DNA from: Corynebacterium tuberculostearicum
Lineage (GTDB): Bacteria > Actinomycetota > Actinomycetes > Mycobacteriales > Mycobacteriaceae
Assembly (NCBI RefSeq): GCF_016894265.1
Contig: NZ_CP069791.1
Coordinates: forward strand, 1,364,001-1,428,000
Direction: 5' to 3'
DNA: 64,000 nt
This document shows, in pieces, positions 1 through 64,000 of the stretch (within the stretch, counting starts at the first letter, position 1; every line of letters starts with the position of its first letter). The notes under the pieces are model-generated. The model was not told the DNA's origin. It saw only the letters and a program-made list of their open reading frames with translations, and ran no database searches. The position numbers were made by a program, and so were the translations under genes.

Positions 1-2
1 CG

Positions 3-2537
3 TTTATGTTGATCGCTCGCTCCGGTTCCGGCGGCGAGGCTGGTTCGCAGCGCACCTTAATCCTGACCTTTATTGGCGGATTGACCCTGCTGACTGGCTT
101 GGGTATTGCCGCGACGGTGACCGGATCGACTACCGTATCTGCCATCTTGGCGTCCCCTGTATGGACGGAACGCCCAGGGGTAACGGCAGCCGTAGCCGTG
201 TTGATTGCGGCGTCCGCCTTTACCAAGGCGGCGCAGTTCCCATTCCATTTCTGGTTGCCAGAGGCTATGGCCGCCGCCACGCCGGTATCGGCTTTCCTTC
301 ACGCGGCAGCGGTGGTCAAGGCCGGTGTGTACCTGCTTATTCGCTTTTCCACCATCTTCCACGATGTGGCGGTGTGGAATTGGTTGCTCATCGTCGTAGG
401 CATGGGCACCGCGGTCATGTCCGCGGTATTTGCAGTGCAGAAGACGGATCTGAAAAAGCTTACGGCCTATTCCACCGTCTCCCATCTGGGCTGGATCGTT
501 GCCACCATCGGTGTGGGCACCCCGTTCGCTATCGCCGCAGCGCTGGTCCACACTCTGGCGCACGCGCTGTTTAAGTCCTCGCTGTTTATGCTCATTGGCG
601 TCATCGACCACGAGGCTGGGTCGCGCGATATTCGCCGCCTTGGACCGCTGTGGAATAAGATGCCGTGGACCTTCGGTTCCGTAGTAATCGGTGCAGCCTC
701 GATGGCTGCGGTGCCACCGCTTTTGGGCTTTGTGTCCAAGGAAGGAATGCTTACCGCGTTTGAAGACGCCCCGATTGGCGGCGCGGGCCAGGTAATCCTT
801 CTCATCGTTGCCGGTATCGGTGCTTTCTTTACCTTTACTTACTCCGCAAAGATTGTCTTCGGCGCCTTCTTTGACGGACCTCGCGACATGGGAGATGTCC
901 ATGAAGCACCAGTGTCGCTGTGGCTACCTGCAGCTTTGCCGGGCTTTATGTCTCTGCCGCTGGTATTTGTGCTCGGGCTCTTTGATGCCCCGATCGATGA
1001 TGCAGTGGCTGCCGTGGGATTGGAGCATCATTCGCACCTTGCCCTCTGGCACGGGCTCAACGTTCCTTTCCTTATCTCGCTAGTGGTCCTCATCCTCGGT
1101 ATTGCCGGTATCTTTGCCCGCAAGAAGATGTGGGCAAGCTTTGAAGCCCACGAGTTCATGCCGCGTAGCGGCAATGATTTGCTGTACTCCTTGATGAAGG
1201 GCTGCTCCCAGTTGGGGCGCGTCTTGGGCAAGATGTCCGACTCGCATAATCCATCCCGCCACATGCTGCCGATTGTCATTTTGATCATCGTGCTGGTTGC
1301 CACCACCCTCATCCGCGATGGCGTCGACGGGGTAGCACTGCAGCCACGGGTGGATGGTTTGGATAACCCATGGGACCTGCTGCCACTGGGCATCATCGCC
1401 CTAGCGATGTTTGGACTAGTGCGCACCCAGAACCGCTTGACGGGTGCCATCATGATTGGCATTGCCGGCTCGGGCGTGACCCTGCAGATGTTCCTGCTGG
1501 GCGCACCTGACGTGGCGCTGACCCAGTTTATGGTGGAGGCCCTGTCCGTCATCGTCATGATGATGGTGCTGCGCTACCTGCCAGAAACCTTCCATCCGGT
1601 GAAGAACAAATCCCGCAAGACCGGCTCCATCGTCATTGCGGTCTTGGCCGGTGTGGCTGCGTTCCTGGGCGTGTGGGGACTCATGGGCCGCCACGAGCGC
1701 TCCGATTTGGCCATGTGGTACCTGGACAATGCTCCGGATATCACCGGCGGCGACAATGTTGTCGCTACTATCATCGTGGAATTCCGTGCACTCGATACCT
1801 TGGGCGAGCTTTCCGTTCTGGGTATGGCTGCGGTGGTTATTGCAGCCATCACTACGACGTTGCCGCGATTCCCGTTCAAGTCGGGTACACGCCCAGCACC
1901 GTTTGGCCAGTCCCAGCTGAACTCCGTGCCATTGCGCAAGGGCGTGCACGTTGTCATCCCGCTGTTGGTCATTATGTCCGTCATCGTTTTCTTCCGCGGG
2001 CACAATGCCTCCGGTGGTGGCTTCCCCGCAGCGCTGATCATGGGCGCGGCAATCGGGCTTATCTATCTGTCCCGTGGCTCCGATGAGATTGTTTTCGGCC
2101 GCATGACTCCGATTCACCTGACCGGTATTGGCATCATAACCGCCTTGATCGCCGGCTTTGTGGGTTACTTGCACCACGGCTTTGGCAATGGTGGCTTCTT
2201 GGCTGCAATTCATGCCGAGGCCTTTGGCCAACACTGGACCACCTCGCTCATCTTCGACTTGGGCATCTACCTAGCAGTGCTGGGTATGTTGACCATGGCG
2301 ATTAACGCATTGGGTGGCTACCTGCGCCCAGGCACGGAGCGTGACTTCTTGCCATGGGTTCATGATGATGATTCCGCGCTGCCGACGACTCCACGCATTT
2401 CGCTCGAGGATGTCGACGATCCGTACCCAGACCCGATCAACCCTTCGACCGATCCGTTGGCCTTGCTGACGCCTTCGGAAGCAAAGACGAAGAGGAAGAA
2501 TAAGCGCTCCGTGGCTAACCGGGGAGGGGAGAAGTAA
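3..2537 (+). CDS. mrpA: Na+/H+ antiporter subunit A fused to B (MrpA/MnhA), 5'-truncated by window
   Basis: This is the large subunit of the Mrp (Mnh) cation/proton antiporter, a multi-subunit membrane complex related to complex I that expels Na+ in exchange for H+. The reading frame is open at the left edge, so the first ATG at position 6 is not the true start; an N-terminal part is missing. The visible part has the proton-antiporter core with a lysine- and histidine-rich channel segment (residues about 55-310), many hydrophobic helices, and a C-terminal MnhB-like domain (about 640-770) with the GHNASGGGFPAA signature, so A and B are fused. The tail is hydrophilic and basic. The stop overlaps the mrpC ATG, which indicates translational coupling. 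Identification is from motifs and operon order. Confidence 0.93.
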   Translation, partial: FMLIARSGSGGEAGSQRTLILTFIGGLTLLTGLGIAATVTGSTTVSAILASPVWTERPGVTAAVAVLIAASAFTKAAQFPFHFWLPEAMAAATPVSAFLHAAAVVKAGVYLLIRFSTIFHDVAVWNWLLIVVGMGTAVMSAVFAVQKTDLKKLTAYSTVSHLGWIVATIGVGTPFAIAAALVHTLAHALFKSSLFMLIGVIDHEAGSRDIRRLGPLWNKMPWTFGSVVIGAASMAAVPPLLGFVSKEGMLTAFEDAPIGGAGQVILLIVAGIGAFFTFTYSAKIVFGAFFDGPRDMGDVHEAPVSLWLPAALPGFMSLPLVFVLGLFDAPIDDAVAAVGLEHHSHLALWHGLNVPFLISLVVLILGIAGIFARKKMWASFEAHEFMPRSGNDLLYSLMKGCSQLGRVLGKMSDSHNPSRHMLPIVILIIVLVATTLIRDGVDGVALQPRVDGLDNPWDLLPLGIIALAMFGLVRTQNRLTGAIMIGIAGSGVTLQMFLLGAPDVALTQFMVEALSVIVMMMVLRYLPETFHPVKNKSRKTGSIVIAVLAGVAAFLGVWGLMGRHERSDLAMWYLDNAPDITGGDNVVATIIVEFRALDTLGELSVLGMAAVVIAAITTTLPRFPFKSGTRPAPFGQSQLNSVPLRKGVHVVIPLLVIMSVIVFFRGHNASGGGFPAALIMGAAIGLIYLSRGSDEIVFGRMTPIHLTGIGIITALIAGFVGYLHHGFGNGGFLAAIHAEAFGQHWTTSLIFDLGIYLAVLGMLTMAINALGGYLRPGTERDFLPWVHDDDSALPTTPRISLEDVDDPYPDPINPSTDPLALLTPSEAKTKRKNKRSVANRGGEK

Positions 2538-3013
2538 TGATCCTTGCACTGACTATTGCTTTACTCATCGGCAGTGCTGTCTATCTCATCCAGCAGCGCG
2601 GCCTGGTACGCATCGTGTTGGGCATGATGGCCTTTGGCCACGGTGCCAACCTGATGCTGCTGGCTACGGGCGTGTATTCCTACCGCGGAGAGTCCTTCCC
2701 ATCCCAGGTTCCGCACGATCAGATGGCCGACCCGCTGCCGCAGGCCTTTGTGCTGACCGCCGTCGTTATTTCCATGGCAACCTCGACCATCTTGTTGACG
2801 ATGGCGGCCATGGGCAAGAACGACGACACCGACGTGGTGGAGCCGGTTGATGACAACACCATCGACCATGCCTTTTCGACCTTGGGTCGAGACGCCCAAA
2901 ATCGCCAAATTTTGGAAGAGTCCACCAATCAGCTGGACCGAATCGGTCAGGTGGACCACAACACTCCCGTTGCAGAACGCGGGGCAACTCAACAGAAGGA
3001 GGATGACAAATAA
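2537..3013 (+). CDS. mrpC: Mrp antiporter subunit C
   Basis: A NuoK-like small membrane subunit of the Mrp Na+/H+ antiporter. Three hydrophobic helices occupy roughly residues 1-20, 25-50 and 70-95. After them comes a long, acidic hydrophilic tail of about 60 residues, which makes the protein (158 aa) longer than many MrpC proteins (about 110-125 aa). The start overlaps the mrpA stop by one base (TAATG) and is preceded by a GGGGAGGGGA ribosome site. Its stop overlaps the mrpD start in the same way, so A, C and D are translationally coupled. Confidence 0.93.
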   Translation: MILALTIALLIGSAVYLIQQRGLVRIVLGMMAFGHGANLMLLATGVYSYRGESFPSQVPHDQMADPLPQAFVLTAVVISMATSTILLTMAAMGKNDDTDVVEPVDDNTIDHAFSTLGRDAQNRQILEESTNQLDRIGQVDHNTPVAERGATQQKEDDK

Positions 3014-4554
3014 TGGCTGATGCTGTAGCTCAACTCCTTCCGCTATTTCCAGCGGTCCCGCTGATTGCAGCGGCCTTCGCGCTGCTAGCACCGTGGCGTG
3101 CGGTGCGCGATTCCATCATGCTTATCATCCCGGGCGTTGGAATTTTCGCCGGCTTGGGCCTGCTCATCTACACCATGAACAATGGGGTAGTAGCCCATAC
3201 CGTTGGCCTCTACCAAGGCAATGTGGGTATCCCGTTTGCGGCCGATGCCTTCTCCGCGTTGATGATCATTACTACGATGATCGTCGCGTTTGGTGCCAAC
3301 TGGTTTGCCATTGTGGGCGGAGAGACTAAGTCTCGCTACTATCCTTCGCTCACCCTGATCTTGATCACTGGTGTGTGCGGCGCATTGCTCACCGCCGACC
3401 TCTTTAACTTCTTCGTCTTTATTGAGGTCATGCTTTTGCCGTCCTATGGCCTTATCACCATGTCTGGTACGTGGTCGCGCTTGGCAGCCGGCCGTGCCTT
3501 CGTCTTGGTTAACCTTTTCGCCTCCACCTTGTTGGTTGTTGGCGTGGGTTATATGTATTCGGTTACCGGTGCGGTTAACCTGGGCGCGCTGAAGGGCGCA
3601 GCGGCAGGCAATGGGCCGGTGACCGTGGCAGCAGGCTTGATCCTCATTGCGATTACCGCCAAGGCCGGCGTGTTCCCCGTGCAGTCGTGGCTGCCACGCA
3701 CCTACCCAGGGACCTCGGCCGCGGTGATGGGCCTGTTTTCCGGCCTGCACACCAAAGTGGCCGTCTACATGCTCTACCGCCTCTACGTGCAGCTATTCGA
3801 TCTGGAACAGCGCTGGAATGTGATGATCATTGTCATCATGATTATTTCCATGATGATCGGTGCCTTCGGCGGCCTAGCGGAAAATTCCATTCGCCGCGTC
3901 CTCGGCTACCAGATGCTCAACGGCATGCCTTTCATTTTGGTCATGCTTGCGTTCACCTCTGATGACCCACGTCGTGCACTGGCAGCTGGCATCATGTACA
4001 CGATTCACCACATGCTGACCGTTGGTTCGCTGATTTTGGCTTCTGGTGCCATTGAGGAAACCTACGGCACAGGCTTGCTCAGCAAGCTTTCCGGCCTTGC
4101 TCGCCGCGACCCCATCATCGCCTGGATCTTCGCTGCCGGTGCATTCTCCGTCGTGGGCTTCCCACCGTTCTCGGGAATGTGGGGCAAGCTGATGATTGTC
4201 TTCGAGATTGCCCGCGTGGGCGGTGCTTGGGCCTGGATTGCTATCGCGGCCATCATCATCGCTTCCTTCGCTGCCTTCTTGGCCATGCTGCGCGTGTGGC
4301 GCAAGGTCTTTTGGGGCAAGGGCCTGCCGGAGGACAAGGTCCCAGATGAATTGGTCATCCGCAAAAAGCTCATGGCCCCATCCGCGGCTCTCATCCTTGG
4401 TTCGCTGTGCATGTTCATCTTCTCCGGCATCGTCCTCGATGTCGTGGATTCTGCAGCGGAGCAGCTGCTGGATACTAACGCATATACTGAAACCGTCTTG
4501 GGAGATGAGCCGATTGCCGTTCCCAATATCGATGAAATCCAGGAGGGCCGTTAA
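3013..4554 (+). CDS. mrpD: Mrp antiporter subunit D
   Basis: A NuoL/M/N-type antiporter subunit of 513 aa, the second proton-channel subunit of the Mrp complex. About 14 hydrophobic segments can be seen. A conserved-type glutamate lies near residue 138 (FIEVMLLPSYG) and a lysine in the TAKAGVFPVQSWLP segment near residue 215, both typical of the proton pathway in this family. The ATG overlaps the mrpC stop by one base. The next gene starts directly after its stop. Confidence 0.94.
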   Translation: MADAVAQLLPLFPAVPLIAAAFALLAPWRAVRDSIMLIIPGVGIFAGLGLLIYTMNNGVVAHTVGLYQGNVGIPFAADAFSALMIITTMIVAFGANWFAIVGGETKSRYYPSLTLILITGVCGALLTADLFNFFVFIEVMLLPSYGLITMSGTWSRLAAGRAFVLVNLFASTLLVVGVGYMYSVTGAVNLGALKGAAAGNGPVTVAAGLILIAITAKAGVFPVQSWLPRTYPGTSAAVMGLFSGLHTKVAVYMLYRLYVQLFDLEQRWNVMIIVIMIISMMIGAFGGLAENSIRRVLGYQMLNGMPFILVMLAFTSDDPRRALAAGIMYTIHHMLTVGSLILASGAIEETYGTGLLSKLSGLARRDPIIAWIFAAGAFSVVGFPPFSGMWGKLMIVFEIARVGGAWAWIAIAAIIIASFAAFLAMLRVWRKVFWGKGLPEDKVPDELVIRKKLMAPSAALILGSLCMFIFSGIVLDVVDSAAEQLLDTNAYTETVLGDEPIAVPNIDEIQEGR

Positions 4555-5088
4555 ATGAACGCAATTGTGTATGCATTGTGGCTCATCAAGGAGATTTTCG
4601 TCGCCGGCATTAGCTTGGCACTGGCGGCCTTCAAACCGGATAACGAATATAACCCGGTTATCATTCGTTACCCACTGCGCGTGACTAGCGCCTGGGAGAT
4701 CTTCTGGTTTACGTCCTCCATTACCGCAACCCCGGGCACGCTCTCGCTCGGTTTGCGTGAACCGCCCCGCAAAGGTCTGCCCCGCATCGTGCTGGTACAG
4801 GCCGTCCAAGGATCCGACCCAGCGGGAATCGTCGCTGATCTTGCTGATATGGAACAGCGCCTCGCCCCGCGGGTTAAGGACATCGATTACGGCGTCCCGG
4901 GGCAAGGGGAGACTACAGAATTGGATGAGGCTTTCTACGAGTATCCGCTCGAGTCCGTCGGTCGTTATATGCGCTCGCCAGACTTGGCTCGGGCGGAGGA
5001 CACTCCGCTTTCAGAAAGCGAAGCGGACGTCGAAAAGCCAAAGCGCCGCGCCCGCAACGTACAACGCAGAAAGGAGACCGAGCGATGA
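4555..5088 (+). CDS. mrpE: Mrp antiporter subunit E
   Basis: MnhE-family subunit of the Mrp antiporter, 177 aa. It has an N-terminal hydrophobic segment and the family-type stretch YPLRVTSAWEIFWFTSSIT followed by TPGTLSLGL (residues about 40-65). The C-terminal third is charged (Glu/Lys/Arg) and probably cytoplasmic. Start codon ATG lies directly after the mrpD stop, and its end overlaps mrpF by four bases (ATGA). Confidence 0.9.
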   Translation: MNAIVYALWLIKEIFVAGISLALAAFKPDNEYNPVIIRYPLRVTSAWEIFWFTSSITATPGTLSLGLREPPRKGLPRIVLVQAVQGSDPAGIVADLADMEQRLAPRVKDIDYGVPGQGETTELDEAFYEYPLESVGRYMRSPDLARAEDTPLSESEADVEKPKRRARNVQRRKETER

Positions 5089-5375
5089 TTGACTTTGCCA
5101 CATTGTCCCCGTTCGGCTGGGTCGTATTTGTATGCGTATTCATCATGGGCATCGCCACGTGGTGCGGCGTGCTGCTGGCGCTTCGCACGCGCGATGAGCT
5201 CACCCGCGCCATTACCTCGGATATCGTTTTCTACGGCATGATCTGCATGTATTTAGCGTGGTCGATGACGAATAATGCCCCGATGGCGTATTACATTGCA
5301 CTCCTCGGAGCCATTGCCGCCGGTGTGCTACCGACGCTATCGATGGCCCGCATTATTTCGAAGGGTAGGCGATAA
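5085..5375 (+). CDS. mrpF: Mrp antiporter subunit F
   Basis: Small (96 aa) membrane subunit with three hydrophobic helices and the size and operon position of MrpF. The start ATGA overlaps the mrpE stop; a GAAAGGAGA ribosome site lies just upstream inside mrpE. It belongs to the Mrp Na+/H+ antiporter complex in the cytoplasmic membrane. Confidence 0.9.
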   Translation: MIDFATLSPFGWVVFVCVFIMGIATWCGVLLALRTRDELTRAITSDIVFYGMICMYLAWSMTNNAPMAYYIALLGAIAAGVLPTLSMARIISKGRR

Positions 5376-5378
5376 ACC

Positions 5379-5747
5379 ATGGCCATCTCTGAAATTATCG
5401 CTTCGGTCCTGCTTATCATCGCTACTATCTTGGTGGTCGCTACGGTGGTGTCTCTGTGGCGAGCGCCCGATGCCTTGACCCGTGCCAACCTGCTGGGCCC
5501 TACCGTGGGACTTGCGGTGCCGCTGATCATCGTGGCCAAGCTAGTCGTGGACTTTGGCCGCGATGGTTTTTCGCTGTGGCTGCTCATCCAAGCACTGATT
5601 GCCTGCTTCGGTGTATGGATCATCGGCTCGGTAGGTTCCTTTTATCTGGGCCGTTCCATCTATGGCGTAACCGTCACCGACGTCAAGCACGCCAAGCACA
5701 ACCATAAGAAAATTCAGACCGTGCAAGCAGGGGAAGACGATATCTAG
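5379..5747 (+). CDS. mrpG: Mrp antiporter subunit G
   Basis: PhaG/MnhG-type subunit of 122 aa with three hydrophobic helices (about 5-25, 45-65, 70-90) and a Lys/His-rich C-terminal tail. It is the last gene of the mrp operon, three bases after mrpF, and is followed by a long branched terminator hairpin. Confidence 0.9.
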   Translation: MAISEIIASVLLIIATILVVATVVSLWRAPDALTRANLLGPTVGLAVPLIIVAKLVVDFGRDGFSLWLLIQALIACFGVWIIGSVGSFYLGRSIYGVTVTDVKHAKHNHKKIQTVQAGEDDI

Positions 5748-5766
5748 TCCTCTCCAGTTCCTTCTG

Positions 5767-5828
5767 GCGGCGAGCCCTTTCTGCTCCTGCGCGTAGCTGC
5801 GCGGAGAACAGAACCGCTCGCCGCTTTT
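5767..5828 (+). terminator. Terminator of the mrp operon
   Basis: Outer arms GCGGCGAGC (5767-5775) and GCTCGCCGC (5816-5824) pair perfectly. Inside them TTCTG/CAGAA and TGCGC/GCGCG arms can pair further. A TTTT run follows. It lies 20 bases after the mrpG stop. Confidence 0.8.
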
Positions 5829-5914
5829 CTGGTTGCACAGTGGGGTCTTCTGAGCCCACCTGCACCCTGGATTCACAATGCGGAAAAGTTGCACAGCAAT
5901 TGTTGTGCTCGGGC

Positions 5915-6316
<402 letters not shown>

Positions 6317-6322
6317 GCCCGC

Positions 6323-8446
6323 ATGCATACCGCCGCACAGATTCGCGCCGAGGCCCATGCCTCGGCGCTTCGTGTATTGCGCAGTCTCGAGCTTCCACCA
6401 GGAACCGCGCTCGCTGCCACCGGTTCCTTTGCCCGCAATGAGATGACTCCGTACTCGGATATTGATGTCATCCTCATCTATGCGGAAGGCCACGAGCCAG
6501 ATCCGACTCTGGTGGAGCAGCTGTGGTATCCCGTGTGGGATGCCAAGTACCGCCTGGATTATGCCCTACGTACCCCACAAGAGTGCGGGGCGATTGCTGC
6601 CGAAGATGCCTCTGCCGGCTTTGCCCAGCTGGATTTGGCCTTTGTAGCAGGGCGCAAGGTTCTGGTGGATGAGGCGCGGGCGCAATTGCTCGCTGCGTGG
6701 CGGCGCCAGCTGCAGCGCGGCTTTGATGATTTCTTGGATACCGCGATTACTCGGTGGAAACGTTCGGGCGCGGTGGCAGCGATGACGAACCCGGACTTGA
6801 AAAATGGGCGCGGGGGACTGCGCGATATTCAGCTCTTGCGCGCGATGGCTTTGGGCAACCTGTGCGACTTTCCAGATCTGGACGGTGAACAGCGGCTGCT
6901 TCTCGACGCCCGCACGCTCCTGCACGTCACAGCCCGGCGCCACCGGGACATACTGGATCCCGAGTTTGCCGCGGACGTAGCGGCGGACCTGGGTTTTGAA
7001 AGTCGCTACGCACTGACGGCAGCTTTGGTCAGCGCTGCAGCCACGGTCAATAAGGCGGTGGAGCGCGGCCTTGCCACCGCCCGTGGGGTACTAGGCCGTA
7101 ATGCTTCAGCGACCGGCCGGGGCCGGCGCCGCCCGCTCGATGTGGACGTCGTGGCTGAGGCCGGCGGCATTTTCCTTTCGCGCAAGCCAAATGTAGAGGA
7201 CCCGTGGCTGCTCACCCGCGTGGCGGCTGCCGCGGCACGCACGGGATATATCATCGCCGAGACCACCTGGCACCAGCTCCAAGACCTGCCCGAGCTGCCG
7301 CCACGCTGGCCGCGGGCAGCGGTGGATGATTTCTTCGCTATTTTGTCCTCCCCGCGATGCACGCCGCGTGTCATACAGGACTTGGACCACTATGGCCTAT
7401 GGGAACGCTTAGTCCCGGAATGGGGGCATGTGCGCGGCTTATTGCCGCGCGAGCGCAGCCACGTCAATGCGGTGGACCATCATCTCATCGCTACGGTTAC
7501 CCGCTGTGCGGAAATGCGTACCTCGGTGGCTCGACCGGACTTATTGCTTTTGGCGGCGCTTTACCATGACATAGGCAAGGGCTACGGGCGCCCTCATGCG
7601 CAAGTAGGTGCGGAGATGATTACCCACCAGGCAGCCCGTATGCGGTTGAGTGTTGCCGATAGGTCGCGCGCCCAAACCCTGGTGGCAGAACATACCACCT
7701 TGGCGCGGTTAGCGGCGACGATGGATCCGGCCTCCGACGCCGCTCGCGACACCTTATTGGCTGCCGCGCATTATGATCAGCTAACTATTTCCCTGTTAGC
7801 GGTGTTGGCTGAGGCTGATGCCCAATCGACCGGGCCTGGCGTGTGGACACCGCGAGTGAAGCAAGCACAGAAGCTGATCGTCGCGCGGGCACTTGAGGCG
7901 CTCAAACCGCGTGTTCTCGACCGCCCTGCTGTGCATGTACCGCTATCTAGCGAAGGCGTTGCGCTCAAAGTGGATTGGGAAGACCAAGAAGTCAGCGTGT
8001 CGTGGTGCGGTACCTCTCAAGGGGAGCTAAAGCGCATATTTGCCCTGTTATCGGCTCTCGGATGGACCATCGTGCGGGCTAATGTCGTTCGCGAGGAGGA
8101 CGGTGCCTACAAGGCGGAGTTTTTCATCCGCACGGTGCAACAGACCCTAAAGGAGGCAGCGCAGGAGATAAGGTTTATCCAGTCCTATAACTCACGAACT
8201 TATACGGAGCTGCCGGCCATTGCTGGCGAGGTGACCACTGCGGCATTCGATGTAGGCGGCATTTTGGTCATCCGGACGGTTGAGCGCATCGGTGCTTTAG
8301 GGCACTTGGTAGAGGCACTGCCGGACTTTGTGTGGCTGCGCCATGAGATTTTGGGCGCGACGATGATCGTCAATGTGTACCTCGCCGGGCAGGTTTCTCG
8401 CGCTACCGTGGTGGGGAATGTGACCAGGGCCCTGGCTAGGGACTAA
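6323..8446 (+). CDS. glnD: PII adenylyl-/uridylyltransferase GlnD
   Basis: Bifunctional nucleotidyltransferase that modifies and demodifies PII; the corynebacterial enzyme adenylylates GlnK. The N-terminal nucleotidyltransferase motif is GSFARNEMTPYSDIDV (residues about 33-48). A metal-dependent HD domain shows LYHDIGKG (about 414-421). Two ACT-type regions follow near 555-610 and 650-705. At 707 aa it is shorter than the enterobacterial enzyme (about 890 aa), as is usual in actinobacteria. It sits six bases after glnK and upstream of ffh, an order known from C. glutamicum. Confidence 0.94.
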   Translation: MHTAAQIRAEAHASALRVLRSLELPPGTALAATGSFARNEMTPYSDIDVILIYAEGHEPDPTLVEQLWYPVWDAKYRLDYALRTPQECGAIAAEDASAGFAQLDLAFVAGRKVLVDEARAQLLAAWRRQLQRGFDDFLDTAITRWKRSGAVAAMTNPDLKNGRGGLRDIQLLRAMALGNLCDFPDLDGEQRLLLDARTLLHVTARRHRDILDPEFAADVAADLGFESRYALTAALVSAAATVNKAVERGLATARGVLGRNASATGRGRRRPLDVDVVAEAGGIFLSRKPNVEDPWLLTRVAAAAARTGYIIAETTWHQLQDLPELPPRWPRAAVDDFFAILSSPRCTPRVIQDLDHYGLWERLVPEWGHVRGLLPRERSHVNAVDHHLIATVTRCAEMRTSVARPDLLLLAALYHDIGKGYGRPHAQVGAEMITHQAARMRLSVADRSRAQTLVAEHTTLARLAATMDPASDAARDTLLAAAHYDQLTISLLAVLAEADAQSTGPGVWTPRVKQAQKLIVARALEALKPRVLDRPAVHVPLSSEGVALKVDWEDQEVSVSWCGTSQGELKRIFALLSALGWTIVRANVVREEDGAYKAEFFIRTVQQTLKEAAQEIRFIQSYNSRTYTELPAIAGEVTTAAFDVGGILVIRTVERIGALGHLVEALPDFVWLRHEILGATMIVNVYLAGQVSRATVVGNVTRALARD

Positions 8447-8462
8447 GATTGAATAGTTGAAC

Positions 8463-8478
8463 TTTAGATCGATCTAAA
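8463..8478. promoter_or_regulatory. Perfect 16-bp palindrome upstream of ffh
   Basis: TTTAGATCGATCTAAA is a perfect inverted repeat with no spacer. Its right half overlaps a possible -10 box (TAAATT, 8475-8480), and it lies about 20 bases before the ffh GTG. This shape is that of a dimeric regulator's operator; the protein is unknown. Confidence 0.5.
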
Positions 8479-8497
8479 TTAAGGGAGCGCATCCGTA

Positions 8498-10138
8498 GTG
8501 TTTGACTCACTATCAGACCGCCTACAGTCAGCCCTGGCGGGCCTGCGCGGTAAGGGCAAACTGACCGAGGCTGATATCAATGCCACCGCTCGTGAGATCC
8601 GCCTCGCGCTGCTGGAAGCCGACGTATCTTTGACCGTCGTCCGTGGCTTTATCAAGCGCATCAAGGAACGCGCCCGCGGCGCGGAAGTCTCTGAGGCGCT
8701 CAACCCGGCGCAGCAGGTAGTCAAGATCGTCAATGAGGAGCTCATTGAGATCCTCGGTGGCGAAACCCGCCGCCTGAACTTGGCTAAGAACCCGCCGACG
8801 GTGATCATGCTTGCCGGCCTGCAGGGTGCTGGTAAAACCACCTTGGCCGGTAAGTTGGCCAAGCACCTGGCTAAGCAGGGCCATACCCCGATGCTGGTGG
8901 CCTGTGACTTGCAGCGCCCAGGCGCGGTGCAGCAGCTGCAAATCGTCGGCGAGCGCGCTGAGGTGCCGACCTTTGCACCGGATCCGGGAACCTCCCTGGA
9001 CTCCAACGAGCATGAAATGGGTACCTCGCATGGGGACCCGGTGGACGTCGCCAAGCAGGGCATTGCTGAGGCCAAACAGAAGCAGCACGATGTGGTCATC
9101 ATCGATACCGCTGGCCGCTTGGGCATCGATGAGACCCTGATGACGCAGGCGCGCAATATCCGCGATGCCGTCAACCCGGACGAAGTCCTCTTTGTTATTG
9201 ACTCCATGATCGGCCAGGACGCCGTGCAGACGGCCGAGGCCTTCCGTGATGGCGTGGACTTTACCGGCGTTGTTCTCACCAAGCTGGACGGTGACGCCCG
9301 CGGTGGTGCGGCCTTGTCTATCCGTGAGGTCACCGGCAAGCCCATCATGTACGCCTCTACCGGTGAGAAGCTCGATGATTTCGATGTCTTCCACCCGGAG
9401 CGCATGTCCAGCCGCATTCTGGGCATGGGTGATTTGCTCTCCCTTATCGAGCAGGCTGAAGCAACCCTGGACCACCAGAAAGCCGAAGAAGCAGCCTCTA
9501 AGCTGGGCTCTGGCGAGCTGACGCTCAATGACTTCCTTGAGCAGATGCTGATGATCCGCAAGATGGGCCCCATCGGCAACCTGCTGAAGATGATGCCCGG
9601 CGGCAAGCAGATGAATGAAATGGCCGCCATGGTGGATGAAAAGCAGCTGGACCGCATCCAGGCGATCATCCGCGGTATGACTCCGCAGGAGCGCGAAGAC
9701 CCGAAGATTCTCAATGCATCGCGCCGCAAGCGCATTGCTAATGGTTCTGGTGTCAGCGTTTCCGAGGTCAACCAGCTCATTGAGCGCTTCAACCAGGCTA
9801 AGAAGATGATGTCCAAGATGGCCGGCCAATTCGGCATGGGCGGCATGGGTGGTCGCTCCGCTACCAAGAAGAAGCCCAAGGGTCGCAAGGGCAAGAATGG
9901 CAAGCGAAAGAAGGGCAAGGGCGGCGGTGGCAACCGCGGCCCGAAGATGCCGGGCATGGGCGGAATGCCAGGAATGCCCGGAGGCGGCGGCATGCCGTCC
10001 ATGGAGGAGCTGCAAAAGCTCCAGCAGCAAATGGGCGGCGGCGGTGGCATGCCAGGTATGCCCGGCATGCCAAAGATGCCGAAGGGAATGGAAAATATCG
10101 ATCTCGACAACCTGGACTTTGGCAAGGGTAAAAAGTAG
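8498..10138 (+). CDS. ffh: Signal recognition particle GTPase Ffh (SRP54)
   Basis: SRP54-type GTPase that binds signal sequences of nascent membrane proteins together with 4.5S RNA and docks to FtsY. The N domain is followed by the G domain with GLQGAGKTT (about residue 107-115), DTAGRLG (about 205) and TKLDGDARGG (about 262-271). The M domain then shows methionine-rich helices (QMLMIRKMGP). The start is GTG with AAGGGAG at 8481-8487. The tail is unusual: about 95 residues of Lys/Gly-rich sequence and repeated GMPG units. It ends before a strong terminator. Protein length 546 aa. Confidence 0.97.
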   Translation: MFDSLSDRLQSALAGLRGKGKLTEADINATAREIRLALLEADVSLTVVRGFIKRIKERARGAEVSEALNPAQQVVKIVNEELIEILGGETRRLNLAKNPPTVIMLAGLQGAGKTTLAGKLAKHLAKQGHTPMLVACDLQRPGAVQQLQIVGERAEVPTFAPDPGTSLDSNEHEMGTSHGDPVDVAKQGIAEAKQKQHDVVIIDTAGRLGIDETLMTQARNIRDAVNPDEVLFVIDSMIGQDAVQTAEAFRDGVDFTGVVLTKLDGDARGGAALSIREVTGKPIMYASTGEKLDDFDVFHPERMSSRILGMGDLLSLIEQAEATLDHQKAEEAASKLGSGELTLNDFLEQMLMIRKMGPIGNLLKMMPGGKQMNEMAAMVDEKQLDRIQAIIRGMTPQEREDPKILNASRRKRIANGSGVSVSEVNQLIERFNQAKKMMSKMAGQFGMGGMGGRSATKKKPKGRKGKNGKRKKGKGGGGNRGPKMPGMGGMPGMPGGGGMPSMEELQKLQQQMGGGGGMPGMPGMPKMPKGMENIDLDNLDFGKGKK

Positions 10139-10162
10139 TTTTCCCAGCCTTAAAGCATAAAG

Positions 10163-10200
10163 AAGGAGGCTTCCGCGTTGCTGCGGGAGCCTCCTTTTTT
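10163..10200 (+). terminator. Rho-independent terminator of ffh
   Basis: AAGGAGGCTTCCGC pairs with GCGGGAGCCTCCTT around a short loop and runs into TTTTTT. It lies about 25 bases after the ffh stop. A GCTTGCCGACGCC repeat follows at 10206. Confidence 0.9.
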
Positions 10201-10205
10201 GTGCG

Positions 10206-10218
10206 GCTTGCCGACGCC
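10206..10218 (+). repeat. Dispersed 13-mer GCTTGCCGACGCC, copy 1 (intergenic)
   Basis: Exact copy six bases after the ffh terminator T-run. See the finding on this word; other exact copies are at 18861 (-), 19721 (+), 33190 (-), 40295 (+), 49738 (+) and 51556 (-), with a 12/13 copy at 55625 (-). Confidence 0.6.
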
Positions 10219-10289
10219 GCCCTAAGCCCCAGCGCGCCTTTGCATGAGGCGCCTTCGTTTTCGGGGCTTGAGCACGACCGAGCTATGGC

Positions 10290-12557
10290 CTAGACGGCAT
10301 CGTCTTGTGCGGCGTTGGGGTAGGGGACGGGGTTGGCATGTTGCTTGCCGGCGTCGGTAGGCGCTGCGGGCGCTTGCTCCACGGCTCCTGCAGCCTGCTC
10401 CGGTGGAATGTCCGGGGCTTCCTGCTGGACTTTTTCCCCGTTGAGGAAGGGCTTTAGGGCCTCGCGGATCATCGGCATTGCTGATTCCGCAAAAGCATTG
10501 GTGATGTGGTGCATGTCGCGGTAGACCATCGTATTGCCGATGATGACTGGGCAGTCACCATTGGCATCGCAGAACCACGGAGCGGTATCAATCGAGAGCA
10601 TATTTTGGTACTTCGACAACACGACTGCACCGGGATCATAAGGCTGGTAGACCTGCTCAAAGCGCATGCCGCAGCCGTAGGCATCTTCGGTAGCGACGTA
10701 GCACTCATCAAACTCGCGTGGACGGCCTTCTTCATCGAATCCCCACGGGTTATCGCGGAAGCCCAAGAAAGGAATATCGCGGTCGGCCAATTCCTCCCAG
10801 AATGCCTGGTAGCCGGCGGGCACGGCATCAGGGCCGGTGCCATATTCATTTTGCGGGCGAGTGGTATTCGAGATGACCAAGGCCGGGTTTGCCTCTTCGA
10901 TGCGTTCCATGACTAGCTCGCCCCACTCGGCACACTCTGGGGTCACGGTGACATCGTCACCCAATTCAATCGGGCAGCCCTGGCGCAGCAGCGGTACCAG
11001 CTTAAAGCCCATTTCCTTGCCTAAACGGTCCAGCGGGGCAGAATACTGCTCCGCGTGGGAACCGCCCACCAAATAGACTTCCTTCTCCGCATTGAGGTCA
11101 CCGAAAATGCAGGGGGTCTTACCGTCCTTGCGGGTTTCAAAGAAGAAGTCAGCAGGCTGGCTATCTGGCACGAAGCACCAATTTGTAGCGACGGGTGGCT
11201 GGATGCCGCCGGCCAGAATTGGATCGGGCTTGACCTCCACATTATCCGGCGGGGTGATGTCGTTGATGAACGTCGTTGCGCCGGGGTAGAGGGCAGGGTC
11301 CAAAAGCTCCGCATCAGCATCATCAAGGGTGCGCATCCACAGTGGCTGGACAGCCAAGAGGCCGACAACGGCCGCGGCGACTACAACGCCACCTACACCG
11401 CGGGCGGCACCGGCGGGTTTCTGCAAGGTCGACAGGCCCTTGCGTACCGGCAGATCCTCGGCCGTGGGGCGCTTGCGATGCTGTCGCAGGGGCTTTTCCA
11501 AAAAGCGGTGCGTGAGGTCCGCCAACACTAGAGAAATGACGATAATGATGACGCCCAACCACCACGACGGGGTTTCTTGACCCAGGTAGGACGTGGACAA
11601 AATAAGCAATGGCCAGTGCCACAGGTAGAGCGGGTAGGCTACATCGCCCAGCCAGCGCGCCTGCTTGGAGGCCATGGCCTTGGAAATCTTGCCACCGCCG
11701 CCCAAGATAATGAGCACGGCGCCGCCTAGTGGCAAAAGGGAAAGCGGGCCAGGATACGCAGTGGTATCCGCGATGATGGCACCGGTAAAGACGAGCATCA
11801 AAAGGCCCAGACCAGTAAAGAGGTCATAGAGGCGGGCCGGAATCTTCCAGGAGGAACCGTAGATAGCCAGGACCGCGCCCAAGGTTAACTCCCAAGCGCG
11901 CGACCAGGTGGAGTAGTAGTTCTCCGGAGTTCCGTAGAGGCCGTGGCGCGAAGCATAGGCGAAGGAAGCAATCGTGACCACGATGAGGATCGGGCCAGCA
12001 ATCTGGTTGACCGTGGGGAAGCTGCGCTTGCCCAAAGGCTGCTGCTTCGGTCGGAACTTCATGATGGCAGCCAAGATGAGCGCAAAGGCAATGCCCATGA
12101 TGTAGAACTGGCCCTGCACGGCCATGGACCACATGTGCTGCAGCGGTGAGGTATCAGCTGCGGCCGCCGTGTAGTCGGCGTTTTGCTCCGCTAGCTCCCA
12201 GTTCTGGTAATACAGCATGGTGGCTGTGATCTGCTGGGTGAGCTCGGTGCGCATGAGCTGCGGGGTGAAAATGCGCACTAGAATGTAGGTCACGCCGATG
12301 ACCAAAACCAAGCTTGGTACCAGGCGCCGCAAGGTGCGCCAGATGGGCCACCAAGGGTTCAGCGAGGCGTTGGGCTTGCTCGCGTAGCGCAGCTGGGAGC
12401 CCAAGAAGAAGTAGCCGGATAGCAGCAAGAATACGTCGACGCCGCCGGATACGCGTCCGACGAATACGTGGTAGATAACTACTAGGCCGATGGCAATACC
12501 GCGCAGACCATCAAGGTCATAGCGGTACCGGAAATTTCGCGGTGATTCTTTAGTCAT
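10290..12557 (-). CDS. Membrane acyltransferase (AT3/OafA family) with C-terminal SGNH domain
   Basis: A 755-aa integral membrane O-acyltransferase of the type that moves acyl groups to envelope sugars or lipids. The N-terminal part begins YRYDLDGLRGIAIG, the AT3 hallmark, and has about ten hydrophobic helices up to residue about 400. A periplasmic C-terminal domain carries an SGNH-like block (VGGSHAEQ, near residue 495) and a DMHHITNAFA block with the D-H pair. The usual GDSH is GGSH here. I prefer the ATG at 12557 over the upstream one at 12614 because it starts directly before the conserved domain. The substrate cannot be told from sequence; mycolate or arabinogalactan decoration is possible. 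Confidence 0.85.
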   Translation of the reverse strand: MTKESPRNFRYRYDLDGLRGIAIGLVVIYHVFVGRVSGGVDVFLLLSGYFFLGSQLRYASKPNASLNPWWPIWRTLRRLVPSLVLVIGVTYILVRIFTPQLMRTELTQQITATMLYYQNWELAEQNADYTAAAADTSPLQHMWSMAVQGQFYIMGIAFALILAAIMKFRPKQQPLGKRSFPTVNQIAGPILIVVTIASFAYASRHGLYGTPENYYSTWSRAWELTLGAVLAIYGSSWKIPARLYDLFTGLGLLMLVFTGAIIADTTAYPGPLSLLPLGGAVLIILGGGGKISKAMASKQARWLGDVAYPLYLWHWPLLILSTSYLGQETPSWWLGVIIIVISLVLADLTHRFLEKPLRQHRKRPTAEDLPVRKGLSTLQKPAGAARGVGGVVVAAAVVGLLAVQPLWMRTLDDADAELLDPALYPGATTFINDITPPDNVEVKPDPILAGGIQPPVATNWCFVPDSQPADFFFETRKDGKTPCIFGDLNAEKEVYLVGGSHAEQYSAPLDRLGKEMGFKLVPLLRQGCPIELGDDVTVTPECAEWGELVMERIEEANPALVISNTTRPQNEYGTGPDAVPAGYQAFWEELADRDIPFLGFRDNPWGFDEEGRPREFDECYVATEDAYGCGMRFEQVYQPYDPGAVVLSKYQNMLSIDTAPWFCDANGDCPVIIGNTMVYRDMHHITNAFAESAMPMIREALKPFLNGEKVQQEAPDIPPEQAAGAVEQAPAAPTDAGKQHANPVPYPNAAQDDAV

Positions 12558-12910
12558 AAACTGTCTTTTCGTGCGCCTATGCCTGGATGGTGGGGCGGAA
12601 GGCGCGCCATACATATGAAACGAAATGTCTATATTCGGCCCTTAAGGGTACTCTGCTTCACTATCGCAGGCATAACGAACCTGCGTGCGTGGCGTAGTAA
12701 TTTTTGAAAATGCAGCTACTCGCGCTAAAATATCCCAGGCTATCTACTCGGATATTCTGAGCTAGATAAACTGAAGAACGTAATATTCTGCGTAGCACCG
12801 TTCCCGTCTACGGTCGGCCGGTATGTCACGCGCAGATAAAATCCAAGGGTTGAACCGGCGCACAACCTAGTGCGCGTCTGTACTGCCCAGTGACTAGTAA
12901 AGGAGCCAAC
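12558..12910. other. Intergenic region between divergent acyltransferase and rpsP
   Basis: AT-rich promoter-like region. It contains two copies of ATATTCTG (12752-12759 and 12783-12790), a possible rpsP -10 TAAAAT at 12837-12842, and a small hairpin GCGCAC/GTGCGC (12858-12875) in the rpsP leader. No gene is apparent. Confidence 0.45.
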
Positions 12911-13426
12911 ATGGCTGTCAAGATCAAGCTGCAGCGCCTGGGCAAGGTCCGCGCTGCTGAGTACCGCGTTGTTATTGCTGATGCCCGCACCCGTCGTAAC
13001 GGCAAGGTCATCGAAAACATCGGCATCTACCACCCGAAGGAAGAGCCTTCCCTCATCCAGATCGACTCTGAGCGTGCACAGCACTGGCTGTCCGTTGGCG
13101 CACAGCCAACCGAGCCGGTTCTCGCTCTGCTGAAGGTCACCGGTGACTGGCAGAAGCACAAGGGTCTGCCGGGCGCAGAGGGCACCCTGAAGGTTGCTGA
13201 GGAGAAGAAGTCCAAGCTGGAGATCTTCAACGAGGCACTGGCTGAGGCCAACAACGGCCCGACCATCGAGGCCATCACCGAAAAGAAGAAGAAGGCCAAG
13301 GAAGAGGCTGAGAAGAAGGCTGCTGAGGAAGCCGCTGCTGCAGAGGCTGCCGCTGCTGCCGCCGGCGAAGCTGACGCTGAGGCCGAGGAGAAGGCTGAGG
13401 AAGCTTCTGAGGAGTCCGCAGAGTAA
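12911..13426 (+). CDS. rpsP: 30S ribosomal protein S16
   Basis: S16 stabilises the 5' domain of 16S rRNA in the small subunit. The family start [12 protein letters not shown] fixes the start at 12911, with AAGGAG at 12900-12905; the open frame extends upstream only because an earlier GTG is in frame. The S16 core occupies the first 80 or so residues. It is followed by an unusually long tail (about 70 residues) of Lys, Glu and Ala, which should be disordered. Total 171 aa against 80-90 in E. coli; long tails are known in corynebacterial S16. A terminator follows, now disrupted at its edge by an insertion sequence. Confidence 0.97.
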
Positions 13427-13465
13427 TCTGCCTCCCTTGCTAAGCGCAAAGCGCTTCTAGCTTCG

Positions 13466-13509
13466 GGCCCCGCCGCTACGATCACTGGTCGTAGTGGCGG
13501 GGCCTTTGT
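13466..13509 (+). terminator. rpsP terminator, edge duplicated by IS insertion
   Basis: GGCCCCGCCGCTACGA pairs with TCGTAGTGGCGGGGCC (13489-13504, one G-U pair), followed by TTTGT. The insertion sequence starts at 13510, directly after the T tract, so the hairpin itself is intact. Confidence 0.85.
13502..13509 (+). repeat. Target-site duplication, left copy
   Basis: GCCTTTGT, identical to 14920-14927 on the other side of the element. An 8-base duplication is normal for IS256-group elements. Confidence 0.9.
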
Positions 13510-14919
13510 GGGTTAAGTAGCAGAAAGTGTGTCTGAGTTACAGTGATCTTGCTGCTCAGGTTGGGTAAATCGGGCGGATATAAGGTCTTGGTGCTTATAT
13601 CCGCGCGTTTCGTGTTCAATCCATCGGAATGGCACCCCCATGTGCTAGTCGGGGGTTGGTGTGCTTTCCGGGTGAGTAAAAACAGGCCACGATGCCCGGT
13701 ATGTACTGGGCAAATGAAGAAAAACGGAACCACATCCAAAGGCACAACCAGGTGGCGGTGCAAAGACCCGAACTGCGGTAGCTCCACAACACGAACCCGC
13801 ACCGATCGCACGCAGGCCCGCAACTTTAAAGCCTTCGTCTCCTATGCCACCTCCACAGCAACGTTGTCTGAACTCGCCGGGCAACAAAGGGTGAGTCGCT
13901 GGACGCTTGATCGCCGATTCGAACCGTTTTGGCTCATCGACATCCCCAACGACGGTGCCCTGCAGCGCGTCTACGATCAGATCTTCATCGACGGCACCTA
14001 CACCGCAGCTGGCTGTCTGCTTGTGGCAGCCAGCCGCGACCACGTCATTGCGTGGCACTGGACCAAACACGAAACCGCCCACGCATACACGCAGCTACTT
14101 CGCAAAATCGCCGAGCCGCTCTGCGTCGTCCTCGACGGCGGACAAGGCGCACTCACCGCGATTAAAGCCTGCTGGCCAAACGCAATGATTCAGCGTTGCC
14201 TCGTTCATGCGCAACGCGTCATCCGCCGCTACACCACCTCGCGGCCGCGTACCGACGCCGGCAAAGCCATCTACACACTGGCGTTGAAACTAACCCGTGT
14301 CACCACGCTCGACCAGGCACGGGAGTGGACGCTGCGCCTGCACGACTTCGGTCAGGTATTCAAAACATTCCTCAACGAGAAAACATCCGTGCCAAAAGAG
14401 CGCCGAACACTCAATAACCAGTGGGAATGGACTCACCTGCGGGTACGCAAAGCCTACAACTCACTGCTGCACCTATCGCGCAACAATTGGCTGTTTACCT
14501 ACCTGCAGCCACCACCGCATGCGCTTGATCCTCAACGCTGGGCTTCAACGACAAACAGTCTTGAAGGCGGCATCAACGCCCAGCTCAAACGCATCGCCGA
14601 TGCGCACCGAGGCAGGTCTGGGGAACGCCAACGAAAAATGCTCGAGTGGTACCTCCACACCAAAAAGCAACTGCCTGACGATCCGCTAAAAATCGCCAGG
14701 CAGTGCAATTTTGGCCAAGATCAACTCGCCAAAGTCAACGATCTTGCCGAAGAAGACCACAACAAAGCCGACCAGGAAACAGGACGACCAGCCTTCTACG
14801 ACAACGCTATCCCAACCGAGTACGAACACTCGATAGGAATCAGAAAAGGCCCCATGAAGTAACTAACCGTGTACCCGCCCGCGACACGCCGAGCGGACAC
14901 ACATTCTGCTACTTAACCC
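13510..14919 (+). mobile_element. IS256-group (IS1249-like) insertion sequence, complete
   Basis: A 1410-bp element with 24-bp terminal inverted repeats: left end 13510-13533 (GGGTTAAGTAGCAGAAAGTG...) and right end 14896-14919, one mismatch between them. It is flanked by a perfect 8-bp duplication, and its single transposase gene is open. All three signs point to an intact, relatively recent insertion. The IS1249 group assignment is by recognition of the transposase type, not by search. Confidence 0.9.
13672..14862 (+). CDS. IS1249-like transposase
   Basis: A DDE transposase of the IS256 superfamily. The N-terminus has a zinc-ribbon CPVC...CKDPNC (residues about 8-35) and a helix-turn-helix-like region (LAGQQRVSRWTLDRRF). 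Catalytic acids are visible in IFIDGTYT (Asp), VVLDGGQGA (Asp) and TTNSLEGGIN (Glu). The frame is open from 13543, but the GTG at 13672 begins directly before the zinc ribbon and gives 396 aa, the usual length for this group, so I take it as the start. The choice of start is uncertain. Confidence 0.88.
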   Translation: MSKNRPRCPVCTGQMKKNGTTSKGTTRWRCKDPNCGSSTTRTRTDRTQARNFKAFVSYATSTATLSELAGQQRVSRWTLDRRFEPFWLIDIPNDGALQRVYDQIFIDGTYTAAGCLLVAASRDHVIAWHWTKHETAHAYTQLLRKIAEPLCVVLDGGQGALTAIKACWPNAMIQRCLVHAQRVIRRYTTSRPRTDAGKAIYTLALKLTRVTTLDQAREWTLRLHDFGQVFKTFLNEKTSVPKERRTLNNQWEWTHLRVRKAYNSLLHLSRNNWLFTYLQPPPHALDPQRWASTTNSLEGGINAQLKRIADAHRGRSGERQRKMLEWYLHTKKQLPDDPLKIARQCNFGQDQLAKVNDLAEEDHNKADQETGRPAFYDNAIPTEYEHSIGIRKGPMK

Positions 14920-14927
14920 GCCTTTGT
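14920..14927 (+). repeat. Target-site duplication, right copy
   Basis: GCCTTTGT, the partner of 13502-13509. Sequence beyond it continues the original rpsP downstream region. Confidence 0.9.
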
Positions 14928-14952
14928 AGTTGTAGGGGGAGGGGCCGGCACA

Positions 14953-15007
14953 CAGTAGCGACCGCGCACGCTAGTCCGTGGCGGGGCTGCGTGCGCGGTC
15001 GCTACTG
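14953..15007. repeat. Perfect 19-bp inverted repeat with 17-base loop
   Basis: Arms 14953-14971 (CAGTAGCGACCGCGCACGC) and 14989-15007 are exactly complementary. No T-run follows on either strand, so it is not a simple terminator. It lies between the IS element and the 3' end of the tetR gene. Function unknown; it could be a cruciform, a protein site or a stabilising mRNA end. Confidence 0.7.
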
Positions 15008-15063
15008 GCAGTGACGCGCTAGGAAACGTGCGTCATCCATGTTGGGGATATGCCAGTTCGCCC

Positions 15064-15750
15064 TTAGTTCTGTGGCTTGTAGTTGGGGTAGCGGCTGTAG
15101 ACGTTAGAGGGTTCCTTAAAGTCCATGCCGCGCAGTGCACCTGCAACAACCGGTGTGAAAAGCTCGAGGATCTGCTCGCGTGGAAGCCGGGACAAAGGGC
15201 CGTCGATGGCAAGTACGGTAAATCCATGAATGGCCGACCAAGCCAACAGGGCATTCTGCATGAAATGCGTAGGGCCAGTGGTGTTGTCCAGCGCTTCCGC
15301 GTGGCGGGACAACAGGGCGAAGAAATCGCGAATCTGCTGTAGGTGATCCATCTTCGGATCATCTTCCGTATTGGGATCTACGCCAAGCATGAAACGCAGC
15401 GCCTTCCACTCCAGCATGCAGCGGAAGAAATTGGTTTCATCTAGGGCAAACTCGAGGTAGGCGTAGCCGATTTGCATCAGGTGTTCTGGAAAATCTAGGC
15501 CCACTGCTGTCTCGGTAGTCTCGTGTAAACGCCGGACCAACTCATCGGTCGCAAGCTCAGCTACCTTATCGTGCAGTTCTTCTTGGTCCTTGAAATGACG
15601 GTAAGCGGAGGTAGGAGACACTCCTGCTTCGCGGGTGACCGCACGGACGGTGATGGCATCGGGGCCACTTCTTTTGCCCAGTTGAACAGCGATACGGAGC
15701 AGCTCATCGTGGAGGTTTCCATGATGGTAGGGCTTATTGTGCGTTTCCAT
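15064..15750 (-). CDS. TetR-family transcriptional regulator
   Basis: A 228-aa regulator with an N-terminal DNA-binding domain: HHGNLHDELL then the helix-turn-helix VSPTSAYRHFKDQEELHDKV (residues about 35-58). The C-terminal ligand domain is alpha-helical and not assignable to a ligand. Two starts are possible: ATG 15759 or ATG 15750. A TAAAAT box at 15758-15763 stands seven bases before 15750, which fits a leaderless transcript from 15750. It follows the cupin gene, about 38 bases apart on the same strand, and may also be read through from it. Confidence 0.85.
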   Translation of the reverse strand: METHNKPYHHGNLHDELLRIAVQLGKRSGPDAITVRAVTREAGVSPTSAYRHFKDQEELHDKVAELATDELVRRLHETTETAVGLDFPEHLMQIGYAYLEFALDETNFFRCMLEWKALRFMLGVDPNTEDDPKMDHLQQIRDFFALLSRHAEALDNTTGPTHFMQNALLAWSAIHGFTVLAIDGPLSRLPREQILELFTPVVAGALRGMDFKEPSNVYSRYPNYKPQN

Positions 15751-15788
15751 AAAATTCATTTTATCAACAAAACCTATGTACGTATAAA

Positions 15789-16193
15789 TTATTTGGTCAG
15801 CATGGTGAGCAGCAAAATTGCGGGGGTGGAAGGGTTGCCGCTCTCGCTTGTGGCCTCGACTTTATGCACCTCATATGCAGGAAGGTGCACGATAGAGCCG
15901 GGGGTGAGCGTGATGGTTTCACTGCCGTAGCTGAAGTCAAGCTCACCGCGCAGCGCCTGCACGGTGATGGGATGTGCGGCCTTGTGATCGGGCAGAGACT
16001 GTCCTGGTGTGAAGCTAAAGAGAATGAGGTTGGCACCATCAGCGCTTAAGACGCGCTGTACGCCCGGGCGCGGGCGGTGCGGATCGGTATCAGGCGCGAT
16101 GTCCAGCAGGTTTAGCGCGGACATGACGGAATCCTCACCTGAGTGAGAAGCCGCGCCGAACGTGTCCGGGGAGTTGGTCGGTAGATCGCTCAT
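15789..16193 (-). CDS. Cupin-domain protein
   Basis: A 134-aa protein with a single small beta-barrel (cupin) domain: FSFTPGQSLPDHKAAHPITV and LRGELDFSYGSETITLTPGS, then LPAYEVHKVEA. These hold one His/Asp set of the cupin motif 1 and a His in motif 2, so metal binding is possible. The ligand is unknown. A TAAAGT box at 16200-16205 lies six bases before the ATG, pointing to a leaderless mRNA. It is followed by the tetR gene and may act with it as a sensor. Confidence 0.75.
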   Translation of the reverse strand: MSDLPTNSPDTFGAASHSGEDSVMSALNLLDIAPDTDPHRPRPGVQRVLSADGANLILFSFTPGQSLPDHKAAHPITVQALRGELDFSYGSETITLTPGSIVHLPAYEVHKVEATSESGNPSTPAILLLTMLTK

Positions 16194-16286
16194 GAGCCCA
16201 CTTTAACGACAATAAGACTCAAATTCTGGGTTTGCTTTCCAAAGCGCCAAAATTCATGACTGACAAGGGCAAAGAGGTCTGTGTTG

Positions 16287-16292
16287 TAGACT
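16287..16292 (+). promoter_or_regulatory. -10 box of rimM (leaderless)
   Basis: TAGACT ends seven bases before the rimM ATG; no ribosome site is present, so transcription should begin at or next to the start codon. Confidence 0.6.
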
Positions 16293-16299
16293 TTCCGCT

Positions 16300-16797
16300 A
16301 TGGAATTGATGATTGGTCGCGTGATTAAATCGCACGGCGTGAAAGGTGAAGTCGTAGTCGAGGCCACTACGGATGAACCGGAGGTGCGCTTTGCGGTAGG
16401 GGAAGTTCTTCAGGGGACGCAGGGTAAGAAGGAGCACACACTAACTATCAAGGCGGTCCGGAGCCATAAGGGAAGGCTGCTCGTTACCTTTGAAGAGATC
16501 AAAGACCGAACAGCGGCGGATAGCCTACGTGGTACCAAGTTCTTTGCCGCTCCGCTCGACAGTGATGATGATGGCTTTTATGACCATGAGCTGGAAGGGC
16601 TTCGCGTACTTCTGGCGGGTGAGGGGATCGGTGAGGTCACATCGGTCATCCACGGCGGAAGTCAAGATTTGTTGGAGGTAAAACTCGACAACAGCAAGGA
16701 GGCGCTCATTCCCTTCGTGCATGCCATTGTTCCTGAGGTGAACCTAGAGGCTGGAACGTGCACCATCGATCCGCCGGAAGGACTGCTTGACCTATGA
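16300..16797 (+). CDS. rimM: 16S rRNA processing/maturation protein RimM
   Basis: RimM binds S19 and assists maturation of the 30S head. The N-terminal RimM domain begins ELMIGRVIKSHGVKGEVVVE (residues 2-20), and a PRC-barrel domain covers about 95-165 (DHELEGLRV...). 165 aa is the normal length. No ribosome site precedes the ATG and a -10 box is seven bases away. It overlaps trmD by four bases (ATGA), as in many bacteria. Confidence 0.95.
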   Translation: MELMIGRVIKSHGVKGEVVVEATTDEPEVRFAVGEVLQGTQGKKEHTLTIKAVRSHKGRLLVTFEEIKDRTAADSLRGTKFFAAPLDSDDDGFYDHELEGLRVLLAGEGIGEVTSVIHGGSQDLLEVKLDNSKEALIPFVHAIVPEVNLEAGTCTIDPPEGLLDL

Positions 16798-17666
16798 GGC
16801 TTGACGTCATCACCATTTTTCCGGAGTACCTGGACCCGTTGCGGCATGCGCTTTTGGGGAAGGCCATTGAACAAGGTCGCCTTGAAGTAGGTGTGCACGA
16901 TCTGCGGCAGTGGGCTACGGATGCGCATAAGTCTGTCGATGACTCGCCGTTCGGTGGTGGCCCCGGCATGGTTATGAAGCCAGAAGTTTGGGGGCCGGCG
17001 CTCGATAGCGTCGCCACGCGGGAAAGTGCGCCCAATCTAGAGTCTGCGTTGCCACACCTAAACCGTCCGCGCCACGATGAATTAGAAGGGGTTGAGGCGC
17101 AAGCCTATGCGGTTGATGCCACGGCCGATGAGGATAGCGACCTCCCACTGCTTATCGTGCCGACGCCAACCGGAAAACCGTTTAGCCAAGCAGATGCGCG
17201 GGCGTGGTCCAATGAGGGGCACATTGTTTTTGCTTGCGGGCGTTATGAGGGCATCGATCAGCGCGTGGTGGATGACGCCGCCCAGCGCTACCGCGTGCGC
17301 GAGGTTTCCATCGGCGATTATGTGTTGATCGGTGGGGAAGTGGCAACGTTGGTGATTGCTGAGGCAGTAGTGCGACTCATCCCCGGCGTGCTGGGAAATA
17401 AGCGCTCTCATGAGGAAGATTCTTTTTCTGATGGTCTCTTGGAAGGCCCGAGCTATACCAAGCCGCGAGAGTGGCGTGGCCTAGCCGTGCCGGAGGTGCT
17501 CACCTCAGGAAACCACGGTTTGGTAGACAAATGGCGGAGGGAACAGGCATTGCTGCGCACGTGGCAACGCCGTCCCGAACTTTTGGAGGCAGCTGAGCTC
17601 GATAAGGACGACAAAGCCTTCATCGCGCAGTTGGAACAAGAAGCCAACACCCAGGGTGAAGGCTAA
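16794..17666 (+). CDS. trmD: tRNA (guanine-N1)-methyltransferase TrmD
   Basis: SPOUT methyltransferase that makes m1G37 in tRNAs and prevents frameshifting. Knot motifs are visible: FACGRYEGIDQR, VSIGDYVLIGGE and LIPGVLGN. SAM is the methyl donor. At 290 aa it is longer than E. coli TrmD (255 aa), largely because of an insertion near residues 78-120 that is rich in Glu and Asp. It starts inside rimM and its stop overlaps the next small gene by one base. Confidence 0.95.
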   Translation: MRLDVITIFPEYLDPLRHALLGKAIEQGRLEVGVHDLRQWATDAHKSVDDSPFGGGPGMVMKPEVWGPALDSVATRESAPNLESALPHLNRPRHDELEGVEAQAYAVDATADEDSDLPLLIVPTPTGKPFSQADARAWSNEGHIVFACGRYEGIDQRVVDDAAQRYRVREVSIGDYVLIGGEVATLVIAEAVVRLIPGVLGNKRSHEEDSFSDGLLEGPSYTKPREWRGLAVPEVLTSGNHGLVDKWRREQALLRTWQRRPELLEAAELDKDDKAFIAQLEQEANTQGEG

Positions 17667-18040
17667 TGGAGGTAAGCGCTGACCTCTCGGTACTCTTAGT
17701 AACCCAGGAGTGGGCGAAAAGCCTCGAAGCATTGCCAGAGGAGCTGCGTGCACGGGGCTTTGAGCCGCTAAGTATTTTCACTCTCCAGGTAGCGGAGGAA
17801 ACCTCGGAAAGCAGCCCGCTAGCGCAGGAGTATCGCTTCAAGAGCGGTCAGTGGCCACAAGGAATACCGGTGTGGCGGCTCATCGTAAACGGAGAGACCA
17901 CGCAGCCCCTGGCCACGGTGGCTTCCTCGGTAGCAGACTGCTTGCCGCCGGCAGCCTCGTGGGTAGGCAGTGCGGAAATCGGTTTTACGGAGATGGGGCC
18001 TGGTGCCCCGGCGGTGTGGCGGGCGGATTCTGGGTTATAA
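17666..18040 (+). CDS. Hypothetical protein coupled to trmD
   Basis: A 124-aa protein of unknown family. It starts with an ATG overlapping the trmD stop (TAATG), which makes it a real, coupled gene. It has no signal peptide or membrane segment. The middle has PQGIPVWRLIVNGE, and the end is rich in Gly/Ala/Pro. I do not recognise any domain. Confidence 0.6.
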   Translation: MEVSADLSVLLVTQEWAKSLEALPEELRARGFEPLSIFTLQVAEETSESSPLAQEYRFKSGQWPQGIPVWRLIVNGETTQPLATVASSVADCLPPAASWVGSAEIGFTEMGPGAPAVWRADSGL

Positions 18041-18106
18041 GCGGAATCTGGACAATTATTTAGCGCTTTTTCATGCCTAAACTGCAGCGCATATGCCTTC
18101 TAAGGT

Positions 18107-18112
18107 TATAGT
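18107..18112 (+). promoter_or_regulatory. Probable -10 box of the Ser-rich membrane protein gene
   Basis: TATAGT, about 50 bases before the ATG at 18162; AAGGTGG at 18145-18151 can serve as ribosome site. Confidence 0.5.
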
Positions 18113-18161
18113 GAAGGGGACATTCCCTCTAGGTTCCTATTCCCAAGGTGGTCCCTGAACT

Positions 18162-18800
18162 ATGACGGCTCCCAATGGCAATAACTACGGTGGATATAAC
18201 CAACAGCCGCCCCAGTACAATCAGCAGTATTATTCCCAGCCGCAGCAAAGCGGTGGCGTAGGCGGCGCCACCATCGCGGCAATTATCGCAGCAATTGTGG
18301 CGGTCATCGCGGTGGCCGCCATGGTCATCATGTTCGTGACCAATAACAAGGATGATGCATCGACTAGCGCGGCCGCCGATAGTCAATTCCAGCAGGCTGA
18401 TGCCAATAGCGGCTCCGGCTCCGGATCTAGCAAGCACTCCGGTTCCTCGTCCAAGGACGATGCTGAGGATGAGGATGAAGATTCCAGCCCGGTCACGGTG
18501 ACCAAGACTATGGATGCTCCAGCTCCAGCGCCGGCACAGGCAGCGTCTTCTGGCAGCAGCAATGGGCACTCTTGGAGTGACTTCACTAGCTACTATCCAG
18601 CTACCAGCAAAACCTCCAGCGGTTTTGCCAGCAACGTCTATACCGCGTTTATGAATAACTGGGTCGCCGGCGGCGGCACCGGCGCTACCTTGAGCGTCTA
18701 CTCGCCGGCCACCGGTGGTACCTACACCATGTACTGCTCCGGTAGCTCTTCGCGCGTTTCCTGCTCCGGCGGCGATAACGCCCGCGTGGTTATCTACTAA
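18162..18800 (+). CDS. Membrane-anchored Ser-rich protein, unknown function
   Basis: A 212-aa protein with three parts. Residues 1-30 are Asn/Gln/Tyr-rich (cytoplasmic). A single hydrophobic segment spans about 36-65. An outside Ser/Gly/Asp-rich linker (about 75-125) follows, then a small Tyr/Ser-rich domain (about 130-212) with two cysteines (MYCSG...VSCSGG) that may form a disulfide. It resembles other corynebacterial cell-surface proteins with a Gln/Asn N-terminus, but I cannot name a family. A strong terminator follows. Confidence 0.65.
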   Translation: MTAPNGNNYGGYNQQPPQYNQQYYSQPQQSGGVGGATIAAIIAAIVAVIAVAAMVIMFVTNNKDDASTSAAADSQFQQADANSGSGSGSSKHSGSSSKDDAEDEDEDSSPVTVTKTMDAPAPAPAQAASSGSSNGHSWSDFTSYYPATSKTSSGFASNVYTAFMNNWVAGGGTGATLSVYSPATGGTYTMYCSGSSSRVSCSGGDNARVVIY

Positions 18801-18814
18801 GAGCGCGCCGCAGC

Positions 18815-18849
18815 AACCTCCTTTCCCTTACTGGGAAAGGAGGTTTTGT
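18815..18849 (+). terminator. Terminator after the Ser-rich protein gene
   Basis: AACCTCCTTTCCC and GGGAAAGGAGGTT form a perfect 13-bp stem with a five-base loop, followed by TTGTG. Confidence 0.85.
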
Positions 18850-18860
18850 GCGTCTAGGGG

Positions 18861-18873
18861 GGCGTCGGCAAGC
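18861..18873 (-). repeat. Dispersed 13-mer GCTTGCCGACGCC, copy 2 (intergenic)
   Basis: Exact copy on the minus strand, 16 bases after the preceding terminator stem. Confidence 0.6.
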
Positions 18874-18897
18874 GAAGGCAGTGGAGGGGCCGTGCGG

Positions 18898-18903
18898 TAA
18901 ATT
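18898..18903 (+). promoter_or_regulatory. Possible -10 box of tex
   Basis: TAAATT about 45 bases before the tex GTG; a GAGGAG ribosome site lies at 18937-18942. Confidence 0.4.
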
Positions 18904-18947
18904 GGGTGGGTCTAATCCCAAACCTCGAGAAAGAGTGAGGAGACCAC

Positions 18948-21284
18948 GTGAATATTGCGGCCACTATCGCCGCCGAGCTCAACGTCAAGGAATCGCAGGT
19001 TTCTACCGCGTTGCAGCTGCTTGCGGAGGGCAATACAGTGCCCTTTATCGCCCGCTACCGCAAGGAGGCCACCGGCGGGCTGGATGACTCCCAGCTGCGC
19101 ACCATTGAAGAGCGCGCGAACTATCTAAAGGAACTACAGGAGCGCAAGGAGACCATCCTTGCGGCGATTGAAGAGCAGGGCAAGCTTGGCGACGCCCTCA
19201 AGGAGCAAATCCTTGCCTGCGAGACCAAAGCGCGCCTAGAAGATTTGTATCTGCCGTATAAGAAACGCCGCAAAACCAAGGCCGATATAGCCCGCGAAGC
19301 CGGCCTTGAGGAGCTGACCGATAAGCTCATTGCGGATCCCAACGCCGCTCCAGAAGAGTTGGCACAGGCCTTTACCACCGAGGGCTTTGAGGACACCAAG
19401 AAGGCCCTCGACGGCGCCCGGGCCATCTTGGTGGACCGCTTCGCGCTCGACGCGGACCTGGTGGGTGAAGTACGCGAGCGCATGTTCACTGAAGGCTCCA
19501 TGGGCGCGCACGTTGTTGAGGGCAAGGAGGCCGAAGGCGCGAAGTTTAAGGATTACTTCGACTTCAACGAGCCCTTCCACAAGCTGCCTTCGCACCGCAT
19601 TTTGGCGCTGCTGCGTGGCGAGAATGAGGGCGTGCTGCAGCTGCAGCTAGATGCCGGCGATGACGCCGACTACGAGGATGTAATCGCCTCCCGCTTCGAG
19701 CTGGATCGCTCCTCCAAGTGGCTTGCCGACGCCGTCCATTGGGGCTGGCGCACCAAGCTCTATATTTCCTCTAGCCTGGACGTTCGCATGCGGCTAAAAG
19801 AGATCGCGGAGGAAGGCGCGCTGAAGATCTTTGCCACCAATCTGCGCGACGTGCTGCTCGCGGCACCTGCTGGCCAGCGTGCCACCATCGGCTTGGATCC
19901 GGGTTACCGCAATGGTGTGAAGTGCGCGGTAGTGGACAAAACCGGCAAGGTGCTCGATACCGCCATTGTCTACCCGCATCAGCCGCAGAACCAGTGGAGC
20001 CAAGCAGTTCAAACGCTGTCGACCCTGTGCGCCAAGCATTCTGTAGACCTTTTGGCCATCGGCAACGGCACCGCCTCCCGCGAGACCGAGAAGCTCGCCC
20101 AGGAAATTGCGGACCTTATCAAGCAAGCCGGCGGTCAACGACCCACTCCTGTGGTGGTTTCGGAGTCCGGCGCCTCGGTCTATTCCGCCTCGCCGCTTGC
20201 GGCGGAGGAATTTCCCGACATGGATGTCTCACTGCGCGGCGCGGTTTCCATCGCTCGCCGCTTGCAGGATCCTTTGGCTGAGTTGGTCAAGATCGATCCG
20301 AAGGCTATTGGTGTGGGGCAGTACCAGCACGACGTTAACCAGACGGCGCTCGCCCGCACCCTCGATGGCGTGGTGGAAAGTGCGGTAAACGGCGTGGGCG
20401 TAGATCTCAATACCGCTTCCGTCCCGCTGCTCGAGCGCGTAGCTGGCGTCAATTCCACCATCGCCACCAATATCGTTTCCTACCGCAACGAAAATGGGGC
20501 CTTTGCCTCCCGCAAGGAACTGAAGAAGGTACCGCGGCTTGGACCTAAGGCCTTTGAGCAGTCTGCCGGATTCCTCCGCATCAACGGCGGTACTGATCCG
20601 CTAGATGCCTCCGCCGTACACCCAGAGGCCTATCCTGTCGTCTCCCGCATCGCGGCGAAGACGGGCCTGGGTATTTCTGAACTTATTGGCAATACCCGCG
20701 TACTTAGCACGCTGGCGCCCGCAGACTTTGCGGATGAGACCTTCGGCATTCCTACGGTGACCGATATCATCGCCGAGCTGGATAAACCCGGACGCGACCC
20801 GCGCCCTGAGTTCAAGACCGCCACCTTTAAAGAAGGCGTACATAAGGTCTCCGATCTCACCCCGGGCATGATTCTTGAGGGCACGGTGACCAACGTGGCG
20901 GCATTTGGCGCCTTCGTGGATGTCGGAGTCCATCAGGATGGCCTCGTCCACGTTTCTGCCATGAGCCACAAGTTTGTTTCCGATCCGCACGAGGTCGTGC
21001 GCTCTGGCCAGGTGGTCAAGGTGAAGGTCATGGAGGTTGATGTGGAGCGCCAGCGCATCGGTCTCTCCCTCCGTTTGGATGATGACCCGGGGCAGCCGGC
21101 CCCTAAACGCCGCGGTGATTCCCCACGCGGTTCCGCCAAATCCGGAGCCAGGGGCGAAGGAAAGCGCTCTGGCCACAAATCTGGGCGCGGATCCCGGGAC
21201 GGCTCGCGCGGCCGCACTGGCGGTCGAGGTGGCTCCGGTGGTGGTGGAGCCATGGCCGATGCCTTGAAGAAGGCAGGCTTCTAA
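18948..21284 (+). CDS. tex: RNA-binding transcription accessory protein Tex
   Basis: A conserved nucleic-acid-binding protein that acts in transcription/RNA turnover. Domains in order: Tex N-terminal region (about 1-320), a YqgF/RNase H-like domain at about 305-440 ([17 protein letters not shown]), helix-hairpin-helix repeats at about 480-560 ([14 protein letters not shown]), and an S1 RNA-binding domain at about 640-710 ([20 protein letters not shown]). A Gly/Arg/Ser-rich tail (RGG-like, about 720-770) ends in [10 protein letters not shown]. The start is GTG preceded by GAGGAG. 778 aa is the typical length plus this tail. Confidence 0.93.
19721..19733 (+). repeat. Dispersed 13-mer GCTTGCCGACGCC, copy 3 (inside tex)
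   Basis: Exact copy; read in frame as Leu-Ala-Asp-Ala. Confidence 0.55.
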
Positions 21285-21319
21285 TCGTCGTGGACTAGCC
21301 TTTCTACCTGCTGCTTTTT

Positions 21320-21352
21320 GCTCCCATCGTTGCGGACGGTGGGAGCTTATAC
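21320..21352 (+). terminator. Probable terminator of tex
   Basis: GCTCCCATCGT pairs with ACGGTGGGAGC over 11 bp (one wobble pair) with a TGCGG loop; the following T-run is poor. Confidence 0.6.
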
Positions 21353-21477
21353 ATTCCAGAGGGGAGAATTCCTCCACGACGTGGGGTCCAATGCGCGCCG
21401 AGATTGTTTCAAAATGGTAAGTTTGCCAAAACTAAATAAAAGACGCTTGGTGCCATTTTAATTACAAGGAGAGGGAA

Positions 21478-23592
21478 ATGAGCAAAGCTGCTAAAGCCAG
21501 CCATGGCAGGGGAGTGTTGGGTTGGCACCGCGTATTGGACTGGCGTCCGCGCAGTGCATTGGCACGGTTGTTCATCGTGTTCTTCCTGGTTGCACCCATT
21601 ATTATTGCCGGAACCATGATGTGGGCGATGTGGGACCCATCCAAATACATGCGCAAAATCGACCTAGCGGTGGTGAATGAAGACGCGGGCGTCAACAAGC
21701 AAGGCGTTGATACCAACTACGGCGTTCAGGTGGTAGAAGGGCTGCTGGATACCGATTACCTGAATTTCGCAGAGGTGAATAAGGATGAGGGGGATCAAGG
21801 GCTGATTAAAGGCAAATATCTCCTGGTGGTGACCATCCCTGAGGACTTTTCCAAAAAAGCGGTGTCCATCATCAGTGATAAGCCCGTCAAACCTGAAATT
21901 CACTTCGCTAGCAATGACTATTACGGAACTAACGGCTCCGTTATTTCTTCGAGCCTAATCCCGCAGGTGCAAACCAGCGTGGAAAATGCAATCTCGAAAA
22001 AATACGCTGACCAGGTAATAGAAGGGCTCAATAAGCTAAGTGATGGAATAGGCACTGCCGCCGATGGTGCTAGACGTCTTGATGAAGGTGCCGGGAAGCT
22101 ACAAGAAGGTGGAGGTCGTGCGGTCGCCGGCATAGGTCAGCTGGGAGCCGGTGCAGGAAAGCTACATGATGGAACTGGTGCGCTGCTTGATGGCACAAAC
22201 CGTCTCAATGAGGGAGTCGGGCGACTCGATGAAGGTGCCGCTCGCCTGGATGACGGTGCCACACAACTTGCTGAAGGTTCCGATAAGCTGCTTGCTGGCA
22301 CCGGCCGTCTCGCCGACGGTGCCGGCCAGATCGATGGTGGAGTCAATCAGCTCACGGGAATGCTTATCCCAGTGCTCAAACAGGCCCAGGTCGTGGTTCC
22401 TGCCCTGTCGCAACTGGTAGAGGTGCTGCGTAACTTGGGTATGGGGCAGCAGGCTGAACAGCTCCACTCGCTCGTATCCAAACTTGATCCGGCCACGAGT
22501 GGCAACATGGTGGATAAACTAGAGCAACTTTCTAATGGTACCGGTCAGCTGTACTACAACCTTTCAGATCCTAATTCGGAGTATCTGGGCGGCATGAACA
22601 AACTCAATGGCGGAGCGCACCGTCTAGCTGATGGCACGAAGGAGCTACACAGCGGCGTTGGCGAACTTGGCACCGGCGCCGCTCAGCTGCACGATGGCGC
22701 GAGCCGCCTCCACGACGGGACTGGCACCCTGAAGACGGGAACAGACCGCTTGGCAGCCGGTGGTGCCGAGCTCAAGGGTGGTATGGATAAGCTAAAGGCC
22801 GGTTCTGGTGAGCTCTCACAGAAGCTGGCAGATGGTGCAGCCAAAGCGCCATCTATCTCCAAACCGGAAGACTCAGCTCAAAACATGGCCGTTCCCATTA
22901 ACTTCACCGCGTCCAATGTGCACCCAGTCCAAACAGCAATAAGCTCCACGGACCCCACCCGCAAGGACGTCACCGGCGGTGCCTCTTTGCTCTTAGTGCT
23001 CGTCTTTGGCTTCCTCGTCATGCTGCTGGTGGCTATGGTGTTTCCCTATTACCTCGGCCGTAAAGGAACCCCAGTTGCGCATCCTGCGCGCGGAATATTG
23101 TCTGCGTTCATCACGCTGACCGTGCTCAACTTCATTGTCCTTGCCTTTATGGCGCTGATGTCAGCAACTTTGGGGTGGGCACCGGCTAGCTGGTCCATGA
23201 TTCTCGGGGTAGTAGCAGCGATCGCAGCGGTGGGTGCGGCGACTTACCAGTTCTTCCACGTGACTTTTGGGCGAAAGATTGGTGGCATCTTTGCTGCGGG
23301 AATTTTCGCCCTCGGTGTGATGGTCTTTGGTGGTGTGTGGCCGGTGGCCGCGATTCCCCGCCCGTTGAGTTTGATGCATCCTTTCCACCCGATGACCTAC
23401 GCCAAAGGCGCATTCACGCGTGCCACTGATGGGATTCATGATGCGACGTTCTGGACTGGAATGGCAGCGCTGCTCGGATTTACCCTGATCGCACTTTTCG
23501 CCTCATATGTGGTCTTCCGCGCGCGTCACTTGGGTACGGCGAAAATCCTGGATGAGCACCTAGTCCGCTTCCCGGCTGCTGCGGCGGCGTAG
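21478..23592 (+). CDS. YhgE/Pip-family membrane protein (ABC-2-like)
   Basis: A 704-aa membrane protein of the YhgE/Pip family, whose members include phage-infection protein and putative exporters. One hydrophobic segment lies at about 25-52. A long external part follows (about 60-490), including degenerate repeats of the form LxxGxxxLxxG (about 180-285 and 370-460). It ends in about five C-terminal helices of ABC-2 type (505-690). The start is ATG with AAGGAGAGG at 21467. The repeats probably form an extended coiled or solenoid stalk. The substrate is not known; similar proteins in actinobacteria are linked to envelope transport. Confidence 0.85.
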   Translation: MSKAAKASHGRGVLGWHRVLDWRPRSALARLFIVFFLVAPIIIAGTMMWAMWDPSKYMRKIDLAVVNEDAGVNKQGVDTNYGVQVVEGLLDTDYLNFAEVNKDEGDQGLIKGKYLLVVTIPEDFSKKAVSIISDKPVKPEIHFASNDYYGTNGSVISSSLIPQVQTSVENAISKKYADQVIEGLNKLSDGIGTAADGARRLDEGAGKLQEGGGRAVAGIGQLGAGAGKLHDGTGALLDGTNRLNEGVGRLDEGAARLDDGATQLAEGSDKLLAGTGRLADGAGQIDGGVNQLTGMLIPVLKQAQVVVPALSQLVEVLRNLGMGQQAEQLHSLVSKLDPATSGNMVDKLEQLSNGTGQLYYNLSDPNSEYLGGMNKLNGGAHRLADGTKELHSGVGELGTGAAQLHDGASRLHDGTGTLKTGTDRLAAGGAELKGGMDKLKAGSGELSQKLADGAAKAPSISKPEDSAQNMAVPINFTASNVHPVQTAISSTDPTRKDVTGGASLLLVLVFGFLVMLLVAMVFPYYLGRKGTPVAHPARGILSAFITLTVLNFIVLAFMALMSATLGWAPASWSMILGVVAAIAAVGAATYQFFHVTFGRKIGGIFAAGIFALGVMVFGGVWPVAAIPRPLSLMHPFHPMTYAKGAFTRATDGIHDATFWTGMAALLGFTLIALFASYVVFRARHLGTAKILDEHLVRFPAAAAA

Positions 23593-23702
23593 CTTGGGAG
23601 GGGGGTGTTCCTATATAGGTTGTCAACCTCGCGGGTGGAGAAATCGGGGGCGGATTCTCTCTACGGGGTTGTTTGGTCGTGTGGTTTTCGGGCATGCCTG
23701 CT

Positions 23703-23732
23703 AGCCGACTGGGTTTTCCCAGTCGGCTGTTT
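23703..23732 (+). terminator. Perfect hairpin downstream of the YhgE gene
   Basis: AGCCGACTGGG and CCCAGTCGGCT form an 11-bp stem with loop TTTT, followed by GTTT. It may terminate the yhgE transcript. It is also the last structure before the IS110 coding region. Confidence 0.65.
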
Positions 23733-23744
23733 CGTTCTTGGTGT

Positions 23745-24953
23745 TTAGGCTGCGATTCCTTCCTGTTGTAAGGCGGGATCGCGGTAGCGCTCGTGGTTGC
23801 GCATCATGGCGTAGAGGACGTTGAGCCGTCTGCGGGCTAGTGCCACTACTGCGGCGTTGTGTCTCTTGCCATCACGGCGCTTTCGTTCATAGAATTGCCG
23901 GGAACGCTCGTGGAATCTGATGGATGCAAAAGATGATTGCCATAGGGCGTTCTTTAATTTTTTATTGCCGGCACGGTTCAGTGAGTTCGACATGATCGAG
24001 GTTCCGGACTGATTCGTTCGGGGCGACAAACCAGCGTAAGAGGCCAAGTGCCCAGCTGACGGAAAGTCGGACATGTCGCCCGCGGTCATGAGAATTTGTG
24101 CTGCCGTCTTTGGTCCGATTCCTGGCATGGATAGCAGGATTTGAGTGTGGGGGATGTCGTTGATGAGCTCGATGACTTCCTGCTCGATTTGTTTGCGATG
24201 TTCGAGTTTTAAGAGTGCGTCTTTCGCCGACATTGCTATGCCCATTTCGGCATAGTGCGCACCTGCAATGGTGACTGTTTGCTCAGAGATAGCAGCGAAT
24301 ATGGCATCGAGGACAGGTTCGGGATTGCGTGCCTTATATCGTCGAGCAAAGGCAGCTGCCTTGGCCTTACCTAGGCGCTTTACCTTGGTCGGTCCACCGT
24401 AGCGCGCAAGTAGGTGCAGAACCCACTTGCGGTGGATTATCTGACCGCGAAGGGCCTGTTCGAATTGCGGGTAGCAGCCTACTAGTGCACTTCGAATCTG
24501 ATTGATGAGCCTGGTGTAGGACCGCGCTAAGTCTTCGTCGATACCGTTGAGGACCTTCAACTGGAGGAAAGCTTCTTCGACACGGTCGACGCTGCGGAGG
24601 GACTCCGGAAGGTTCTTTGCAGCGTGGGCAATGATATAGGCGTCCCGGATATCAGTTTTGGCATTGCCAGCGTGGATGCGTGAGAGTTGACGCATAGCCA
24701 AACCGGGAAGGTAGCGCACGTCGATTCCGATATCTTGAGCAACTGCGACAGTTAGTCGACCAATGTTATTTGGCTGGTCCACGACGACAAGGACTTTGTG
24801 GTCGTGTGCGCTGAACGTTGAAAACAGTGTGCGCAGGGATTTTTCGTTTTGGTTGATGCGCTTAGATAGCACCTGGGTGCCGTCGATATCTAAGACGCAA
24901 GCGTGGTGAAAATATTTACCGACGTCCATGCCGATGACATAGTCGTAGGTCAT
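23745..24953 (-). CDS. IS110-family transposase
   Basis: A 402-aa DEDD-type recombinase. The N-terminal RuvC-like domain starts VIGMDVGKYFHHACVLD and has VVVDQPNNIG and NAKTDIRDAYIIA (acidic residues of the DEDD set). The C-terminal Tnp domain has SMPGIGPKTAAQIL, SAGHLASYAGLSP and RTNQSGTS, where a serine nucleophile is expected. AGGAGG lies at a good distance from the ATG at 24953. The gene is complete and looks functional. IS110 enzymes are known to use a bridge RNA encoded in the element flank to choose target and donor. Confidence 0.92.
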   Translation of the reverse strand: MTYDYVIGMDVGKYFHHACVLDIDGTQVLSKRINQNEKSLRTLFSTFSAHDHKVLVVVDQPNNIGRLTVAVAQDIGIDVRYLPGLAMRQLSRIHAGNAKTDIRDAYIIAHAAKNLPESLRSVDRVEEAFLQLKVLNGIDEDLARSYTRLINQIRSALVGCYPQFEQALRGQIIHRKWVLHLLARYGGPTKVKRLGKAKAAAFARRYKARNPEPVLDAIFAAISEQTVTIAGAHYAEMGIAMSAKDALLKLEHRKQIEQEVIELINDIPHTQILLSMPGIGPKTAAQILMTAGDMSDFPSAGHLASYAGLSPRTNQSGTSIMSNSLNRAGNKKLKNALWQSSFASIRFHERSRQFYERKRRDGKRHNAAVVALARRRLNVLYAMMRNHERYRDPALQQEGIAA

Positions 24954-24989
24954 GCTAGACCTCCTAGCGAATTGAATGAGTATGGGACT

Positions 24990-25260
24990 TATTTCATCGC
25001 TGGTGGTCGGACATACTTCACGCTGGCATCCACATTACTTTGAGACTTCGCACATTCTGTGCGGGTCAGGTTCCTATTAGCAGTCTGGAGTATGTCACTG
25101 CCTTCGGTGGCATCACCCCCCGGATCATTTTCAGACAGGGACGAAAACAAGCCATACCGAAGCCAGCGACTAGTTCCACTGCCACAAGGCAGAAGGAACG
25201 CAGATAAACATAACCTGCCCCAGCATGGGGCTAGGAGTACGAATCCTGGGCCCCTTCAAG
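24990..25260 (-). ncRNA. Candidate IS110 bridge RNA region
   Basis: The 5' flank of the transposase has no ORF of note but is rich in hairpins: 25049-25063 (CGCACA ttc TGTGCG), 25099-25112 (TGCC/GGCA), 25173-25199 (GTTCC.CTGCC/GGCAG..GGAAC) and 25217-25231 (GCCCC/GGGGC), with a further AGGA/TCCT loop at 25233-25247. IS110 bridge RNAs are known to lie in this flank and to have loops that pair with target and donor. Boundaries and loops cannot be fixed from one copy. Confidence 0.4.
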
Positions 25261-25290
25261 CGGAACTGCCAACAACGTAATGGGGAGAAA

Positions 25291-25423
25291 GTAGTGCTGG
25301 GGAGAAATTTGGTTCCTGCCGGTGGATGTGGAAAAATAGTGCACCGTTCTATGTAACGGGCACGAACCGGTTAGGCAGTACGCCGCTAGGGTCCTCTGTC
25401 CCAAACTGAAAAGGAATATTGGC
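25291..25423 (+). promoter_or_regulatory. rplS upstream region and promoter
   Basis: A hairpin GTGC(a)CCGTT/AACGGGCAC at 25339-25363 stands upstream of the -10 box TAGGGT (25387-25392). AAAAGGAA (about 25410-25417) is the ribosome site. Confidence 0.5.
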
Positions 25424-25768
25424 ATGTCCAACATTATTGACAAGGTCGATGCAGCACAGCTGCGCGACGATATCCCGTCCTTCCGCCCAGGCGATACCCT
25501 CGACGTTAACGTAAAGGTTATCGAGGGCAACAACGAGCGTGCACAGCTCTTCAAGGGCATCTGCATCCGTCGCCAGGGTTCCGGCATCCGTGAGACCTTC
25601 ACTGTCCGTAAGGTCTCCTTCGGTATCGGCGTTGAGCGTACCTTCCCGGTTCACTCCCCGAACCTGGAGTCCATCAAGGTCTCCCGCCGTGGCCGCGTCC
25701 GCCGTGCGAAGCTCTACTACCTGCGCGATCTGCGCGGCAAGAAGGCTCGCATCAAGGAGCGTCGCTAG
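25424..25768 (+). CDS. rplS: 50S ribosomal protein L19
   Basis: L19 sits at the 30S-50S interface. The 114-aa sequence shows the family blocks [30 protein letters not shown] and the basic C-terminal [23 protein letters not shown] is at 25424 with an AAGGAA site. It starts the conserved block rplS-lepB-rnhB. Confidence 0.97.
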
Positions 25769-25791
25769 TACTAGCGCGCTGCGCGCCAGCT

Positions 25792-25828
25792 TCCTCCTGC
25801 ACCCAACTGTGGATGCAGGAGGATTTTT
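25792..25828 (+). terminator. rplS terminator
   Basis: TCCTCCTGCA (25792-25801) pairs with TGCAGGAGGA (25814-25823), followed by TTTTT. Confidence 0.85.
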
Positions 25829-25940
25829 CTATGCCCAATTTCGCTTAATTCACAGTTGGAAGCCCTGATCTAAACGGAAAGTTGTCTGTGAATCCTCCTG
25901 CCGCGAGGGGGATAAGGCCGGAATCCGGACATGGGGTTGC

Positions 25941-25946
25941 TAGGAT
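25941..25946 (+). promoter_or_regulatory. -10 box of lepB (leaderless)
   Basis: TAGGAT lies seven bases before the GTG of lepB, with no ribosome site between them. Confidence 0.55.
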
Positions 25947-25953
25947 CTAGCGC

Positions 25954-26757
25954 GTGAATAAAGACAGCATCTCGCAGGAACAGCCGCCAGAAGGCGAGGG
26001 GGCCCACCCAGTACAGGGCGACGCCACCCAGCAAGGCAAAGAGGCGACTAAGAAGAAAGAAATGCCGTGGCTGCTGGAAACCCTTCTGGTAGTGGCGACG
26101 GTTCTCGTGGTCGTCGGACTATTCCAGAACTTTATCGGCCGGCAGTATGTGATCCCATCGGGTTCGATGGAGCCGACTCTCCACGGCTGCGAGGGCTGCA
26201 CAAATGACCGTATCTTTACGGAAAAGATCTCTTACTACGGCGACGGCGAGCCAGAACCAGGCGATGTCGTCGTATTTAAAGGCACTGAGGACTGGAATTC
26301 CAGCTACGTCTCACCGCGCTCGTCCAATCCGGTCATTCATGGCGTGCAGGATGTGTTGAGCTTCGTATCCTTGGCACCCCCAGACGAAAATACTCTGGTC
26401 AAGCGTGTGGTTGCTACCGGCGGACAGACGGTGTCCTGCCAGGAGGGCGATCCTGCTGTCATGGTAGATGGCAAACCCATCGAGCAGGACTACGTGCAAG
26501 ACCCACCAACGTATCCGGTAGATGAGTCGACCGGCTCGGAGGCCTGTGGTGGTCCGTACTTTGGTCCCGTCGAGGTCCCGGAGGACAATATCTGGGTGAT
26601 GGGCGATAACCGTACCGCTTCGGCCGATTCGCGCTACCACATGACCGATAAGTTCCACGGCACGGTTCCAGTAGAAAACGTCCGCGGCAAGGTGAAATTC
26701 GTATTCTGGCCGTTTACCCGCATTGGTGGGGTCGATGACCCGGACATTCAGGAATAA
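25954..26757 (+). CDS. lepB: Signal peptidase I, copy 1
   Basis: Type I signal peptidase that cuts signal peptides from Sec- and Tat-exported proteins on the outer face of the membrane. One membrane segment spans about residues 42-62. The Ser-Lys dyad is Ser71 in IPSGSM and Lys150 in LVKRVVATGG. Box E is VMGDNRTASADSR. Four cysteines outside the membrane (HGCEGC plus two later) are shared with copy 2 and may form disulfides. Start is GTG; a -10 box seven bases upstream suggests a leaderless mRNA. 267 aa. A second peptidase gene follows with overlap. Confidence 0.94.
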   Translation: MNKDSISQEQPPEGEGAHPVQGDATQQGKEATKKKEMPWLLETLLVVATVLVVVGLFQNFIGRQYVIPSGSMEPTLHGCEGCTNDRIFTEKISYYGDGEPEPGDVVVFKGTEDWNSSYVSPRSSNPVIHGVQDVLSFVSLAPPDENTLVKRVVATGGQTVSCQEGDPAVMVDGKPIEQDYVQDPPTYPVDESTGSEACGGPYFGPVEVPEDNIWVMGDNRTASADSRYHMTDKFHGTVPVENVRGKVKFVFWPFTRIGGVDDPDIQE

Positions 26758-27472
26758 GCCTTCCTCCCAACGCCTGCGCACCCGGGATTTTCTCATCCCC
26801 GTGGTGGCAGGCTTTGTCCTGCTAGTACTCCTGCAGGCGCTGGTGGGGCGGATGTATGTCATTCCTTCTGCTTCGATGGAACCGACCCTGCACGGGTGTC
26901 CCGGCTGCAAAAATGATCGCATTGCCGTGCAAAAGGTCAGCTACTACTTCACGGACCCCAAGCCCGGGGAGGTGGTGGTTTTTGAAGGGCCCGAGTCGTG
27001 GAATAACGAGTTTGAGGTCAATCGCTCGCACAATATTTTTGTGCGCGGCGCGCAAAATGCCTTGGCGGCCGTAGGGCTGCTTCCCAATGGGGAAAATATC
27101 CTGGTAAAGCGCGTCATTGCTACCGGCGGGCAGACGGTGAGCTGTCAGGCTGGCGACCCTGCGGTCATGGTGAACGGAAAGCCTATTGACCAATCCTTCG
27201 TCCTCGATCCGCCGGAGATTCCCGTAGACCCCAGTGTGGGCTCGCAGGAGTGCGGCGGCGAGTATTTTGGCCCGGTCACCGTCCCCGAGGGAAACCTTTG
27301 GGTGATGGGTGATAATCGCACCAACTCCCTCGATTCCCGTGCACACTTGGGCGACCACCTGCAGGGCACCGTGCCGGTAGACAACGTCCGCGGGCGCGTT
27401 GAGGCCGTCATTTTGCCGCTTTCGCGTTGGGGCGGAGTGGAGCACCCGGAAATTTCGCATGCGGCGGCTTAA
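26735..27472 (+). CDS. Signal peptidase I, copy 2 (tandem paralogue)
   Basis: A second type I signal peptidase, 245 aa. One membrane segment lies at about 20-40. Ser47 in IPSASM and Lys125 in [10 protein letters not shown] form the dyad, and box E is [13 protein letters not shown]. All catalytic blocks are intact, so the protein should be active. The ATG at 26735 overlaps the end of copy 1 by 23 bases, meaning the pair is co-translated. The two proteins are clearly related across their length but differ in the N-terminus, and the SGSM/SASM difference may shift substrate choice. Its end overlaps rnhB by 14 bases. Confidence 0.92.
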
Positions 27473-28100
27473 ACAGCGACGCACCTACGAGGTCGCATTG
27501 AGCAAGGCCGGTTTAGGCCCGGTGGCCGGCGTAGATGAGGCTGGGCGCGGTGCCTGCTGCGGACCGATTACCCTCGCAGCCTGCGTCATGCCCGATCGGC
27601 CGATCAAGGAGTTGGCGCAGCTTACAGATTCAAAGAAGCTAACTCCCAAACAGCGCGAGAGGCTCTTTCCACTCATTAAGGACAAGGCTGTGGACTGGTC
27701 TGTAGTGCATATTGGTGCGGGGGACATCGATAAGCGCGGCATCCAGCACGCCAATATTTCCGGCATGCGCAGGGCGGTTGGGCGCCTGGAAGCGCGTCCG
27801 GGCTATGTGCTTACCGACGCCCTCTTTATCCCCGGCCTTGCCCAACCCCACCTGCCCATTATCGGCGGCGATGCGGCCGCACGGTGCATTGCCGCGGCGA
27901 GTGTATTGGCCAAAGTCAGCCGCGATCACCTGATGCACGAGCTGGATGCGCGGTACCCCGGCTACGGGTTGGCCAGCCATAAGGGGTATGGGACCAAGGC
28001 ACACGAGGCCGCAATTGCGGCGCTTGGAGCGTGCCCGGAGCACCGGATCAGCTATGAGAATGTCCGCCGCGCACATGCGGAGTTTGCCGCGCGTGCCTAG
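27459..28100 (+). CDS. rnhB: Ribonuclease HII
   Basis: RNase HII cleaves RNA in RNA/DNA hybrids and removes single ribonucleotides from DNA. Catalytic acids are in GVDEAGRG (residues about 22-29), with later TDSKKLTP and an Asp in LTDALFIPG. The open frame extends upstream to 27399, but the ATG at 27459 gives the usual start just before the conserved block and 213 aa. It overlaps the second signal peptidase gene. Confidence 0.93.
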
Positions 28101-28162
28101 CTAAAATCTAGCCTTTCTCGCGCTAAGCTAAAGCGAGCTAACCCACAACCTGGAGGTCCACC

Positions 28163-28468
28163 GTGAGTGCAGAGGAACTCGATAACTACGAGGCTGAGGT
28201 AGAGCTGTCCCTCTACCGCGAGTACCGGGACGTTGTCAGCCAGTTTTCCTATGTCGTTGAAACTGAGCGGCGCTTTTATCTGGCTAATGCGGTAGAGCTT
28301 ATTCCGCATACCTCTGGGCCTGATGTGTACTACGAGGTGCGCATGTCTGATGCTTGGGTATGGGATATGTACCGCTCCGCGCGCTTTGTGCGCTACGTCC
28401 GCGTTATCACCTACAAGGACGTAAACATCGAGGAGCTGGATAAGCCGGAATTCATGATGCCGGAATAA
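28163..28468 (+). CDS. DUF2469 family protein
   Basis: A 101-aa acidic protein, strongly conserved in actinobacteria directly after rnhB. The pattern EELDNYEAEVELSLYREYRDVVSQFSYVVE, split over residues 3-32, and the YKDVNIEELDKPEFMMPE end are typical. GTG start with GGAGGT site at 28152. Function unknown. It ends before a hairpin that contains DnaA boxes. Confidence 0.85.
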   Translation: MSAEELDNYEAEVELSLYREYRDVVSQFSYVVETERRFYLANAVELIPHTSGPDVYYEVRMSDAWVWDMYRSARFVRYVRVITYKDVNIEELDKPEFMMPE

Positions 28469-28497
28469 TTTTGTCAAGCCGGCGCACACGGCGCCGC

Positions 28498-28556
28498 GCC
28501 CTAGCTGTGGATAACAGAGGTGCAGAGCCTGGTTATCCACAGCTAGGGCCTTTTTG
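28498..28556 (+). terminator. Terminator with two opposed DnaA boxes
   Basis: Perfect 18-bp stem: 28498-28515 with 28532-28549, then CTTTTTG. Each arm contains a full DnaA box: TGTGGATAA (28506-28514) and TTATCCACA (28533-28541). The hairpin ends the DUF2469 gene. Confidence 0.85.
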
Positions 28557-28638
28557 CTATTGCGTCCCTTGTGTAAGCCTTGCCAGCTGCGGTGTTCTGT
28601 GCTGGCCAATGAATTTCCCAACGCACAAGGAAACCGCA

Positions 28639-29037
28639 ATGCACTTTAATTCAGAACACCGCTTGGCCACGAAGAAGCCTCGCCATAAACAAGTCTTAGG
28701 CAAAAGGGGAGAGGCCTTCGCAGCGCGCTATCTGCGCGAGCGCGGAGCAGAAATCATCGCTGCCAACGTCTCTTATCGAGTGGGAGAAATCGACCTCATC
28801 GCCCGGGAACCTAACGGAACCATTGTCTTTGTTGAGGTTAAGACCCGCGCCAATTCCAACTACGGGGTAGCTGAGGCCGTAACCCCGCAGAAGCTCGCGC
28901 GCCTGCGCAAAGCCGCGGCGCAGTGGCTCGACGGAAGGCCACTGTCTGAGGTGCGATTCGACGTTATTGCCTTGGTCGCGCAGGGACAAGGATTCGTGCT
29001 GGAACACTTCAAGGGGGTCGAAGATGGCTCTAGGTAA
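28639..29037 (+). CDS. YraN/UPF0102 family nuclease-like protein
   Basis: A 132-aa protein with an endonuclease-like fold (restriction-endonuclease superfamily): GKRGEAFAARYLRERG, GEIDLIARE and FVEVKTRAN place the catalytic Asp, Glu and Lys (IDLIA, VEVKTR). ATG 28639 has AAGGAAA at 28627; the longer frame from 28471 would read through the terminator hairpin and is not used. It lies directly before comM, as in many bacteria, and overlaps it by 14 bases. Role probably DNA repair or recombination, unproven. Confidence 0.85.
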   Translation: MHFNSEHRLATKKPRHKQVLGKRGEAFAARYLRERGAEIIAANVSYRVGEIDLIAREPNGTIVFVEVKTRANSNYGVAEAVTPQKLARLRKAAAQWLDGRPLSEVRFDVIALVAQGQGFVLEHFKGVEDGSR

Positions 29038-30586
29038 TTGTTTGACCATGTCCCTCAACGGAGTCTTAGCCCAGTTGGTTGACGTGGAAGCGAACGTCGG
29101 TCACGGACTGCCGGGAATTCACGTTGTAGGCCAGACGGATACCGCAATCTCCGAATCCCGGGACCGAATCAAGACCGCAGCCTTTAATTCCCATCTGCCC
29201 TGGCCCAAGACCAAAGTGGTTGTTTCCATGTCCCCGGCTTCGCTTCCCAAATCCGGGTCCCACTTTGACCTACCCATAGCGCTGGCAATCCTCGCGGCAC
29301 AGGCGGAGGCCGACTTTCCGTCTTATGGCAGCACTCCCTCGCCCGCCCAACGCCTCCAGCGCACCTTGGTCCTAGGTGAGCTCGGACTCGACGGCTCCGT
29401 TCGGCCTGTAGCAGGTATTATCCCCGCTCTTCTGGCCGCACGGGAACAGGGAATAACAACTCTCCTTGTTCCGCCTGGCAATGCCGCCGAGGCGACTTTG
29501 GTGCCGGACATGGACGTACTGGTTGCTTCGTCGTTGAACGAGGCTTTCGGCTGGGCCTGCGGTAATCGTGGGCTGCCGCAAGCTGGAAGTTTTTCGGGTT
29601 CCCTCAACCCCACGCCAGCGGCGGCATCGCGCCTCGACTTTAGCGATATTGCTGGTCAATCCAATGCGAAATGGGCTGCCGAGGTTGCGGCCGCCGGCGG
29701 CCACCACCTGATGATGATTGGGCCGCCTGGGTCAGGAAAATCCATGATCGCCTCGCGTCTGCCCACCATTCTGCCTACCCTTACCCCGGACCAGCAGGTC
29801 GAAACCACTGCAATTCATTCGCTGACCGGGACCCCAGGTGAGGTTATCGAGCGCGCCCCGTTCATCGCCCCGCATGCCTCGGTTACTCGGGCGGCATTAC
29901 TTGGTGGCGGTTCCGGACATCCGCGCCCTGGTGCGGTGAGCTTGGCTCACAATGGTGTGCTCTTTCTCGACGAGGCCAGTGAGGTAGCCGCGCCGGTACT
30001 CGATGGTTTGCGTGCCCCGCTGGAGGAAGGACACGTGCGGTTGGCGCGCTCGCGCCGCGAGGTAACTTATCCTGCTCGCTTCCAATTGGTCATGGCGGCA
30101 AACCCGTGTAGGTGTGCGGCCGAAGACCCGTCCAAGTGCAGGTGCAATCCGCACGAGCGCATGAACTATCTATCCAACCTCTCCGGTCCGCTACGAGACC
30201 GTCTGGATATGGTGGTCACGCTAACGGGTCAGGCGGCAACGATTAACGCGGAGGGAGAAGAGGAATCCGCAGTTATCGCCGAGCGCGTCGCCGCGGCCCG
30301 TGAACGCGCCGCCGCGCGCTGGTGGGCGGATGGCATCACTGCGCGAACCAATGGCGAAGTCCCTTCGTCCTATTTGCGCCGAAAGAGACCGGCCGCCGAA
30401 GCCGCGATGGTCATGCTGTCCGCTTATTTGGCAGATGGCGAAATATCCCAGCGCGGAGTGGACCGCGTATTGAAGCTCTCCTGGACCCTGGCGGATCTAG
30501 CAGGAAAGGCGCAGCCGGATCTGGACGAAGTGGGGCGCGCGCTCGATCTACGCGGCTCAATTAATGTAGGGAGGCTCGCAGCATGA
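29024..30586 (+). CDS. comM: YifB/ComM-like AAA+ ATPase (Mg-chelatase-like)
   Basis: A 520-aa protein of the ComM/YifB family, known in some bacteria to aid branch migration of imported DNA during transformation. The N-terminal domain (about 1-190) is followed by an AAA+ core with Walker A GPPGSGKS (about 235-242) and Walker B LFLDEASE (about 315). A cysteine cluster (CRCAAEDPSKCRC) follows. The C-terminal domain ends near the dprA start. ATG 29024 fits the AAGGGGG site at 29011; the earlier in-frame ATG at 28967 lies inside YraN. Confidence 0.9.
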   Translation: MALGNCLTMSLNGVLAQLVDVEANVGHGLPGIHVVGQTDTAISESRDRIKTAAFNSHLPWPKTKVVVSMSPASLPKSGSHFDLPIALAILAAQAEADFPSYGSTPSPAQRLQRTLVLGELGLDGSVRPVAGIIPALLAAREQGITTLLVPPGNAAEATLVPDMDVLVASSLNEAFGWACGNRGLPQAGSFSGSLNPTPAAASRLDFSDIAGQSNAKWAAEVAAAGGHHLMMIGPPGSGKSMIASRLPTILPTLTPDQQVETTAIHSLTGTPGEVIERAPFIAPHASVTRAALLGGGSGHPRPGAVSLAHNGVLFLDEASEVAAPVLDGLRAPLEEGHVRLARSRREVTYPARFQLVMAANPCRCAAEDPSKCRCNPHERMNYLSNLSGPLRDRLDMVVTLTGQAATINAEGEEESAVIAERVAAARERAAARWWADGITARTNGEVPSSYLRRKRPAAEAAMVMLSAYLADGEISQRGVDRVLKLSWTLADLAGKAQPDLDEVGRALDLRGSINVGRLAA

Positions 30587-31764
30587 GCGAACTTGACCTC
30601 TCTACTCCTTATGCCACCTGGGTATACCTCAACCGAGTGGTGGAAGGTCCTTCTGCGGCGTTGCAGGCCTTGCTTACGCAGTACCCAGCTGAGGAAATCG
30701 CCCACGGAATCTTTCACCGTGCTGACTGGATAGGCCCGCTTTTGGCGCGCACGGCCTCTCGCTATGACTGGTTGCGGCAAGCCGAAGATATGGCGGCAGC
30801 CGAAAGGGTCGGGGCTCGGCTCATTACGGCAGAAAGCCCTGAGTGGCCCACAGAAGAGTTTGACTCTGCATTCGGCTTCTATCAGCACAGCGGGGAGGCC
30901 CCAGCTACTTTTGATGACCAAGCATTGCCACCGCATAGCCTATGGGTGCGCGGTGCGCCATTGCAGGCAGAGGTTGCTCAAACTGTGGCCATCGTCGGCA
31001 CTCGTGCCATTTCTCGCTATGGCTGGCAGGCCACCCACAACGTCGTGTCCGGATTGGTTCAGCATGAATGGACTCCAATATCTGGCGGAGCTCTGGGCGT
31101 GGATACCGTCGCGCACGAAACAGCGTTGCACAACAACGGGCGCACGGTAGCTATAGCAGCGTGTGGCATCGACAGGGATTACCCAGCCCGCAATGCCAAC
31201 CTATTTGCCAAGATTGCAGATAACGGCTGCATCGTTTCTGAATTCGCGCCGGAAACCGCACCGAAGCGCCACCGGTTCTTAACACGCAATCGCTTAGTAG
31301 CAGCGCTGAGCCACGGCACAGTAGTTATGGAGGCCGCGTTTCGATCTGGTGCATTAAACACCCTTAACTGGGCAGAGGCGCTTGGGCGCGTTGCGATGGC
31401 GGTGCCGGGACCAATAACTACTAGCGGTTCGTTGGGCTGCCACCAGCGCATTCAAGAAGGCCGAGCACAGTTGGTTACCAGTGCCGATGAAATTCGCGCT
31501 TTAGTAAGTCGCGCCGGGGAAGTGGACCCAGGCGCACAGTACGAAATCAATTTTGCGGCAACCATGACCCAACGCCTCTCCCGCAATGAGTTGCGCGTCT
31601 TTGACGCGACGCCACCGCTAGGGCAGGAGAAAGCAACGGCAGAAGACATTGCCCGCGAAGCGGGATTCCGTTTACCGCTGACAGTTCACTTACTACTGGC
31701 ACTGGAAAAGATGTGCGTTGTCGTCCGGCATGGCAATACCTGGGCGCGCCGGGAAACGGAATAA
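30583..31764 (+). CDS. dprA: DNA-processing protein DprA
   Basis: DprA (Smf) loads RecA on incoming single-stranded DNA and is needed for natural transformation in some bacteria. The Rossmann core shows VAIVGTRAISRYG, SGGALGVDTVAHETAL, TVAIAACGIDRDYPARN and SEFAPETAPKRHRFLTRNR (a variant of the FPxRNR motif). A small winged-helix-like C-terminal domain ends at 393 aa. The start ATGA overlaps the comM stop, so the two are coupled. Confidence 0.92.
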   Translation: MSELDLSTPYATWVYLNRVVEGPSAALQALLTQYPAEEIAHGIFHRADWIGPLLARTASRYDWLRQAEDMAAAERVGARLITAESPEWPTEEFDSAFGFYQHSGEAPATFDDQALPPHSLWVRGAPLQAEVAQTVAIVGTRAISRYGWQATHNVVSGLVQHEWTPISGGALGVDTVAHETALHNNGRTVAIAACGIDRDYPARNANLFAKIADNGCIVSEFAPETAPKRHRFLTRNRLVAALSHGTVVMEAAFRSGALNTLNWAEALGRVAMAVPGPITTSGSLGCHQRIQEGRAQLVTSADEIRALVSRAGEVDPGAQYEINFAATMTQRLSRNELRVFDATPPLGQEKATAEDIAREAGFRLPLTVHLLLALEKMCVVVRHGNTWARRETE

Positions 31765-31785
31765 ATGACACCTGCGTATGGCGAG

Positions 31786-31791
31786 TACACT
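31786..31791 (+). promoter_or_regulatory. -10 box of xerC (leaderless)
   Basis: TACACT ends eight bases before the ATG at 31800. ATGACA at 31765-31770 could be a -35 with a short spacer. This would give xerC its own promoter at the end of dprA. Confidence 0.5.
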
Positions 31792-31799
31792 GCTGTGGC

Positions 31800-32717
31800 A
31801 TGAGTGAAGATGGTAAGTCCGCGAAGGCTCCGAAAGTTGAGGGGCAGATGGCTGAGGCCATTGAGGACTTCGCGGATTTCCAACTACATGTCAAAGGTCG
31901 CGCAGAAGCGACGGTGCGCGGGTATCGCTCCGACTTGCGCGACCTTGCACGCAGTGTGCCTACCTTCGCGGAGTTTGACCTCAACAGCCTGCGCCAATGG
32001 TTGGCAGAAGCTGTTACGGAAGGAAAGTCGCGTTCCACCCTGGCACGGCGCACCGCGGCAGCGAAGGGTTTTTCTACTTGGGCAGTGCGCGAAGGGCACC
32101 TGAAGCGAGACGTTGCTGCCCGCCTAGTTACGCCCAAAGTGGGGCGTCACCTTCCCACGGTTCTCGCTCCTGAGCAGGCCGGCGAGCTAATGGGCAATGC
32201 GGTCTCTGCAGATGAAGTCCACTTCCTTCGCGATAGCGCCATCTTGGAGTTGCTCTACGCCTCCGGTATGCGCGTGGCGGAGTTGGTCCGGCTGGACTTA
32301 GGCGATATTGATTTTCAACGTGGTACCTTGCACGTCACCGGTAAGGGCAATAAGCAGCGCGTAGTGCCTTTCGGGCATGCAGCGGAAGACGCCTTAAAGC
32401 AGTGGATTGACAAAGGCCGTGGAGAAATCGCTGCGGCCGGTACTGAAGCGGTTTTTGTTGGCAGCAGGGGAGGGCGCATCGATCAACGCCAGGTGCGCCG
32501 CATTGTAGAAAAGGCCGCCAAAGTCACTGGTACACAGGGGCTTACCCCGCACGGGGTGCGCCACTCTGCCGCAACCCACCTTTTGGAAGGCGGGGCAGAT
32601 TTGCGCGTAGTGCAAGAATTGCTGGGACACTCCTCGCTTAATACCACGCAGATTTATACCCACGTGTCCGCGCAGCGCTTGCAGCGCGTATACGACCAAG
32701 CCCATCCCCGAGCCTAA
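31800..32717 (+). CDS. xerC: Tyrosine recombinase XerC
   Basis: Site-specific recombinase that resolves chromosome dimers at dif near the terminus together with XerD and FtsK. The N-terminal SAM-like domain binds DNA (about 20-110). The catalytic domain shows Arg in MRVAELVRL, Lys in TGKGNKQR, HGVRHSAATH, LGHSSLNTTQIYTH and the final Tyr. ATG 31800 is preferred over the upstream ATG at 31713, because it is the normal family start and has a -10 box at the right distance. 305 aa. It follows comM and dprA, a frequent order in actinobacteria. Confidence 0.94.
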   Translation: MSEDGKSAKAPKVEGQMAEAIEDFADFQLHVKGRAEATVRGYRSDLRDLARSVPTFAEFDLNSLRQWLAEAVTEGKSRSTLARRTAAAKGFSTWAVREGHLKRDVAARLVTPKVGRHLPTVLAPEQAGELMGNAVSADEVHFLRDSAILELLYASGMRVAELVRLDLGDIDFQRGTLHVTGKGNKQRVVPFGHAAEDALKQWIDKGRGEIAAAGTEAVFVGSRGGRIDQRQVRRIVEKAAKVTGTQGLTPHGVRHSAATHLLEGGADLRVVQELLGHSSLNTTQIYTHVSAQRLQRVYDQAHPRA

Positions 32718-33235
32718 AGCGGTTTGAGGCGAATTACCGGCATATCCAGCAGAGTTAAAGGATCGATGTAGGTATCTTTTGCAATGAGCGCGCCCCAGTG
32801 CAGTCCGGGGTAGCCATCGACGGGATTGCCTAAACGGCCTATCACTTGGCCCTCGCGGACTTCTTGGTCCTGCTTTACGGAGCCGTGCACTGGCTGATAC
32901 GTCGTTCTCACTCCATCCGCGTGGTCAATGGAGACAACTGGTTTGCCAGCAACCGTGCCCACAAAGGCGACTTCGCCGTCTTCGGCGGCTACCACCGGTG
33001 AGCCCACCGATAGGGCCATGTCGACGCCGCGGTGGCCAGGGCTCCACTTCTGTTCTGGGGCATCGAATCCACGCAGCACCCGCGCCGGGCTAGGTTTGCC
33101 GGAAGCAGGGTCGACATAGGCCGTGGCCGGTGGGCAACACAAAATAAGAAGCGAAAGAAGGGTGAGGAAAGCGGCGGGGAGGAAGGCGGGGCGTCGGCAA
33201 GCGGGAAATGTGGAGGGGGAAAGAAACTGATTCAT
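32714..33235 (-). CDS. Secreted M23-like (LytM-type) protein, partly degenerate
   Basis: A 173-aa protein with an N-terminal signal peptide (hydrophobic residues about 16-36, cut likely after ATAY or near). It has a LytM domain: HRGVDMALSVGSP (His, Asp zinc ligands), GVRTTYQPVHG and GLHWGALI (third zinc ligand His). In ordinary M23 endopeptidases the YxH and HxH motifs supply two further histidines; here they read TYQP and GLH, so both auxiliary histidines are missing. It may bind cell wall or regulate a hydrolase instead of cutting. The ATG at 33235 is preferred to the upstream one. Related single-domain proteins occur near rpsB in actinobacteria. Confidence 0.8.
   Translation of the reverse strand: MNQFLSPSTFPACRRPAFLPAAFLTLLSLLILCCPPATAYVDPASGKPSPARVLRGFDAPEQKWSPGHRGVDMALSVGSPVVAAEDGEVAFVGTVAGKPVVSIDHADGVRTTYQPVHGSVKQDQEVREGQVIGRLGNPVDGYPGLHWGALIAKDTYIDPLTLLDMPVIRLKPL
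33190..33202 (-). repeat. Dispersed 13-mer GCTTGCCGACGCC, copy 4 (inside M23-like gene)
   Basis: Exact copy in the signal-peptide coding part; read there as Ala-Cys-Arg-Arg, unlike the Leu-Ala-Asp-Ala reading elsewhere. Confidence 0.55.
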
Positions 33236-33613
33236 GGGCACAGTGTCCGCCGGAGGCAAGCGGCTGGGAAGTGAGTTCTCCTTTAGTTGTGGACAACTTG
33301 GGTTGCATGATGTGGTTGAGCTGGTTGTGACGATTGAGGCAAAGTGGCTGCGGCGAAGATGTGGATAAGCTGACTTCGGTTTGGAAAAACCAGCGTATGG
33401 GGATTATTCTTTGTGGCAGCAGTGTGTCCACCTCGTGGAGGCATTGACTACGCGCGGCGAAGTTGTCGCTTCCTGCTGGAAGGAAGAGACAGCCTGACGG
33501 TTGACGTGGTCCTTGGAAACAAGGTGTCAGCGGGGCCTTCGTTGCTAGGGTGCGGAATAAAACACCGCACAATTGGAAAACCGAAAGACAAGATAAAAGA
33601 AAGCGAGCGAATC
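33236..33613. other. rpsB upstream region with DnaA boxes
   Basis: A 378-base gap between divergent genes. It holds a TGTGGACAA box (33288-33296, the high-GC actinobacterial type of DnaA box) and a perfect TGTGGATAA box (33360-33368). A likely rpsB -10 TAGGGT is at 33546-33551, and a hairpin GTGCGG/CCGCAC (33550-33570) sits at the start of the leader. No gene is evident. Confidence 0.55.
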
Positions 33614-34447
33614 ATGGCAGTTGTAACCATGCGCGAGCTCCTCGACGCTGGTGTGCACTTTGGCCACCAGACCCGTCGCTGGAATCCGAAGATGCGTCGT
33701 TTCATCTTCACCGACCGTAACGGCATCTACATCATCGACCTGCAGCAGACGCTGACCTACATTGACGAGGCTTACGAGTTCGTCAAGGAAACCGTTGCAC
33801 ACGGCGGCACCATCCTGTTCGTTGGTACCAAGAAGCAGGCTCAGGAAGCAGTTGCTGAGGAAGCAACCCGCGTCGGTATGCCTTACGTCAACCACCGCTG
33901 GTTGGGCGGCATGCTCACCAACTTCCAGACCGTTTCCAAGCGTCTGAAGCGCATGAAGGAGCTTCAGGCAATGGACGAGCGTGAGGACGGCTACAAGGGC
34001 CGCACCAAGAAGGAAGTTCTCATGCTCAACCGTGAGCGCGCCAAGCTCGAGCGCGTTCTGGGTGGCATCTCCGATATGGCCAAGACCCCGTCCGCACTGT
34101 GGATTGTTGACACCAACAAGGAGCACATCGCGGTCAAGGAAGCTCACAAGCTGAACATCCCAGTTGTTGCCATCCTGGACACCAACTGCGACCCGGACGA
34201 CGTTGACTTCCCGATCCCGGGCAACGACGACGCCATCCGCTCCACCAAGCTGCTCTCCGGCATCGTTGCCTCCGCTGTTGAGGAAGGCAAGAAGGCTCGT
34301 GAGGAGCGTCAGCTGGCTGCAGCTAAGGAAGCTGCCGGCGACTCCGCTGAGAAGGAAAAGCGTGACGCTGAGGCAGCTGCCGCAGCTTCCGACCCGGCTT
34401 CTGCGGAAAAGTCTGAGGAAGCATCCGCAGACAAGGCCGAGAAGTAG
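33614..34447 (+). CDS. rpsB: 30S ribosomal protein S2
   Basis: S2 binds S1-type factors and 16S rRNA. The family start [20 protein letters not shown] sets the ATG at 33614; the open frame runs much further upstream but without conserved sequence. Conserved blocks [17 protein letters not shown] and [14 protein letters not shown] are present. After the core (about 235 residues) comes a Lys/Glu/Ala-rich tail of about 40 residues, like that of S16. 277 aa. Its ribosome site is weak, which may matter for autoregulation by the leader. Confidence 0.96.
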
Positions 34448-34550
34448 TCTTAACTTCTCGCTAGGAATTTTCCTCACCTGCGTTTAACTGAATACCCCAC
34501 GCACTTTTGGTGTGGGGCAGCAAGGGAGTAATTCCTACCCAAGGCTGTTT

Positions 34551-34597
34551 ACCAACCCCCGCCACCGTGCTTTAACGGCGGCGGGGGTTGGTTTTAT
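34551..34597 (+). terminator. rpsB terminator
   Basis: ACCAACCCCCGCC pairs with GGCGGGGGTTGGT (34580-34592), followed by TTTAT. A smaller CCCCACGCAC/GTGTGGGG hairpin lies before it near 34496-34517. Confidence 0.8.
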
Positions 34598-34746
34598 CTA
34601 TGCTGGGTTCTGCTGAAGCCAGCTCCACCTTTATGCAGAGGTGGGAAAGGGGTGGTTTCTGCCACCCTAAAGCGGCGCGATTTCACCGCGTCGACTACGC
34701 TGTTTGAACGAACACTGTTTGATTTTCAAGGAGGATCGCCCCAACT

Positions 34747-35559
34747 ATGGCGAACTACACTGCTGCAGACGTCAAGGCACTGCGCGAAGCTACCGGCTCC
34801 GGCATGCTCGATTGCAAGAAGGCTCTGGAAGAGTCCAACGGCGACTACGACAAGGCCGTTGAGTACCTGCGCATTAAGGGCGCTAAGAACGTCTCCAAGC
34901 GCGCTGACCGTGAGGCTACCGAGGGTCTCATCGCCGTTTCCGGCAACACCATGGTCGAGATCAACTGTGAGACCGACTTCGTTGCTAAGAACGAGGCTTT
35001 CAAGACCTTCGCAGCCAAGATTGCTGACGCTGCTGCTGAGGCCAAGGCAAACTCCGCTGACGAGCTCAACAACATTGAAATCGACGGCAAGAAGGTCTCC
35101 GAGGTCGTGGACGAGGAGTCCGCAAAGACCGGTGAGAAGCTGCAGGCACGCCGTGCAGTTACCGTAGAGGGCGACAACGTTGCCGTTTACCTGCACCAGC
35201 GTTCCGCTGACCTGCCGCCGGCAGTGGGCGTTCTGGTTTCCTACGAGGGCAGCGAGGAAGGCGCTCACGCCGCAGCCCTGCAGATTGCTGCAATGAACGC
35301 TGAGTATCTTACCCGCGAGGACGTTCCTGCAGAGATCGTCGAGAAGGAGCGCGAGATCGCTGAGGCCACCACTCGTGAGGAGGGCAAGCCAGAGGCAGCC
35401 CTGCCGAAGATCGTGGAAGGCCGCCTGAACGGCTTCTTCAAGTCCATCGTTCTGCTTGAGCAGGCTTCCCTTTCTGATAACAAGAAGACCGTAAAGCAGG
35501 TTGCTGAAGAAGCTGGCACCACCATCACCGGCTTCGTTCGCTACGAGGTTGGCGCTTAA
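34747..35559 (+). CDS. tsf: Elongation factor Ts
   Basis: EF-Ts exchanges GDP for GTP on EF-Tu. The N-terminal UBA-like domain shows [16 protein letters not shown] (residues about 11-26), and the dimerisation core includes [17 protein letters not shown]. 270 aa, close to the family norm. ATG has AAGGAGG upstream (34730). It follows rpsB after a terminator, with a 299-base gap that must contain its own promoter. Confidence 0.96.
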
Positions 35560-35580
35560 GCCCACCGCGCTTTAACAACT

Positions 35581-35612
35581 AGCCCACGAAGGACTATCCT
35601 TCGTGGGCTTTG
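35581..35612 (+). terminator. tsf terminator
   Basis: AGCCCACGAAGGA pairs perfectly with TCCTTCGTGGGCT around CTA, followed by TTGTTG. Confidence 0.85.
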
Positions 35613-35731
35613 TTGTGCGCTCACCGTGCCGACTCGTGCGGATGGACAATCCGCAGGAAAGGGACCGGCACGTCGCAATTGCCTACTGGCCTGCACCGGC
35701 GGGCGGTGTGAGGATGCGAAAGATATATGGG

Positions 35732-35737
35732 TAAGAT
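35732..35737 (+). promoter_or_regulatory. Probable -10 box of pyrH
   Basis: TAAGAT about 45 bases before the GTG of pyrH. Confidence 0.45.
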
Positions 35738-35782
35738 AGGGCGGAGATTGAAACTGCCCCGCGTTAAGGAGACGAAGTAGGC

Positions 35783-36511
35783 GTGACTGCTGCAGATATT
35801 AAGCGAACCGGATACAAGCGAGTAATGCTGAAGCTGGGCGGTGAGATGTTCGGCGGCGGCAAGGTCGGTATCGACCCAGACGTGGTTGAAAACGTAGCCC
35901 GCCAAATCGCCGAGGTCTCCCGCCAGGGAATCGAAATTGCAGTGGTTATCGGCGGCGGAAACTTCTTCCGCGGCGCGGAGCTTTCCCAGCGCGGCATGGA
36001 CCGTGCTCGCTCGGACTACATGGGCATGCTGGGCACGGTAATGAATTCCCTTGCATTGCAGGACTTCCTCAAGCAGCAGGGCGTCGACTGCCGCGTGCAG
36101 ACCTCCATCAACATGGCGCAGATTGCCGAGCCGTACCTGCCGCTGCGCGCTGACCGCCACCTGGAAAAGGGTCGCGTGGTTATCTTTGGCGCCGGCATGG
36201 GCATGCCGTACTTCTCCACGGATACCACTGCCGCGCAGCGAGCCCTGGAAATTGGCGCTGAGGTTCTTTTCTTGGCCAAGGCGGTCGACGGCGTCTACTC
36301 TGATGACCCGCGCACCAACCCGGATGCGGAACTGTACTCTGAAATCACTCCGCGTGAGGTTATTGAAAAGGGCCTCAAGGTTGCGGATGCCACGGCCTTT
36401 AGCCTGTGCATGGACAATGATATGCCAATTTTGGTCTTTAACCTGCTGGAGGAGGGCAATATCGCCCGCGCCGCAGGAGGCGAAGTTATCGGCACGCTGG
36501 TGCAGTCCTAA
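35783..36511 (+). CDS. pyrH: Uridylate kinase
   Basis: UMP kinase of the amino-acid-kinase fold, giving UDP for nucleotide and envelope sugar supply. Motifs: [34 protein letters not shown] and [14 protein letters not shown] start with AAGGAGA nearby. 242 aa. Usual position between tsf and frr. Confidence 0.96.
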
Positions 36512-36582
36512 TACTGTAAGGGCTGCGAACCTGCTACCTTTTTATACAGCCACCCCTATTCGTTTAAGGATGATTTAACCTC

Positions 36583-37140
36583 ATGATCGATGAGATTCAG
36601 CTCGAAGCAGAAGAGCACATGACCGCTTCCGTCGAGCACACCCGCGAGCAGCTGGTGACCATTCGTACCGGCCGCGCGAACCCCACCATGTTCAACGGCT
36701 TGGTAGCCGAATACTACGGTGTACCTACTCCGATTACCCAGATGGCTACCATTTCCGTACCGGAGCCGCGCATGCTGCTCATCAAGCCTTATGAGCAGTC
36801 CATGATTCATGAGATTGAAAACTCCATCCGCAACTCGGATTTGGGCGTGAATCCCACCAACGATGGTCAGGTTCTGCGCGTGACCGTTCCGCAGCTCACG
36901 GAGGAGCGTCGTAAGGAAATGGTGAAGCTGGCCAAGAGCAAGGGCGAGGACGGCAAGATTGCTATCCGTAATATTCGCCGCAAGGCCATGGAGCAGTTGA
37001 AGAAGCTGCAGAAGGACGGCGACGCCGGCGAGGATGAGGTCATCGCTGCGGAAAAGGAAATGGAAAAGATTACTTCCGGCTACATCGAGCAGGTGGACAA
37101 GCTGGTAGAAAATAAGGAAAACGAGCTGATGGAGGTCTAA
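36583..37140 (+). CDS. frr: Ribosome-recycling factor
   Basis: RRF splits post-termination ribosomes with EF-G. The 185-aa protein shows [19 protein letters not shown] and [23 protein letters not shown] 36583 follows AAGGA at about 36566. It lies 71 bases after pyrH, so the two are probably co-transcribed. Confidence 0.97.
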
Positions 37141-37154
37141 GACCTCCCATCATT

Positions 37155-37189
37155 GCCGCCGTGCCCGTCCCCGGCCGGCGGCGCTTTTT
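37155..37189 (+). terminator. frr terminator
   Basis: GCCGCCG (37155-37161) pairs with CGGCGGC (37176-37182), followed by GCTTTTT. Confidence 0.7.
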
Positions 37190-37289
37190 CTGTTCCGCGG
37201 CCTACAGATCCGAAGTCTGGAGTAAGGGGAGGTCGACCAGTGAAAGTTAGCGAGGGGCGCGAAAGAAGCAGCGAAAGGAGCCGGTCACG

Positions 37290-38168
37290 GTGAGTGACGC
37301 CATTAACCGCCGATTGCCTCAGCCGAAGAATGGTGCAGGCCGCGATTTGCCGGCCGCTATCGGCGTTGGCGTAGGCCTTGGCGCACTTGTCGTGCTCGCC
37401 GTATGGGCCGGCCCGCTCGCGTGGTACGCGGTCGTGGCCCTTGCAGTTGGCGTTGCCATGTGGGAGGTACTTAGCCGCCTGCGAGAGCATTCCTATTATA
37501 TTCCGCGCACGCTGCTGATTATTTTGGGCCAAGCCATGGTGTGGGTCTCGTGGCCACTGGGCGCGCCCGGCCTTGTCGCGGTCTATGTCACCGCTGTGCT
37601 GGCGCTCATGTTTGGTCGTCTCTTCCATAATGGTCGCCATCGCCCGCCAATTAACTACCTGCGGGATATGTCCGTCGGCATTTTTGTGCTGACATGGATT
37701 CCGCTTTTTGCCACCTTCGCAGCAATGCTGTCGCTGGTATCGACCCCGTTTGCCAGTGGTGCCGCTTCCATCGTCGTCTTCATGTTGTGCGTGGTGGCCT
37801 CCGATACTGGTGGCTATATCGCTGGCGTGATGTTTGGCTCGCATCCCATGGCCCCTGCGGTGAGCCCCAAGAAATCGTGGGAGGGCTTTGCTGGGTCCAT
37901 CCTCTTTGGCGTGGTCACCGGCGCGCTTACCGTGAAGTTCCTGCTCCATCACGACGCCTGGGTGGGCGGCCTGATGGGGCTTGGCCTTGTCATTTGTGCC
38001 ACCTTGGGTGACTTGGTGGAATCCCAGTTTAAGCGTGAGCTGGGAATCAAGGATATGTCGGCTCTGCTGCCAGGACATGGCGGCTTGATGGACCGTCTGG
38101 ATGGCATGCTGCCTTCCGCCATGGTCACCTGGGTGGCCATTAGCTTCCTGGCTACGTTCACACCATAG
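37290..38168 (+). CDS. cdsA: Phosphatidate cytidylyltransferase
   Basis: Makes CDP-diacylglycerol, the precursor of phosphatidylinositol, PIMs and cardiolipin. About eight hydrophobic helices are present. The signature near the C-terminus reads SQFKRELGIKDMSALLPGHG followed by GLMDRLDG (residues about 245-275). GTG start with GAAAGGAG at 37272. 292 aa. Located after frr as in many actinobacteria. Confidence 0.95.
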   Translation: MSDAINRRLPQPKNGAGRDLPAAIGVGVGLGALVVLAVWAGPLAWYAVVALAVGVAMWEVLSRLREHSYYIPRTLLIILGQAMVWVSWPLGAPGLVAVYVTAVLALMFGRLFHNGRHRPPINYLRDMSVGIFVLTWIPLFATFAAMLSLVSTPFASGAASIVVFMLCVVASDTGGYIAGVMFGSHPMAPAVSPKKSWEGFAGSILFGVVTGALTVKFLLHHDAWVGGLMGLGLVICATLGDLVESQFKRELGIKDMSALLPGHGGLMDRLDGMLPSAMVTWVAISFLATFTP

Positions 38169-38183
38169 GAGCAGTGGGTACGC

Positions 38184-38246
38184 AAAAGCCGCCTCTCCCC
38201 AATAGTCCTTCCTAAGAAGGCAGGAAAAGGGGAGAGGCGGCTTTTT
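38184..38246. terminator. Bidirectional terminator between cdsA and the LapA-like gene
   Basis: A perfect 17-bp stem, 38184-38200 with 38229-38245 (AAAAGCCGCCTCTCCCC and complement), plus an inner CCTTCCT/AAGGcAGG hairpin. It has an A-run on one side and T-run on the other, so it works for both converging genes. Confidence 0.88.
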
Positions 38247-38251
38247 AAGAC

Positions 38252-38659
38252 CTATACCTGTTGAGCTTGCTTGCGCAGCTGGCGGCGCAGCTCAAACATG
38301 CGCCAGCCACCCACTAGCGCCATGATGAGTGCTCCGCCAATGGCGAAGATGAGGAAAGCGATTCCAGCAGGGAACTCACCGGACCAGCCTAGGAAGTTCA
38401 TGGGAACCGCGTGCTGGTTTTGCATGATGAAAACAATGAGAACAATCAGTAGCAGGAAACCTACGATGAGCGCGATCCACGTGCTGGCTGCGAAAGATCC
38501 CTTCGCCTTGCCGGAAGGCTGGGTGGAGTGAGAAGTAGAGCCAGAGACCGTCGGCTCTAGGCTAGAACCGGTCTCCGGTGCAGAAGCGTTCATCTCCGTC
38601 GAGGAGAGGTCTGCGTCGGAAGAAGAAAAGTCATCTGCGGGGTAATTCGGATTTGTCAT
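38252..38659 (-). CDS. LapA-domain (DUF1049) membrane protein
   Basis: A 135-aa protein with a hydrophilic Ser/Glu-rich N-terminus (about 1-55) and two hydrophobic segments (about 60-80 and 98-118), ending in a Arg/Gln-rich cytoplasmic stretch. The middle QNQHAVPMNFLGWSGEFPAGIAF is the LapA/DUF1049 pattern (shown across residues 84-106). Function in actinobacteria unknown. It converges on cdsA. Confidence 0.75.
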   Translation of the reverse strand: MTNPNYPADDFSSSDADLSSTEMNASAPETGSSLEPTVSGSTSHSTQPSGKAKGSFAASTWIALIVGFLLLIVLIVFIMQNQHAVPMNFLGWSGEFPAGIAFLIFAIGGALIMALVGGWRMFELRRQLRKQAQQV

Positions 38660-38753
38660 GCATCCATTATTTCTTTAAACCTGTCGATTATGCCACTTGG
38701 CACGGCTTTCAATTGGAAAAACCCACGCAGACCGTGGAAAGATGGGCAACACT

Positions 38754-39866
38754 ATGGCTCAACCAGTGAAACTTAACTTCTCCGCCCCGCGCCGCGGACT
38801 TCCCCCTAAGCACTTCGCCGACCTGACCGAAGACGAGCGCATTGATAAGCTCGCAGAAATTGGCCTGCCTAAATTCCGTGCAAAGCAGCTGGCTAAGCAC
38901 TATTACGAGCACTATACCGACAATGTGGAGGATATGACCGATATCCCCGCCGGCAAGCGCGAAGCAGTTAAGGAAGCCTTCTTCCCTGAGCTCATGAAGC
39001 CTATCCGGACTACTTCCACGGATGACGGCGAGACCACTAAGTCCCTGTGGCGGTTGCATGATGGCACGCTGCTGGAGTCGGTTCTGATGCGCTACCCAGG
39101 ACGCGCTACGTTGTGTATTTCTTCCCAGGCCGGCTGTGGTATGGCCTGCCCGTTCTGCGCTACCGGCCAGGGCGGTCTGGACCGTAACTTGTCTACGGGC
39201 GAGATCGTTGAGCAGTTCCGCCATGCTGCAGCCGCAATGGCGGCAGAAGGTGGCCGCCTGTCCAACGTGGTTTTCATGGGCATGGGAGAGCCGCTGGCTA
39301 ACTATAAGCGTGTGGTGCAGGCCGTGCGGCAGATTACCGGCCAGGATGGTGCCGGCTTTGGTCTTTCCCAGCGCAACGTGACTGTGTCTACCGTGGGCTT
39401 GGCTCCGGCAATCCGTAAGCTGGCGGACGAGGATTTGGCCTGCACGCTCGCCGTTTCCTTGCACACTCCGGATGATGAGCTGCGCGATGGCCTCGTGCCG
39501 GTCAATAACCGTTGGTCCGTCGATGAGGTGCTCGATGCTGCGCGTTATTACGCGGATAAGTCTGCTCGCCGCGTGTCTATTGAGTATGCCCTGATTCGCG
39601 ATAAGAATGACCAAGATTTTCGCGCGGATATGCTGGGTCGCAAGCTACATCAGAAGCTGGGCTCCAAGGTTCACGTCAATGTCATTCCGCTGAACCCCAC
39701 GCCGGGCTCGGAATGGGATGCGGCCCCGCAGGACCGCCAAGACGAGTTCGTGCGCCGCGTACAGGCCCAAGGCGTTCCTTGCACGGTGCGCGATACCAAG
39801 GGCGATGAGATTGCGGCAGCTTGTGGTCAGCTCGCAGCGGATGAACGGGAAGATAAGTCCGCCTAA
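38754..39866 (+). CDS. rlmN: Dual-specificity rRNA/tRNA methyltransferase RlmN
   Basis: Radical-SAM enzyme making m2A2503 in 23S rRNA and m2A37 in tRNA. The cluster motif [11 protein letters not shown] (CxxxCxxC) is clear, with later GMGEPLANY and [11 protein letters not shown] catalytic Cys is expected near the C-terminus ([14 protein letters not shown]). I take ATG 38754 (MAQPVKLNF); 38742 is an alternative four codons upstream and 38697 is too far. 370 aa. Confidence 0.93.
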
Positions 39867-39870
39867 CTGA

Positions 39871-39876
39871 TAAGAT
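39871..39876 (+). promoter_or_regulatory. -10 box of the ABC transporter operon (leaderless)
   Basis: TAAGAT lies eight bases before ATG 39885, with no ribosome site. Confidence 0.55.
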
Positions 39877-39884
39877 TGGCGGAT

Positions 39885-40715
39885 ATGATTATTCCGAATT
39901 ATCCGCCGCTTGCAGATGACCCCACCGCGCAGGCCTTTGCCGTGCGCGGTCTGAATAAATCTTTCGCTGGACGCCCCGCGGTGTCGAATTTGAGCCTCGA
40001 CATCCCGCGGGGCTCTATTTGTGGCATCGTTGGCCCCAATGGCGCCGGCAAAACCACCATGTTGACCATGGCATGTGGCCTGCTGCGCCCAGATAGTGGT
40101 GAGGCGTTTATCGCTGGGCACAATACGTGGCAGGAACCGATTGCGGCCAAGGCAGCCATGGGCCTACTCATTGATGGCGCTCCAGTCTTTGACCGTTTAT
40201 CGGGCCCAGAGTATTTGTTCTATCTCGGAGCATTGCGCCGCATGAATCAAGCCGAAGTGGAGCATCGTAGCGCACAGCTTTTGGATGCCTTGCAGCTTGC
40301 CGACGCCGCCGATAAACCCATCGCGGACTATTCCGCCGGCATGACTAAGAAGATCCTTTTGGCAGGTGCGCTTTTGCATAACCCAGAGGTCGTAATACTA
40401 GATGAGCCTCTGGAAGCGGTGGACCCAGTCTCGGGCCAGCTCATTCAGGAGCTCTTGCGCGCCTATGTCGCCCGCGGTGGCACCGTAATCCTGTCTTCAC
40501 ACGTTATGCAATTGGTAGAAGGATTGTGTGATCATGTAGCCATTATTGCGGGAGGACAGGTGTTATCTGCTGGCCACGTCGAGGAGGTTCGCCAAGGCGG
40601 CAGCCTGACGGATGCCTTCATCCACTTTGCCGGTGGGAGTGACTTTGATGCGGGCTCTTTCGACTGGCTGCGTCGTGAAGGCGGCGAGCCGCAGCGCGGG
40701 GAAGGGGAGGCGTAG
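39885..40715 (+). CDS. ABC transporter ATP-binding protein
   Basis: A 276-aa ATPase. Walker A GPNGAGKTT (about residue 49-57), signature DYSAGMTKK (about 146-154) and Walker B VVILDEPLEAVD (about 168-179) are present, then a switch His in SSHVMQL. It probably drives the large membrane subunit encoded five bases downstream. TTG at 39876 is in frame upstream, but a -10 box overlaps it, so ATG 39885 is preferred. Substrate unknown; the permease resembles ABC-2 exporters. Confidence 0.88.
   Translation: MIIPNYPPLADDPTAQAFAVRGLNKSFAGRPAVSNLSLDIPRGSICGIVGPNGAGKTTMLTMACGLLRPDSGEAFIAGHNTWQEPIAAKAAMGLLIDGAPVFDRLSGPEYLFYLGALRRMNQAEVEHRSAQLLDALQLADAADKPIADYSAGMTKKILLAGALLHNPEVVILDEPLEAVDPVSGQLIQELLRAYVARGGTVILSSHVMQLVEGLCDHVAIIAGGQVLSAGHVEEVRQGGSLTDAFIHFAGGSDFDAGSFDWLRREGGEPQRGEGEA
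40295..40307 (+). repeat. Dispersed 13-mer GCTTGCCGACGCC, copy 5 (inside ABC ATPase)
   Basis: Exact copy, read in frame as Leu-Ala-Asp-Ala. Confidence 0.55.
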
Positions 40716-40720
40716 GTTCA

Positions 40721-42313
40721 ATGACTTCGACGCTCCTCAAGCTGCACCGCACACTGTGGGCGCGCAATCTCAAAGCGAATGCCGCAGCGGTTATGATCCC
40801 TATCTGCCTATTGCTCTACGGACTTATAGGCCTTGCGTCGCTAGGAGCTCTTGCTGCGGCAGATATCTCCATCGGAACTGGAAAAATGCAAGCGCTGGCC
40901 GTGGCCCCCGCTGTAGGCACGCTTGCCTTTATCGTTATCACCCTCATCATGCCCAGCGGGGAGAATCAGCTTTCTGCCCGTGAACTTTCCGCGTTGCCGG
41001 TGCGGTTAAAAGACATCACACCGGCACTAGCTATCGCCTCAATACTCAATCTGCGCGCTCCAGTATCTGTCTTGCTCTCCATCGCCTATGCGGTGGCGGG
41101 AAGTGTGATCCTGGCGGCCAATGGCAAGGCATTGTTCATCGTTCCCTTCTGCCTCGGCATGCTCTTTGCCTTAGTGCTGACGCTGGTTTTAGTGGACCTC
41201 GCGGTCTATGTCGGGGCTACTGTCGCGGAGCTAAGCTCGACCTCCCTTAAAGTTTTGGGTGCGCTGGCGGTGTTCTTGCTCATCTTTGCTTCTAATCGGC
41301 TTGCTTCGCTCGCTAGCTCTGACTTCCCATTGGGAACTGTCGGCGAGGGGCTGGCATGGACGCCCGTAGGCGCACCAGTGGGCTGGGCGCTCGCGCTCGC
41401 CCAAGGACAACTGGCGGTGGCACTAGCACAGGTCCTCATCGCCGCGGCGTCGCTGGGCGCAGCCGTGTGGGCGTGGCACCGGTTGCTGCGCTTGCAATTC
41501 GAGCGCCGCACACTCTTGTCTCCGGCGCACCAACGCCGCGAAAAGGCGAAAGGGATTAGCCGCTTTTCCTTGGGCTCCTTTTCCTATCGCGGACCAGCTG
41601 CGATGGAATTTACGCGCTCGTTGCGCTACATCTTCCGTGACTCCCGCCTTATCGGAACCATCATCATGCAGCCGATTTTGGCAATCGTCTTTATCATTCA
41701 AGGCTTTACTGCTGATTCCGTCATGCCTTCTATAGGAGTGCTATTTCTGGGACTCTTCGGCGGAATTGTAGCCACAAATGATTTTGGCTATGACGGTCCA
41801 AGCCTGTGGGTAAAGATGGCCACACCAGTTCGTCCGCGCACGTTTCTCTACGCGCGGCACTGGGCGCACCTGGCGCCCACAGCCATAACTTTCGTCCTCT
41901 CGGCGGCGGTGCTTTTCGCGGTGAGCGCCGACAAAGCGCTCACCGGGTGCTTGATGGTGGTCGCACTGGGAATTTTCATTTCTTCTGCAGGATTGTCATT
42001 GCTGCTATCCACCTTTAATCCCTTTGCCACCGCGCGGCCCGGTGGCAGTATGTGGGCAGATAAATCCGGCTACTCGGCCAGTGCCTTCTTAAGTGCCATT
42101 TTGAATTTGTTTATTGGCTGGACGCCGATTATCCCTGGCGTCATTCCAATGGCCATCGGCTACGGCTCGAATATGGTACTGGTTGCGCTGGGGTTTATCC
42201 TCGTCATCGCGGTTCCAGTTGCGTGTTATATCGTTGCCCTCCGGGTAAGCGGAAAACGCGTGGACAACTCCCTGCCTGAGATTTACGCCAAGGTGGGGCA
42301 CTGGGTGTCTTAA
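40721..42313 (+). CDS. ABC transporter permease (ABC-2-like)
   Basis: A 530-aa protein with about 12 hydrophobic segments in two halves, separated by a cytoplasmic basic stretch (about residues 245-285). It begins six bases after the ATPase stop, so the two make one exporter. No solute-binding protein is near, which favours export. The substrate cannot be read from sequence. Confidence 0.8.
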   Translation: MTSTLLKLHRTLWARNLKANAAAVMIPICLLLYGLIGLASLGALAAADISIGTGKMQALAVAPAVGTLAFIVITLIMPSGENQLSARELSALPVRLKDITPALAIASILNLRAPVSVLLSIAYAVAGSVILAANGKALFIVPFCLGMLFALVLTLVLVDLAVYVGATVAELSSTSLKVLGALAVFLLIFASNRLASLASSDFPLGTVGEGLAWTPVGAPVGWALALAQGQLAVALAQVLIAAASLGAAVWAWHRLLRLQFERRTLLSPAHQRREKAKGISRFSLGSFSYRGPAAMEFTRSLRYIFRDSRLIGTIIMQPILAIVFIIQGFTADSVMPSIGVLFLGLFGGIVATNDFGYDGPSLWVKMATPVRPRTFLYARHWAHLAPTAITFVLSAAVLFAVSADKALTGCLMVVALGIFISSAGLSLLLSTFNPFATARPGGSMWADKSGYSASAFLSAILNLFIGWTPIIPGVIPMAIGYGSNMVLVALGFILVIAVPVACYIVALRVSGKRVDNSLPEIYAKVGHWVS

Positions 42314-42502
42314 TCCTCCGGCCCCCGCGACAGTGGCCGCATTGCGGCCCTCTCGGGGTCGCGGTTGAGGCCGTGGGGGCTGGGAGTGGGGCCTAAACGA
42401 CAGGATGTGTTGGTGAGGAGGAGGGGCGTCGCCAAGCGGAGGCATAAAGAAACCGCCGACCTTCGCGGGGAAGGGCGGCGGTAGCTAAAGCGTACTAAAA
42501 GC
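42314..42502. other. Intergenic region with nested hairpins
   Basis: A nested structure CCGCGAC/GTCGCGG (42325-42364) around GGCCGC/GCGGCC (42335-42349), a one-mismatch copy of the 13-mer (GGCGTCGCCAAGC at 42425-42437), then a terminator for the minus-strand gene at 42445-42481. Confidence 0.5.
42445..42481 (-). terminator. Terminator of the DUF2631 gene
   Basis: On the minus strand CCGCCGCCCTT pairs with AAGGTCGGCGG and is followed by TTTCTTTAT. Confidence 0.7.
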
Positions 42503-42964
42503 TTAGAGCGTGTGCTTGCCGGAGGAAACCGGGGTGGCGTTGTTGGTGCCTGGCTCAACACGCAGGTGAGAAACGCGGGAAGGCTCAATGTTGAGCGCGC
42601 GCAGCTGGGAATCGGTCAGCTCGGCGTATACGCCGGTGTTGGTCTTCTGGTCGTAGACCCAGTCCGGCTCCTGGTGGCCCACCGGCTGGTTGTTGGCGGT
42701 CACGGTGCGCACCTGGTGCAGCTTCGGCTGGAAAGCGTGGATGAGCAGGCCAACGGCGAGCAAGATAGCCAAGGCAATGAGCCAGATGGTCTCAACGTGG
42801 CCTTTGTGGTTACCAAAGTTGTAGGCAAGCAGGAACAGGACAGAGATCCAACCGGCGATCTGTACGCCAGAGCGGCTGATGCGGGACCAACCGAATCCTG
42901 CGGATGGGACGTCCTCAGTAGAAACACCGTCAAATACCTGTGGTACCGGCTTGTGGGAAGACAC
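42503..42964 (-). CDS. DUF2631 family membrane protein
   Basis: A 153-aa protein conserved in mycolic-acid bacteria, often near dxr. Two hydrophobic segments lie at about 37-56 and 62-82. The C-terminal part is hydrophilic. The GTG at 42964 is chosen because GAAGGAGAG stands directly upstream; the frame is open to 43078 but lacks a ribosome site there. It is divergent from dxr. Function unknown. Confidence 0.75.
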   Translation of the reverse strand: MSSHKPVPQVFDGVSTEDVPSAGFGWSRISRSGVQIAGWISVLFLLAYNFGNHKGHVETIWLIALAILLAVGLLIHAFQPKLHQVRTVTANNQPVGHQEPDWVYDQKTNTGVYAELTDSQLRALNIEPSRVSHLRVEPGTNNATPVSSGKHTL

Positions 42965-43129
42965 TTGCTCTCCTTCGCTTCTGCGTGTGTCCGTCTGTGC
43001 GATGAGCATGCGGGCACACCAATGCCATTTGTCTGCTACACATTCTAAAACATCGCACCTGAGATGGCGATTAAACACCCCCGTCGCAGTGCGGCGTACC
43101 TGCCGCGCCCGCCCAATGGTGGTGGGCGC

Positions 43130-43135
43130 TAGGGT
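43130..43135 (+). promoter_or_regulatory. -10 box of dxr (leaderless)
   Basis: TAGGGT ends six bases before the dxr GTG with no ribosome site between. Confidence 0.55.
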
Positions 43136-43141
43136 GGAAGC

Positions 43142-44302
43142 GTGACTACTCAGCGAATACTCATTCTTGGTTCCACCGGTTCAATCGGCACGCAGGCTCT
43201 GGAAGTCATTGCGGATAATCCCGATAAATTCGACGTCGTGGGAATCGCTGCGGGTGGCTCCAACCCGCAGCTCATCATCGAACAAGCCTGTAGCCTCAAC
43301 CTTTCGTTTGACCACGTTGCCGTGGCCAACGAGGGCGCCGCGGCCGAGGTGTCGGCCGCTTTAGGCGGTTCGGTTTTGAGTGGCGCCGACGCTGCAGAGC
43401 ACCTAGTGCGCTCGGCCCCGGCCGATACAGTACTCAATGCCTTGGTGGGGTCTTTGGGGCTCAAGGCCACCTTGGCCACATTGGAGATGGGCGAGTATCT
43501 GGCCTTGGCCAATAAGGAATCCCTCGTCGCGGGCGGCACGCTGGTTACCCAAAAGGCGCGCCCTGGTCAGATCATCCCTGTTGACTCGGAACATTCCGCC
43601 ATGGCGCAGTGCCTGCGTGCCGGCGAGGAGGGGGAGCTGGATAAGCTCGTCCTTACCGCCTCTGGTGGTCCGTTTCGTGGTTGGTCGCGCGAAGAGATGT
43701 GGGACGTGACCCCTGAGCAGGCAGCGCAGCACCCTACCTGGTCGATGGGGCAGATGAATACCCTCAACTCCGCCACCCTCATTAACAAGGGCCTGGAGCT
43801 GATTGAAGCCACCCTGCTCTTTGACATCGCCCCGGAGCGCATCGACGTCACCGTGCACCCGCAGTCCATCATTCACTCCATGGCCACCTTCAAGGACGGC
43901 TGCACTATTGCTCAGGTCTCGCCGCCGTCGATGAAGCTGCCCATTTCGCTAGCGCTGAATTGGCCGCACCGCGTCCCAGATGCCCAGCCGGCCTTGGACT
44001 TTGCGCAGGCGCATGATTGGCGCTTTGAGCCGCTTGACGATGCCGCCTTTCCCGCAGTCAACCTCGCCTGCCGGGCCGCGGCCGAGGGAACAGGGGTCAT
44101 CTACAACGCCGCCAATGAGGAGGCAGCGGCCGCGTTCTTGTCCGGGCGCATCCATTTCCCGGAGATCGTGGACGTCGTGGGCACGATCCTTGATTCCGCA
44201 TCCGAGTTTGCTGGTGTAGTCTCTAGCCTCGATGAAATCCTCGCGGTAGAAGGCGAGGCGCGCAGGCGCGCGAATGCGCTGATTGACTCGCTGGCTGACT
44301 AG
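43142..44302 (+). CDS. dxr: 1-deoxy-D-xylulose 5-phosphate reductoisomerase
   Basis: Second enzyme of the MEP isoprenoid pathway (DXP to MEP with NADPH), target of fosmidomycin. The NADPH site is [12 protein letters not shown] (residues about 7-18). Metal-binding and substrate residues are in [13 protein letters not shown] and TASGGPFRG, with [16 protein letters not shown] after them. 386 aa. GTG start. It is followed by rseP and ispG, an order known from actinobacteria. Confidence 0.96.
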
Positions 44303-44316
44303 AAAGCTTTCACACC

Positions 44317-45525
44317 ATGGCAAACTTGCTGGGCATTGTGTTTTTCGCCCTTGGCATCGGGCTCACCGTAGCGCTGCACGAAGCAGGCCATATGCTCACC
44401 GCGCGCGCCTTTGGCATGCGCGTGCGCCGCTATTTTATTGGCTTTGGCCCGCGCTTATTCTCCTTCCGGAAGGGCCACACGGAATATGGGCTTGCGGCCT
44501 TCCCGGTAGGCGGGTTTTGCGATATTGCTGGCATGACCGCCCAGGATGAATTCCTCACCGAGGAAGAAGAGCCCCATGCGATGTATAAAAAGCCGTGGTG
44601 GCAGTGCATTATCGTGATGGCCGGCGGCATCGGTGTCAATCTGATTTTGGGCTTTGTCATCCTCTACTTTGTGGCGATGACGGCTGGTCTGCCCAACCCG
44701 GATGCTGACGTGCGCCCCCGTGTGGGCGAGGTGACCTGCTCGGCCAATCAGAAGCCGAACCAAGAACTGGAAAAGTGCACGGGTCAAGGCCCAGCCGGAA
44801 AAGCCGGCGTGCAGGAGGGCGATATCATCGTGGCCCTCGATGGCCAGAAGCTGGATTCTTTTACCCAGCTGCGCGATGAGGTAATGCAGCGCCCCGGTGA
44901 GACCATCACGCTGACGGTGGAGCGCGGTGGGGAAGAAAGGGACTTCCCGGTTCACCTTGATACGGTCAAGCGGTTGAACCAAGACGGCGAGCTAGTCGAT
45001 GCTGGCTCTATCGGGCTGAGCAATCAGCTTATCGATGTCGTCGAAAAGCACGGCGCCGTCGACGCCCTGCCGGCAACCTGGCGCTTTAGCACCTACTCAC
45101 TGAGCGCAACGATCGACGGGCTGAAGCAATTCCCGGGCAAAATTCCGGGTGTGGTGGCCTCCATCTTTGGCCACGAACGCGAGGCCGATGGCCCGATGTC
45201 CGTCGTCGGCGCTTCTCGCGTGGGCGGCGAATTGGCGGAGCGCTCCCTGTGGTCGATGTTCTTTATGATGCTGGCCACCCTGAATTTCTTCCTCGCGCTC
45301 TTTAACCTGATTCCGCTGCCGCCTTTCGACGGCGGACATATCGCCGTCATCATTTATGAAAAGCTGCGCGATGGCATCCGCACACTGGCGGGCAAGCCAG
45401 CTCTGGGGCCGGCCGATTACACCAAGTTGATGCCGGTGACCTATGTCATGGCCGCGCTGCTGATGGGTGTTGGGGCCATCGTGATCGTCGCCGATGTGGT
45501 CAACCCCATTCGGCTATTTGGCTAG
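44317..45525 (+). CDS. rseP: Site-2 intramembrane metalloprotease (RseP/Rip1 type)
   Basis: Cuts membrane-bound anti-sigma factors and signal-peptide remnants inside the bilayer. Zinc motif HEAGH (about residue 21-25) in the first helix and PPFDGGH near the C-terminus (about 330) are clear. A PDZ domain covers about 135-215 (AGVQEGDIIVALDGQ). Four membrane segments. 402 aa. The start is ATG, 14 bases after the dxr stop. Its mycobacterial relative Rip1 controls lipid and stress regulons. Confidence 0.94.
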   Translation: MANLLGIVFFALGIGLTVALHEAGHMLTARAFGMRVRRYFIGFGPRLFSFRKGHTEYGLAAFPVGGFCDIAGMTAQDEFLTEEEEPHAMYKKPWWQCIIVMAGGIGVNLILGFVILYFVAMTAGLPNPDADVRPRVGEVTCSANQKPNQELEKCTGQGPAGKAGVQEGDIIVALDGQKLDSFTQLRDEVMQRPGETITLTVERGGEERDFPVHLDTVKRLNQDGELVDAGSIGLSNQLIDVVEKHGAVDALPATWRFSTYSLSATIDGLKQFPGKIPGVVASIFGHEREADGPMSVVGASRVGGELAERSLWSMFFMMLATLNFFLALFNLIPLPPFDGGHIAVIIYEKLRDGIRTLAGKPALGPADYTKLMPVTYVMAALLMGVGAIVIVADVVNPIRLFG

Positions 45526-45633
45526 CCGCCGCAGCCCCCGCTGCGTGCACTTCAGGCATAAAGCAAGCAGTGCTAGAGTGGGGGCGTTAATCACCCACCG
45601 TATGTATTTACTGTGCTTCAACAAGGAGAATTC

Positions 45634-46797
45634 ATGTCGACCCCCATCGGTCTAGGAATCCCAGACGGCCCACCACCAGTCCTGCACCCGCGCCGCAAGA
45701 CTCGTCAGCTGCAGGTGGGCCCGGTCGGCGTCGGCTCTGACTCGCCCATCTCGGTGCAGTCAATGACCAATACCAAGACGCACGACATCAACGGCACGCT
45801 GCAGCAGATCGCACAGCTGACCGCTTCCGGCTGCGATATCGTGCGTGTGGCTTGCCCTAAGCCCATCGACGCGGAGGCACTTCCGGCCATTGCCAAGAAG
45901 TCTCCGATCCCGGTGATTGCGGATATCCACTTCCAGCCGAAGTACATCTTCCAGGCCATCGATGCTGGTTGCGCCGCCATCCGCGTAAACCCGGGCAATA
46001 TCCGCGAGTTCGATGGCCGTGTGAAGGAAGTTGCTAAGGCCGCAGGCGATGCCGGCATTCCCATCCGCATCGGCGTGAATGGTGGTTCTTTGGACAAGCG
46101 CCTGCTGGAAAAGTACGGCAAGGCCACCCCGGAGGCACTCGTCGAGTCCGCTATTTGGGAGGCTGGCCTCTTTGAGGAGCACGGTTATGGCGATATCGCT
46201 ATTTCCGTTAAGCACTCCGATCCGGTTCTGATGGTGGAGGCCTACCGCCAGCTGGCGGAAAAGACTGATTACCCGCTGCACCTTGGCGTGACCGAGGCTG
46301 GTCCGAAGTTCATGGGCACCATCAAGTCTTCCGTGGCCTTTGGTGCACTGCTGGCAGAGGGCATTGGCGATACCATTCGCGTGTCCCTGTCCGCCCCGCC
46401 GGTAGAGGAAATCAAGGTGGGAGACCAGATTCTGCAGTCGCTCAACCTACGCCCGCGCAAGCTGGAAATCGTCTCCTGCCCGTCCTGCGGCCGCGCCCAG
46501 GTGGACGTTTACAAGCTGGCAGAAGAAGTTACCGCCGGCTTGGACGGCATGGAGTTCCCGCTGCGCGTTGCCGTGATGGGTTGCGTTGTCAACGGCCCAG
46601 GCGAGGCCCGCGATGCCGACCTCGGCGTTGCTTCCGGCAATGGCAAGGGTCAGATCTTTGTTAAGGGCGAGGTTGTTCGCACCGTGCCGGAAGACAAGAT
46701 CGTGGAAACCCTCATTGAAGAGGCCATGCGCATTGCCGATGAGCAGGGTATGGAAGCCGTGGAAGGCGCCAAGGCTGAGGTTCGCGTAACCCAGTAA
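45634..46797 (+). CDS. ispG: (E)-4-hydroxy-3-methylbut-2-enyl-diphosphate synthase
   Basis: IspG (GcpE), the [4Fe-4S] enzyme that makes HMBPP in the MEP pathway. Cluster cysteines are Cys282 and Cys285 (SCPSCGRA) and Cys317 ([11 protein letters not shown]), with a nearby Glu as fourth ligand. The TIM-barrel part has [11 protein letters not shown] at the start. ATG 45634 with AAGGAG at 45622 is used rather than 45613. 387 aa. Dxr, RseP and IspG form a compact block. Confidence 0.96.
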
Positions 46798-46813
46798 TTT
46801 ACCCACTTTGAGC

Positions 46814-46850
46814 AGACTGCCCCGCACTTCGGTGTGGGGCAGTCTTTTTT
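46814..46850 (+). terminator. ispG terminator with UUCG tetraloop
   Basis: AGACTGCCCCGCAC and GTGTGGGGCAGTCT form a 14-bp stem closed by TTCG, followed by TTTTT. Confidence 0.9.
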
Positions 46851-46864
46851 GGCGCTTGCGCTGC

Positions 46865-46870
46865 TAGAGT
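46865..46870 (+). promoter_or_regulatory. -10 box of the PBP gene (leaderless)
   Basis: TAGAGT ends eight bases before ATG 46879, directly after the ispG terminator. Confidence 0.5.
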
Positions 46871-46878
46871 GCCAAGAC

Positions 46879-48741
46879 ATGAAGGACATGAAGAAGTTGG
46901 TCGCGCTGGTTGCAACTATCACGCTCGCCTCCACCAGCGTGGTTGCCTGTACACTGAAGCCGGTTTCTGCGGAACCGGTCGCGGAAGAATTCCTCCAGGG
47001 GATGGAATCCCGCAATAATGACGGCTTAGCCGCGCTTACCGACGCCCCCTCCGACGCCACCTCCGCCCTCGATGCCACCTACTCCGGCCTGCAGGCCGAG
47101 GGGCTCGACATGGAGCTTGAAGGCGTGGACCAAGATGAGAACCTCGCCACGGCGAACTACAAGGTCACCTGGGATCTGCCCAAGGATCGTACCTTGAGCT
47201 ATGACACGCAGATGACGCTGACCAAGACTGAGGATGAATGGACGGTGCGGTGGAAGCCAAGCCTCATCCACCCCGACCTGGGAGCAAATCAGCACCTGGA
47301 ACTGCGCGCACTGGAAGCAGAGCGCGCCAGCGTGGTGTCTTCCAACGGAGTGGAATTGATGAGCCCGGGGCTGAACTACCGGCTGGTGGTAGATACTAGC
47401 TCGCTGGATGATGTGCGGCCCACCGCTTCTAAGATCAGCGGCGCACTGGCTGCCGCCCACCGCCAGGATGACTCCATTGCAGAGATGGATGCCAAGGATC
47501 TGGCGAAAAAATTGGAGGATGCAGACGGCTCCTTTTCCGTCACCATGTTTACGGAGGATCAAGCCAAGGCTGTGCGCCCCAGGGTGGAAGGCATAGACGG
47601 CGCGCGCCTCAATGAAGAACCGGCTCTGGTCACCCGCGACCGTGGGCTGGCACCCGATCTGATGTCGCGTGTGCGCTCCGCGGTCCAGGATGAGGTCGAT
47701 GGCCAAACCGGCTGGTCCATTTCTGTGGTCAATGAAAATGGTGCGGCGCTCTCTGATGTGGAAAAGCACGACCCTGATGCGGCACCGTCGATCAAGGTAG
47801 GTCTGGACTACGATGTGCAGCGTGCCGCGCAGGAGGCGGTCAACGAGCGTGCCGATTCCCAGGCCATGCTCGTAGCCATCCGCCCCTCCAATGGTGATAT
47901 CTTGGCCGTCGCCCAAACCGAGAAGGCCGATGAAGACGGCGATGTAGCCTTACAAGGTCAGTACCCGCCCGGCTCGGTATTCAAGATTCTCACCGCAGCG
48001 GCCGGCGTAGAAAAGCAGGGGCTTAATACCGATACCATCGTTCCGTGCCCGGGCACCATGGATATCTTTGGCCGCGTGGTGACCAACTACAATGCCTTCG
48101 CCCTAGGCAGCGTTCCGCTCAGCCAAGCCTTTGCACAATCGTGCAACACTACCTTCGCGGATATTTCCACCAAGCTCAAGCCTGGTGAGTTGAAAGACAT
48201 GGGAAAGAAGTTTGGCTACGGAGTGGAATACGATATTCCAGGCCTTACTACCATTACCGGTTCCATTCCGGAGGGCAAAGAACCACTGGAGCGCACTGAA
48301 GCTGGCTATGGTCAAGGCTACGACTTGGCTAGCCCTTTCGGCATGGCGCTGGTCTCTGCCACGGTAGCCAACGGCAAAACGCCAACACCTCAGCTGATTG
48401 AAGGCCATGAGACCAAAGCCTCCGATAAGCCGCAGCAGATTTCTAAGCCCGTGTTGGACAATGTCCGCAGCATGATGCGCCAAGTGGTCACCAGCGGTAC
48501 TGCCCGCAGCATGGCTGCTGGCGGCACCATCTACGGCAAGACCGGTGAGGCCGAGATTAACGAGGGCTCGCACGCCTGGTTTACCGGCTACCGCGAAGAA
48601 GACGATATCGCCTTTGCCACCCTCGTGGTTTTGGGCGGCGGCTCCGATGTATCGGTAAATATCACGAGCAACTTCTTGCAGAAGGTCGATGATTACCGTT
48701 CAGGCCCACACGAAGGGGCAGCGCCCCCAGCCGAAGGCTAG
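46879..48741 (+). CDS. Penicillin-binding transpeptidase, lipoprotein with MecA-like N-terminal domain
   Basis: A 620-aa class B-like PBP that crosslinks peptidoglycan. A signal peptide ends in a lipobox (TSVVAC, Cys near residue 24), so it is membrane-tethered by lipid. A MecA_N/NTF2-like domain (about 30-145) and a dimerisation-like region (about 150-310) follow. The transpeptidase domain has SVFK (in PPGSVFKIL, about 371), SCN (about 430) and KTG (about 554). Start codon ATG 46879 has a -10 box eight bases away; ATG 46888 is an alternative. The combination resembles actinobacterial low-affinity PBPs. Confidence 0.9.
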   Translation: MKDMKKLVALVATITLASTSVVACTLKPVSAEPVAEEFLQGMESRNNDGLAALTDAPSDATSALDATYSGLQAEGLDMELEGVDQDENLATANYKVTWDLPKDRTLSYDTQMTLTKTEDEWTVRWKPSLIHPDLGANQHLELRALEAERASVVSSNGVELMSPGLNYRLVVDTSSLDDVRPTASKISGALAAAHRQDDSIAEMDAKDLAKKLEDADGSFSVTMFTEDQAKAVRPRVEGIDGARLNEEPALVTRDRGLAPDLMSRVRSAVQDEVDGQTGWSISVVNENGAALSDVEKHDPDAAPSIKVGLDYDVQRAAQEAVNERADSQAMLVAIRPSNGDILAVAQTEKADEDGDVALQGQYPPGSVFKILTAAAGVEKQGLNTDTIVPCPGTMDIFGRVVTNYNAFALGSVPLSQAFAQSCNTTFADISTKLKPGELKDMGKKFGYGVEYDIPGLTTITGSIPEGKEPLERTEAGYGQGYDLASPFGMALVSATVANGKTPTPQLIEGHETKASDKPQQISKPVLDNVRSMMRQVVTSGTARSMAAGGTIYGKTGEAEINEGSHAWFTGYREEDDIAFATLVVLGGGSDVSVNITSNFLQKVDDYRSGPHEGAAPPAEG

Positions 48742-48807
48742 AACCCCCGCCTGCCCTCGTGACCCCGGCTGCTGCATTATGGGCGTGGAGGACTACCATG
48801 GGAAACC

Positions 48808-49677
48808 ATGAGTAATCGAGGAAAGCTAAAGCCAGGCAAGCCCACCCCCATCCTCACCGTGCCGGAGAGCATTGAGCGCCCCGAGTACGTGTGGAAGGAC
48901 GAAGTGCAGGAGGGCATTGGCGAGCCCTACGTCCAGTCTCCTGAAGTCATTGAGAAGATGCGTGAGGCCTGCAAGATTGCAGCCAACGCACTCAAGGAGG
49001 CCGGCAAGGCCGTGCAGCCGGGCGTAACTACTGATTATGTGGACCGCGTGGCGCACGAGTACATGTGCGACCACGGCGCTTACCCGTCCACGCTGGGCTA
49101 CCGCGGCTTCCCCAAGTCCAGCTGCGTTTCCCTCAATGAGATTGTTTGCCACGGCATCCCGGATACCACCGTGATTGAGGATGGCGACATCGTTAATATC
49201 GATATCACTGCTTATAAGAACGGCGTCCACGGTGATAATAACGCCACCTTCCTCGCCGGCGACGTCTCCGAGGAACACCGCCTGCTGGTAGAGCGCACCA
49301 AGGAGGCCACCATGCGCGGTATCAAGGCCGCAAAGCCCGGCCGTGAGATTAACGTCATTGGCCGCGTTATTGAGTCTTATGCCAAGCGCTTCGGCTACAA
49401 CGTCGTGCGCGATTTCACCGGCCACGGTGTTGGCCCGACTTTCCATAACGGCCTGGTTGTCCTGCACCATGACTCGACCGTCTACCGCGATATCCTCGAA
49501 CCGGGTATGACGCTTACCGTTGAGCCGATGATTAACCTCGGCTCCTTGGATTATGAGATCTGGGACGATGACTGGACCGTTCAAAACACTGACGGCAAGT
49601 TCACCGCCCAGTTTGAGCACACCCTTGTCATCACCGAGGACGGCAACGAAATCCTTACCATCCCAGACGAGGACTAG
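48808..49677 (+). CDS. map: Methionine aminopeptidase
   Basis: Type I MetAP (M24 fold) removing N-terminal Met. Metal ligands appear in [29 protein letters not shown] and QFEHTLVIT. The N-terminus has an extension of about 45 residues, like type 1c enzymes of actinobacteria, with a PxxPG-like region ([10 protein letters not shown]). 289 aa. Confidence 0.95.
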
Positions 49678-49689
49678 AAACTATAAACT

Positions 49690-49734
49690 AAGGCCGCCTC
49701 CATGGCCCAGTAGGCGAGTGGAGGCGGCCTTTTG
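49690..49734 (+). terminator. map terminator
   Basis: AAGGCCGCCTCCA pairs with TGGAGGCGGCCTT (13 bp), followed by TTTG. The 13-mer repeat follows at 49738. Confidence 0.85.
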
Positions 49735-49737
49735 CAT

Positions 49738-49750
49738 GCTTGCCGACGCC
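49738..49750 (+). repeat. Dispersed 13-mer GCTTGCCGACGCC, copy 6 (intergenic)
   Basis: Exact copy directly after the map terminator. Confidence 0.6.
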
Positions 49751-49812
49751 CGACGGTAGACGCCAGACGCCGTGCGCAACGGGTTCACACTTAGCAACCA
49801 GCTGCGCATAGC

Positions 49813-49841
49813 AAAAGGGCCTCGTTCGAAGAACGAGGCCC
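49813..49841 (-). terminator. Terminator of the secreted-pair operon
   Basis: GGGCCTCGTTC and GAACGAGGCCC form a perfect 11-bp stem with a three-base loop; on the minus strand it runs into TTTT. Confidence 0.85.
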
Positions 49842-49883
49842 CGTGCAAGCCCTAGCCATCTAGAGCCAATCTGCAGCTAATAA

Positions 49884-50282
49884 TTAGCGGCGGAAGATTG
49901 GGTCCAGGATGTGCTGCGGGATGATGCCGTTGTGAACAGCGTAGTTGTAAGCGCCGATGATTGCGCCGATGACGGAGGTGATGCCCAGTGCGGTAGCACC
50001 CTTCTTCCAATCGGAAGCCCACTCCGGGATGTTTTCGGAGATTTCGGTGCCCCACATGTCCTCGCCGGTAACCTGGTTTTCAGGCTTAACGACAGGCTTG
50101 CCGTCCTGACCTTCGGACCATGCACCCTTCTTCTTGCCCAGCTGGGTGAAGGAGCTGGAGGAAGAGGAGGAGGTGGTGTTCTCGTTGGTGGAAGAGGACT
50201 CTGCAGAAGCAACGGCGGTGCCGCCGAAGGCTACGGTGACAGCGGTAGCAGCAGCAACGGCTGCGGTGCGGAAGTTACGCAT
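49884..50282 (-). CDS. Small secreted protein with C-terminal Gly-rich helix (pair member 2)
   Basis: A 132-aa protein with a clear Sec signal peptide (MRNFRTAAVAAATAVTVAFG, cut after ASA near residue 27). A Ser/Thr/Asn-rich stretch (about 28-45) and a charged part (about 50-90) follow. The end holds a hydrophobic Gly-spaced segment (TALGITSVIGAIIGAYNYAV, about 96-115) and HNGIIP. It shares the layout and the GxxxGxxYN(F/Y)xVH ending with its upstream neighbour. It could be an envelope protein, pore or peptide of unknown use; no family is recognised. GAAAGG lies before the ATG. Confidence 0.7.
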   Translation of the reverse strand: MRNFRTAAVAAATAVTVAFGGTAVASAESSSTNENTTSSSSSSSFTQLGKKKGAWSEGQDGKPVVKPENQVTGEDMWGTEISENIPEWASDWKKGATALGITSVIGAIIGAYNYAVHNGIIPQHILDPIFRR

Positions 50283-50330
50283 TGTGAAAATTACCTTTCG
50301 GAAGTTTTGATTGAGCCGTGTGGCTGTTGC

Positions 50331-50717
50331 TTAGAAGGACGGGCCGTGAACGAAGAAGTTGTATACAGGGCCGATGATGCCGCCGAGCAGGGCGCCGATG
50401 CCTGCTACAACGGTTGCACCGTAGAAGACCTTTGCCCATGCCGGCTGGTCGGAGAAGTCCTTGGAAGAACCGAAGATGCCAACGCCGTTAGCTGCCTGGT
50501 CGCCCTCGAGCTTGTGGCCAAGCTCGGAGGACAGAGAGCCGCCGGACTTGCCGTTGTCATCGTCGCCGCCCTTTGCGGTGTTGGACGGGTTCTGCGGCTG
50601 TACCTCGATCTCGGTGCCGTTCTGGTTGACGGTCTCGTCAGCGGAAGCAACGGTGGTGCCGCCGAAGGCAACGGCGAGAGCGGTTGCGCCAGCGATAGCT
50701 GCATTGCGGATACGCAT
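50331..50717 (-). CDS. Small secreted protein with C-terminal Gly-rich helix (pair member 1)
   Basis: A 128-aa protein. Signal peptide MRIRNAAIAGATALAVAFGG cut after ASA (about residue 27). A middle part rich in Asn/Asp/Gly and charged residues follows. The C-terminal hydrophobic segment (VVAGIGALLGGIIGPVYNFF, about 104-123) ends in VHGPSF. ATG 50717 has AAGGA upstream; the longer frame to 50882 lacks support. The gene lies 48 bases before the second member, so they form one operon. Promoter signals: see the GlxR site entry. Confidence 0.7.
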   Translation of the reverse strand: MRIRNAAIAGATALAVAFGGTTVASADETVNQNGTEIEVQPQNPSNTAKGGDDDNGKSGGSLSSELGHKLEGDQAANGVGIFGSSKDFSDQPAWAKVFYGATVVAGIGALLGGIIGPVYNFFVHGPSF

Positions 50718-51039
50718 ATCAAAATTCCTTAAAAGTCGTACTTGCAAGGCTTCCACATTGGGAAACCAAAGTGTTATTGAATGTACAGGGAACATCCAGA
50801 AACACGCGGTAGCCGTGTTCGTATCGGCTCTAGCCGGTGTCTCAACACAATTTAGTAAAACTGTTGTCCTTTTGCACGTCATGGGCCGAAATTCCGGCCA
50901 TTAAATTTATTTGGGCCCCTTAAAGGAGTTGAATTCCCTGAAAATGCAAAGTAGGAATCCTTAGTCTGAAGTGGGAAGATATCTTATAGGCTGGGAAGAT
51001 ACTGGGCATGTGTGAGAAAGATCACGTAACAATTTACTT
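50718..51039 (-). promoter_or_regulatory. Long leader and promoter of the secreted-pair operon
   Basis: A 322-base gap after mycothione reductase. TAAGAT on the minus strand (50981-50986) is a good -10, giving a start near 50974 and a leader of about 257 bases. The leader holds a palindromic hairpin GGCCG/CGGCC (50884-50899) and an AT-rich stretch. The long leader suggests RNA-level control. Confidence 0.5.
51011..51026. promoter_or_regulatory. Predicted GlxR (CRP-type) binding site
   Basis: TGTGAGAAAGATCACG matches the known corynebacterial GlxR consensus TGTGAnnTAnnTCACA at nearly all fixed positions. Its centre is about 44 bases upstream of the predicted start at 50974, the distance typical for class II activation. 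Confidence 0.6.
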
Positions 51040-52437
51040 TTACCACTCCAGTCCCAAAAGGGCATTTTCCACTACTTCTGGCAGCGCAGGGTGGATCCAA
51101 TATTGGTTGCGAGTGAACTCCCGCATGTCCAATTTGTAGGCCATCGCGGTAATCAATTGCTGGATGAGGGTGGAGGCCTGCGGGCCCATGAGGTGCGCGC
51201 CGAGAAGCTGCCCTGTCGCGCGATCGGCAACTAGCTTGCAGATACCGGTGCTATCTTCCATAGCCCAGCCGTAGGCAACGTCGCCAAAGTTCTGGACCTT
51301 GACGGTGACGTCGAAGCCCTTCTGTCGTGCTTGCTTCTCAGTTAGGCCCACTGTGGCGATTTGTGGGTGGGTAAAGATGGCGGCGGGGACATTGTCGTGG
51401 GGCAGTGGGCGGAGATCTTCTGGGTGGAGCAGGTTGTGCTGCACGGCGCGGGTCTCCGCATTGGCTACGTGCTTGAGCATGTACGGCGAGGAGACATCGC
51501 CAAGTGCCCAAACACCCTCGGCGGCGGTGCGGCCGAACTCATCGGTGCTCACGCGGGCGTCGGCAAGCAGCTCAATGCCTGCCTTGTCCAGATCCATTTG
51601 ATCGCCGTTTGGGGTGCGCCCGGTAGCAACTAGAATCGCTTCTGCTTCCACGGACTCACCATTGTCGAGCTCCAACCGCACGCCCGTGTCAGTTTCCTCG
51701 AGCTTGGTGCCATTGGCTATGTGCACGTCGAAGCGATCGCGAGCAATTTGGTTGAAGCGCCTGGAAATGTCATCATCGAGGTGGCGCAGCAAGGTCTCGG
51801 ACCGGTTGACCACGGTCACCTTGGTGCCGAGGCCGTCGAAGACGTGGGCAAACTCCATCGCGATATAGCCGCCGCCCACCACGATTAAGCTCTCCGGCTG
51901 GTGGTCCATGCGCATAATGTCTTCATTGGTGTAGTACTTGATGCCGGAATCTGCATAGACCTCCGGAATGACCGGCCGGGAACCGGCGGCAATGACGATC
52001 TGATCGCCACTGATGACATGGTTGCCAGTTTGTATGGTCTTGGGGCCAACAAAGCGAGCGTGTTCGTCGTAGACGGTGATATTAGGGGTTTCCTCACCGC
52101 GGCGGTACTGCTCGCCGCCTTGGGCAATCTGGTCGATGCGGTTGTTAAAGACGCGGTCCACAATGGAGTTCCAGTCCACGCTGTTGACCTGAGCATCTAG
52201 GCCTAGCCGGCCGGCTTCGCGTGCAGCCAAGGCGATGTCGGCGGCATAGACATACATCTTGGTGGGAATGCAGCCTACGTTGAGGCAGGTGCCGCCGAAG
52301 GTGCCCTTTTCAATGATGGCGATTTTCTGGTCATCAAAATCCGGGCTAGGGATGGAGTTTCCGGAGCCGGTGCCGATGATGATGAGGTCGAAATGTTCCT
52401 CGGCAGCGGGCGTGTGGGACTGGTGTGAAGTAGTCAC
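51040..52437 (-). CDS. mtr: Mycothione reductase
   Basis: FAD-dependent disulfide reductase that keeps mycothiol reduced with NADPH. The FAD site is IIIGTGSGNS, and the redox-active cysteine pair is in GGTCLNVGCIPTK (about residues 48-60). NADPH site VVGGGYIAMEFAHVF follows. The C-terminal catalytic His-Glu is in HPALPEVVE (about 452-460). 465 aa. It is downstream of the hydrolase gene on the same strand, 27 bases apart. Confidence 0.93.
   Translation of the reverse strand: MTTSHQSHTPAAEEHFDLIIIGTGSGNSIPSPDFDDQKIAIIEKGTFGGTCLNVGCIPTKMYVYAADIALAAREAGRLGLDAQVNSVDWNSIVDRVFNNRIDQIAQGGEQYRRGEETPNITVYDEHARFVGPKTIQTGNHVISGDQIVIAAGSRPVIPEVYADSGIKYYTNEDIMRMDHQPESLIVVGGGYIAMEFAHVFDGLGTKVTVVNRSETLLRHLDDDISRRFNQIARDRFDVHIANGTKLEETDTGVRLELDNGESVEAEAILVATGRTPNGDQMDLDKAGIELLADARVSTDEFGRTAAEGVWALGDVSSPYMLKHVANAETRAVQHNLLHPEDLRPLPHDNVPAAIFTHPQIATVGLTEKQARQKGFDVTVKVQNFGDVAYGWAMEDSTGICKLVADRATGQLLGAHLMGPQASTLIQQLITAMAYKLDMREFTRNQYWIHPALPEVVENALLGLEW
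51556..51568 (-). repeat. Dispersed 13-mer GCTTGCCGACGCC, copy 7 (inside mtr)
   Basis: Exact copy, read as Leu-Ala-Asp-Ala in mtr. Confidence 0.55.
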
Positions 52438-52464
52438 GTTTATTCCTTATATATAGGGACTAAA

Positions 52465-53493
52465 TTACTGAGTGGATTGTGGAGTATCGAGGACGGTGGG
52501 CAGCCACTTGTCACAGGCGTCAAAAGCTTCTTGGAGCGGGTCCGGAAGCGATAGGAACACATCGTGCCTAGCGCCCTTGATGGGATGCAAGGTGTAGTGG
52601 GCACTAAGTTCCTTTGCCCAGCGCCGCGTTTGCGCAACGTCGATGATGACATCTGCGTGGTTCACGCTGTCGGAGTAGGGCTGGCCCAATTGAGTGCGAG
52701 TGGACTGCAAGGTCAAGATCGGCACGCCGGCATCAACGCGGCCGCTGTGAATAGCATCAAAGCCGTGGAATACCGCGGCTATCCAACCGACATATTTCTT
52801 ATGGCCGGCCAGCGGCTTAAAGCGAAGGTCAAAATCCCAGTCGCCGTAGAAATCCTTGTGCACGGACTCGCCGTAAGCAGTGAGATTACCGCCGGGTAGC
52901 GGAGTCATTGGGGCTATACGGCCCAATGTGTAGAGCAGCGGCTTGAGTGGTGTGAGGACCTGGCCGGGCACGCCCATCATGTCGAGCCACGGACTGTTCA
53001 GGATGAGGCCCGCCAGGCGCTGGTGGCGCTCTCGGTCGGTTCGACGTAGATGATCCATCCACAGCGGGGCGATCAGGCCACCGGTGGAGTGGGCGATGAA
53101 GATGACTTCATCATTGGGGATCGCATCAAGTGCGGCGGTGAGGTCTGTAAAATACAGCGCCAGGTCCGAAGCATAGTGCCACGATTGGCCCGAGCGGCGC
53201 GAGCGGCCGCACTTGCGCAGATCGATGGCATAAAAGTCATAACCCTCGGCGGCAAAGTGCTCGGCTACGTGGGTGTGGAAGAAATAATCGGTCATGCCGT
53301 GTAGCCACACCAGCGCTGGGCGTGACGGGGCCGCTGACTCACGTGCAGTACCACCCGCGTGCTCCGGCGCGTAGTGCACCAGCGTGGTGACCACGTCGCC
53401 TTCGCCATCGGGGTCTGTACCCAAGTCAATGGTGGCAGCTTCATAGTCGGGGCCAAGTTTGTCTGGGCCCCATACCGGGGAGTGTGTAACCAT
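52465..53493 (-). CDS. Alpha/beta hydrolase (monoacylglycerol-lipase type)
   Basis: A 342-aa soluble hydrolase. The nucleophile elbow is IAHSTGG (Ser about 140); the Asp is likely in HADVIID, and the His in KGARHDVF near the C-terminus. The oxyanion region is VWLHGMTDYFFHT. The upstream TAGAAT box at 53500-53505 lies six bases before the ATG, pointing to a leaderless mRNA shared with mtr downstream. Substrate probably an acylglycerol or lysophospholipid, not certain. Confidence 0.83.
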   Translation of the reverse strand: MVTHSPVWGPDKLGPDYEAATIDLGTDPDGEGDVVTTLVHYAPEHAGGTARESAAPSRPALVWLHGMTDYFFHTHVAEHFAAEGYDFYAIDLRKCGRSRRSGQSWHYASDLALYFTDLTAALDAIPNDEVIFIAHSTGGLIAPLWMDHLRRTDRERHQRLAGLILNSPWLDMMGVPGQVLTPLKPLLYTLGRIAPMTPLPGGNLTAYGESVHKDFYGDWDFDLRFKPLAGHKKYVGWIAAVFHGFDAIHSGRVDAGVPILTLQSTRTQLGQPYSDSVNHADVIIDVAQTRRWAKELSAHYTLHPIKGARHDVFLSLPDPLQEAFDACDKWLPTVLDTPQSTQ

Positions 53494-53757
53494 GCCTCGA
53501 TTCTAGGTGCAACGAAGAATTTATGGTGCTGCTACTGGGGTGTAAATGGTGGGGGCAGAAATTCCCACATTTTTGCCACTGGTCTGGGGGAGAAATCCCA
53601 AATTGAATGAGAAAAGCGTAGAGTAAGGCCTTAATGCGTGACGCACTGCCAGGTTGTCATAGTGCAGCGATGGTGGCGCGGGGCGCTAAGCGCTAAAAAT
53701 CAAGGCGTAGACCGCGCCGATGGATATCTATTTTCAATTCGAAGAGGTAATAACACA
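53494..53757. other. Intergenic region before mqo
   Basis: Contains the leaderless hydrolase promoter (53500-53505, minus), a plus-strand TAGAGT box (53619-53624) as a possible mqo -10, and a tandem GCGCTAA repeat at about 53686-53699. An mqo leader of about 130 bases would result. No gene seen. Confidence 0.45.
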
Positions 53758-55254
53758 GTGTCCTCCGCTAAGAAGACAGCACAGGTTGTAGACGAGGTCG
53801 ATGTAGCACTTATCGGTGCTGGCATCATGAGCGCCACCCTGGGTGCTATGCTCCGCGAGTTGGAGCCCAGCTGGACCCAAATGGTCTTTGAGCGCCTTGA
53901 TGGCCCCGCATTGGAGTCCTCCTCCCCGTGGAATAACGCCGGTACCGGCCACTCCGCACTGTGCGAGCTGAACTACACCCCGGAGAAGAACGGCCGCATT
54001 GATATCTCCAAGGCTCTGGGCATCAACGAGAAGTTCCAAAAGTCTCGCCAGTTCTGGTCCCACCAGCTCAACAACGGTATTCTCACCGACCCGAGCGAAT
54101 TCATTAATCCGGTTCCGCACGTGTCCTTCGCACAGGGCGAAATCCAGGTGGATTACCTCAAGCGCCGCTATGATGTGCTGAGCGAGAAGCACATGTTCCC
54201 GGGCATGCAGTTCTCCGCAGACGATTCCGACTTTGCTGAGAAGCTGCCGCTGATGGCGAAGGGCCGTGACTTCTCCAATAAGGTGGCCATTTCTTGGACC
54301 GACGCTGGTACCGACGTCAACTTTGGCGCGCTGACCAAGCAGTTCCTGACCGCAGCCAAGGCCTCCGGCACCGAGATCCGCTATGGCCATGAGGTCATCG
54401 ATATCAAGCGTGATGGCTCCGCGTGGAAGGTGTACTCCAAGAACAAGCACACCGGCGACATCACCGTAGTTAAGGCCAAGTTCGTCTTCGTAGGTGCCGG
54501 CGGTTACGCCCTGGACCTGCTGCGTAAGGCAAAGGTGAAGGAAGTTGCCGGTTACGCAGGCTTCCCGGTATCTGGTCTGTGGCTGCGCTCCAAGAACCCG
54601 GAGCTTATCGAGCAGCACCAGGCAAAGGTCTACGGCAAGGCTGCCGTGGGCGCCCCACCAATGTCGGTGCCGCACCTGGATACCCGCGTGATCGACGGCG
54701 AGAAGGGTCTGCTCTTCGGTCCTTACGGTGGTTGGAGCCCGAAGTTCCTGAAGAAGGGCACCTACCTGGACCTGTTCAAGTCCATCCGCCCAGACAACAT
54801 CACCTCTTACCTCGGCGTTGCCGTGCAGGAGTTCGGCCTGACCAAATACCTGGTGGATGAGGTGCGCAAGAGCTTCTCGGACCGCGTGGAAGCCCTGCGC
54901 GAGTACGTACCGGAAGCAAAGGAAAGCGACTGGGAAACCGTTATCGCTGGCCAGCGCGTCCAGGTGATTAAGCCTGCTGGTGCCCCGCAGTTCGGTTCCC
55001 TCGAGTTCGGCACCACCTTGGTGAATAACCAGGAGGGCAATATCGCCGGCCTGCTCGGCGCTTCCCCGGGTGCATCCATTGCCCCGGCCGTCATGCTGGA
55101 GCTGCTGGAGCGTTGCTTCGGCGAGCACATGATTGATTGGGCAGACAAGATTCGCGAGATGGTTCCGTCTTATGGCATCAAGCTGCGCAACGATGAGAAG
55201 CTGTACGACGAGATGTGGGAGTACACCCAGAAGACCCTGAAGCTGGACCGCTAA
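53758..55254 (+). CDS. mqo: Malate:quinone oxidoreductase
   Basis: Membrane-associated FAD enzyme that oxidises malate to oxaloacetate and reduces menaquinone; the main malate-oxidising route in corynebacteria. FAD site VALIGAGIMSATLG (about residues 18-31), then WNNAGTGHSALCELNY (about 65-80). The GTG at 53758 (MSSAKKTAQ) follows AAGAGGT and matches the family start; the open frame extends to 53638 without conserved sequence. 498 aa. Confidence 0.95.
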   Translation: MSSAKKTAQVVDEVDVALIGAGIMSATLGAMLRELEPSWTQMVFERLDGPALESSSPWNNAGTGHSALCELNYTPEKNGRIDISKALGINEKFQKSRQFWSHQLNNGILTDPSEFINPVPHVSFAQGEIQVDYLKRRYDVLSEKHMFPGMQFSADDSDFAEKLPLMAKGRDFSNKVAISWTDAGTDVNFGALTKQFLTAAKASGTEIRYGHEVIDIKRDGSAWKVYSKNKHTGDITVVKAKFVFVGAGGYALDLLRKAKVKEVAGYAGFPVSGLWLRSKNPELIEQHQAKVYGKAAVGAPPMSVPHLDTRVIDGEKGLLFGPYGGWSPKFLKKGTYLDLFKSIRPDNITSYLGVAVQEFGLTKYLVDEVRKSFSDRVEALREYVPEAKESDWETVIAGQRVQVIKPAGAPQFGSLEFGTTLVNNQEGNIAGLLGASPGASIAPAVMLELLERCFGEHMIDWADKIREMVPSYGIKLRNDEKLYDEMWEYTQKTLKLDR

Positions 55255-55275
55255 GAGCTAGCTTTCGGCCTCGTT

Positions 55276-55310
55276 AGCCCCTGCACCGCCGCTGTTGTGG
55301 TGCAGGGGCT
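55276..55310 (+). terminator. mqo terminator
   Basis: AGCCCCTGCACC and GGTGCAGGGGCT form a perfect 12-bp stem. The T-run after it is weak (TCGTG). It lies about 20 bases after the stop. Confidence 0.6.
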
Positions 55311-55339
55311 TCGTGCGCTTTGAGCAAGGCGGGGAGGGA

Positions 55340-56695
55340 TTAAGTACCGCAGTAGGTGAGGTAGCCCTCGAGACCATTAGGATCCGGCGATTCGAACGGT
55401 GGGTTGGGCTCCCACGGGTGGGTGACCGCGTGCAGGAGCTCCTGATACGGGCCCATCTCCCCGCGTTCGGCAGCATCCAGTGCGGATTCTACGGCGAGGT
55501 TGCGCGGGATAACCCGCGGCATGGCGTTATCGACGCGGGAAGGATCGGGCGAGGAGGCAAGGTAGTCATCCAAGAAGTCTCCCTCGGCAAAGAGCTCGCG
55601 GGCGTGGGTGGGGTGACCTGCGGCGGCGTCGGCAAGAGCGCGGTGAGCCAGCGTGATATCTGGACCGTTGAGCTGCATGGCTGCTGCATAGGAAGAAGCG
55701 ACCTCCAGGGAGGTGTCCAAAGCCTTCGCCACATCTGCCCTGCGCTGGTGCTCAAAGCGGTCGCTAAAGCCGTTGATGGATTCTTGTGCAAGGCTCATGG
55801 CCTTATTCATGTCCATATCAAAAAGCGGCAGGAGGGATTCCGCTAAGCGGGCCAGGTTCCACCCCAGAATGGAGGGCTGATTGCCAAAGGTATAACGGCC
55901 CTGCCTATCGATGCTGGAGAAGACCGTCGCGGGCGAATAGGCCTCCATAAAGGCACAGGGGCCATAGTCAATGGTCTCGCCAGAGATGGTGGTGTTATCC
56001 GTATTCATCACGCCGTGAATAAAGCCCAAGCGCATCCACTGGGACACGGTGCGGATCTGCGCATCCATCACCTGGGTGAAAAATTCCTGGTAGTCCGCGC
56101 CAGGGTAGTGGCGCGCAATGGCATAGTCGGCCAATTGGCGGGTGTAATCCGTCTGCGCGGCTAGGTGAAAGGTGCCGACGCGGATGTGGCTAGCGGCCAC
56201 GCGTACCACAATGCCGGCCGGTTGCACGTGCCCGCGCTGAATGGGCCGTCCGGTGGAAATAACCGCCAGCGCCCGGGTGGTGGGAACGCCCAAGGCATGC
56301 ATAGCCTCAGAGACTAGGTACTCGCGCAGCATGGAAGACAGCGTTCCGCGGCCATCGGACCCGAGGCGGGAAAAGGGAGTAAGTCCAGTTCCCTTGGCAT
56401 GGAGATCCCATAGCCGCCCGTCCTTATCCACCTCGCCCAAGAGCATGGCCCGGCCGTCTCCCATCTGCGGGTTAAACGCACCGAATTGGAAGCCGGAATA
56501 GGCCATGGCGTGGCCGCCCGCGCGGCCGGTAAGGAAATCTATGCCCTCGGAGGAGCGCAGCCAGTCCGGGTCAAAGCCCAACTGCCTGGCTAGTTCCTCG
56601 TTCAGGATGACCATCTGTGGGTTCGGTTGCTCCTCACCCTCGGTGGGGCGAACCAAGTGGGGAAGCTTCTGGGCAAAATCGTGGTGTAGCTGCAT
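55340..56695 (-). CDS. selO: SelO-type protein AMPylase (YdiU/UPF0061)
   Basis: A pseudokinase that transfers AMP from ATP to proteins; bacterial SelO has been linked to redox stress. The nucleotide-binding core shows GRAMLLGEV, WDLHAKGTGLTPFSRLGSDG and STGRPIQRG. The C-terminus ends YCGT, so a single Cys sits three residues from the end, like the redox Cys of other SelO proteins. 451 aa, slightly short. Abuts the phzF-like gene without any gap (stop next to ATG). Confidence 0.88.
   Translation of the reverse strand: MQLHHDFAQKLPHLVRPTEGEEQPNPQMVILNEELARQLGFDPDWLRSSEGIDFLTGRAGGHAMAYSGFQFGAFNPQMGDGRAMLLGEVDKDGRLWDLHAKGTGLTPFSRLGSDGRGTLSSMLREYLVSEAMHALGVPTTRALAVISTGRPIQRGHVQPAGIVVRVAASHIRVGTFHLAAQTDYTRQLADYAIARHYPGADYQEFFTQVMDAQIRTVSQWMRLGFIHGVMNTDNTTISGETIDYGPCAFMEAYSPATVFSSIDRQGRYTFGNQPSILGWNLARLAESLLPLFDMDMNKAMSLAQESINGFSDRFEHQRRADVAKALDTSLEVASSYAAAMQLNGPDITLAHRALADAAAGHPTHARELFAEGDFLDDYLASSPDPSRVDNAMPRVIPRNLAVESALDAAERGEMGPYQELLHAVTHPWEPNPPFESPDPNGLEGYLTYCGT
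55625..55636 (-). repeat. Dispersed word, copy 8 (12 of 13, inside selO)
   Basis: CTTGCCGACGCC on the minus strand; the base before it is a C where the other copies have G. Read as Leu-Ala-Asp-Ala. Confidence 0.5.
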
Positions 56696-57517
56696 CTAAA
56701 CCTCCAGTGTTCCGCGCACGCGAATCTGGGCGCGACCGCCCACCCAGATATCCGTGCCGTCATCGTTGATGAATACTTCGCCTGCCCGGCCAATCTGGCT
56801 GCCTTGTGTTGCTGTATAGCGCGGCGGCACCAAGTTACGCGAGCGCATAAACTGCGCGGCGCCGCCATTGAAAGAACCGGTGACTGGGTCTTCGAATTGG
56901 GTGGTAAAGGCCCGAACCTCATAGGCCGGCTCGCCCTCTGCGGCGTTGGGGTTAAGGCCCACAACGCCGACCTTGGGGCGCTCGCCCTGGGGCTTAACCG
57001 CACGCACCGCCTCGGCATCGCGTAATTGGAGCAGGCGCCAGCCCGGGCCATTGTCCACCCAGCCATGGTCGACAATATCCGCGCTATCTAGCCCCAGCCC
57101 ACCGCAGGCCTCCTTCAGATCCGCTGGGCTTAGCGGTTCTTCGCGGCGCAGCGGCGGGGTAGCAAAGGACAAGACTTCGCCCTCTTCGCGGACGGTCACC
57201 AATCCCGCGCCGCACGCCTGGACGATACGTCCCTCCGTCCGCGGCTTGTTGCCCAGCGCCCGCCACGCGGCAGCGCTGCCCAAGGTTGGATGGCCAGCAA
57301 AATCAAACTCTTCATAGGGGGTGAAAATGCGCACGCGGTAGTCGGCGCGGGCGTCGCTGGGCTCTAGCAGGAAAGTGGTCTCAGAAAAGTTAGTCCAGTT
57401 CGCGATTGCCTGCATTTGCTGGTTACTCAGCCCATCAGCACCAGCAATCACCGCCAAGGCATTGCCGTTAAAGGCACCCGTGGCAAAAACATCAACCTCA
57501 AAGAACTCGTGCTGCAT
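56696..57517 (-). CDS. PhzF-family isomerase-like protein
   Basis: A 273-aa protein of the PhzF fold. N-terminal EVDVFATGAFNGNALAVI and NWTNFSETTFLLEP contain the conserved Glu expected for catalysis (SETTF). Further blocks FDFAGHPTLGSA and PVTGSFNGGAAQ are typical. The ligand is unknown. TAGACT at 57525-57530 is seven bases before the ATG, so the selO operon probably starts here as a leaderless mRNA. Its stop abuts the selO ATG. Confidence 0.87.
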   Translation of the reverse strand: MQHEFFEVDVFATGAFNGNALAVIAGADGLSNQQMQAIANWTNFSETTFLLEPSDARADYRVRIFTPYEEFDFAGHPTLGSAAAWRALGNKPRTEGRIVQACGAGLVTVREEGEVLSFATPPLRREEPLSPADLKEACGGLGLDSADIVDHGWVDNGPGWRLLQLRDAEAVRAVKPQGERPKVGVVGLNPNAAEGEPAYEVRAFTTQFEDPVTGSFNGGAAQFMRSRNLVPPRYTATQGSQIGRAGEVFINDDGTDIWVGGRAQIRVRGTLEV

Positions 57518-57570
57518 GCCCGCCAGTCTAGTCAGCCCCAGGGATGAGGACTATGGCCTAGAGCCTGCGC

Positions 57571-57576
57571 TAGCCT
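57571..57576 (+). promoter_or_regulatory. -10 box of the two-component system (leaderless)
   Basis: TAGCCT ends eight bases before the kinase ATG. Back-to-back with the minus-strand phzF box at 57525-57530. Confidence 0.5.
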
Positions 57577-57584
57577 AGAAAGCC

Positions 57585-58769
57585 ATGAAGAAGCTATGGC
57601 CGGATGCGGTTCGTGCCTGGGTAGGCCCGCCGTGGAGAATTATCATTCCGCTGCTTTTCGGGGGGGCTTCGGTGCCGGCGGCAGAAGGTGTTATTGATAG
57701 AACTTCGCTTTTCCAGGAGCTGGTTCTCGTACTTTATACAGTCGTTATTCCACTAGCACTCTGGCTACACCCCAAGCTCAGGGAATATGCCATCGGGGTC
57801 ACTGCTATCACACTAACGGTGTGCATCTTTACCCCGCTTGCTGCAATGGGCAACGCTCACTTTTTCCCTTTGGCTTACTGCGTATTTCTGATAGGCGCAC
57901 ATTCGCCCAAACGACTACAGCGAATCTGGATAGGGTGGATTGCCTTAGGCTCCTTGGCGGCCACCGCAGCGGACCTATACGGCCGGAGGATTATCAGCGG
58001 CATCGATTTTGGCCTCGAAGACACCACTGTTGGCCCGCTTCCTGCCTTCGCCTCCGTCGTCATCATCGCGTGGCCGGTCATGGGCTTTTTCTTCCTGATT
58101 GGCACCAATGACCGTAAAAAGCGTGAGGACCAGCAGCTGCTGGTTGAACGTGCGGAGATGGCTGGCGCGGTAGAGCGCAACCGCATTGCTCGCGAGATGC
58201 ATGACATTGTGGCGCATAATTTAGCGGGCGTTATTGCCCTTGCCGACGGCGCCCGGTTCGCCGCTGCCAAAAATTCCGCAGCGGCCACAGAAGCCTTGGA
58301 AACCATCGCCTCTACCTCCCGCGATTCCCTCAAACAGATGCGCGGTTTGCTCTCCGTATTGCGTGATGGCGATTCCCGCGCCGATACCAAGGCGCCTGGT
58401 GCAAGCGATATTGCAGGACTTATTTCGGAAGCGCGCCGGACTGGTTTCGATATCACTGTGCACGGGCTGGAGGACCTGCCGACCGAAAGCGACGAGCTCT
58501 ACCAGTTCACCGTCTACCGCGTGGTGCAAGAACTTTTGACCAATATGATCAAGCATTCGCGTGATAAAAGGGGAATACTGCGCTTTCGCTCTACCGGAAA
58601 TGGCTTAGTACTTAACGCCGATAACCCGGCCGTTCGTACGCCGAATAGTCATAATCCTGGCTACGGCCTCGTCGGAATGAGCGAGCGCGTCAAAGCCTAT
58701 GGCGGCAGCGTTGCTACCCGCACCGAGGATGGACACTTCTTTATTACCGTGGAGGTACCCAATGACTAA
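57585..58769 (+). CDS. Sensor histidine kinase (NarL-type, HisKA_3)
   Basis: A 394-aa membrane kinase. About five hydrophobic segments cover residues 15-180. The dimerisation block REMHDIVAHNLAGV holds the phosphorylated His (about 206). The ATPase domain has N-box QELLTNMIKHS and a G-box-like GYGLVGMSERV. No large outside sensor domain is present, so it may sense through the membrane, as in bacitracin-like systems. It overlaps the regulator gene by eight bases. Confidence 0.9.
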   Translation: MKKLWPDAVRAWVGPPWRIIIPLLFGGASVPAAEGVIDRTSLFQELVLVLYTVVIPLALWLHPKLREYAIGVTAITLTVCIFTPLAAMGNAHFFPLAYCVFLIGAHSPKRLQRIWIGWIALGSLAATAADLYGRRIISGIDFGLEDTTVGPLPAFASVVIIAWPVMGFFFLIGTNDRKKREDQQLLVERAEMAGAVERNRIAREMHDIVAHNLAGVIALADGARFAAAKNSAAATEALETIASTSRDSLKQMRGLLSVLRDGDSRADTKAPGASDIAGLISEARRTGFDITVHGLEDLPTESDELYQFTVYRVVQELLTNMIKHSRDKRGILRFRSTGNGLVLNADNPAVRTPNSHNPGYGLVGMSERVKAYGGSVATRTEDGHFFITVEVPND

Positions 58770-59505
58770 CCCTGAGCAGCCAACAGGTGCGCCCGCTGGC
58801 CCCATCCGAATCGGTCTAGTCGATGATCAGCCCCTCGTGCGCGCCGGGTTCGCCATGCTCCTTGGCTCCCAAGAGGATTTGGACGTTGCATGGCAGGCAT
58901 CCGATGGCGATGAAGTCCTCGACCTCGCCCGCGCGCAACCTGCCGATATTGTGCTCATGGATGTCCAGATGGCCCGCGTCAATGGCATCGCCGCCACAGA
59001 AAGGCTGCTGCCGGAATTCCCGGACACCCAGGTCATTATGCTAACCACCTTCGATGACCAGAATTTTGTCCACGGAGCAATTTCCGCTGGGGCCTCCGGA
59101 TTCCTGCTCAAAGACGTCGAACCGGAGGAACTCCTCGCCGCTATTCGTACCGTACATTCCGGCGAGGCCGTCCTTTCACCGCGCATTACCGCACAGGTGC
59201 TGCAGCAACTGCGCAGCGAGCAGTCTGCAACACAGCCCGATTCATATGCCACCCCCGTTGCGGCAGCAGCTACCGCCCCTCCGGCCGAAGATCTCACGCC
59301 ACGCGAGCTGGACGTCCTCAAGCTGATCGCACTGGGGTATTCGAATACCGAAATCGCGGAGTGCGAGTTCGTCTCTATGGCCACGGTCAAGACCCACGTA
59401 CGCCATATCTTGACGAAAACCGGCTCGCGCGACCGCGTGCATGCTGTGCTCTACGCCCTTACTCATGGCGTGGTTTCGGTGGAGGAGCTGCTGTCTCATC
59501 CCTAG
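58762..59505 (+). CDS. NarL/LuxR-type response regulator
   Basis: A 247-aa regulator. The receiver domain has the acidic pair in LVDDQPLV and the phosphorylated Asp67 in VLMDVQMARV. A linker and the LuxR helix-turn-helix TPRELDVLKLIALGYSNTEI and MATVKTHVRHILTKTG follow. ATG 58762 overlaps the kinase stop, so they are coupled. The ABC transporter genes 66 bases downstream are the likely target. Confidence 0.92.
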   Translation: MTNPEQPTGAPAGPIRIGLVDDQPLVRAGFAMLLGSQEDLDVAWQASDGDEVLDLARAQPADIVLMDVQMARVNGIAATERLLPEFPDTQVIMLTTFDDQNFVHGAISAGASGFLLKDVEPEELLAAIRTVHSGEAVLSPRITAQVLQQLRSEQSATQPDSYATPVAAAATAPPAEDLTPRELDVLKLIALGYSNTEIAECEFVSMATVKTHVRHILTKTGSRDRVHAVLYALTHGVVSVEELLSHP

Positions 59506-59570
59506 GTATGACCTGCTAAATCACTCCCAAGGATGGTTACTTCGTGCTGGTCAGGCGGCACGATGGAAAC

Positions 59571-60470
59571 ATGCTCAAAGTTTCACACCTTTCCAAGAAT
59601 TTCCGTTCCTTTAAAGCAGTAGATGACCTCTCCTTTGAGGTCCCAGATGGTCAAGTCACCGGCTTCCTCGGACCGAATGGTTCTGGCAAATCCACCACTA
59701 TGCGCATGTGCGTGGGGTTGGAGAATCCGACTTCCGGCACCGCGACTTTTGATGGCACGCCCTTCCGCGGGCTGTCCAATCCCGCTACCATGGTGGGCAC
59801 CTTGTTGGATGCCAACTGGTTCCACCCGGGCCGCAGCGCCCGAGCTCACCTGGGCTACATGGCCGCGTTGCAGGGCGTGTCCATGAACCACGTGGATGAC
59901 ACCCTGGACCGCGTCGGCCTTACCCAGGTAGCCGCCAAGCGCGTGGGCGGCTATTCGCTGGGCATGAAGCAGCGCCTGGGCCTTGCTTGTGCGCTCATCG
60001 GCGAGCCGAAGCACTTGCTGCTTGACGAACCCGTCAACGGCCTCGACCCCGAAGGCGTGCACTGGATGCGTGCCCGTATCCGCGAATTCGCCGAGGCCGG
60101 CTGCTCCGTGCTGGTTTCCTCCCACCTGCTTTCGGAAATGCAGCTCACCGCAGATCGCCTCGTGGTCATCGGCAAGGGCAAGCTGCTGGGAGAGGGCACC
60201 GTGGAGGAGTTCGTCAACGGCACGGGAGGCGCAAGCCTCGAAGTGATTGTGGACCAGCCCGATGAACTCCTGCGGCTGTTGCACGGCACCGATGCGGAGA
60301 CCTCCTTTGACGGTGAGGTCCTGCGCGTGCGCGGTCTCGAAGGCTCCGACATCGGCCGCATCTGTCTGGATAACCGCATTCTCATCTCCAGCTTGGAACG
60401 CAAGCAGCCCTCCCTGGAAGAGGCCTACCTCGGCGCGACAGCCGACCACGTGGCCTACCGCTCCGTCTAA
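59571..60470 (+). CDS. ABC transporter ATP-binding protein (TCS-linked)
   Basis: A 299-aa ATPase. Walker A GPNGSGKST (about residue 38-46), signature YSLGMKQRL (about 132-140) and Walker B LLLDEPVNGLD (about 156-166) are intact. Start ATG 59571 is the family start; 59544 is a longer alternative. Placed after a NarL two-component system, this type often exports or detoxifies peptide antibiotics, but the substrate is not known. Confidence 0.9.
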   Translation: MLKVSHLSKNFRSFKAVDDLSFEVPDGQVTGFLGPNGSGKSTTMRMCVGLENPTSGTATFDGTPFRGLSNPATMVGTLLDANWFHPGRSARAHLGYMAALQGVSMNHVDDTLDRVGLTQVAAKRVGGYSLGMKQRLGLACALIGEPKHLLLDEPVNGLDPEGVHWMRARIREFAEAGCSVLVSSHLLSEMQLTADRLVVIGKGKLLGEGTVEEFVNGTGGASLEVIVDQPDELLRLLHGTDAETSFDGEVLRVRGLEGSDIGRICLDNRILISSLERKQPSLEEAYLGATADHVAYRSV

Positions 60471-60501
60471 ACGCACAACCCAACCTTAAGGACAGATTTC
60501 T

Positions 60502-61254
60502 ATGAATACTGTGGTGTCAGAATCTCGCAAACTCTTTTCCCTGCGCTCTACCTGGGTCTACCTCGCCATCGTGGCACTCGGTATGGCCGCCGGCGGCGTG
60601 CTCATGGCCTGGGGCTATGAATTTAACGGCAGCGTGGATGGCAAATTCCAATCTAGTGATGTCTTAGCAGCTAGTGACCTCGCCATGGTGGTGATGATCT
60701 TTGCCTCTGCGATGATGGTCGGCGGTGACTTAGGAAAAGGAACCGTTGCATGGTCTTATCTTTCATCCAACCGTCGCGTTGGCATAGTGCTCAGCCAATT
60801 CGTAGTCATCCTGGTATCACTCTTGCTCGCGGCCACACTGGGTATAGCTGTAGGAACTTTGCTGATTGCGGCATTCGGCGGCGATATTGACTTCACAAGC
60901 TTTTATGAGTGGCCGGACTGCAACCGAGTGGTGTTTGCTTACCTGGAATGGACCGGCTTTAGCCTGCTGGCTATGGGGCTGGCTTTTCTCTTGCGTAGCG
61001 GAACATTTGCCGCAATGATCCTCGTGGTGGAATTCTTTGTGCTAGAAACTGCGCTTATGGCATTTGATACCTCCTGGGCAGAAGCGTTATTGAGCTGCCT
61101 GCCCTTCGCCAATATGCAGACCTTGGTCCTGGGTAGCGATTCGGGTCCCTTGGACCATTCCCGTGGCGTATCGGCTTTGATTCTGGGCGTAATGCTTGCA
61201 GTCTGCGTCGGTGGGGCGTGCATGGTATCCCGCCGCCGTTCTGTCGCCAAATAG
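60502..61254 (+). CDS. ABC transporter permease (ABC-2)
   Basis: A 250-aa protein with six hydrophobic segments, the partner of the ATPase encoded just upstream. AAGGACAG serves as ribosome site. Together with the kinase and regulator it forms a four-gene module. Confidence 0.85.
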   Translation: MNTVVSESRKLFSLRSTWVYLAIVALGMAAGGVLMAWGYEFNGSVDGKFQSSDVLAASDLAMVVMIFASAMMVGGDLGKGTVAWSYLSSNRRVGIVLSQFVVILVSLLLAATLGIAVGTLLIAAFGGDIDFTSFYEWPDCNRVVFAYLEWTGFSLLAMGLAFLLRSGTFAAMILVVEFFVLETALMAFDTSWAEALLSCLPFANMQTLVLGSDSGPLDHSRGVSALILGVMLAVCVGGACMVSRRRSVAK

Positions 61255-61268
61255 TGCCCAGAAATAAC

Positions 61269-61274
61269 TACGCT
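61269..61274 (+). promoter_or_regulatory. -10 box of the DUF4921 gene (leaderless)
   Basis: TACGCT ends seven bases before ATG 61282. GGAGGG is also present but only one base from the ATG, too close to act as a normal ribosome site. Confidence 0.5.
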
Positions 61275-61281
61275 GGAGGGC

Positions 61282-62595
61282 ATGAGTGATGCACTTTTTG
61301 CCCGCATAGAACCCATCCAGACCATGCGGGATGGCACGGTCAAGCAGGTCAACCCGTTCTCCGGGACCGAGGTGTGGACCGTGCCGGGCCGCGGTAACCG
61401 CCCCCTGTCCACACCGGTGGCTAACCCACAGCCCTTGCACGAAGAAGACTTCACCCACCGCTGCGCCTTTTGCTCAGGTCGCATAACTGATACCCCGCCG
61501 GAAAAGGCCCGCATCCTGCCTTCCGGCGGGATTGTGCGCGGATTGCCTTTGAGCGAATACGGCCACACCGTGCCGGCCTTTCGCCGCATCCCCAATCTGT
61601 TTGAAATCGTCTCTTATGACTACTGGCACGCCAACTACGGCTTCGACATGGATGCTGAGACCCGACAGCGCATGGACAACTACCTTGCCGATCCTGCCGG
61701 CCGGGAACATGTGCTCAATATCGTGCGCACGAAGCGAAAGGCAGCGCACCTGCCTGAGGCAAGCGAAGAGGAACTTATAGAACAGGCGGCGGGCTTCTTC
61801 GCAGGAGGCCACGATGTCATCGTGGCCGGCCGCCATTTTGAGCGCGGTGCACAGGATGATTCGCACGTGGTATCTTCCGGCACCCTAAGCGCCGAAGAGC
61901 ACCTGCTTTTTATGCAGCTGACTATCGATGCCATGCGGGACCTCTACGAGCGCAACCGCTACGCACCCTATGTGGTGGCTTTCCAAAATTGGCTGCAGCC
62001 AGCCGGCGCTTCCTTCGAGCACTTGCACAAGCAACTCGTTGCCATCGATGACCGCGGCATGGCCTCCCACCGGGAGGTACAGATGCTGCGCAGCAATATG
62101 AACATGTACAACGAGTGGGCGGTGGACTATGCCGCTAGCCGCAACCTCATCGTTGCGGAAAATGACCATGGCGTTCTCTTCGCCGGCTTTGGGCACCGCT
62201 ATCCCACCTTGGAGGTCTACTCCAAGTCCGCGACCTGTGAGCCGTGGCGGCAGTCAGAAGAGGAAATCCGTGCCATGAGCGACCTTGTTCACGCCGCCCA
62301 CGCCGCAGTAGGCCGCGAGGTGCCCTGCAATGAGGAGTGGCACCACAAGCCTGCCGATGTCGACGTCGCTCAGCCATGGCGCATCCTCATCAAGCTCCGC
62401 ATTTCCACCCTTGCCGGATTCGAAGGCGGCACCAAAATTTACCTCAACACCATCTCGCCCTGGGATTTGCGCGATAGGGTAGTAAGCCAGCTTTATCCCC
62501 TGCGCGAGTCCGGGCATGTTGCCCGCTCGGTCCGCGTGGCTACCGAATGTTCGGTACAGCGCAATAGTCTGCTGTATAACCCACAGCTGCGCTAG
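61282..62595 (+). CDS. DUF4921 family protein (GalT/HIT-like)
   Basis: A 437-aa protein related to galactose-1-phosphate uridylyltransferases of the HIT superfamily. CAFCSGR near residue 61 could bind metal, and FEHLHKQLVAID (about 245-256) contains the HxHxQ-type catalytic motif with a histidine triad layout (HLHKQ). The C-terminal half repeats the fold. It is conserved in corynebacteria; the substrate is unknown, probably a nucleotide sugar. Confidence 0.8.
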   Translation: MSDALFARIEPIQTMRDGTVKQVNPFSGTEVWTVPGRGNRPLSTPVANPQPLHEEDFTHRCAFCSGRITDTPPEKARILPSGGIVRGLPLSEYGHTVPAFRRIPNLFEIVSYDYWHANYGFDMDAETRQRMDNYLADPAGREHVLNIVRTKRKAAHLPEASEEELIEQAAGFFAGGHDVIVAGRHFERGAQDDSHVVSSGTLSAEEHLLFMQLTIDAMRDLYERNRYAPYVVAFQNWLQPAGASFEHLHKQLVAIDDRGMASHREVQMLRSNMNMYNEWAVDYAASRNLIVAENDHGVLFAGFGHRYPTLEVYSKSATCEPWRQSEEEIRAMSDLVHAAHAAVGREVPCNEEWHHKPADVDVAQPWRILIKLRISTLAGFEGGTKIYLNTISPWDLRDRVVSQLYPLRESGHVARSVRVATECSVQRNSLLYNPQLR

Positions 62596-62625
62596 GTAAG
62601 CTGTGCTGAGTAGTTTGCGGTGGGC

Positions 62626-63348
62626 TTAGCGCTTGACGATGAGCGTGAGCTCACTCGACCCAGGCCCCGGCTCCTCAACTGTCATACCCGCGGCGCGCGC
62701 AATGGCGGCAACGTCGGCGGCGCAATAGGCGTCAGCAGGCGAGAGCGCTAACTCGCGGGCTAAAAGGCCCTTGTAGTGCTTATTGAAGTGGCTGACCACC
62801 TTGCGCGATCCATCGTCCTGCACGCTTTCCACCCGTACCGTTACCGCATCCTTTACGCGGCCGAGCTGCTGGTAGGTGCCCGAGCGCAGATCCACAATAA
62901 GCTCGTCTACCCCCTCGAGCGCCTGCGTAATCTGCTTGCCCCAGCGCGACTTCATGGTGCGGCCGCCAAGCTTCGAGCCTGCCGAAAGCCGGTAATGCGG
63001 AATGGGGTCGCTGGCGCGGAGGACGCCAAAGAGGGCGTCGCCAATAGCAAGGCGCTCCCATGTGGGCAGGGAAGGGGCATCCAAGGCATCAAAAAGCACG
63101 CCGGTATAGCGCAACACGGCCGGCATGGTGGGGGTGGTGAAAAGCCCCTGGTTGGATTCGGCCTCACCGCGTAGCTTTTCGGAAAGCTTGAGTACCTCCA
63201 TGGCCTCGTCTACCGGAAGAGACTGCAGTTCAGCGGCAATTTCTTGTCGGGTGGCATGCAATTGCGGAAAGGACAGCTGGCTGAAGTCAAGGGGCTGTCC
63301 CGTACCGCCATGAGCTTTAGTTTCTGAAGGAGGGAGGATAATGAGCAT
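62626..63348 (-). CDS. yaaA: Peroxide stress protein YaaA
   Basis: A 240-aa YaaA/DUF328 protein; the E. coli homologue limits Fenton damage by lowering free iron and binds DNA. The start MLIILPPSETKAHGG and later GDALFGVLRASDPIPHYRLS match the family. The ATG at 63348 is preferred; the frame is open further but crosses the proS start. TACCCT at 63355-63360 is six bases before it, so the mRNA is probably leaderless. It diverges from proS with only 31 bases between start codons. Confidence 0.88.
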   Translation of the reverse strand: MLIILPPSETKAHGGTGQPLDFSQLSFPQLHATRQEIAAELQSLPVDEAMEVLKLSEKLRGEAESNQGLFTTPTMPAVLRYTGVLFDALDAPSLPTWERLAIGDALFGVLRASDPIPHYRLSAGSKLGGRTMKSRWGKQITQALEGVDELIVDLRSGTYQQLGRVKDAVTVRVESVQDDGSRKVVSHFNKHYKGLLARELALSPADAYCAADVAAIARAAGMTVEEPGPGSSELTLIVKR

Positions 63349-63379
63349 ATATACAGGGTAGCGGGGTATATTTTTGTGC
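63349..63379. promoter_or_regulatory. Very compact divergent promoter between yaaA and proS
   Basis: 31 bases hold two -10 boxes: TACCCT for yaaA (63355-63360, minus) and TATATT for proS (63367-63372, plus), six and seven bases from their start codons. The -35 region of each gene must lie inside the other's coding sequence. Confidence 0.6.
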
Positions 63380-64000
63380 ATGATTACCCGCCTTTCTGAA
63401 CTATTTCTCCGTACCCTCCGTGAGGACCCCGCCGATGCCGAGGTCCCTAGCCACAAGCTGCTCGTACGCGCCGGTTATGTACGCCGCGTCGCGCCGGGCG
63501 TTTATACCTGGCTGCCGTTAGGGCTGCGCACCCTGCGCAAGATTGAAGATGTAGTCCGTCAGGAAATGGACGCCATTGGCGGCCAGGAAATGCTCTTTCC
63601 GGCCCTGCTGCCGCGCGAGCCTTATGAAAAGACCAACCGCTGGGTGGAATACGGCGATAACCTCTTCCGCCTGAAGGACCGCAAGAACGCAGATATGCTG
63701 CTTGGACCTACCCACGAGGAAATGTTTGCTAGCGCGGTCAAGGATATGTATTCCTCTTATAAGGATTTCCCGGTCACGCTGTATCAGATTCAGACCAAGT
63801 ACCGCGATGAGGAGCGCCCTCGCGCTGGTGTGCTGCGTGGCCGCGAATTCACGATGAAGGATTCCTACTCCTTCGACATGACCGATGAGGGCTTGGACGA
63901 GTCCTACGGCCGCCACCGCAAGGCGTATCAGAATATCTTCAACCGCCTAGAGATCGATTACGCCATCTGTAAGGCCACCTCTGGTGCCATGGGAGGCTCC
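63380..64000 (+). CDS. proS: Prolyl-tRNA synthetase, 3'-truncated by window
   Basis: Class II aminoacyl-tRNA synthetase charging tRNA-Pro. Visible parts: [17 protein letters not shown], the motif 1 region [17 protein letters not shown], the TNRWVEYG block, [10 protein letters not shown] and motif 2 [20 protein letters not shown]. The frame is open to the last base (207 codons); the C-terminal part lies outside. It is bacterial-type. Start ATG 63380 has a TATATT box seven bases upstream. Confidence 0.95.

Follow-up and report, generated by a model that had tools for sequence, protein, structure and literature searches.

The repeat in the window

The window, that is the whole stretch of 64,000 nucleotides analysed, carries ffh, tex, map and, as an earlier note on this DNA had it, comM and dprA, both recognised by domain matches (Table 1). 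The 13-base word GCTTGCCGACGCC reported in that note is a genuine repeat: all seven exact copies were recovered at the positions and on the strands listed there, together with a 12/13 copy (55625) and a one-mismatch copy (42425). The list was incomplete, four more one-mismatch copies being found at 6236, 19184, 27809 and 47034. Copies with at most one mismatch to GCTTGCCGACGCC number 13 in the window (mean of 100 shuffles 0.39, maximum 3), and there are 19 matches to GCTTNNCGAYGNC.

The copies at 19721, 40295, 51556 and 55625 read Leu-Ala-Asp-Ala as claimed, the frame of the last being derived by hand from its position in gene 55340-56695. The copy at 33190 had also been counted as coding, in a different frame; it lies upstream of the called start of the M23 peptidase gene, in an open frame which is a possible N-terminus of that protein and would read Ala-Cys-Arg-Arg. 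Three intergenic copies had been placed beside terminator stems, which a simple scan bore out only for 10206 (stem 10234-10252). The scan found no terminator-like stem near 18861, and at 49738 it gave two stems of the other strand, a weak one of 5 pairs lying about 30 bases upstream and one of 12 pairs about 66 bases downstream.

Table 1. Copies and variants of the word, and competence-associated genes, in the window (tail: C and G counts in the 36 bases that would form the tail)
Feature	Position	Strand	Context	Tail
Exact core	10206..10218	+	intergenic, after ffh	10219-10254, C15/G10
Exact core	18861..18873	-	intergenic	18825-18860, C14/G6
Exact core	19721..19733	+	in tex (18948-21284 +), Leu-Ala-Asp-Ala frame	C11/G9
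Exact core	33190..33202	-	upstream of, or in N-terminal extension of, M23 peptidase gene	33154-33189, C20/G3, strong
Exact core	40295..40307	+	in ABC ATPase gene (39876-40715 +), Leu-Ala-Asp-Ala frame	C13/G9
Exact core	49738..49750	+	intergenic, after map	C12/G13, no C excess
Exact core	51556..51568	-	in oxidoreductase gene (51040-52437 -), Leu-Ala-Asp-Ala frame	C15/G12
Variant GCTTTTCGACGTC	5026..5038	-	antisense in gene 4555-5088 +	
Match GCTTAACGATGGC (GATG form)	5993..6005	-	possibly chance	weak
One-mismatch copy of GCTTGCCGACGCC	6236	-		
Variant GCTTCTCGACGCC	6898..6910	+	in gene 6323-8446 +	
Variant GCTTGGCGACGTC	9044..9056	-	antisense in ffh	
Variant GCTTGGCGACGCC	19184..19196	+	in tex; one mismatch	
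GATG-form copy GCTTATCGATGTC	27723..27735	-	candidate relic of other dialect	C16/G5, strong
Variant GCTTACCGACGCC	27809..27821	+	one mismatch	C20/G4
comM-type gene	29048..30586	+	Mg_chelatase and ChlI domains; competence-associated	
dprA	30583..31764	+	DNA_processg_A domain; competence-associated	
Variant GCTTGGCGACGCC	42425..42437	-	intergenic; one mismatch	C17/G4
GATG-form copy GCTTGACGATGCC	44032..44044	+	candidate relic	C17/G10
GATG form GCTTATCGATGTC	45027..45039	+	overlaps opposite-strand site 45037..45049	
Variant GCTTTTCGACGAC	45037..45049	-	overlaps site 45027..45039	
Variant GCTTACCGACGCC	47034..47046	+	one mismatch	C21/G5
12/13 copy TCTTGCCGACGCC	55625..55637	-	in selO-like gene (55340-56695 -), Leu-Ala-Asp-Ala frame	

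Abundance and coding context

The 2.43-Mb genome contains 189 exact copies of GCTTGCCGACGCC, 99 forward and 90 reverse, while the reversed word, used as a control, is absent. Among the 13-mers of an 864-kb sample the word ranks first, with 69 copies against 0.34 expected under an order-5 Markov model. The genome-wide count, which the earlier note had proposed as a check, is not close to expectation. Sixty synonymous shuffles gave about 2 coding copies (maximum 5), the actual number being 60; for a looser word class the figures are about 9 (maximum 16) and 212. The over-representation on both strands thus exceeds base and codon composition, as in known uptake sequences of the DUS and USS kind.

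Within the sample, 43 of the 60 exact coding copies read Leu-x-Asp-Ala and 17 run antisense to the gene. Among the tetrapeptides there Leu-Ala-Asp-Ala ranks second, and 49 of its 67 occurrences are spelled by the word; its frequency is itself raised by the word. Nine of the 69 exact copies are intergenic, and 12% of the sequence is intergenic; an intergenic preference is therefore absent. The closest exact copies are 253 bp apart, and in 904 kb only five pairs of GCTTNNCGACGNC (three opposite-strand, two same-strand) lie less than 100 bp apart. With these figures and the mostly negative stem scan, a Neisseria-like seat in terminators, as suggested earlier, was abandoned.

The core and its C-rich tail

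GCTTGCCGACGCC is the most frequent spelling of a looser core, GCTTNNCGACG[C/T]C, and the full unit is longer than the 13-mer: behind a core GCTT-NN-CGACG[C/T]C the same strand carries some 36 bases rich in C and poor in G. Bases 5 and 6 of the core are unconstrained, the base preceding it is most frequently C (41/69), and the core is not self-complementary as HIP1-type words are. Over positions 14-49, 75 exact cores give a C minus G value of +0.242 and 116 NN variants one of +0.194, against +0.017 in 45 cores with a broken A9; from position 54 onward the value is near 0. The tail separates sites from look-alikes imperfectly (L-x-D-A-type matches without GCTT give +0.113), and it is weak in three of the nine genomes examined (G185, G068, G165). 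Beyond composition, no conserved flank was found around the core.

It follows from the shuffles that codon preference alone does not produce the word, as the earlier note had argued, and the enrichment is not confined to Leu-Ala-Asp-Ala contexts, antisense and intergenic copies being present. A protein motif would suit the prevalence of the Leu-x-Asp-Ala frame, but antisense and intergenic copies share both core and tail and the tetrapeptide is inflated by the word; a transposed repeat is opposed by the want of any conserved flank other than composition. Codon preference, protein motif and transposed repeat together carry next to no probability.

Distribution and dialects

The comparison between related corynebacteria proposed in the earlier note showed strong enrichment of GCTTNNCGAYGNC (150 copies or more, and no less than fivefold the genome's own control) in 182 of 242 Corynebacterium genomes, with a median of 800 copies and a range of 188-1604. 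In 149 genomes of the same order outside the genus it is unenriched, at about 0.2 to 3.4 times control; within the order sample the word is restricted to the genus. The GCTTNNCGAYGNC core is at background level in 43 of the 242 genomes, some of them in another dialect (e.g. G007, G143, G230), and stretches of 80-100 kb from G011 and G029 yielded no word. A contig scan gave at least 80 loci, with two named Corynebacterium among the matches listed. One Corynebacterium sp. locus holds 13 copies within 21 kb, against 0 for the control. Two phages, whose hosts may or may not be word-bearing, have 0 sites in 85 kb; among the matches listed, viral scans gave one copy per stretch for word and reversed control alike, and plasmid searches gave no Corynebacterium (15 and 30 matches listed).

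The dialects are switch-like, CGACG or CGATG: the CGATG share among the 182 word-rich genomes is 82-99% in 17, at most 16% in 164 and 25% in one (G052). Other lineages use TTCTCGACGCCAC-like words, which are without CGCTTG and retain CGACGCC and the C-rich tract. Lineage dialects around a constant core, a trait of DUS and USS, are thus present here.

In two loci of one species pair (G000 and G001, about 33 kb aligned), 18 sites could be compared. Eleven are the same bar a C to T change, a twelfth has two changes, six are no longer sites and none retained GACG, the home form. All GACG contexts of G000 that align to GANG in G001, the sites among them, gave 101 C, 60 T, 15 G and 3 A. The 12 orthologous sites align gap-free with one or two base differences, again as in DUS and USS; this, with the lack of a conserved flank, indicates that copies arise by point change and not as inserted elements.

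These data bear on the possibility that the word is the site of another genome-wide enzyme, either topoisomerase I or else a methylase, or a defence system by which marked DNA is spared. A strong site of mycobacterial topoisomerase I is CGCTTG, and the left part of the element, (C)GCTTG, fits it, the more so with C so often preceding the core. The TTCTCGACGCCAC-like dialects nevertheless lack CGCTTG, core bases 5 and 6 are free, and a literature search found no such topoisomerase site; modification sites are not known to build up within genes to this extent. An enzyme site of this sort is considered very unlikely.

Orientation and chromosomal layout

Ninety-five of the 189 exact copies are on the leading strand, and replication polarity is absent. 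The copies are uniformly distributed along the chromosome (KS p 0.23) and randomly spaced (mean 12.9 kb), with no clustering at origin or terminus and none of the polarity towards the terminus that marks KOPS and other segregation words. With both orientations in use, a replication-polar word was rejected, and the earlier judgement that a polar segregation motif is unlikely held. The codon-atypical tenth of genes has 6 sites in 57 kb (1.05 per 10 kb) and the other nine tenths 3.0-5.1 per 10 kb. Such a depletion would suit a DUS or USS, which are scarce in recently acquired DNA, but it is confounded by the lower GC of the atypical genes.

Sites all round the chromosome at such spacing might serve chromosome organisation, segregation or replication, in the manner of KOPS, parS, MatS or nucleoid-protein attachment sites. 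Random spacing without polarity or clusters speaks against this, as do the depletion in atypical genes and the 43 genomes at background; the lack of any word in the G011 and G029 sequence hardly allows a housekeeping role. In G165, moreover, GTTTCACGTGAAA, which we take to be a parS-like word, was seen separately. An organising signal is accordingly judged highly improbable.

The directional, frequent and genome-wide element with its strand-asymmetric tail could also be a Chi-type recombination or repair signal, read as single-stranded DNA by a helicase-nuclease, the C-rich tail marking the strand loaded. Known Chi sites, however, are biased to the leading strand and are far shorter than core plus tail, and a concerted one-base switch would need a helicase change that rewrote about 900 sites without drive. 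A Chi-type function is therefore unlikely.

Competence genes and the search for a receptor

The genome possesses the transformation apparatus comEA, comEC, Tad, dprA and comM, which word-less species have too. Of the 242 Corynebacterium genomes, 241 have a comEC gene and 239 a Tad-type ATPase (235 above the Pfam cut-off), word-less ones included; among the word-less genomes examined, five retain Tad proteins and six ComEA. Presence of comEC or Tad was therefore rejected as a discriminator of word-bearing species. In three word-rich genomes comEC is apparently broken: G015 and G016 (each with an in-frame TGA) and G131 (split into two parts some 38 kb from each other).

Seven Tad proteins were compared in 34 genomes, a TadE-like row of G113 being left out since its match was another TadE-like protein, and no column separated the dialects. 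In one of the 1,506 Tad columns, in TadZ, all 14 CGATG genomes have Glu; 16 of the 20 CGACG genomes have Gln and two Glu, a partial match to which no weight is given. The ComEA residue before the first Gly-Val-Gly of the helix-hairpin-helix matched the dialect perfectly in 14 genomes; it failed as receptor determinant in 32, where it was Pro in four of the CGATG genomes and Ser or Thr in three of the CGACG genomes (of 41 genomes, G129 was missed by the profile and dropped, and one mixed and seven word-less ones were left out). Two more columns, one of ComEA close to the membrane helix and a gap-rich one of ComEC, are further candidates, having separated the dialects in the 14 genomes. No dialect-matching, ComP-like receptor was established among the Tad, ComEA and ComEC residues, and a literature search judged by title or abstract found no natural transformation in Corynebacterium.

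The element as a putative uptake sequence

The element is probably a genome-wide one-way DNA recognition element, most likely a DNA uptake sequence. An uptake-type word had been the proposal of the earlier note, and apart from its tie to terminators it is the best-supported idea, by the codon-aware shuffles, the lack of polarity, the dialects with in-place switching and the competence genes. An uptake-sequence system is the most likely reading, from which we infer uptake, a receptor and a drive.

The unit has a 13-bp core, GCTT-NN-CGA[C or T]G-[C/T]C, and behind it on that strand some 36 bases that are C-rich and G-poor. A DNA-binding component of the transformation machinery (Tad pilus, ComEA, ComEC) would favour fragments bearing this unit, and homologous replacement by the fragments preferentially imported would accumulate and maintain copies genome-wide, inside genes too, at a cost to protein sequence. 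Should the receptor preference shift by one base, the copies would follow and dialects would result.

With somewhat less assurance, it is also rather likely that this is the first Gram-positive self-DNA uptake signal, composed of a core and a strand-specific tail, and that its dialects, in which some 900 sites of a genome switch as a block, keep species sexually isolated from one another. On this view the tail would reflect the strand drawn in or the path of the DNA along the apparatus. If proven, a self-recognition uptake tag would be new for Gram-positive bacteria. A convergent system that employs Tad-type pilus genes would open to testing the reasons for which such words evolve, the speed of their switching and whether species are isolated by them, the material at hand being 242 genomes, an opposite-dialect relative, relic copies and word-less relatives. 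It would also suggest DNA exchange by transformation far above what is currently assumed in Corynebacterium, and the cloned element could be a genetics handle for hard-to-transform strains.

Comparison with known systems

Like Chi sites, the element is a frequent directional genomic word; unlike them it has no leading-strand bias, is far longer and switches dialect. Natural transformation with Flp/Tad-type genes was reportedly described in Micrococcus luteus by Angelov et al. in 2015. Both organisms have comEA, comEC and Tad/Flp genes; in the portion of PMC6370729 available, comG genes are stated to be absent from M. luteus and no uptake word is mentioned.

According to PMC7811141, a strong preference for uptake words has been described in two Gram-negative families. 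The Neisseriaceae DUS has eight dialects which share a conserved CTG and follow phylogeny, according to the available text of Frye et al. (2013, PMC3630211). It resembles the Corynebacterium element in being a short non-palindromic word with hundreds to thousands of copies, also in genes, and dialects sharing an invariant core. The words themselves are unrelated, and the DUS measures 10-12 bp where Corynebacterium has a core and a tail of about 36 bases. In addition, the Corynebacterium element is not paired into terminators, some species show no word, and a Gram-positive genus with Tad pilus genes, in which the element is a putative uptake sequence, stands against Neisseriaceae with type IV pili and ComP.

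For the Pasteurellaceae USS, 1,465 core copies and 2,206 by motif search are given in the accessible part of Mora et al. (2020, PMC7811141). Uptake bias has been measured for the USS, whereas the Corynebacterium element was recognised by genome analysis. There is no sequence relation, and the flanks of the USS are AT-rich where the tail here is C-rich and G-poor. As far as the same part of that source goes, the two nevertheless share a strong core with longer flanks of biased composition and an evolution by point mutation.

Abundance, orientation and core sequence

All copies of the 13-mer listed in the earlier note were confirmed in the window, which spans positions 1,364,001–1,428,000. Across the whole genome (2,433,864 bases) the word occurs 99 times on the forward and 90 times on the reverse strand; the reversed-word control is absent. 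Within a sample of 864 kb, made up of 40 evenly spaced 20-kb stretches and the window, it was the commonest of all 13-mers: an order-5 Markov model predicts 0.34 copies, and 69 were counted. Judged by GC skew, the origin of replication lies at about 520 kb and the terminus at about 1,720 kb. The leading strand carries 95 of the 189 exact copies, which bears out the earlier view that this is not a polar segregation motif. The copies are uniform round the chromosome (KS p 0.23) and randomly spaced (CV 0.97 vs 0.99), and 91 of 188 neighbouring copies share an orientation.

The core positions were weighed by counting single- and double-base variants. Bases at positions 5 and 6 vary freely (GCTTATCGACGCC, 20 copies; GCTTGTCGACGCC, 16; GCTTTCCGACGCC, 14; fewer than 0.4 expected for each), T is tolerated at position 12 (11 copies), and C7, G8, A9, C10 and G11 are nearly invariant, no variant at these positions having more than one copy. 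The core consensus is GCTT-NN-CGACG-[C/T]C.

Coding context

Coding status was taken from the analysis's own gene calls, with the copy at 33190 entered as intergenic. Sixty of the 69 exact copies in the 864-kb sample are coding and nine intergenic; 43 of the coding copies lie in the Leu-Ala-Asp-Ala frame and 17 are antisense. Neither codon preference nor a protein motif accounts for the word: shuffling synonymous codons within genes produced about 2 coding exact copies (maximum 5, 60 shuffles) against the 60 observed, in agreement with the earlier claim that codon preference alone is insufficient. The looser class gave about 9 (maximum 16) against 212 observed, and a shuffle that also kept the next base gave means of 1.3 exact and 7.2 looser copies (maxima 3 and 18, 40 shuffles). 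The word has shaped the proteins, since Leu-Ala-Asp-Ala is the second commonest tetrapeptide in the sample and 49 of its 67 occurrences are spelled by the 13-mer.

C-rich tail

On the same strand, the core is followed by a C-rich, G-poor stretch that extends to roughly position 49, where the composition drops sharply back to background. In 161 Leu-x-Asp-Ala/Val copies, C occupies 61–80% of third codon positions over codons +6 to +15, compared with 42% in the background, and codon +16 has 45%; the exception within the tail is position 19, which is G or T, and a short C-poor stretch lies upstream of the core. Intergenic copies (n=19) and antisense copies (n=44) have the tail too. The tail score, defined as C minus G over positions 14–49, was +0.242 (standard error 0.018) for exact cores (n=75), +0.194 for NN variants (n=116) and +0.221 with T at position 12 (n=62). 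It was +0.017 (0.018) where A9 was changed (n=45), +0.030 where C7 was changed (n=16), and +0.051 and +0.067 for changes of T4 or T3. From position 54 onward C minus G was near zero in the site classes. Sites and look-alikes are largely told apart by the tail. Intermediate scores (G1 changed, +0.168; A or G at position 12, +0.123; other L-x-D-A-type matches without GCTT, +0.113) may mark decaying sites.

Distribution

Counts of GCTTNNCGAYGNC were made for 242 Corynebacterium genomes, the present one among them, a genome being termed rich when its count reached 150 and five times the reversed control. By this definition 182 are rich (median 800 copies, range 188–1604); the word is weakly raised in 17 and at background level in 43. 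Outside the genus, 149 genomes from 55 other genera of the order hold, by eye, about 0.2 to 3.4 times the control, and 78 named loci of other genera (1.36 Mb) hold 26 copies vs 20 for the control. The genus was recognised as Corynebacterium from a named Corynebacterium sp. contig (L125), which has the Tad–topA gene order of our genome and 13 copies in 21 kb (control 0); a C. urealyticum locus of 7 kb lacks the word.

Within our genome, the codon-atypical tenth of genes has the lowest site density, 1.05 per 10 kb (6 sites, 57 kb) vs 3.0–5.1 in the other nine tenths, a comparison confounded by lower GC. Two of the 40 stretches have a single site, L006 and L020; the latter (51% GC) carries sugar genes and transposases, lower GC again confounding its low count.

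Dialects and switching in place

An unsupervised search of 80–100 kb samples from 14 further genomes, in part keeping only words present in at least three stretches, returned the words tabulated here. Weaker words came from G143, G165 and G241, and the samples of G011, G027, G028 and G029 yielded no word.

Enriched words in samples of genus genomes
Genome	Enriched word
G009	CGCTTATCGACG
G185	GCTTTCCGACGCC
G068	GCTTGTCGACGCC
G001	CGCTTGCCGATG
G107	GCTTGACGATGCC
G007	TTCTCGACGCCAC
G230	CGACGCCACCAG

The tail was found in G001, G107, G009, G007 and G230 (+0.13 to +0.23) and was weak in G185, G068 and G165 (+0.04 to +0.07). G027 has 456 sites genome-wide, yet three of its five sampled stretches lack one; its first 100 kb (L046–L050, partly word-poor) contain GTGCTGTTGCAAA 10 times. 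G028 shows a weak genome-wide excess (95 vs 17 for the control). Matches in the low-count G028, G128 and G194 are mostly CGATG (70/95, 39/50 and 37/52), perhaps fading CGATG dialects.

The part common to the dialect words is CGA[C/T]G, and its variable base is switch-like: among the 182 rich genomes 17 are 82–99% CGATG, 164 at most 16%, and G052 25%. Another set of genomes (e.g. G007, G018, G049, G143, G214, G230) has YCGACGCCAC raised, flanked in the three examined by a T-rich stretch before and a C-rich tract after. In the window, GATG-form and GACG-form sites overlap on opposite strands at 45027–45049.

A tree was built from four Tad proteins of 39 genomes; its 14 CGATG genomes fall into one clade (100/100) together with the word-less G043 and the CGACG users G000 and G015. 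G043 (L115, L116), nested among CGATG genomes, has apparently lost the word recently and is useful for finding what was lost. In G000, CGATG accounts for 101 of 928 copies; these appear to be remnants of an earlier dialect, since the 35 sampled carry the C-rich tail (+0.166) and A or G at that base occurs in only 4 and 6 copies. The Tad and comEC loci of G000 and G001 were aligned over 32.7 kb (about 79% identity), a stretch that covers 18 CGACG sites of G000. In G001, 11 of them differ by the C to T change alone, a twelfth is CGATG but has one further difference, six have ceased to be sites, and CGACG was retained at none. Over all G000 GACG contexts aligned to GANG of G001, sites included, the base was C in 101, T in 60, G in 15 and A in 3.

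Candidate uptake machinery

Our genome encodes ComEA (helix-hairpin-helix) and ComEC, the window carries dprA and comM, and a Tad pilus locus specifies CpaF, TadB- and TadC-like T2SSF proteins, a Flp-like DUF4244 protein and a Tad-domain protein, together with a TadZ-like ATPase and a small TadE-like protein, both named from position and resemblance. The locus lies near topA and adjoins an MrfA-like helicase gene, an order seen in L105 and recurring in the relatives examined (L107, L109, L111, L118, L120, L122, L074, L125). According to a review, transformation of Micrococcus luteus involves comEA, comEC and genes of the Flp/Tad type (PMC6370729). Since 241 of the 242 genus genomes have comEC and 239 have a Tad-type ATPase, the presence of these genes explains nothing about which species bear the word.

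Residues following the dialect were sought in seven Tad proteins (34 genomes), where none was established, and in ComEA and ComEC (14 genomes), where no receptor was established; a candidate residue in the DNA-binding domain of ComEA failed on 32 genomes. comEC is seemingly broken in three word-rich genomes: G015 and G016 each have an in-frame TGA, and in G131 the gene is split into two parts that lie about 38 kb from each other on the same contig, as though by the insertion of an element. Two separate comEC matches were obtained for each of G014, G091 and G229. The small TadE-like protein is diverged in G012 and G029; beside Flp in the word-less G113 (L113) it was not found, the best match being the other TadE-like protein.

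Relation to known uptake sequences

Among the matches listed in open-licence literature, with subscription journals mostly outside, no paper contained the 13-mer or its complement, and titles and abstracts reported no uptake sequence for Corynebacterium or another Gram-positive. Excerpts of a spaced-motif scan of 569 genomes name Corynebacterium for CRISPR repeats only (PMC5217627).

Biased uptake followed by recombination would yield copies that are abundant on both strands at a cost to proteins and lack polarity, dialects that keep their centre constant and switch one base as a block, and depletion in atypical genes, the last confounded here by lower GC. Chi, segregation words, and topoisomerase or modification sites, considered as alternatives, explain fewer of these facts. 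The element is probably an uptake sequence, since its abundance, protein cost, non-polarity, dialects and block-wise switching fit biased uptake with recombination and resemble the DUS of Neisseriaceae and the USS of Pasteurellaceae.
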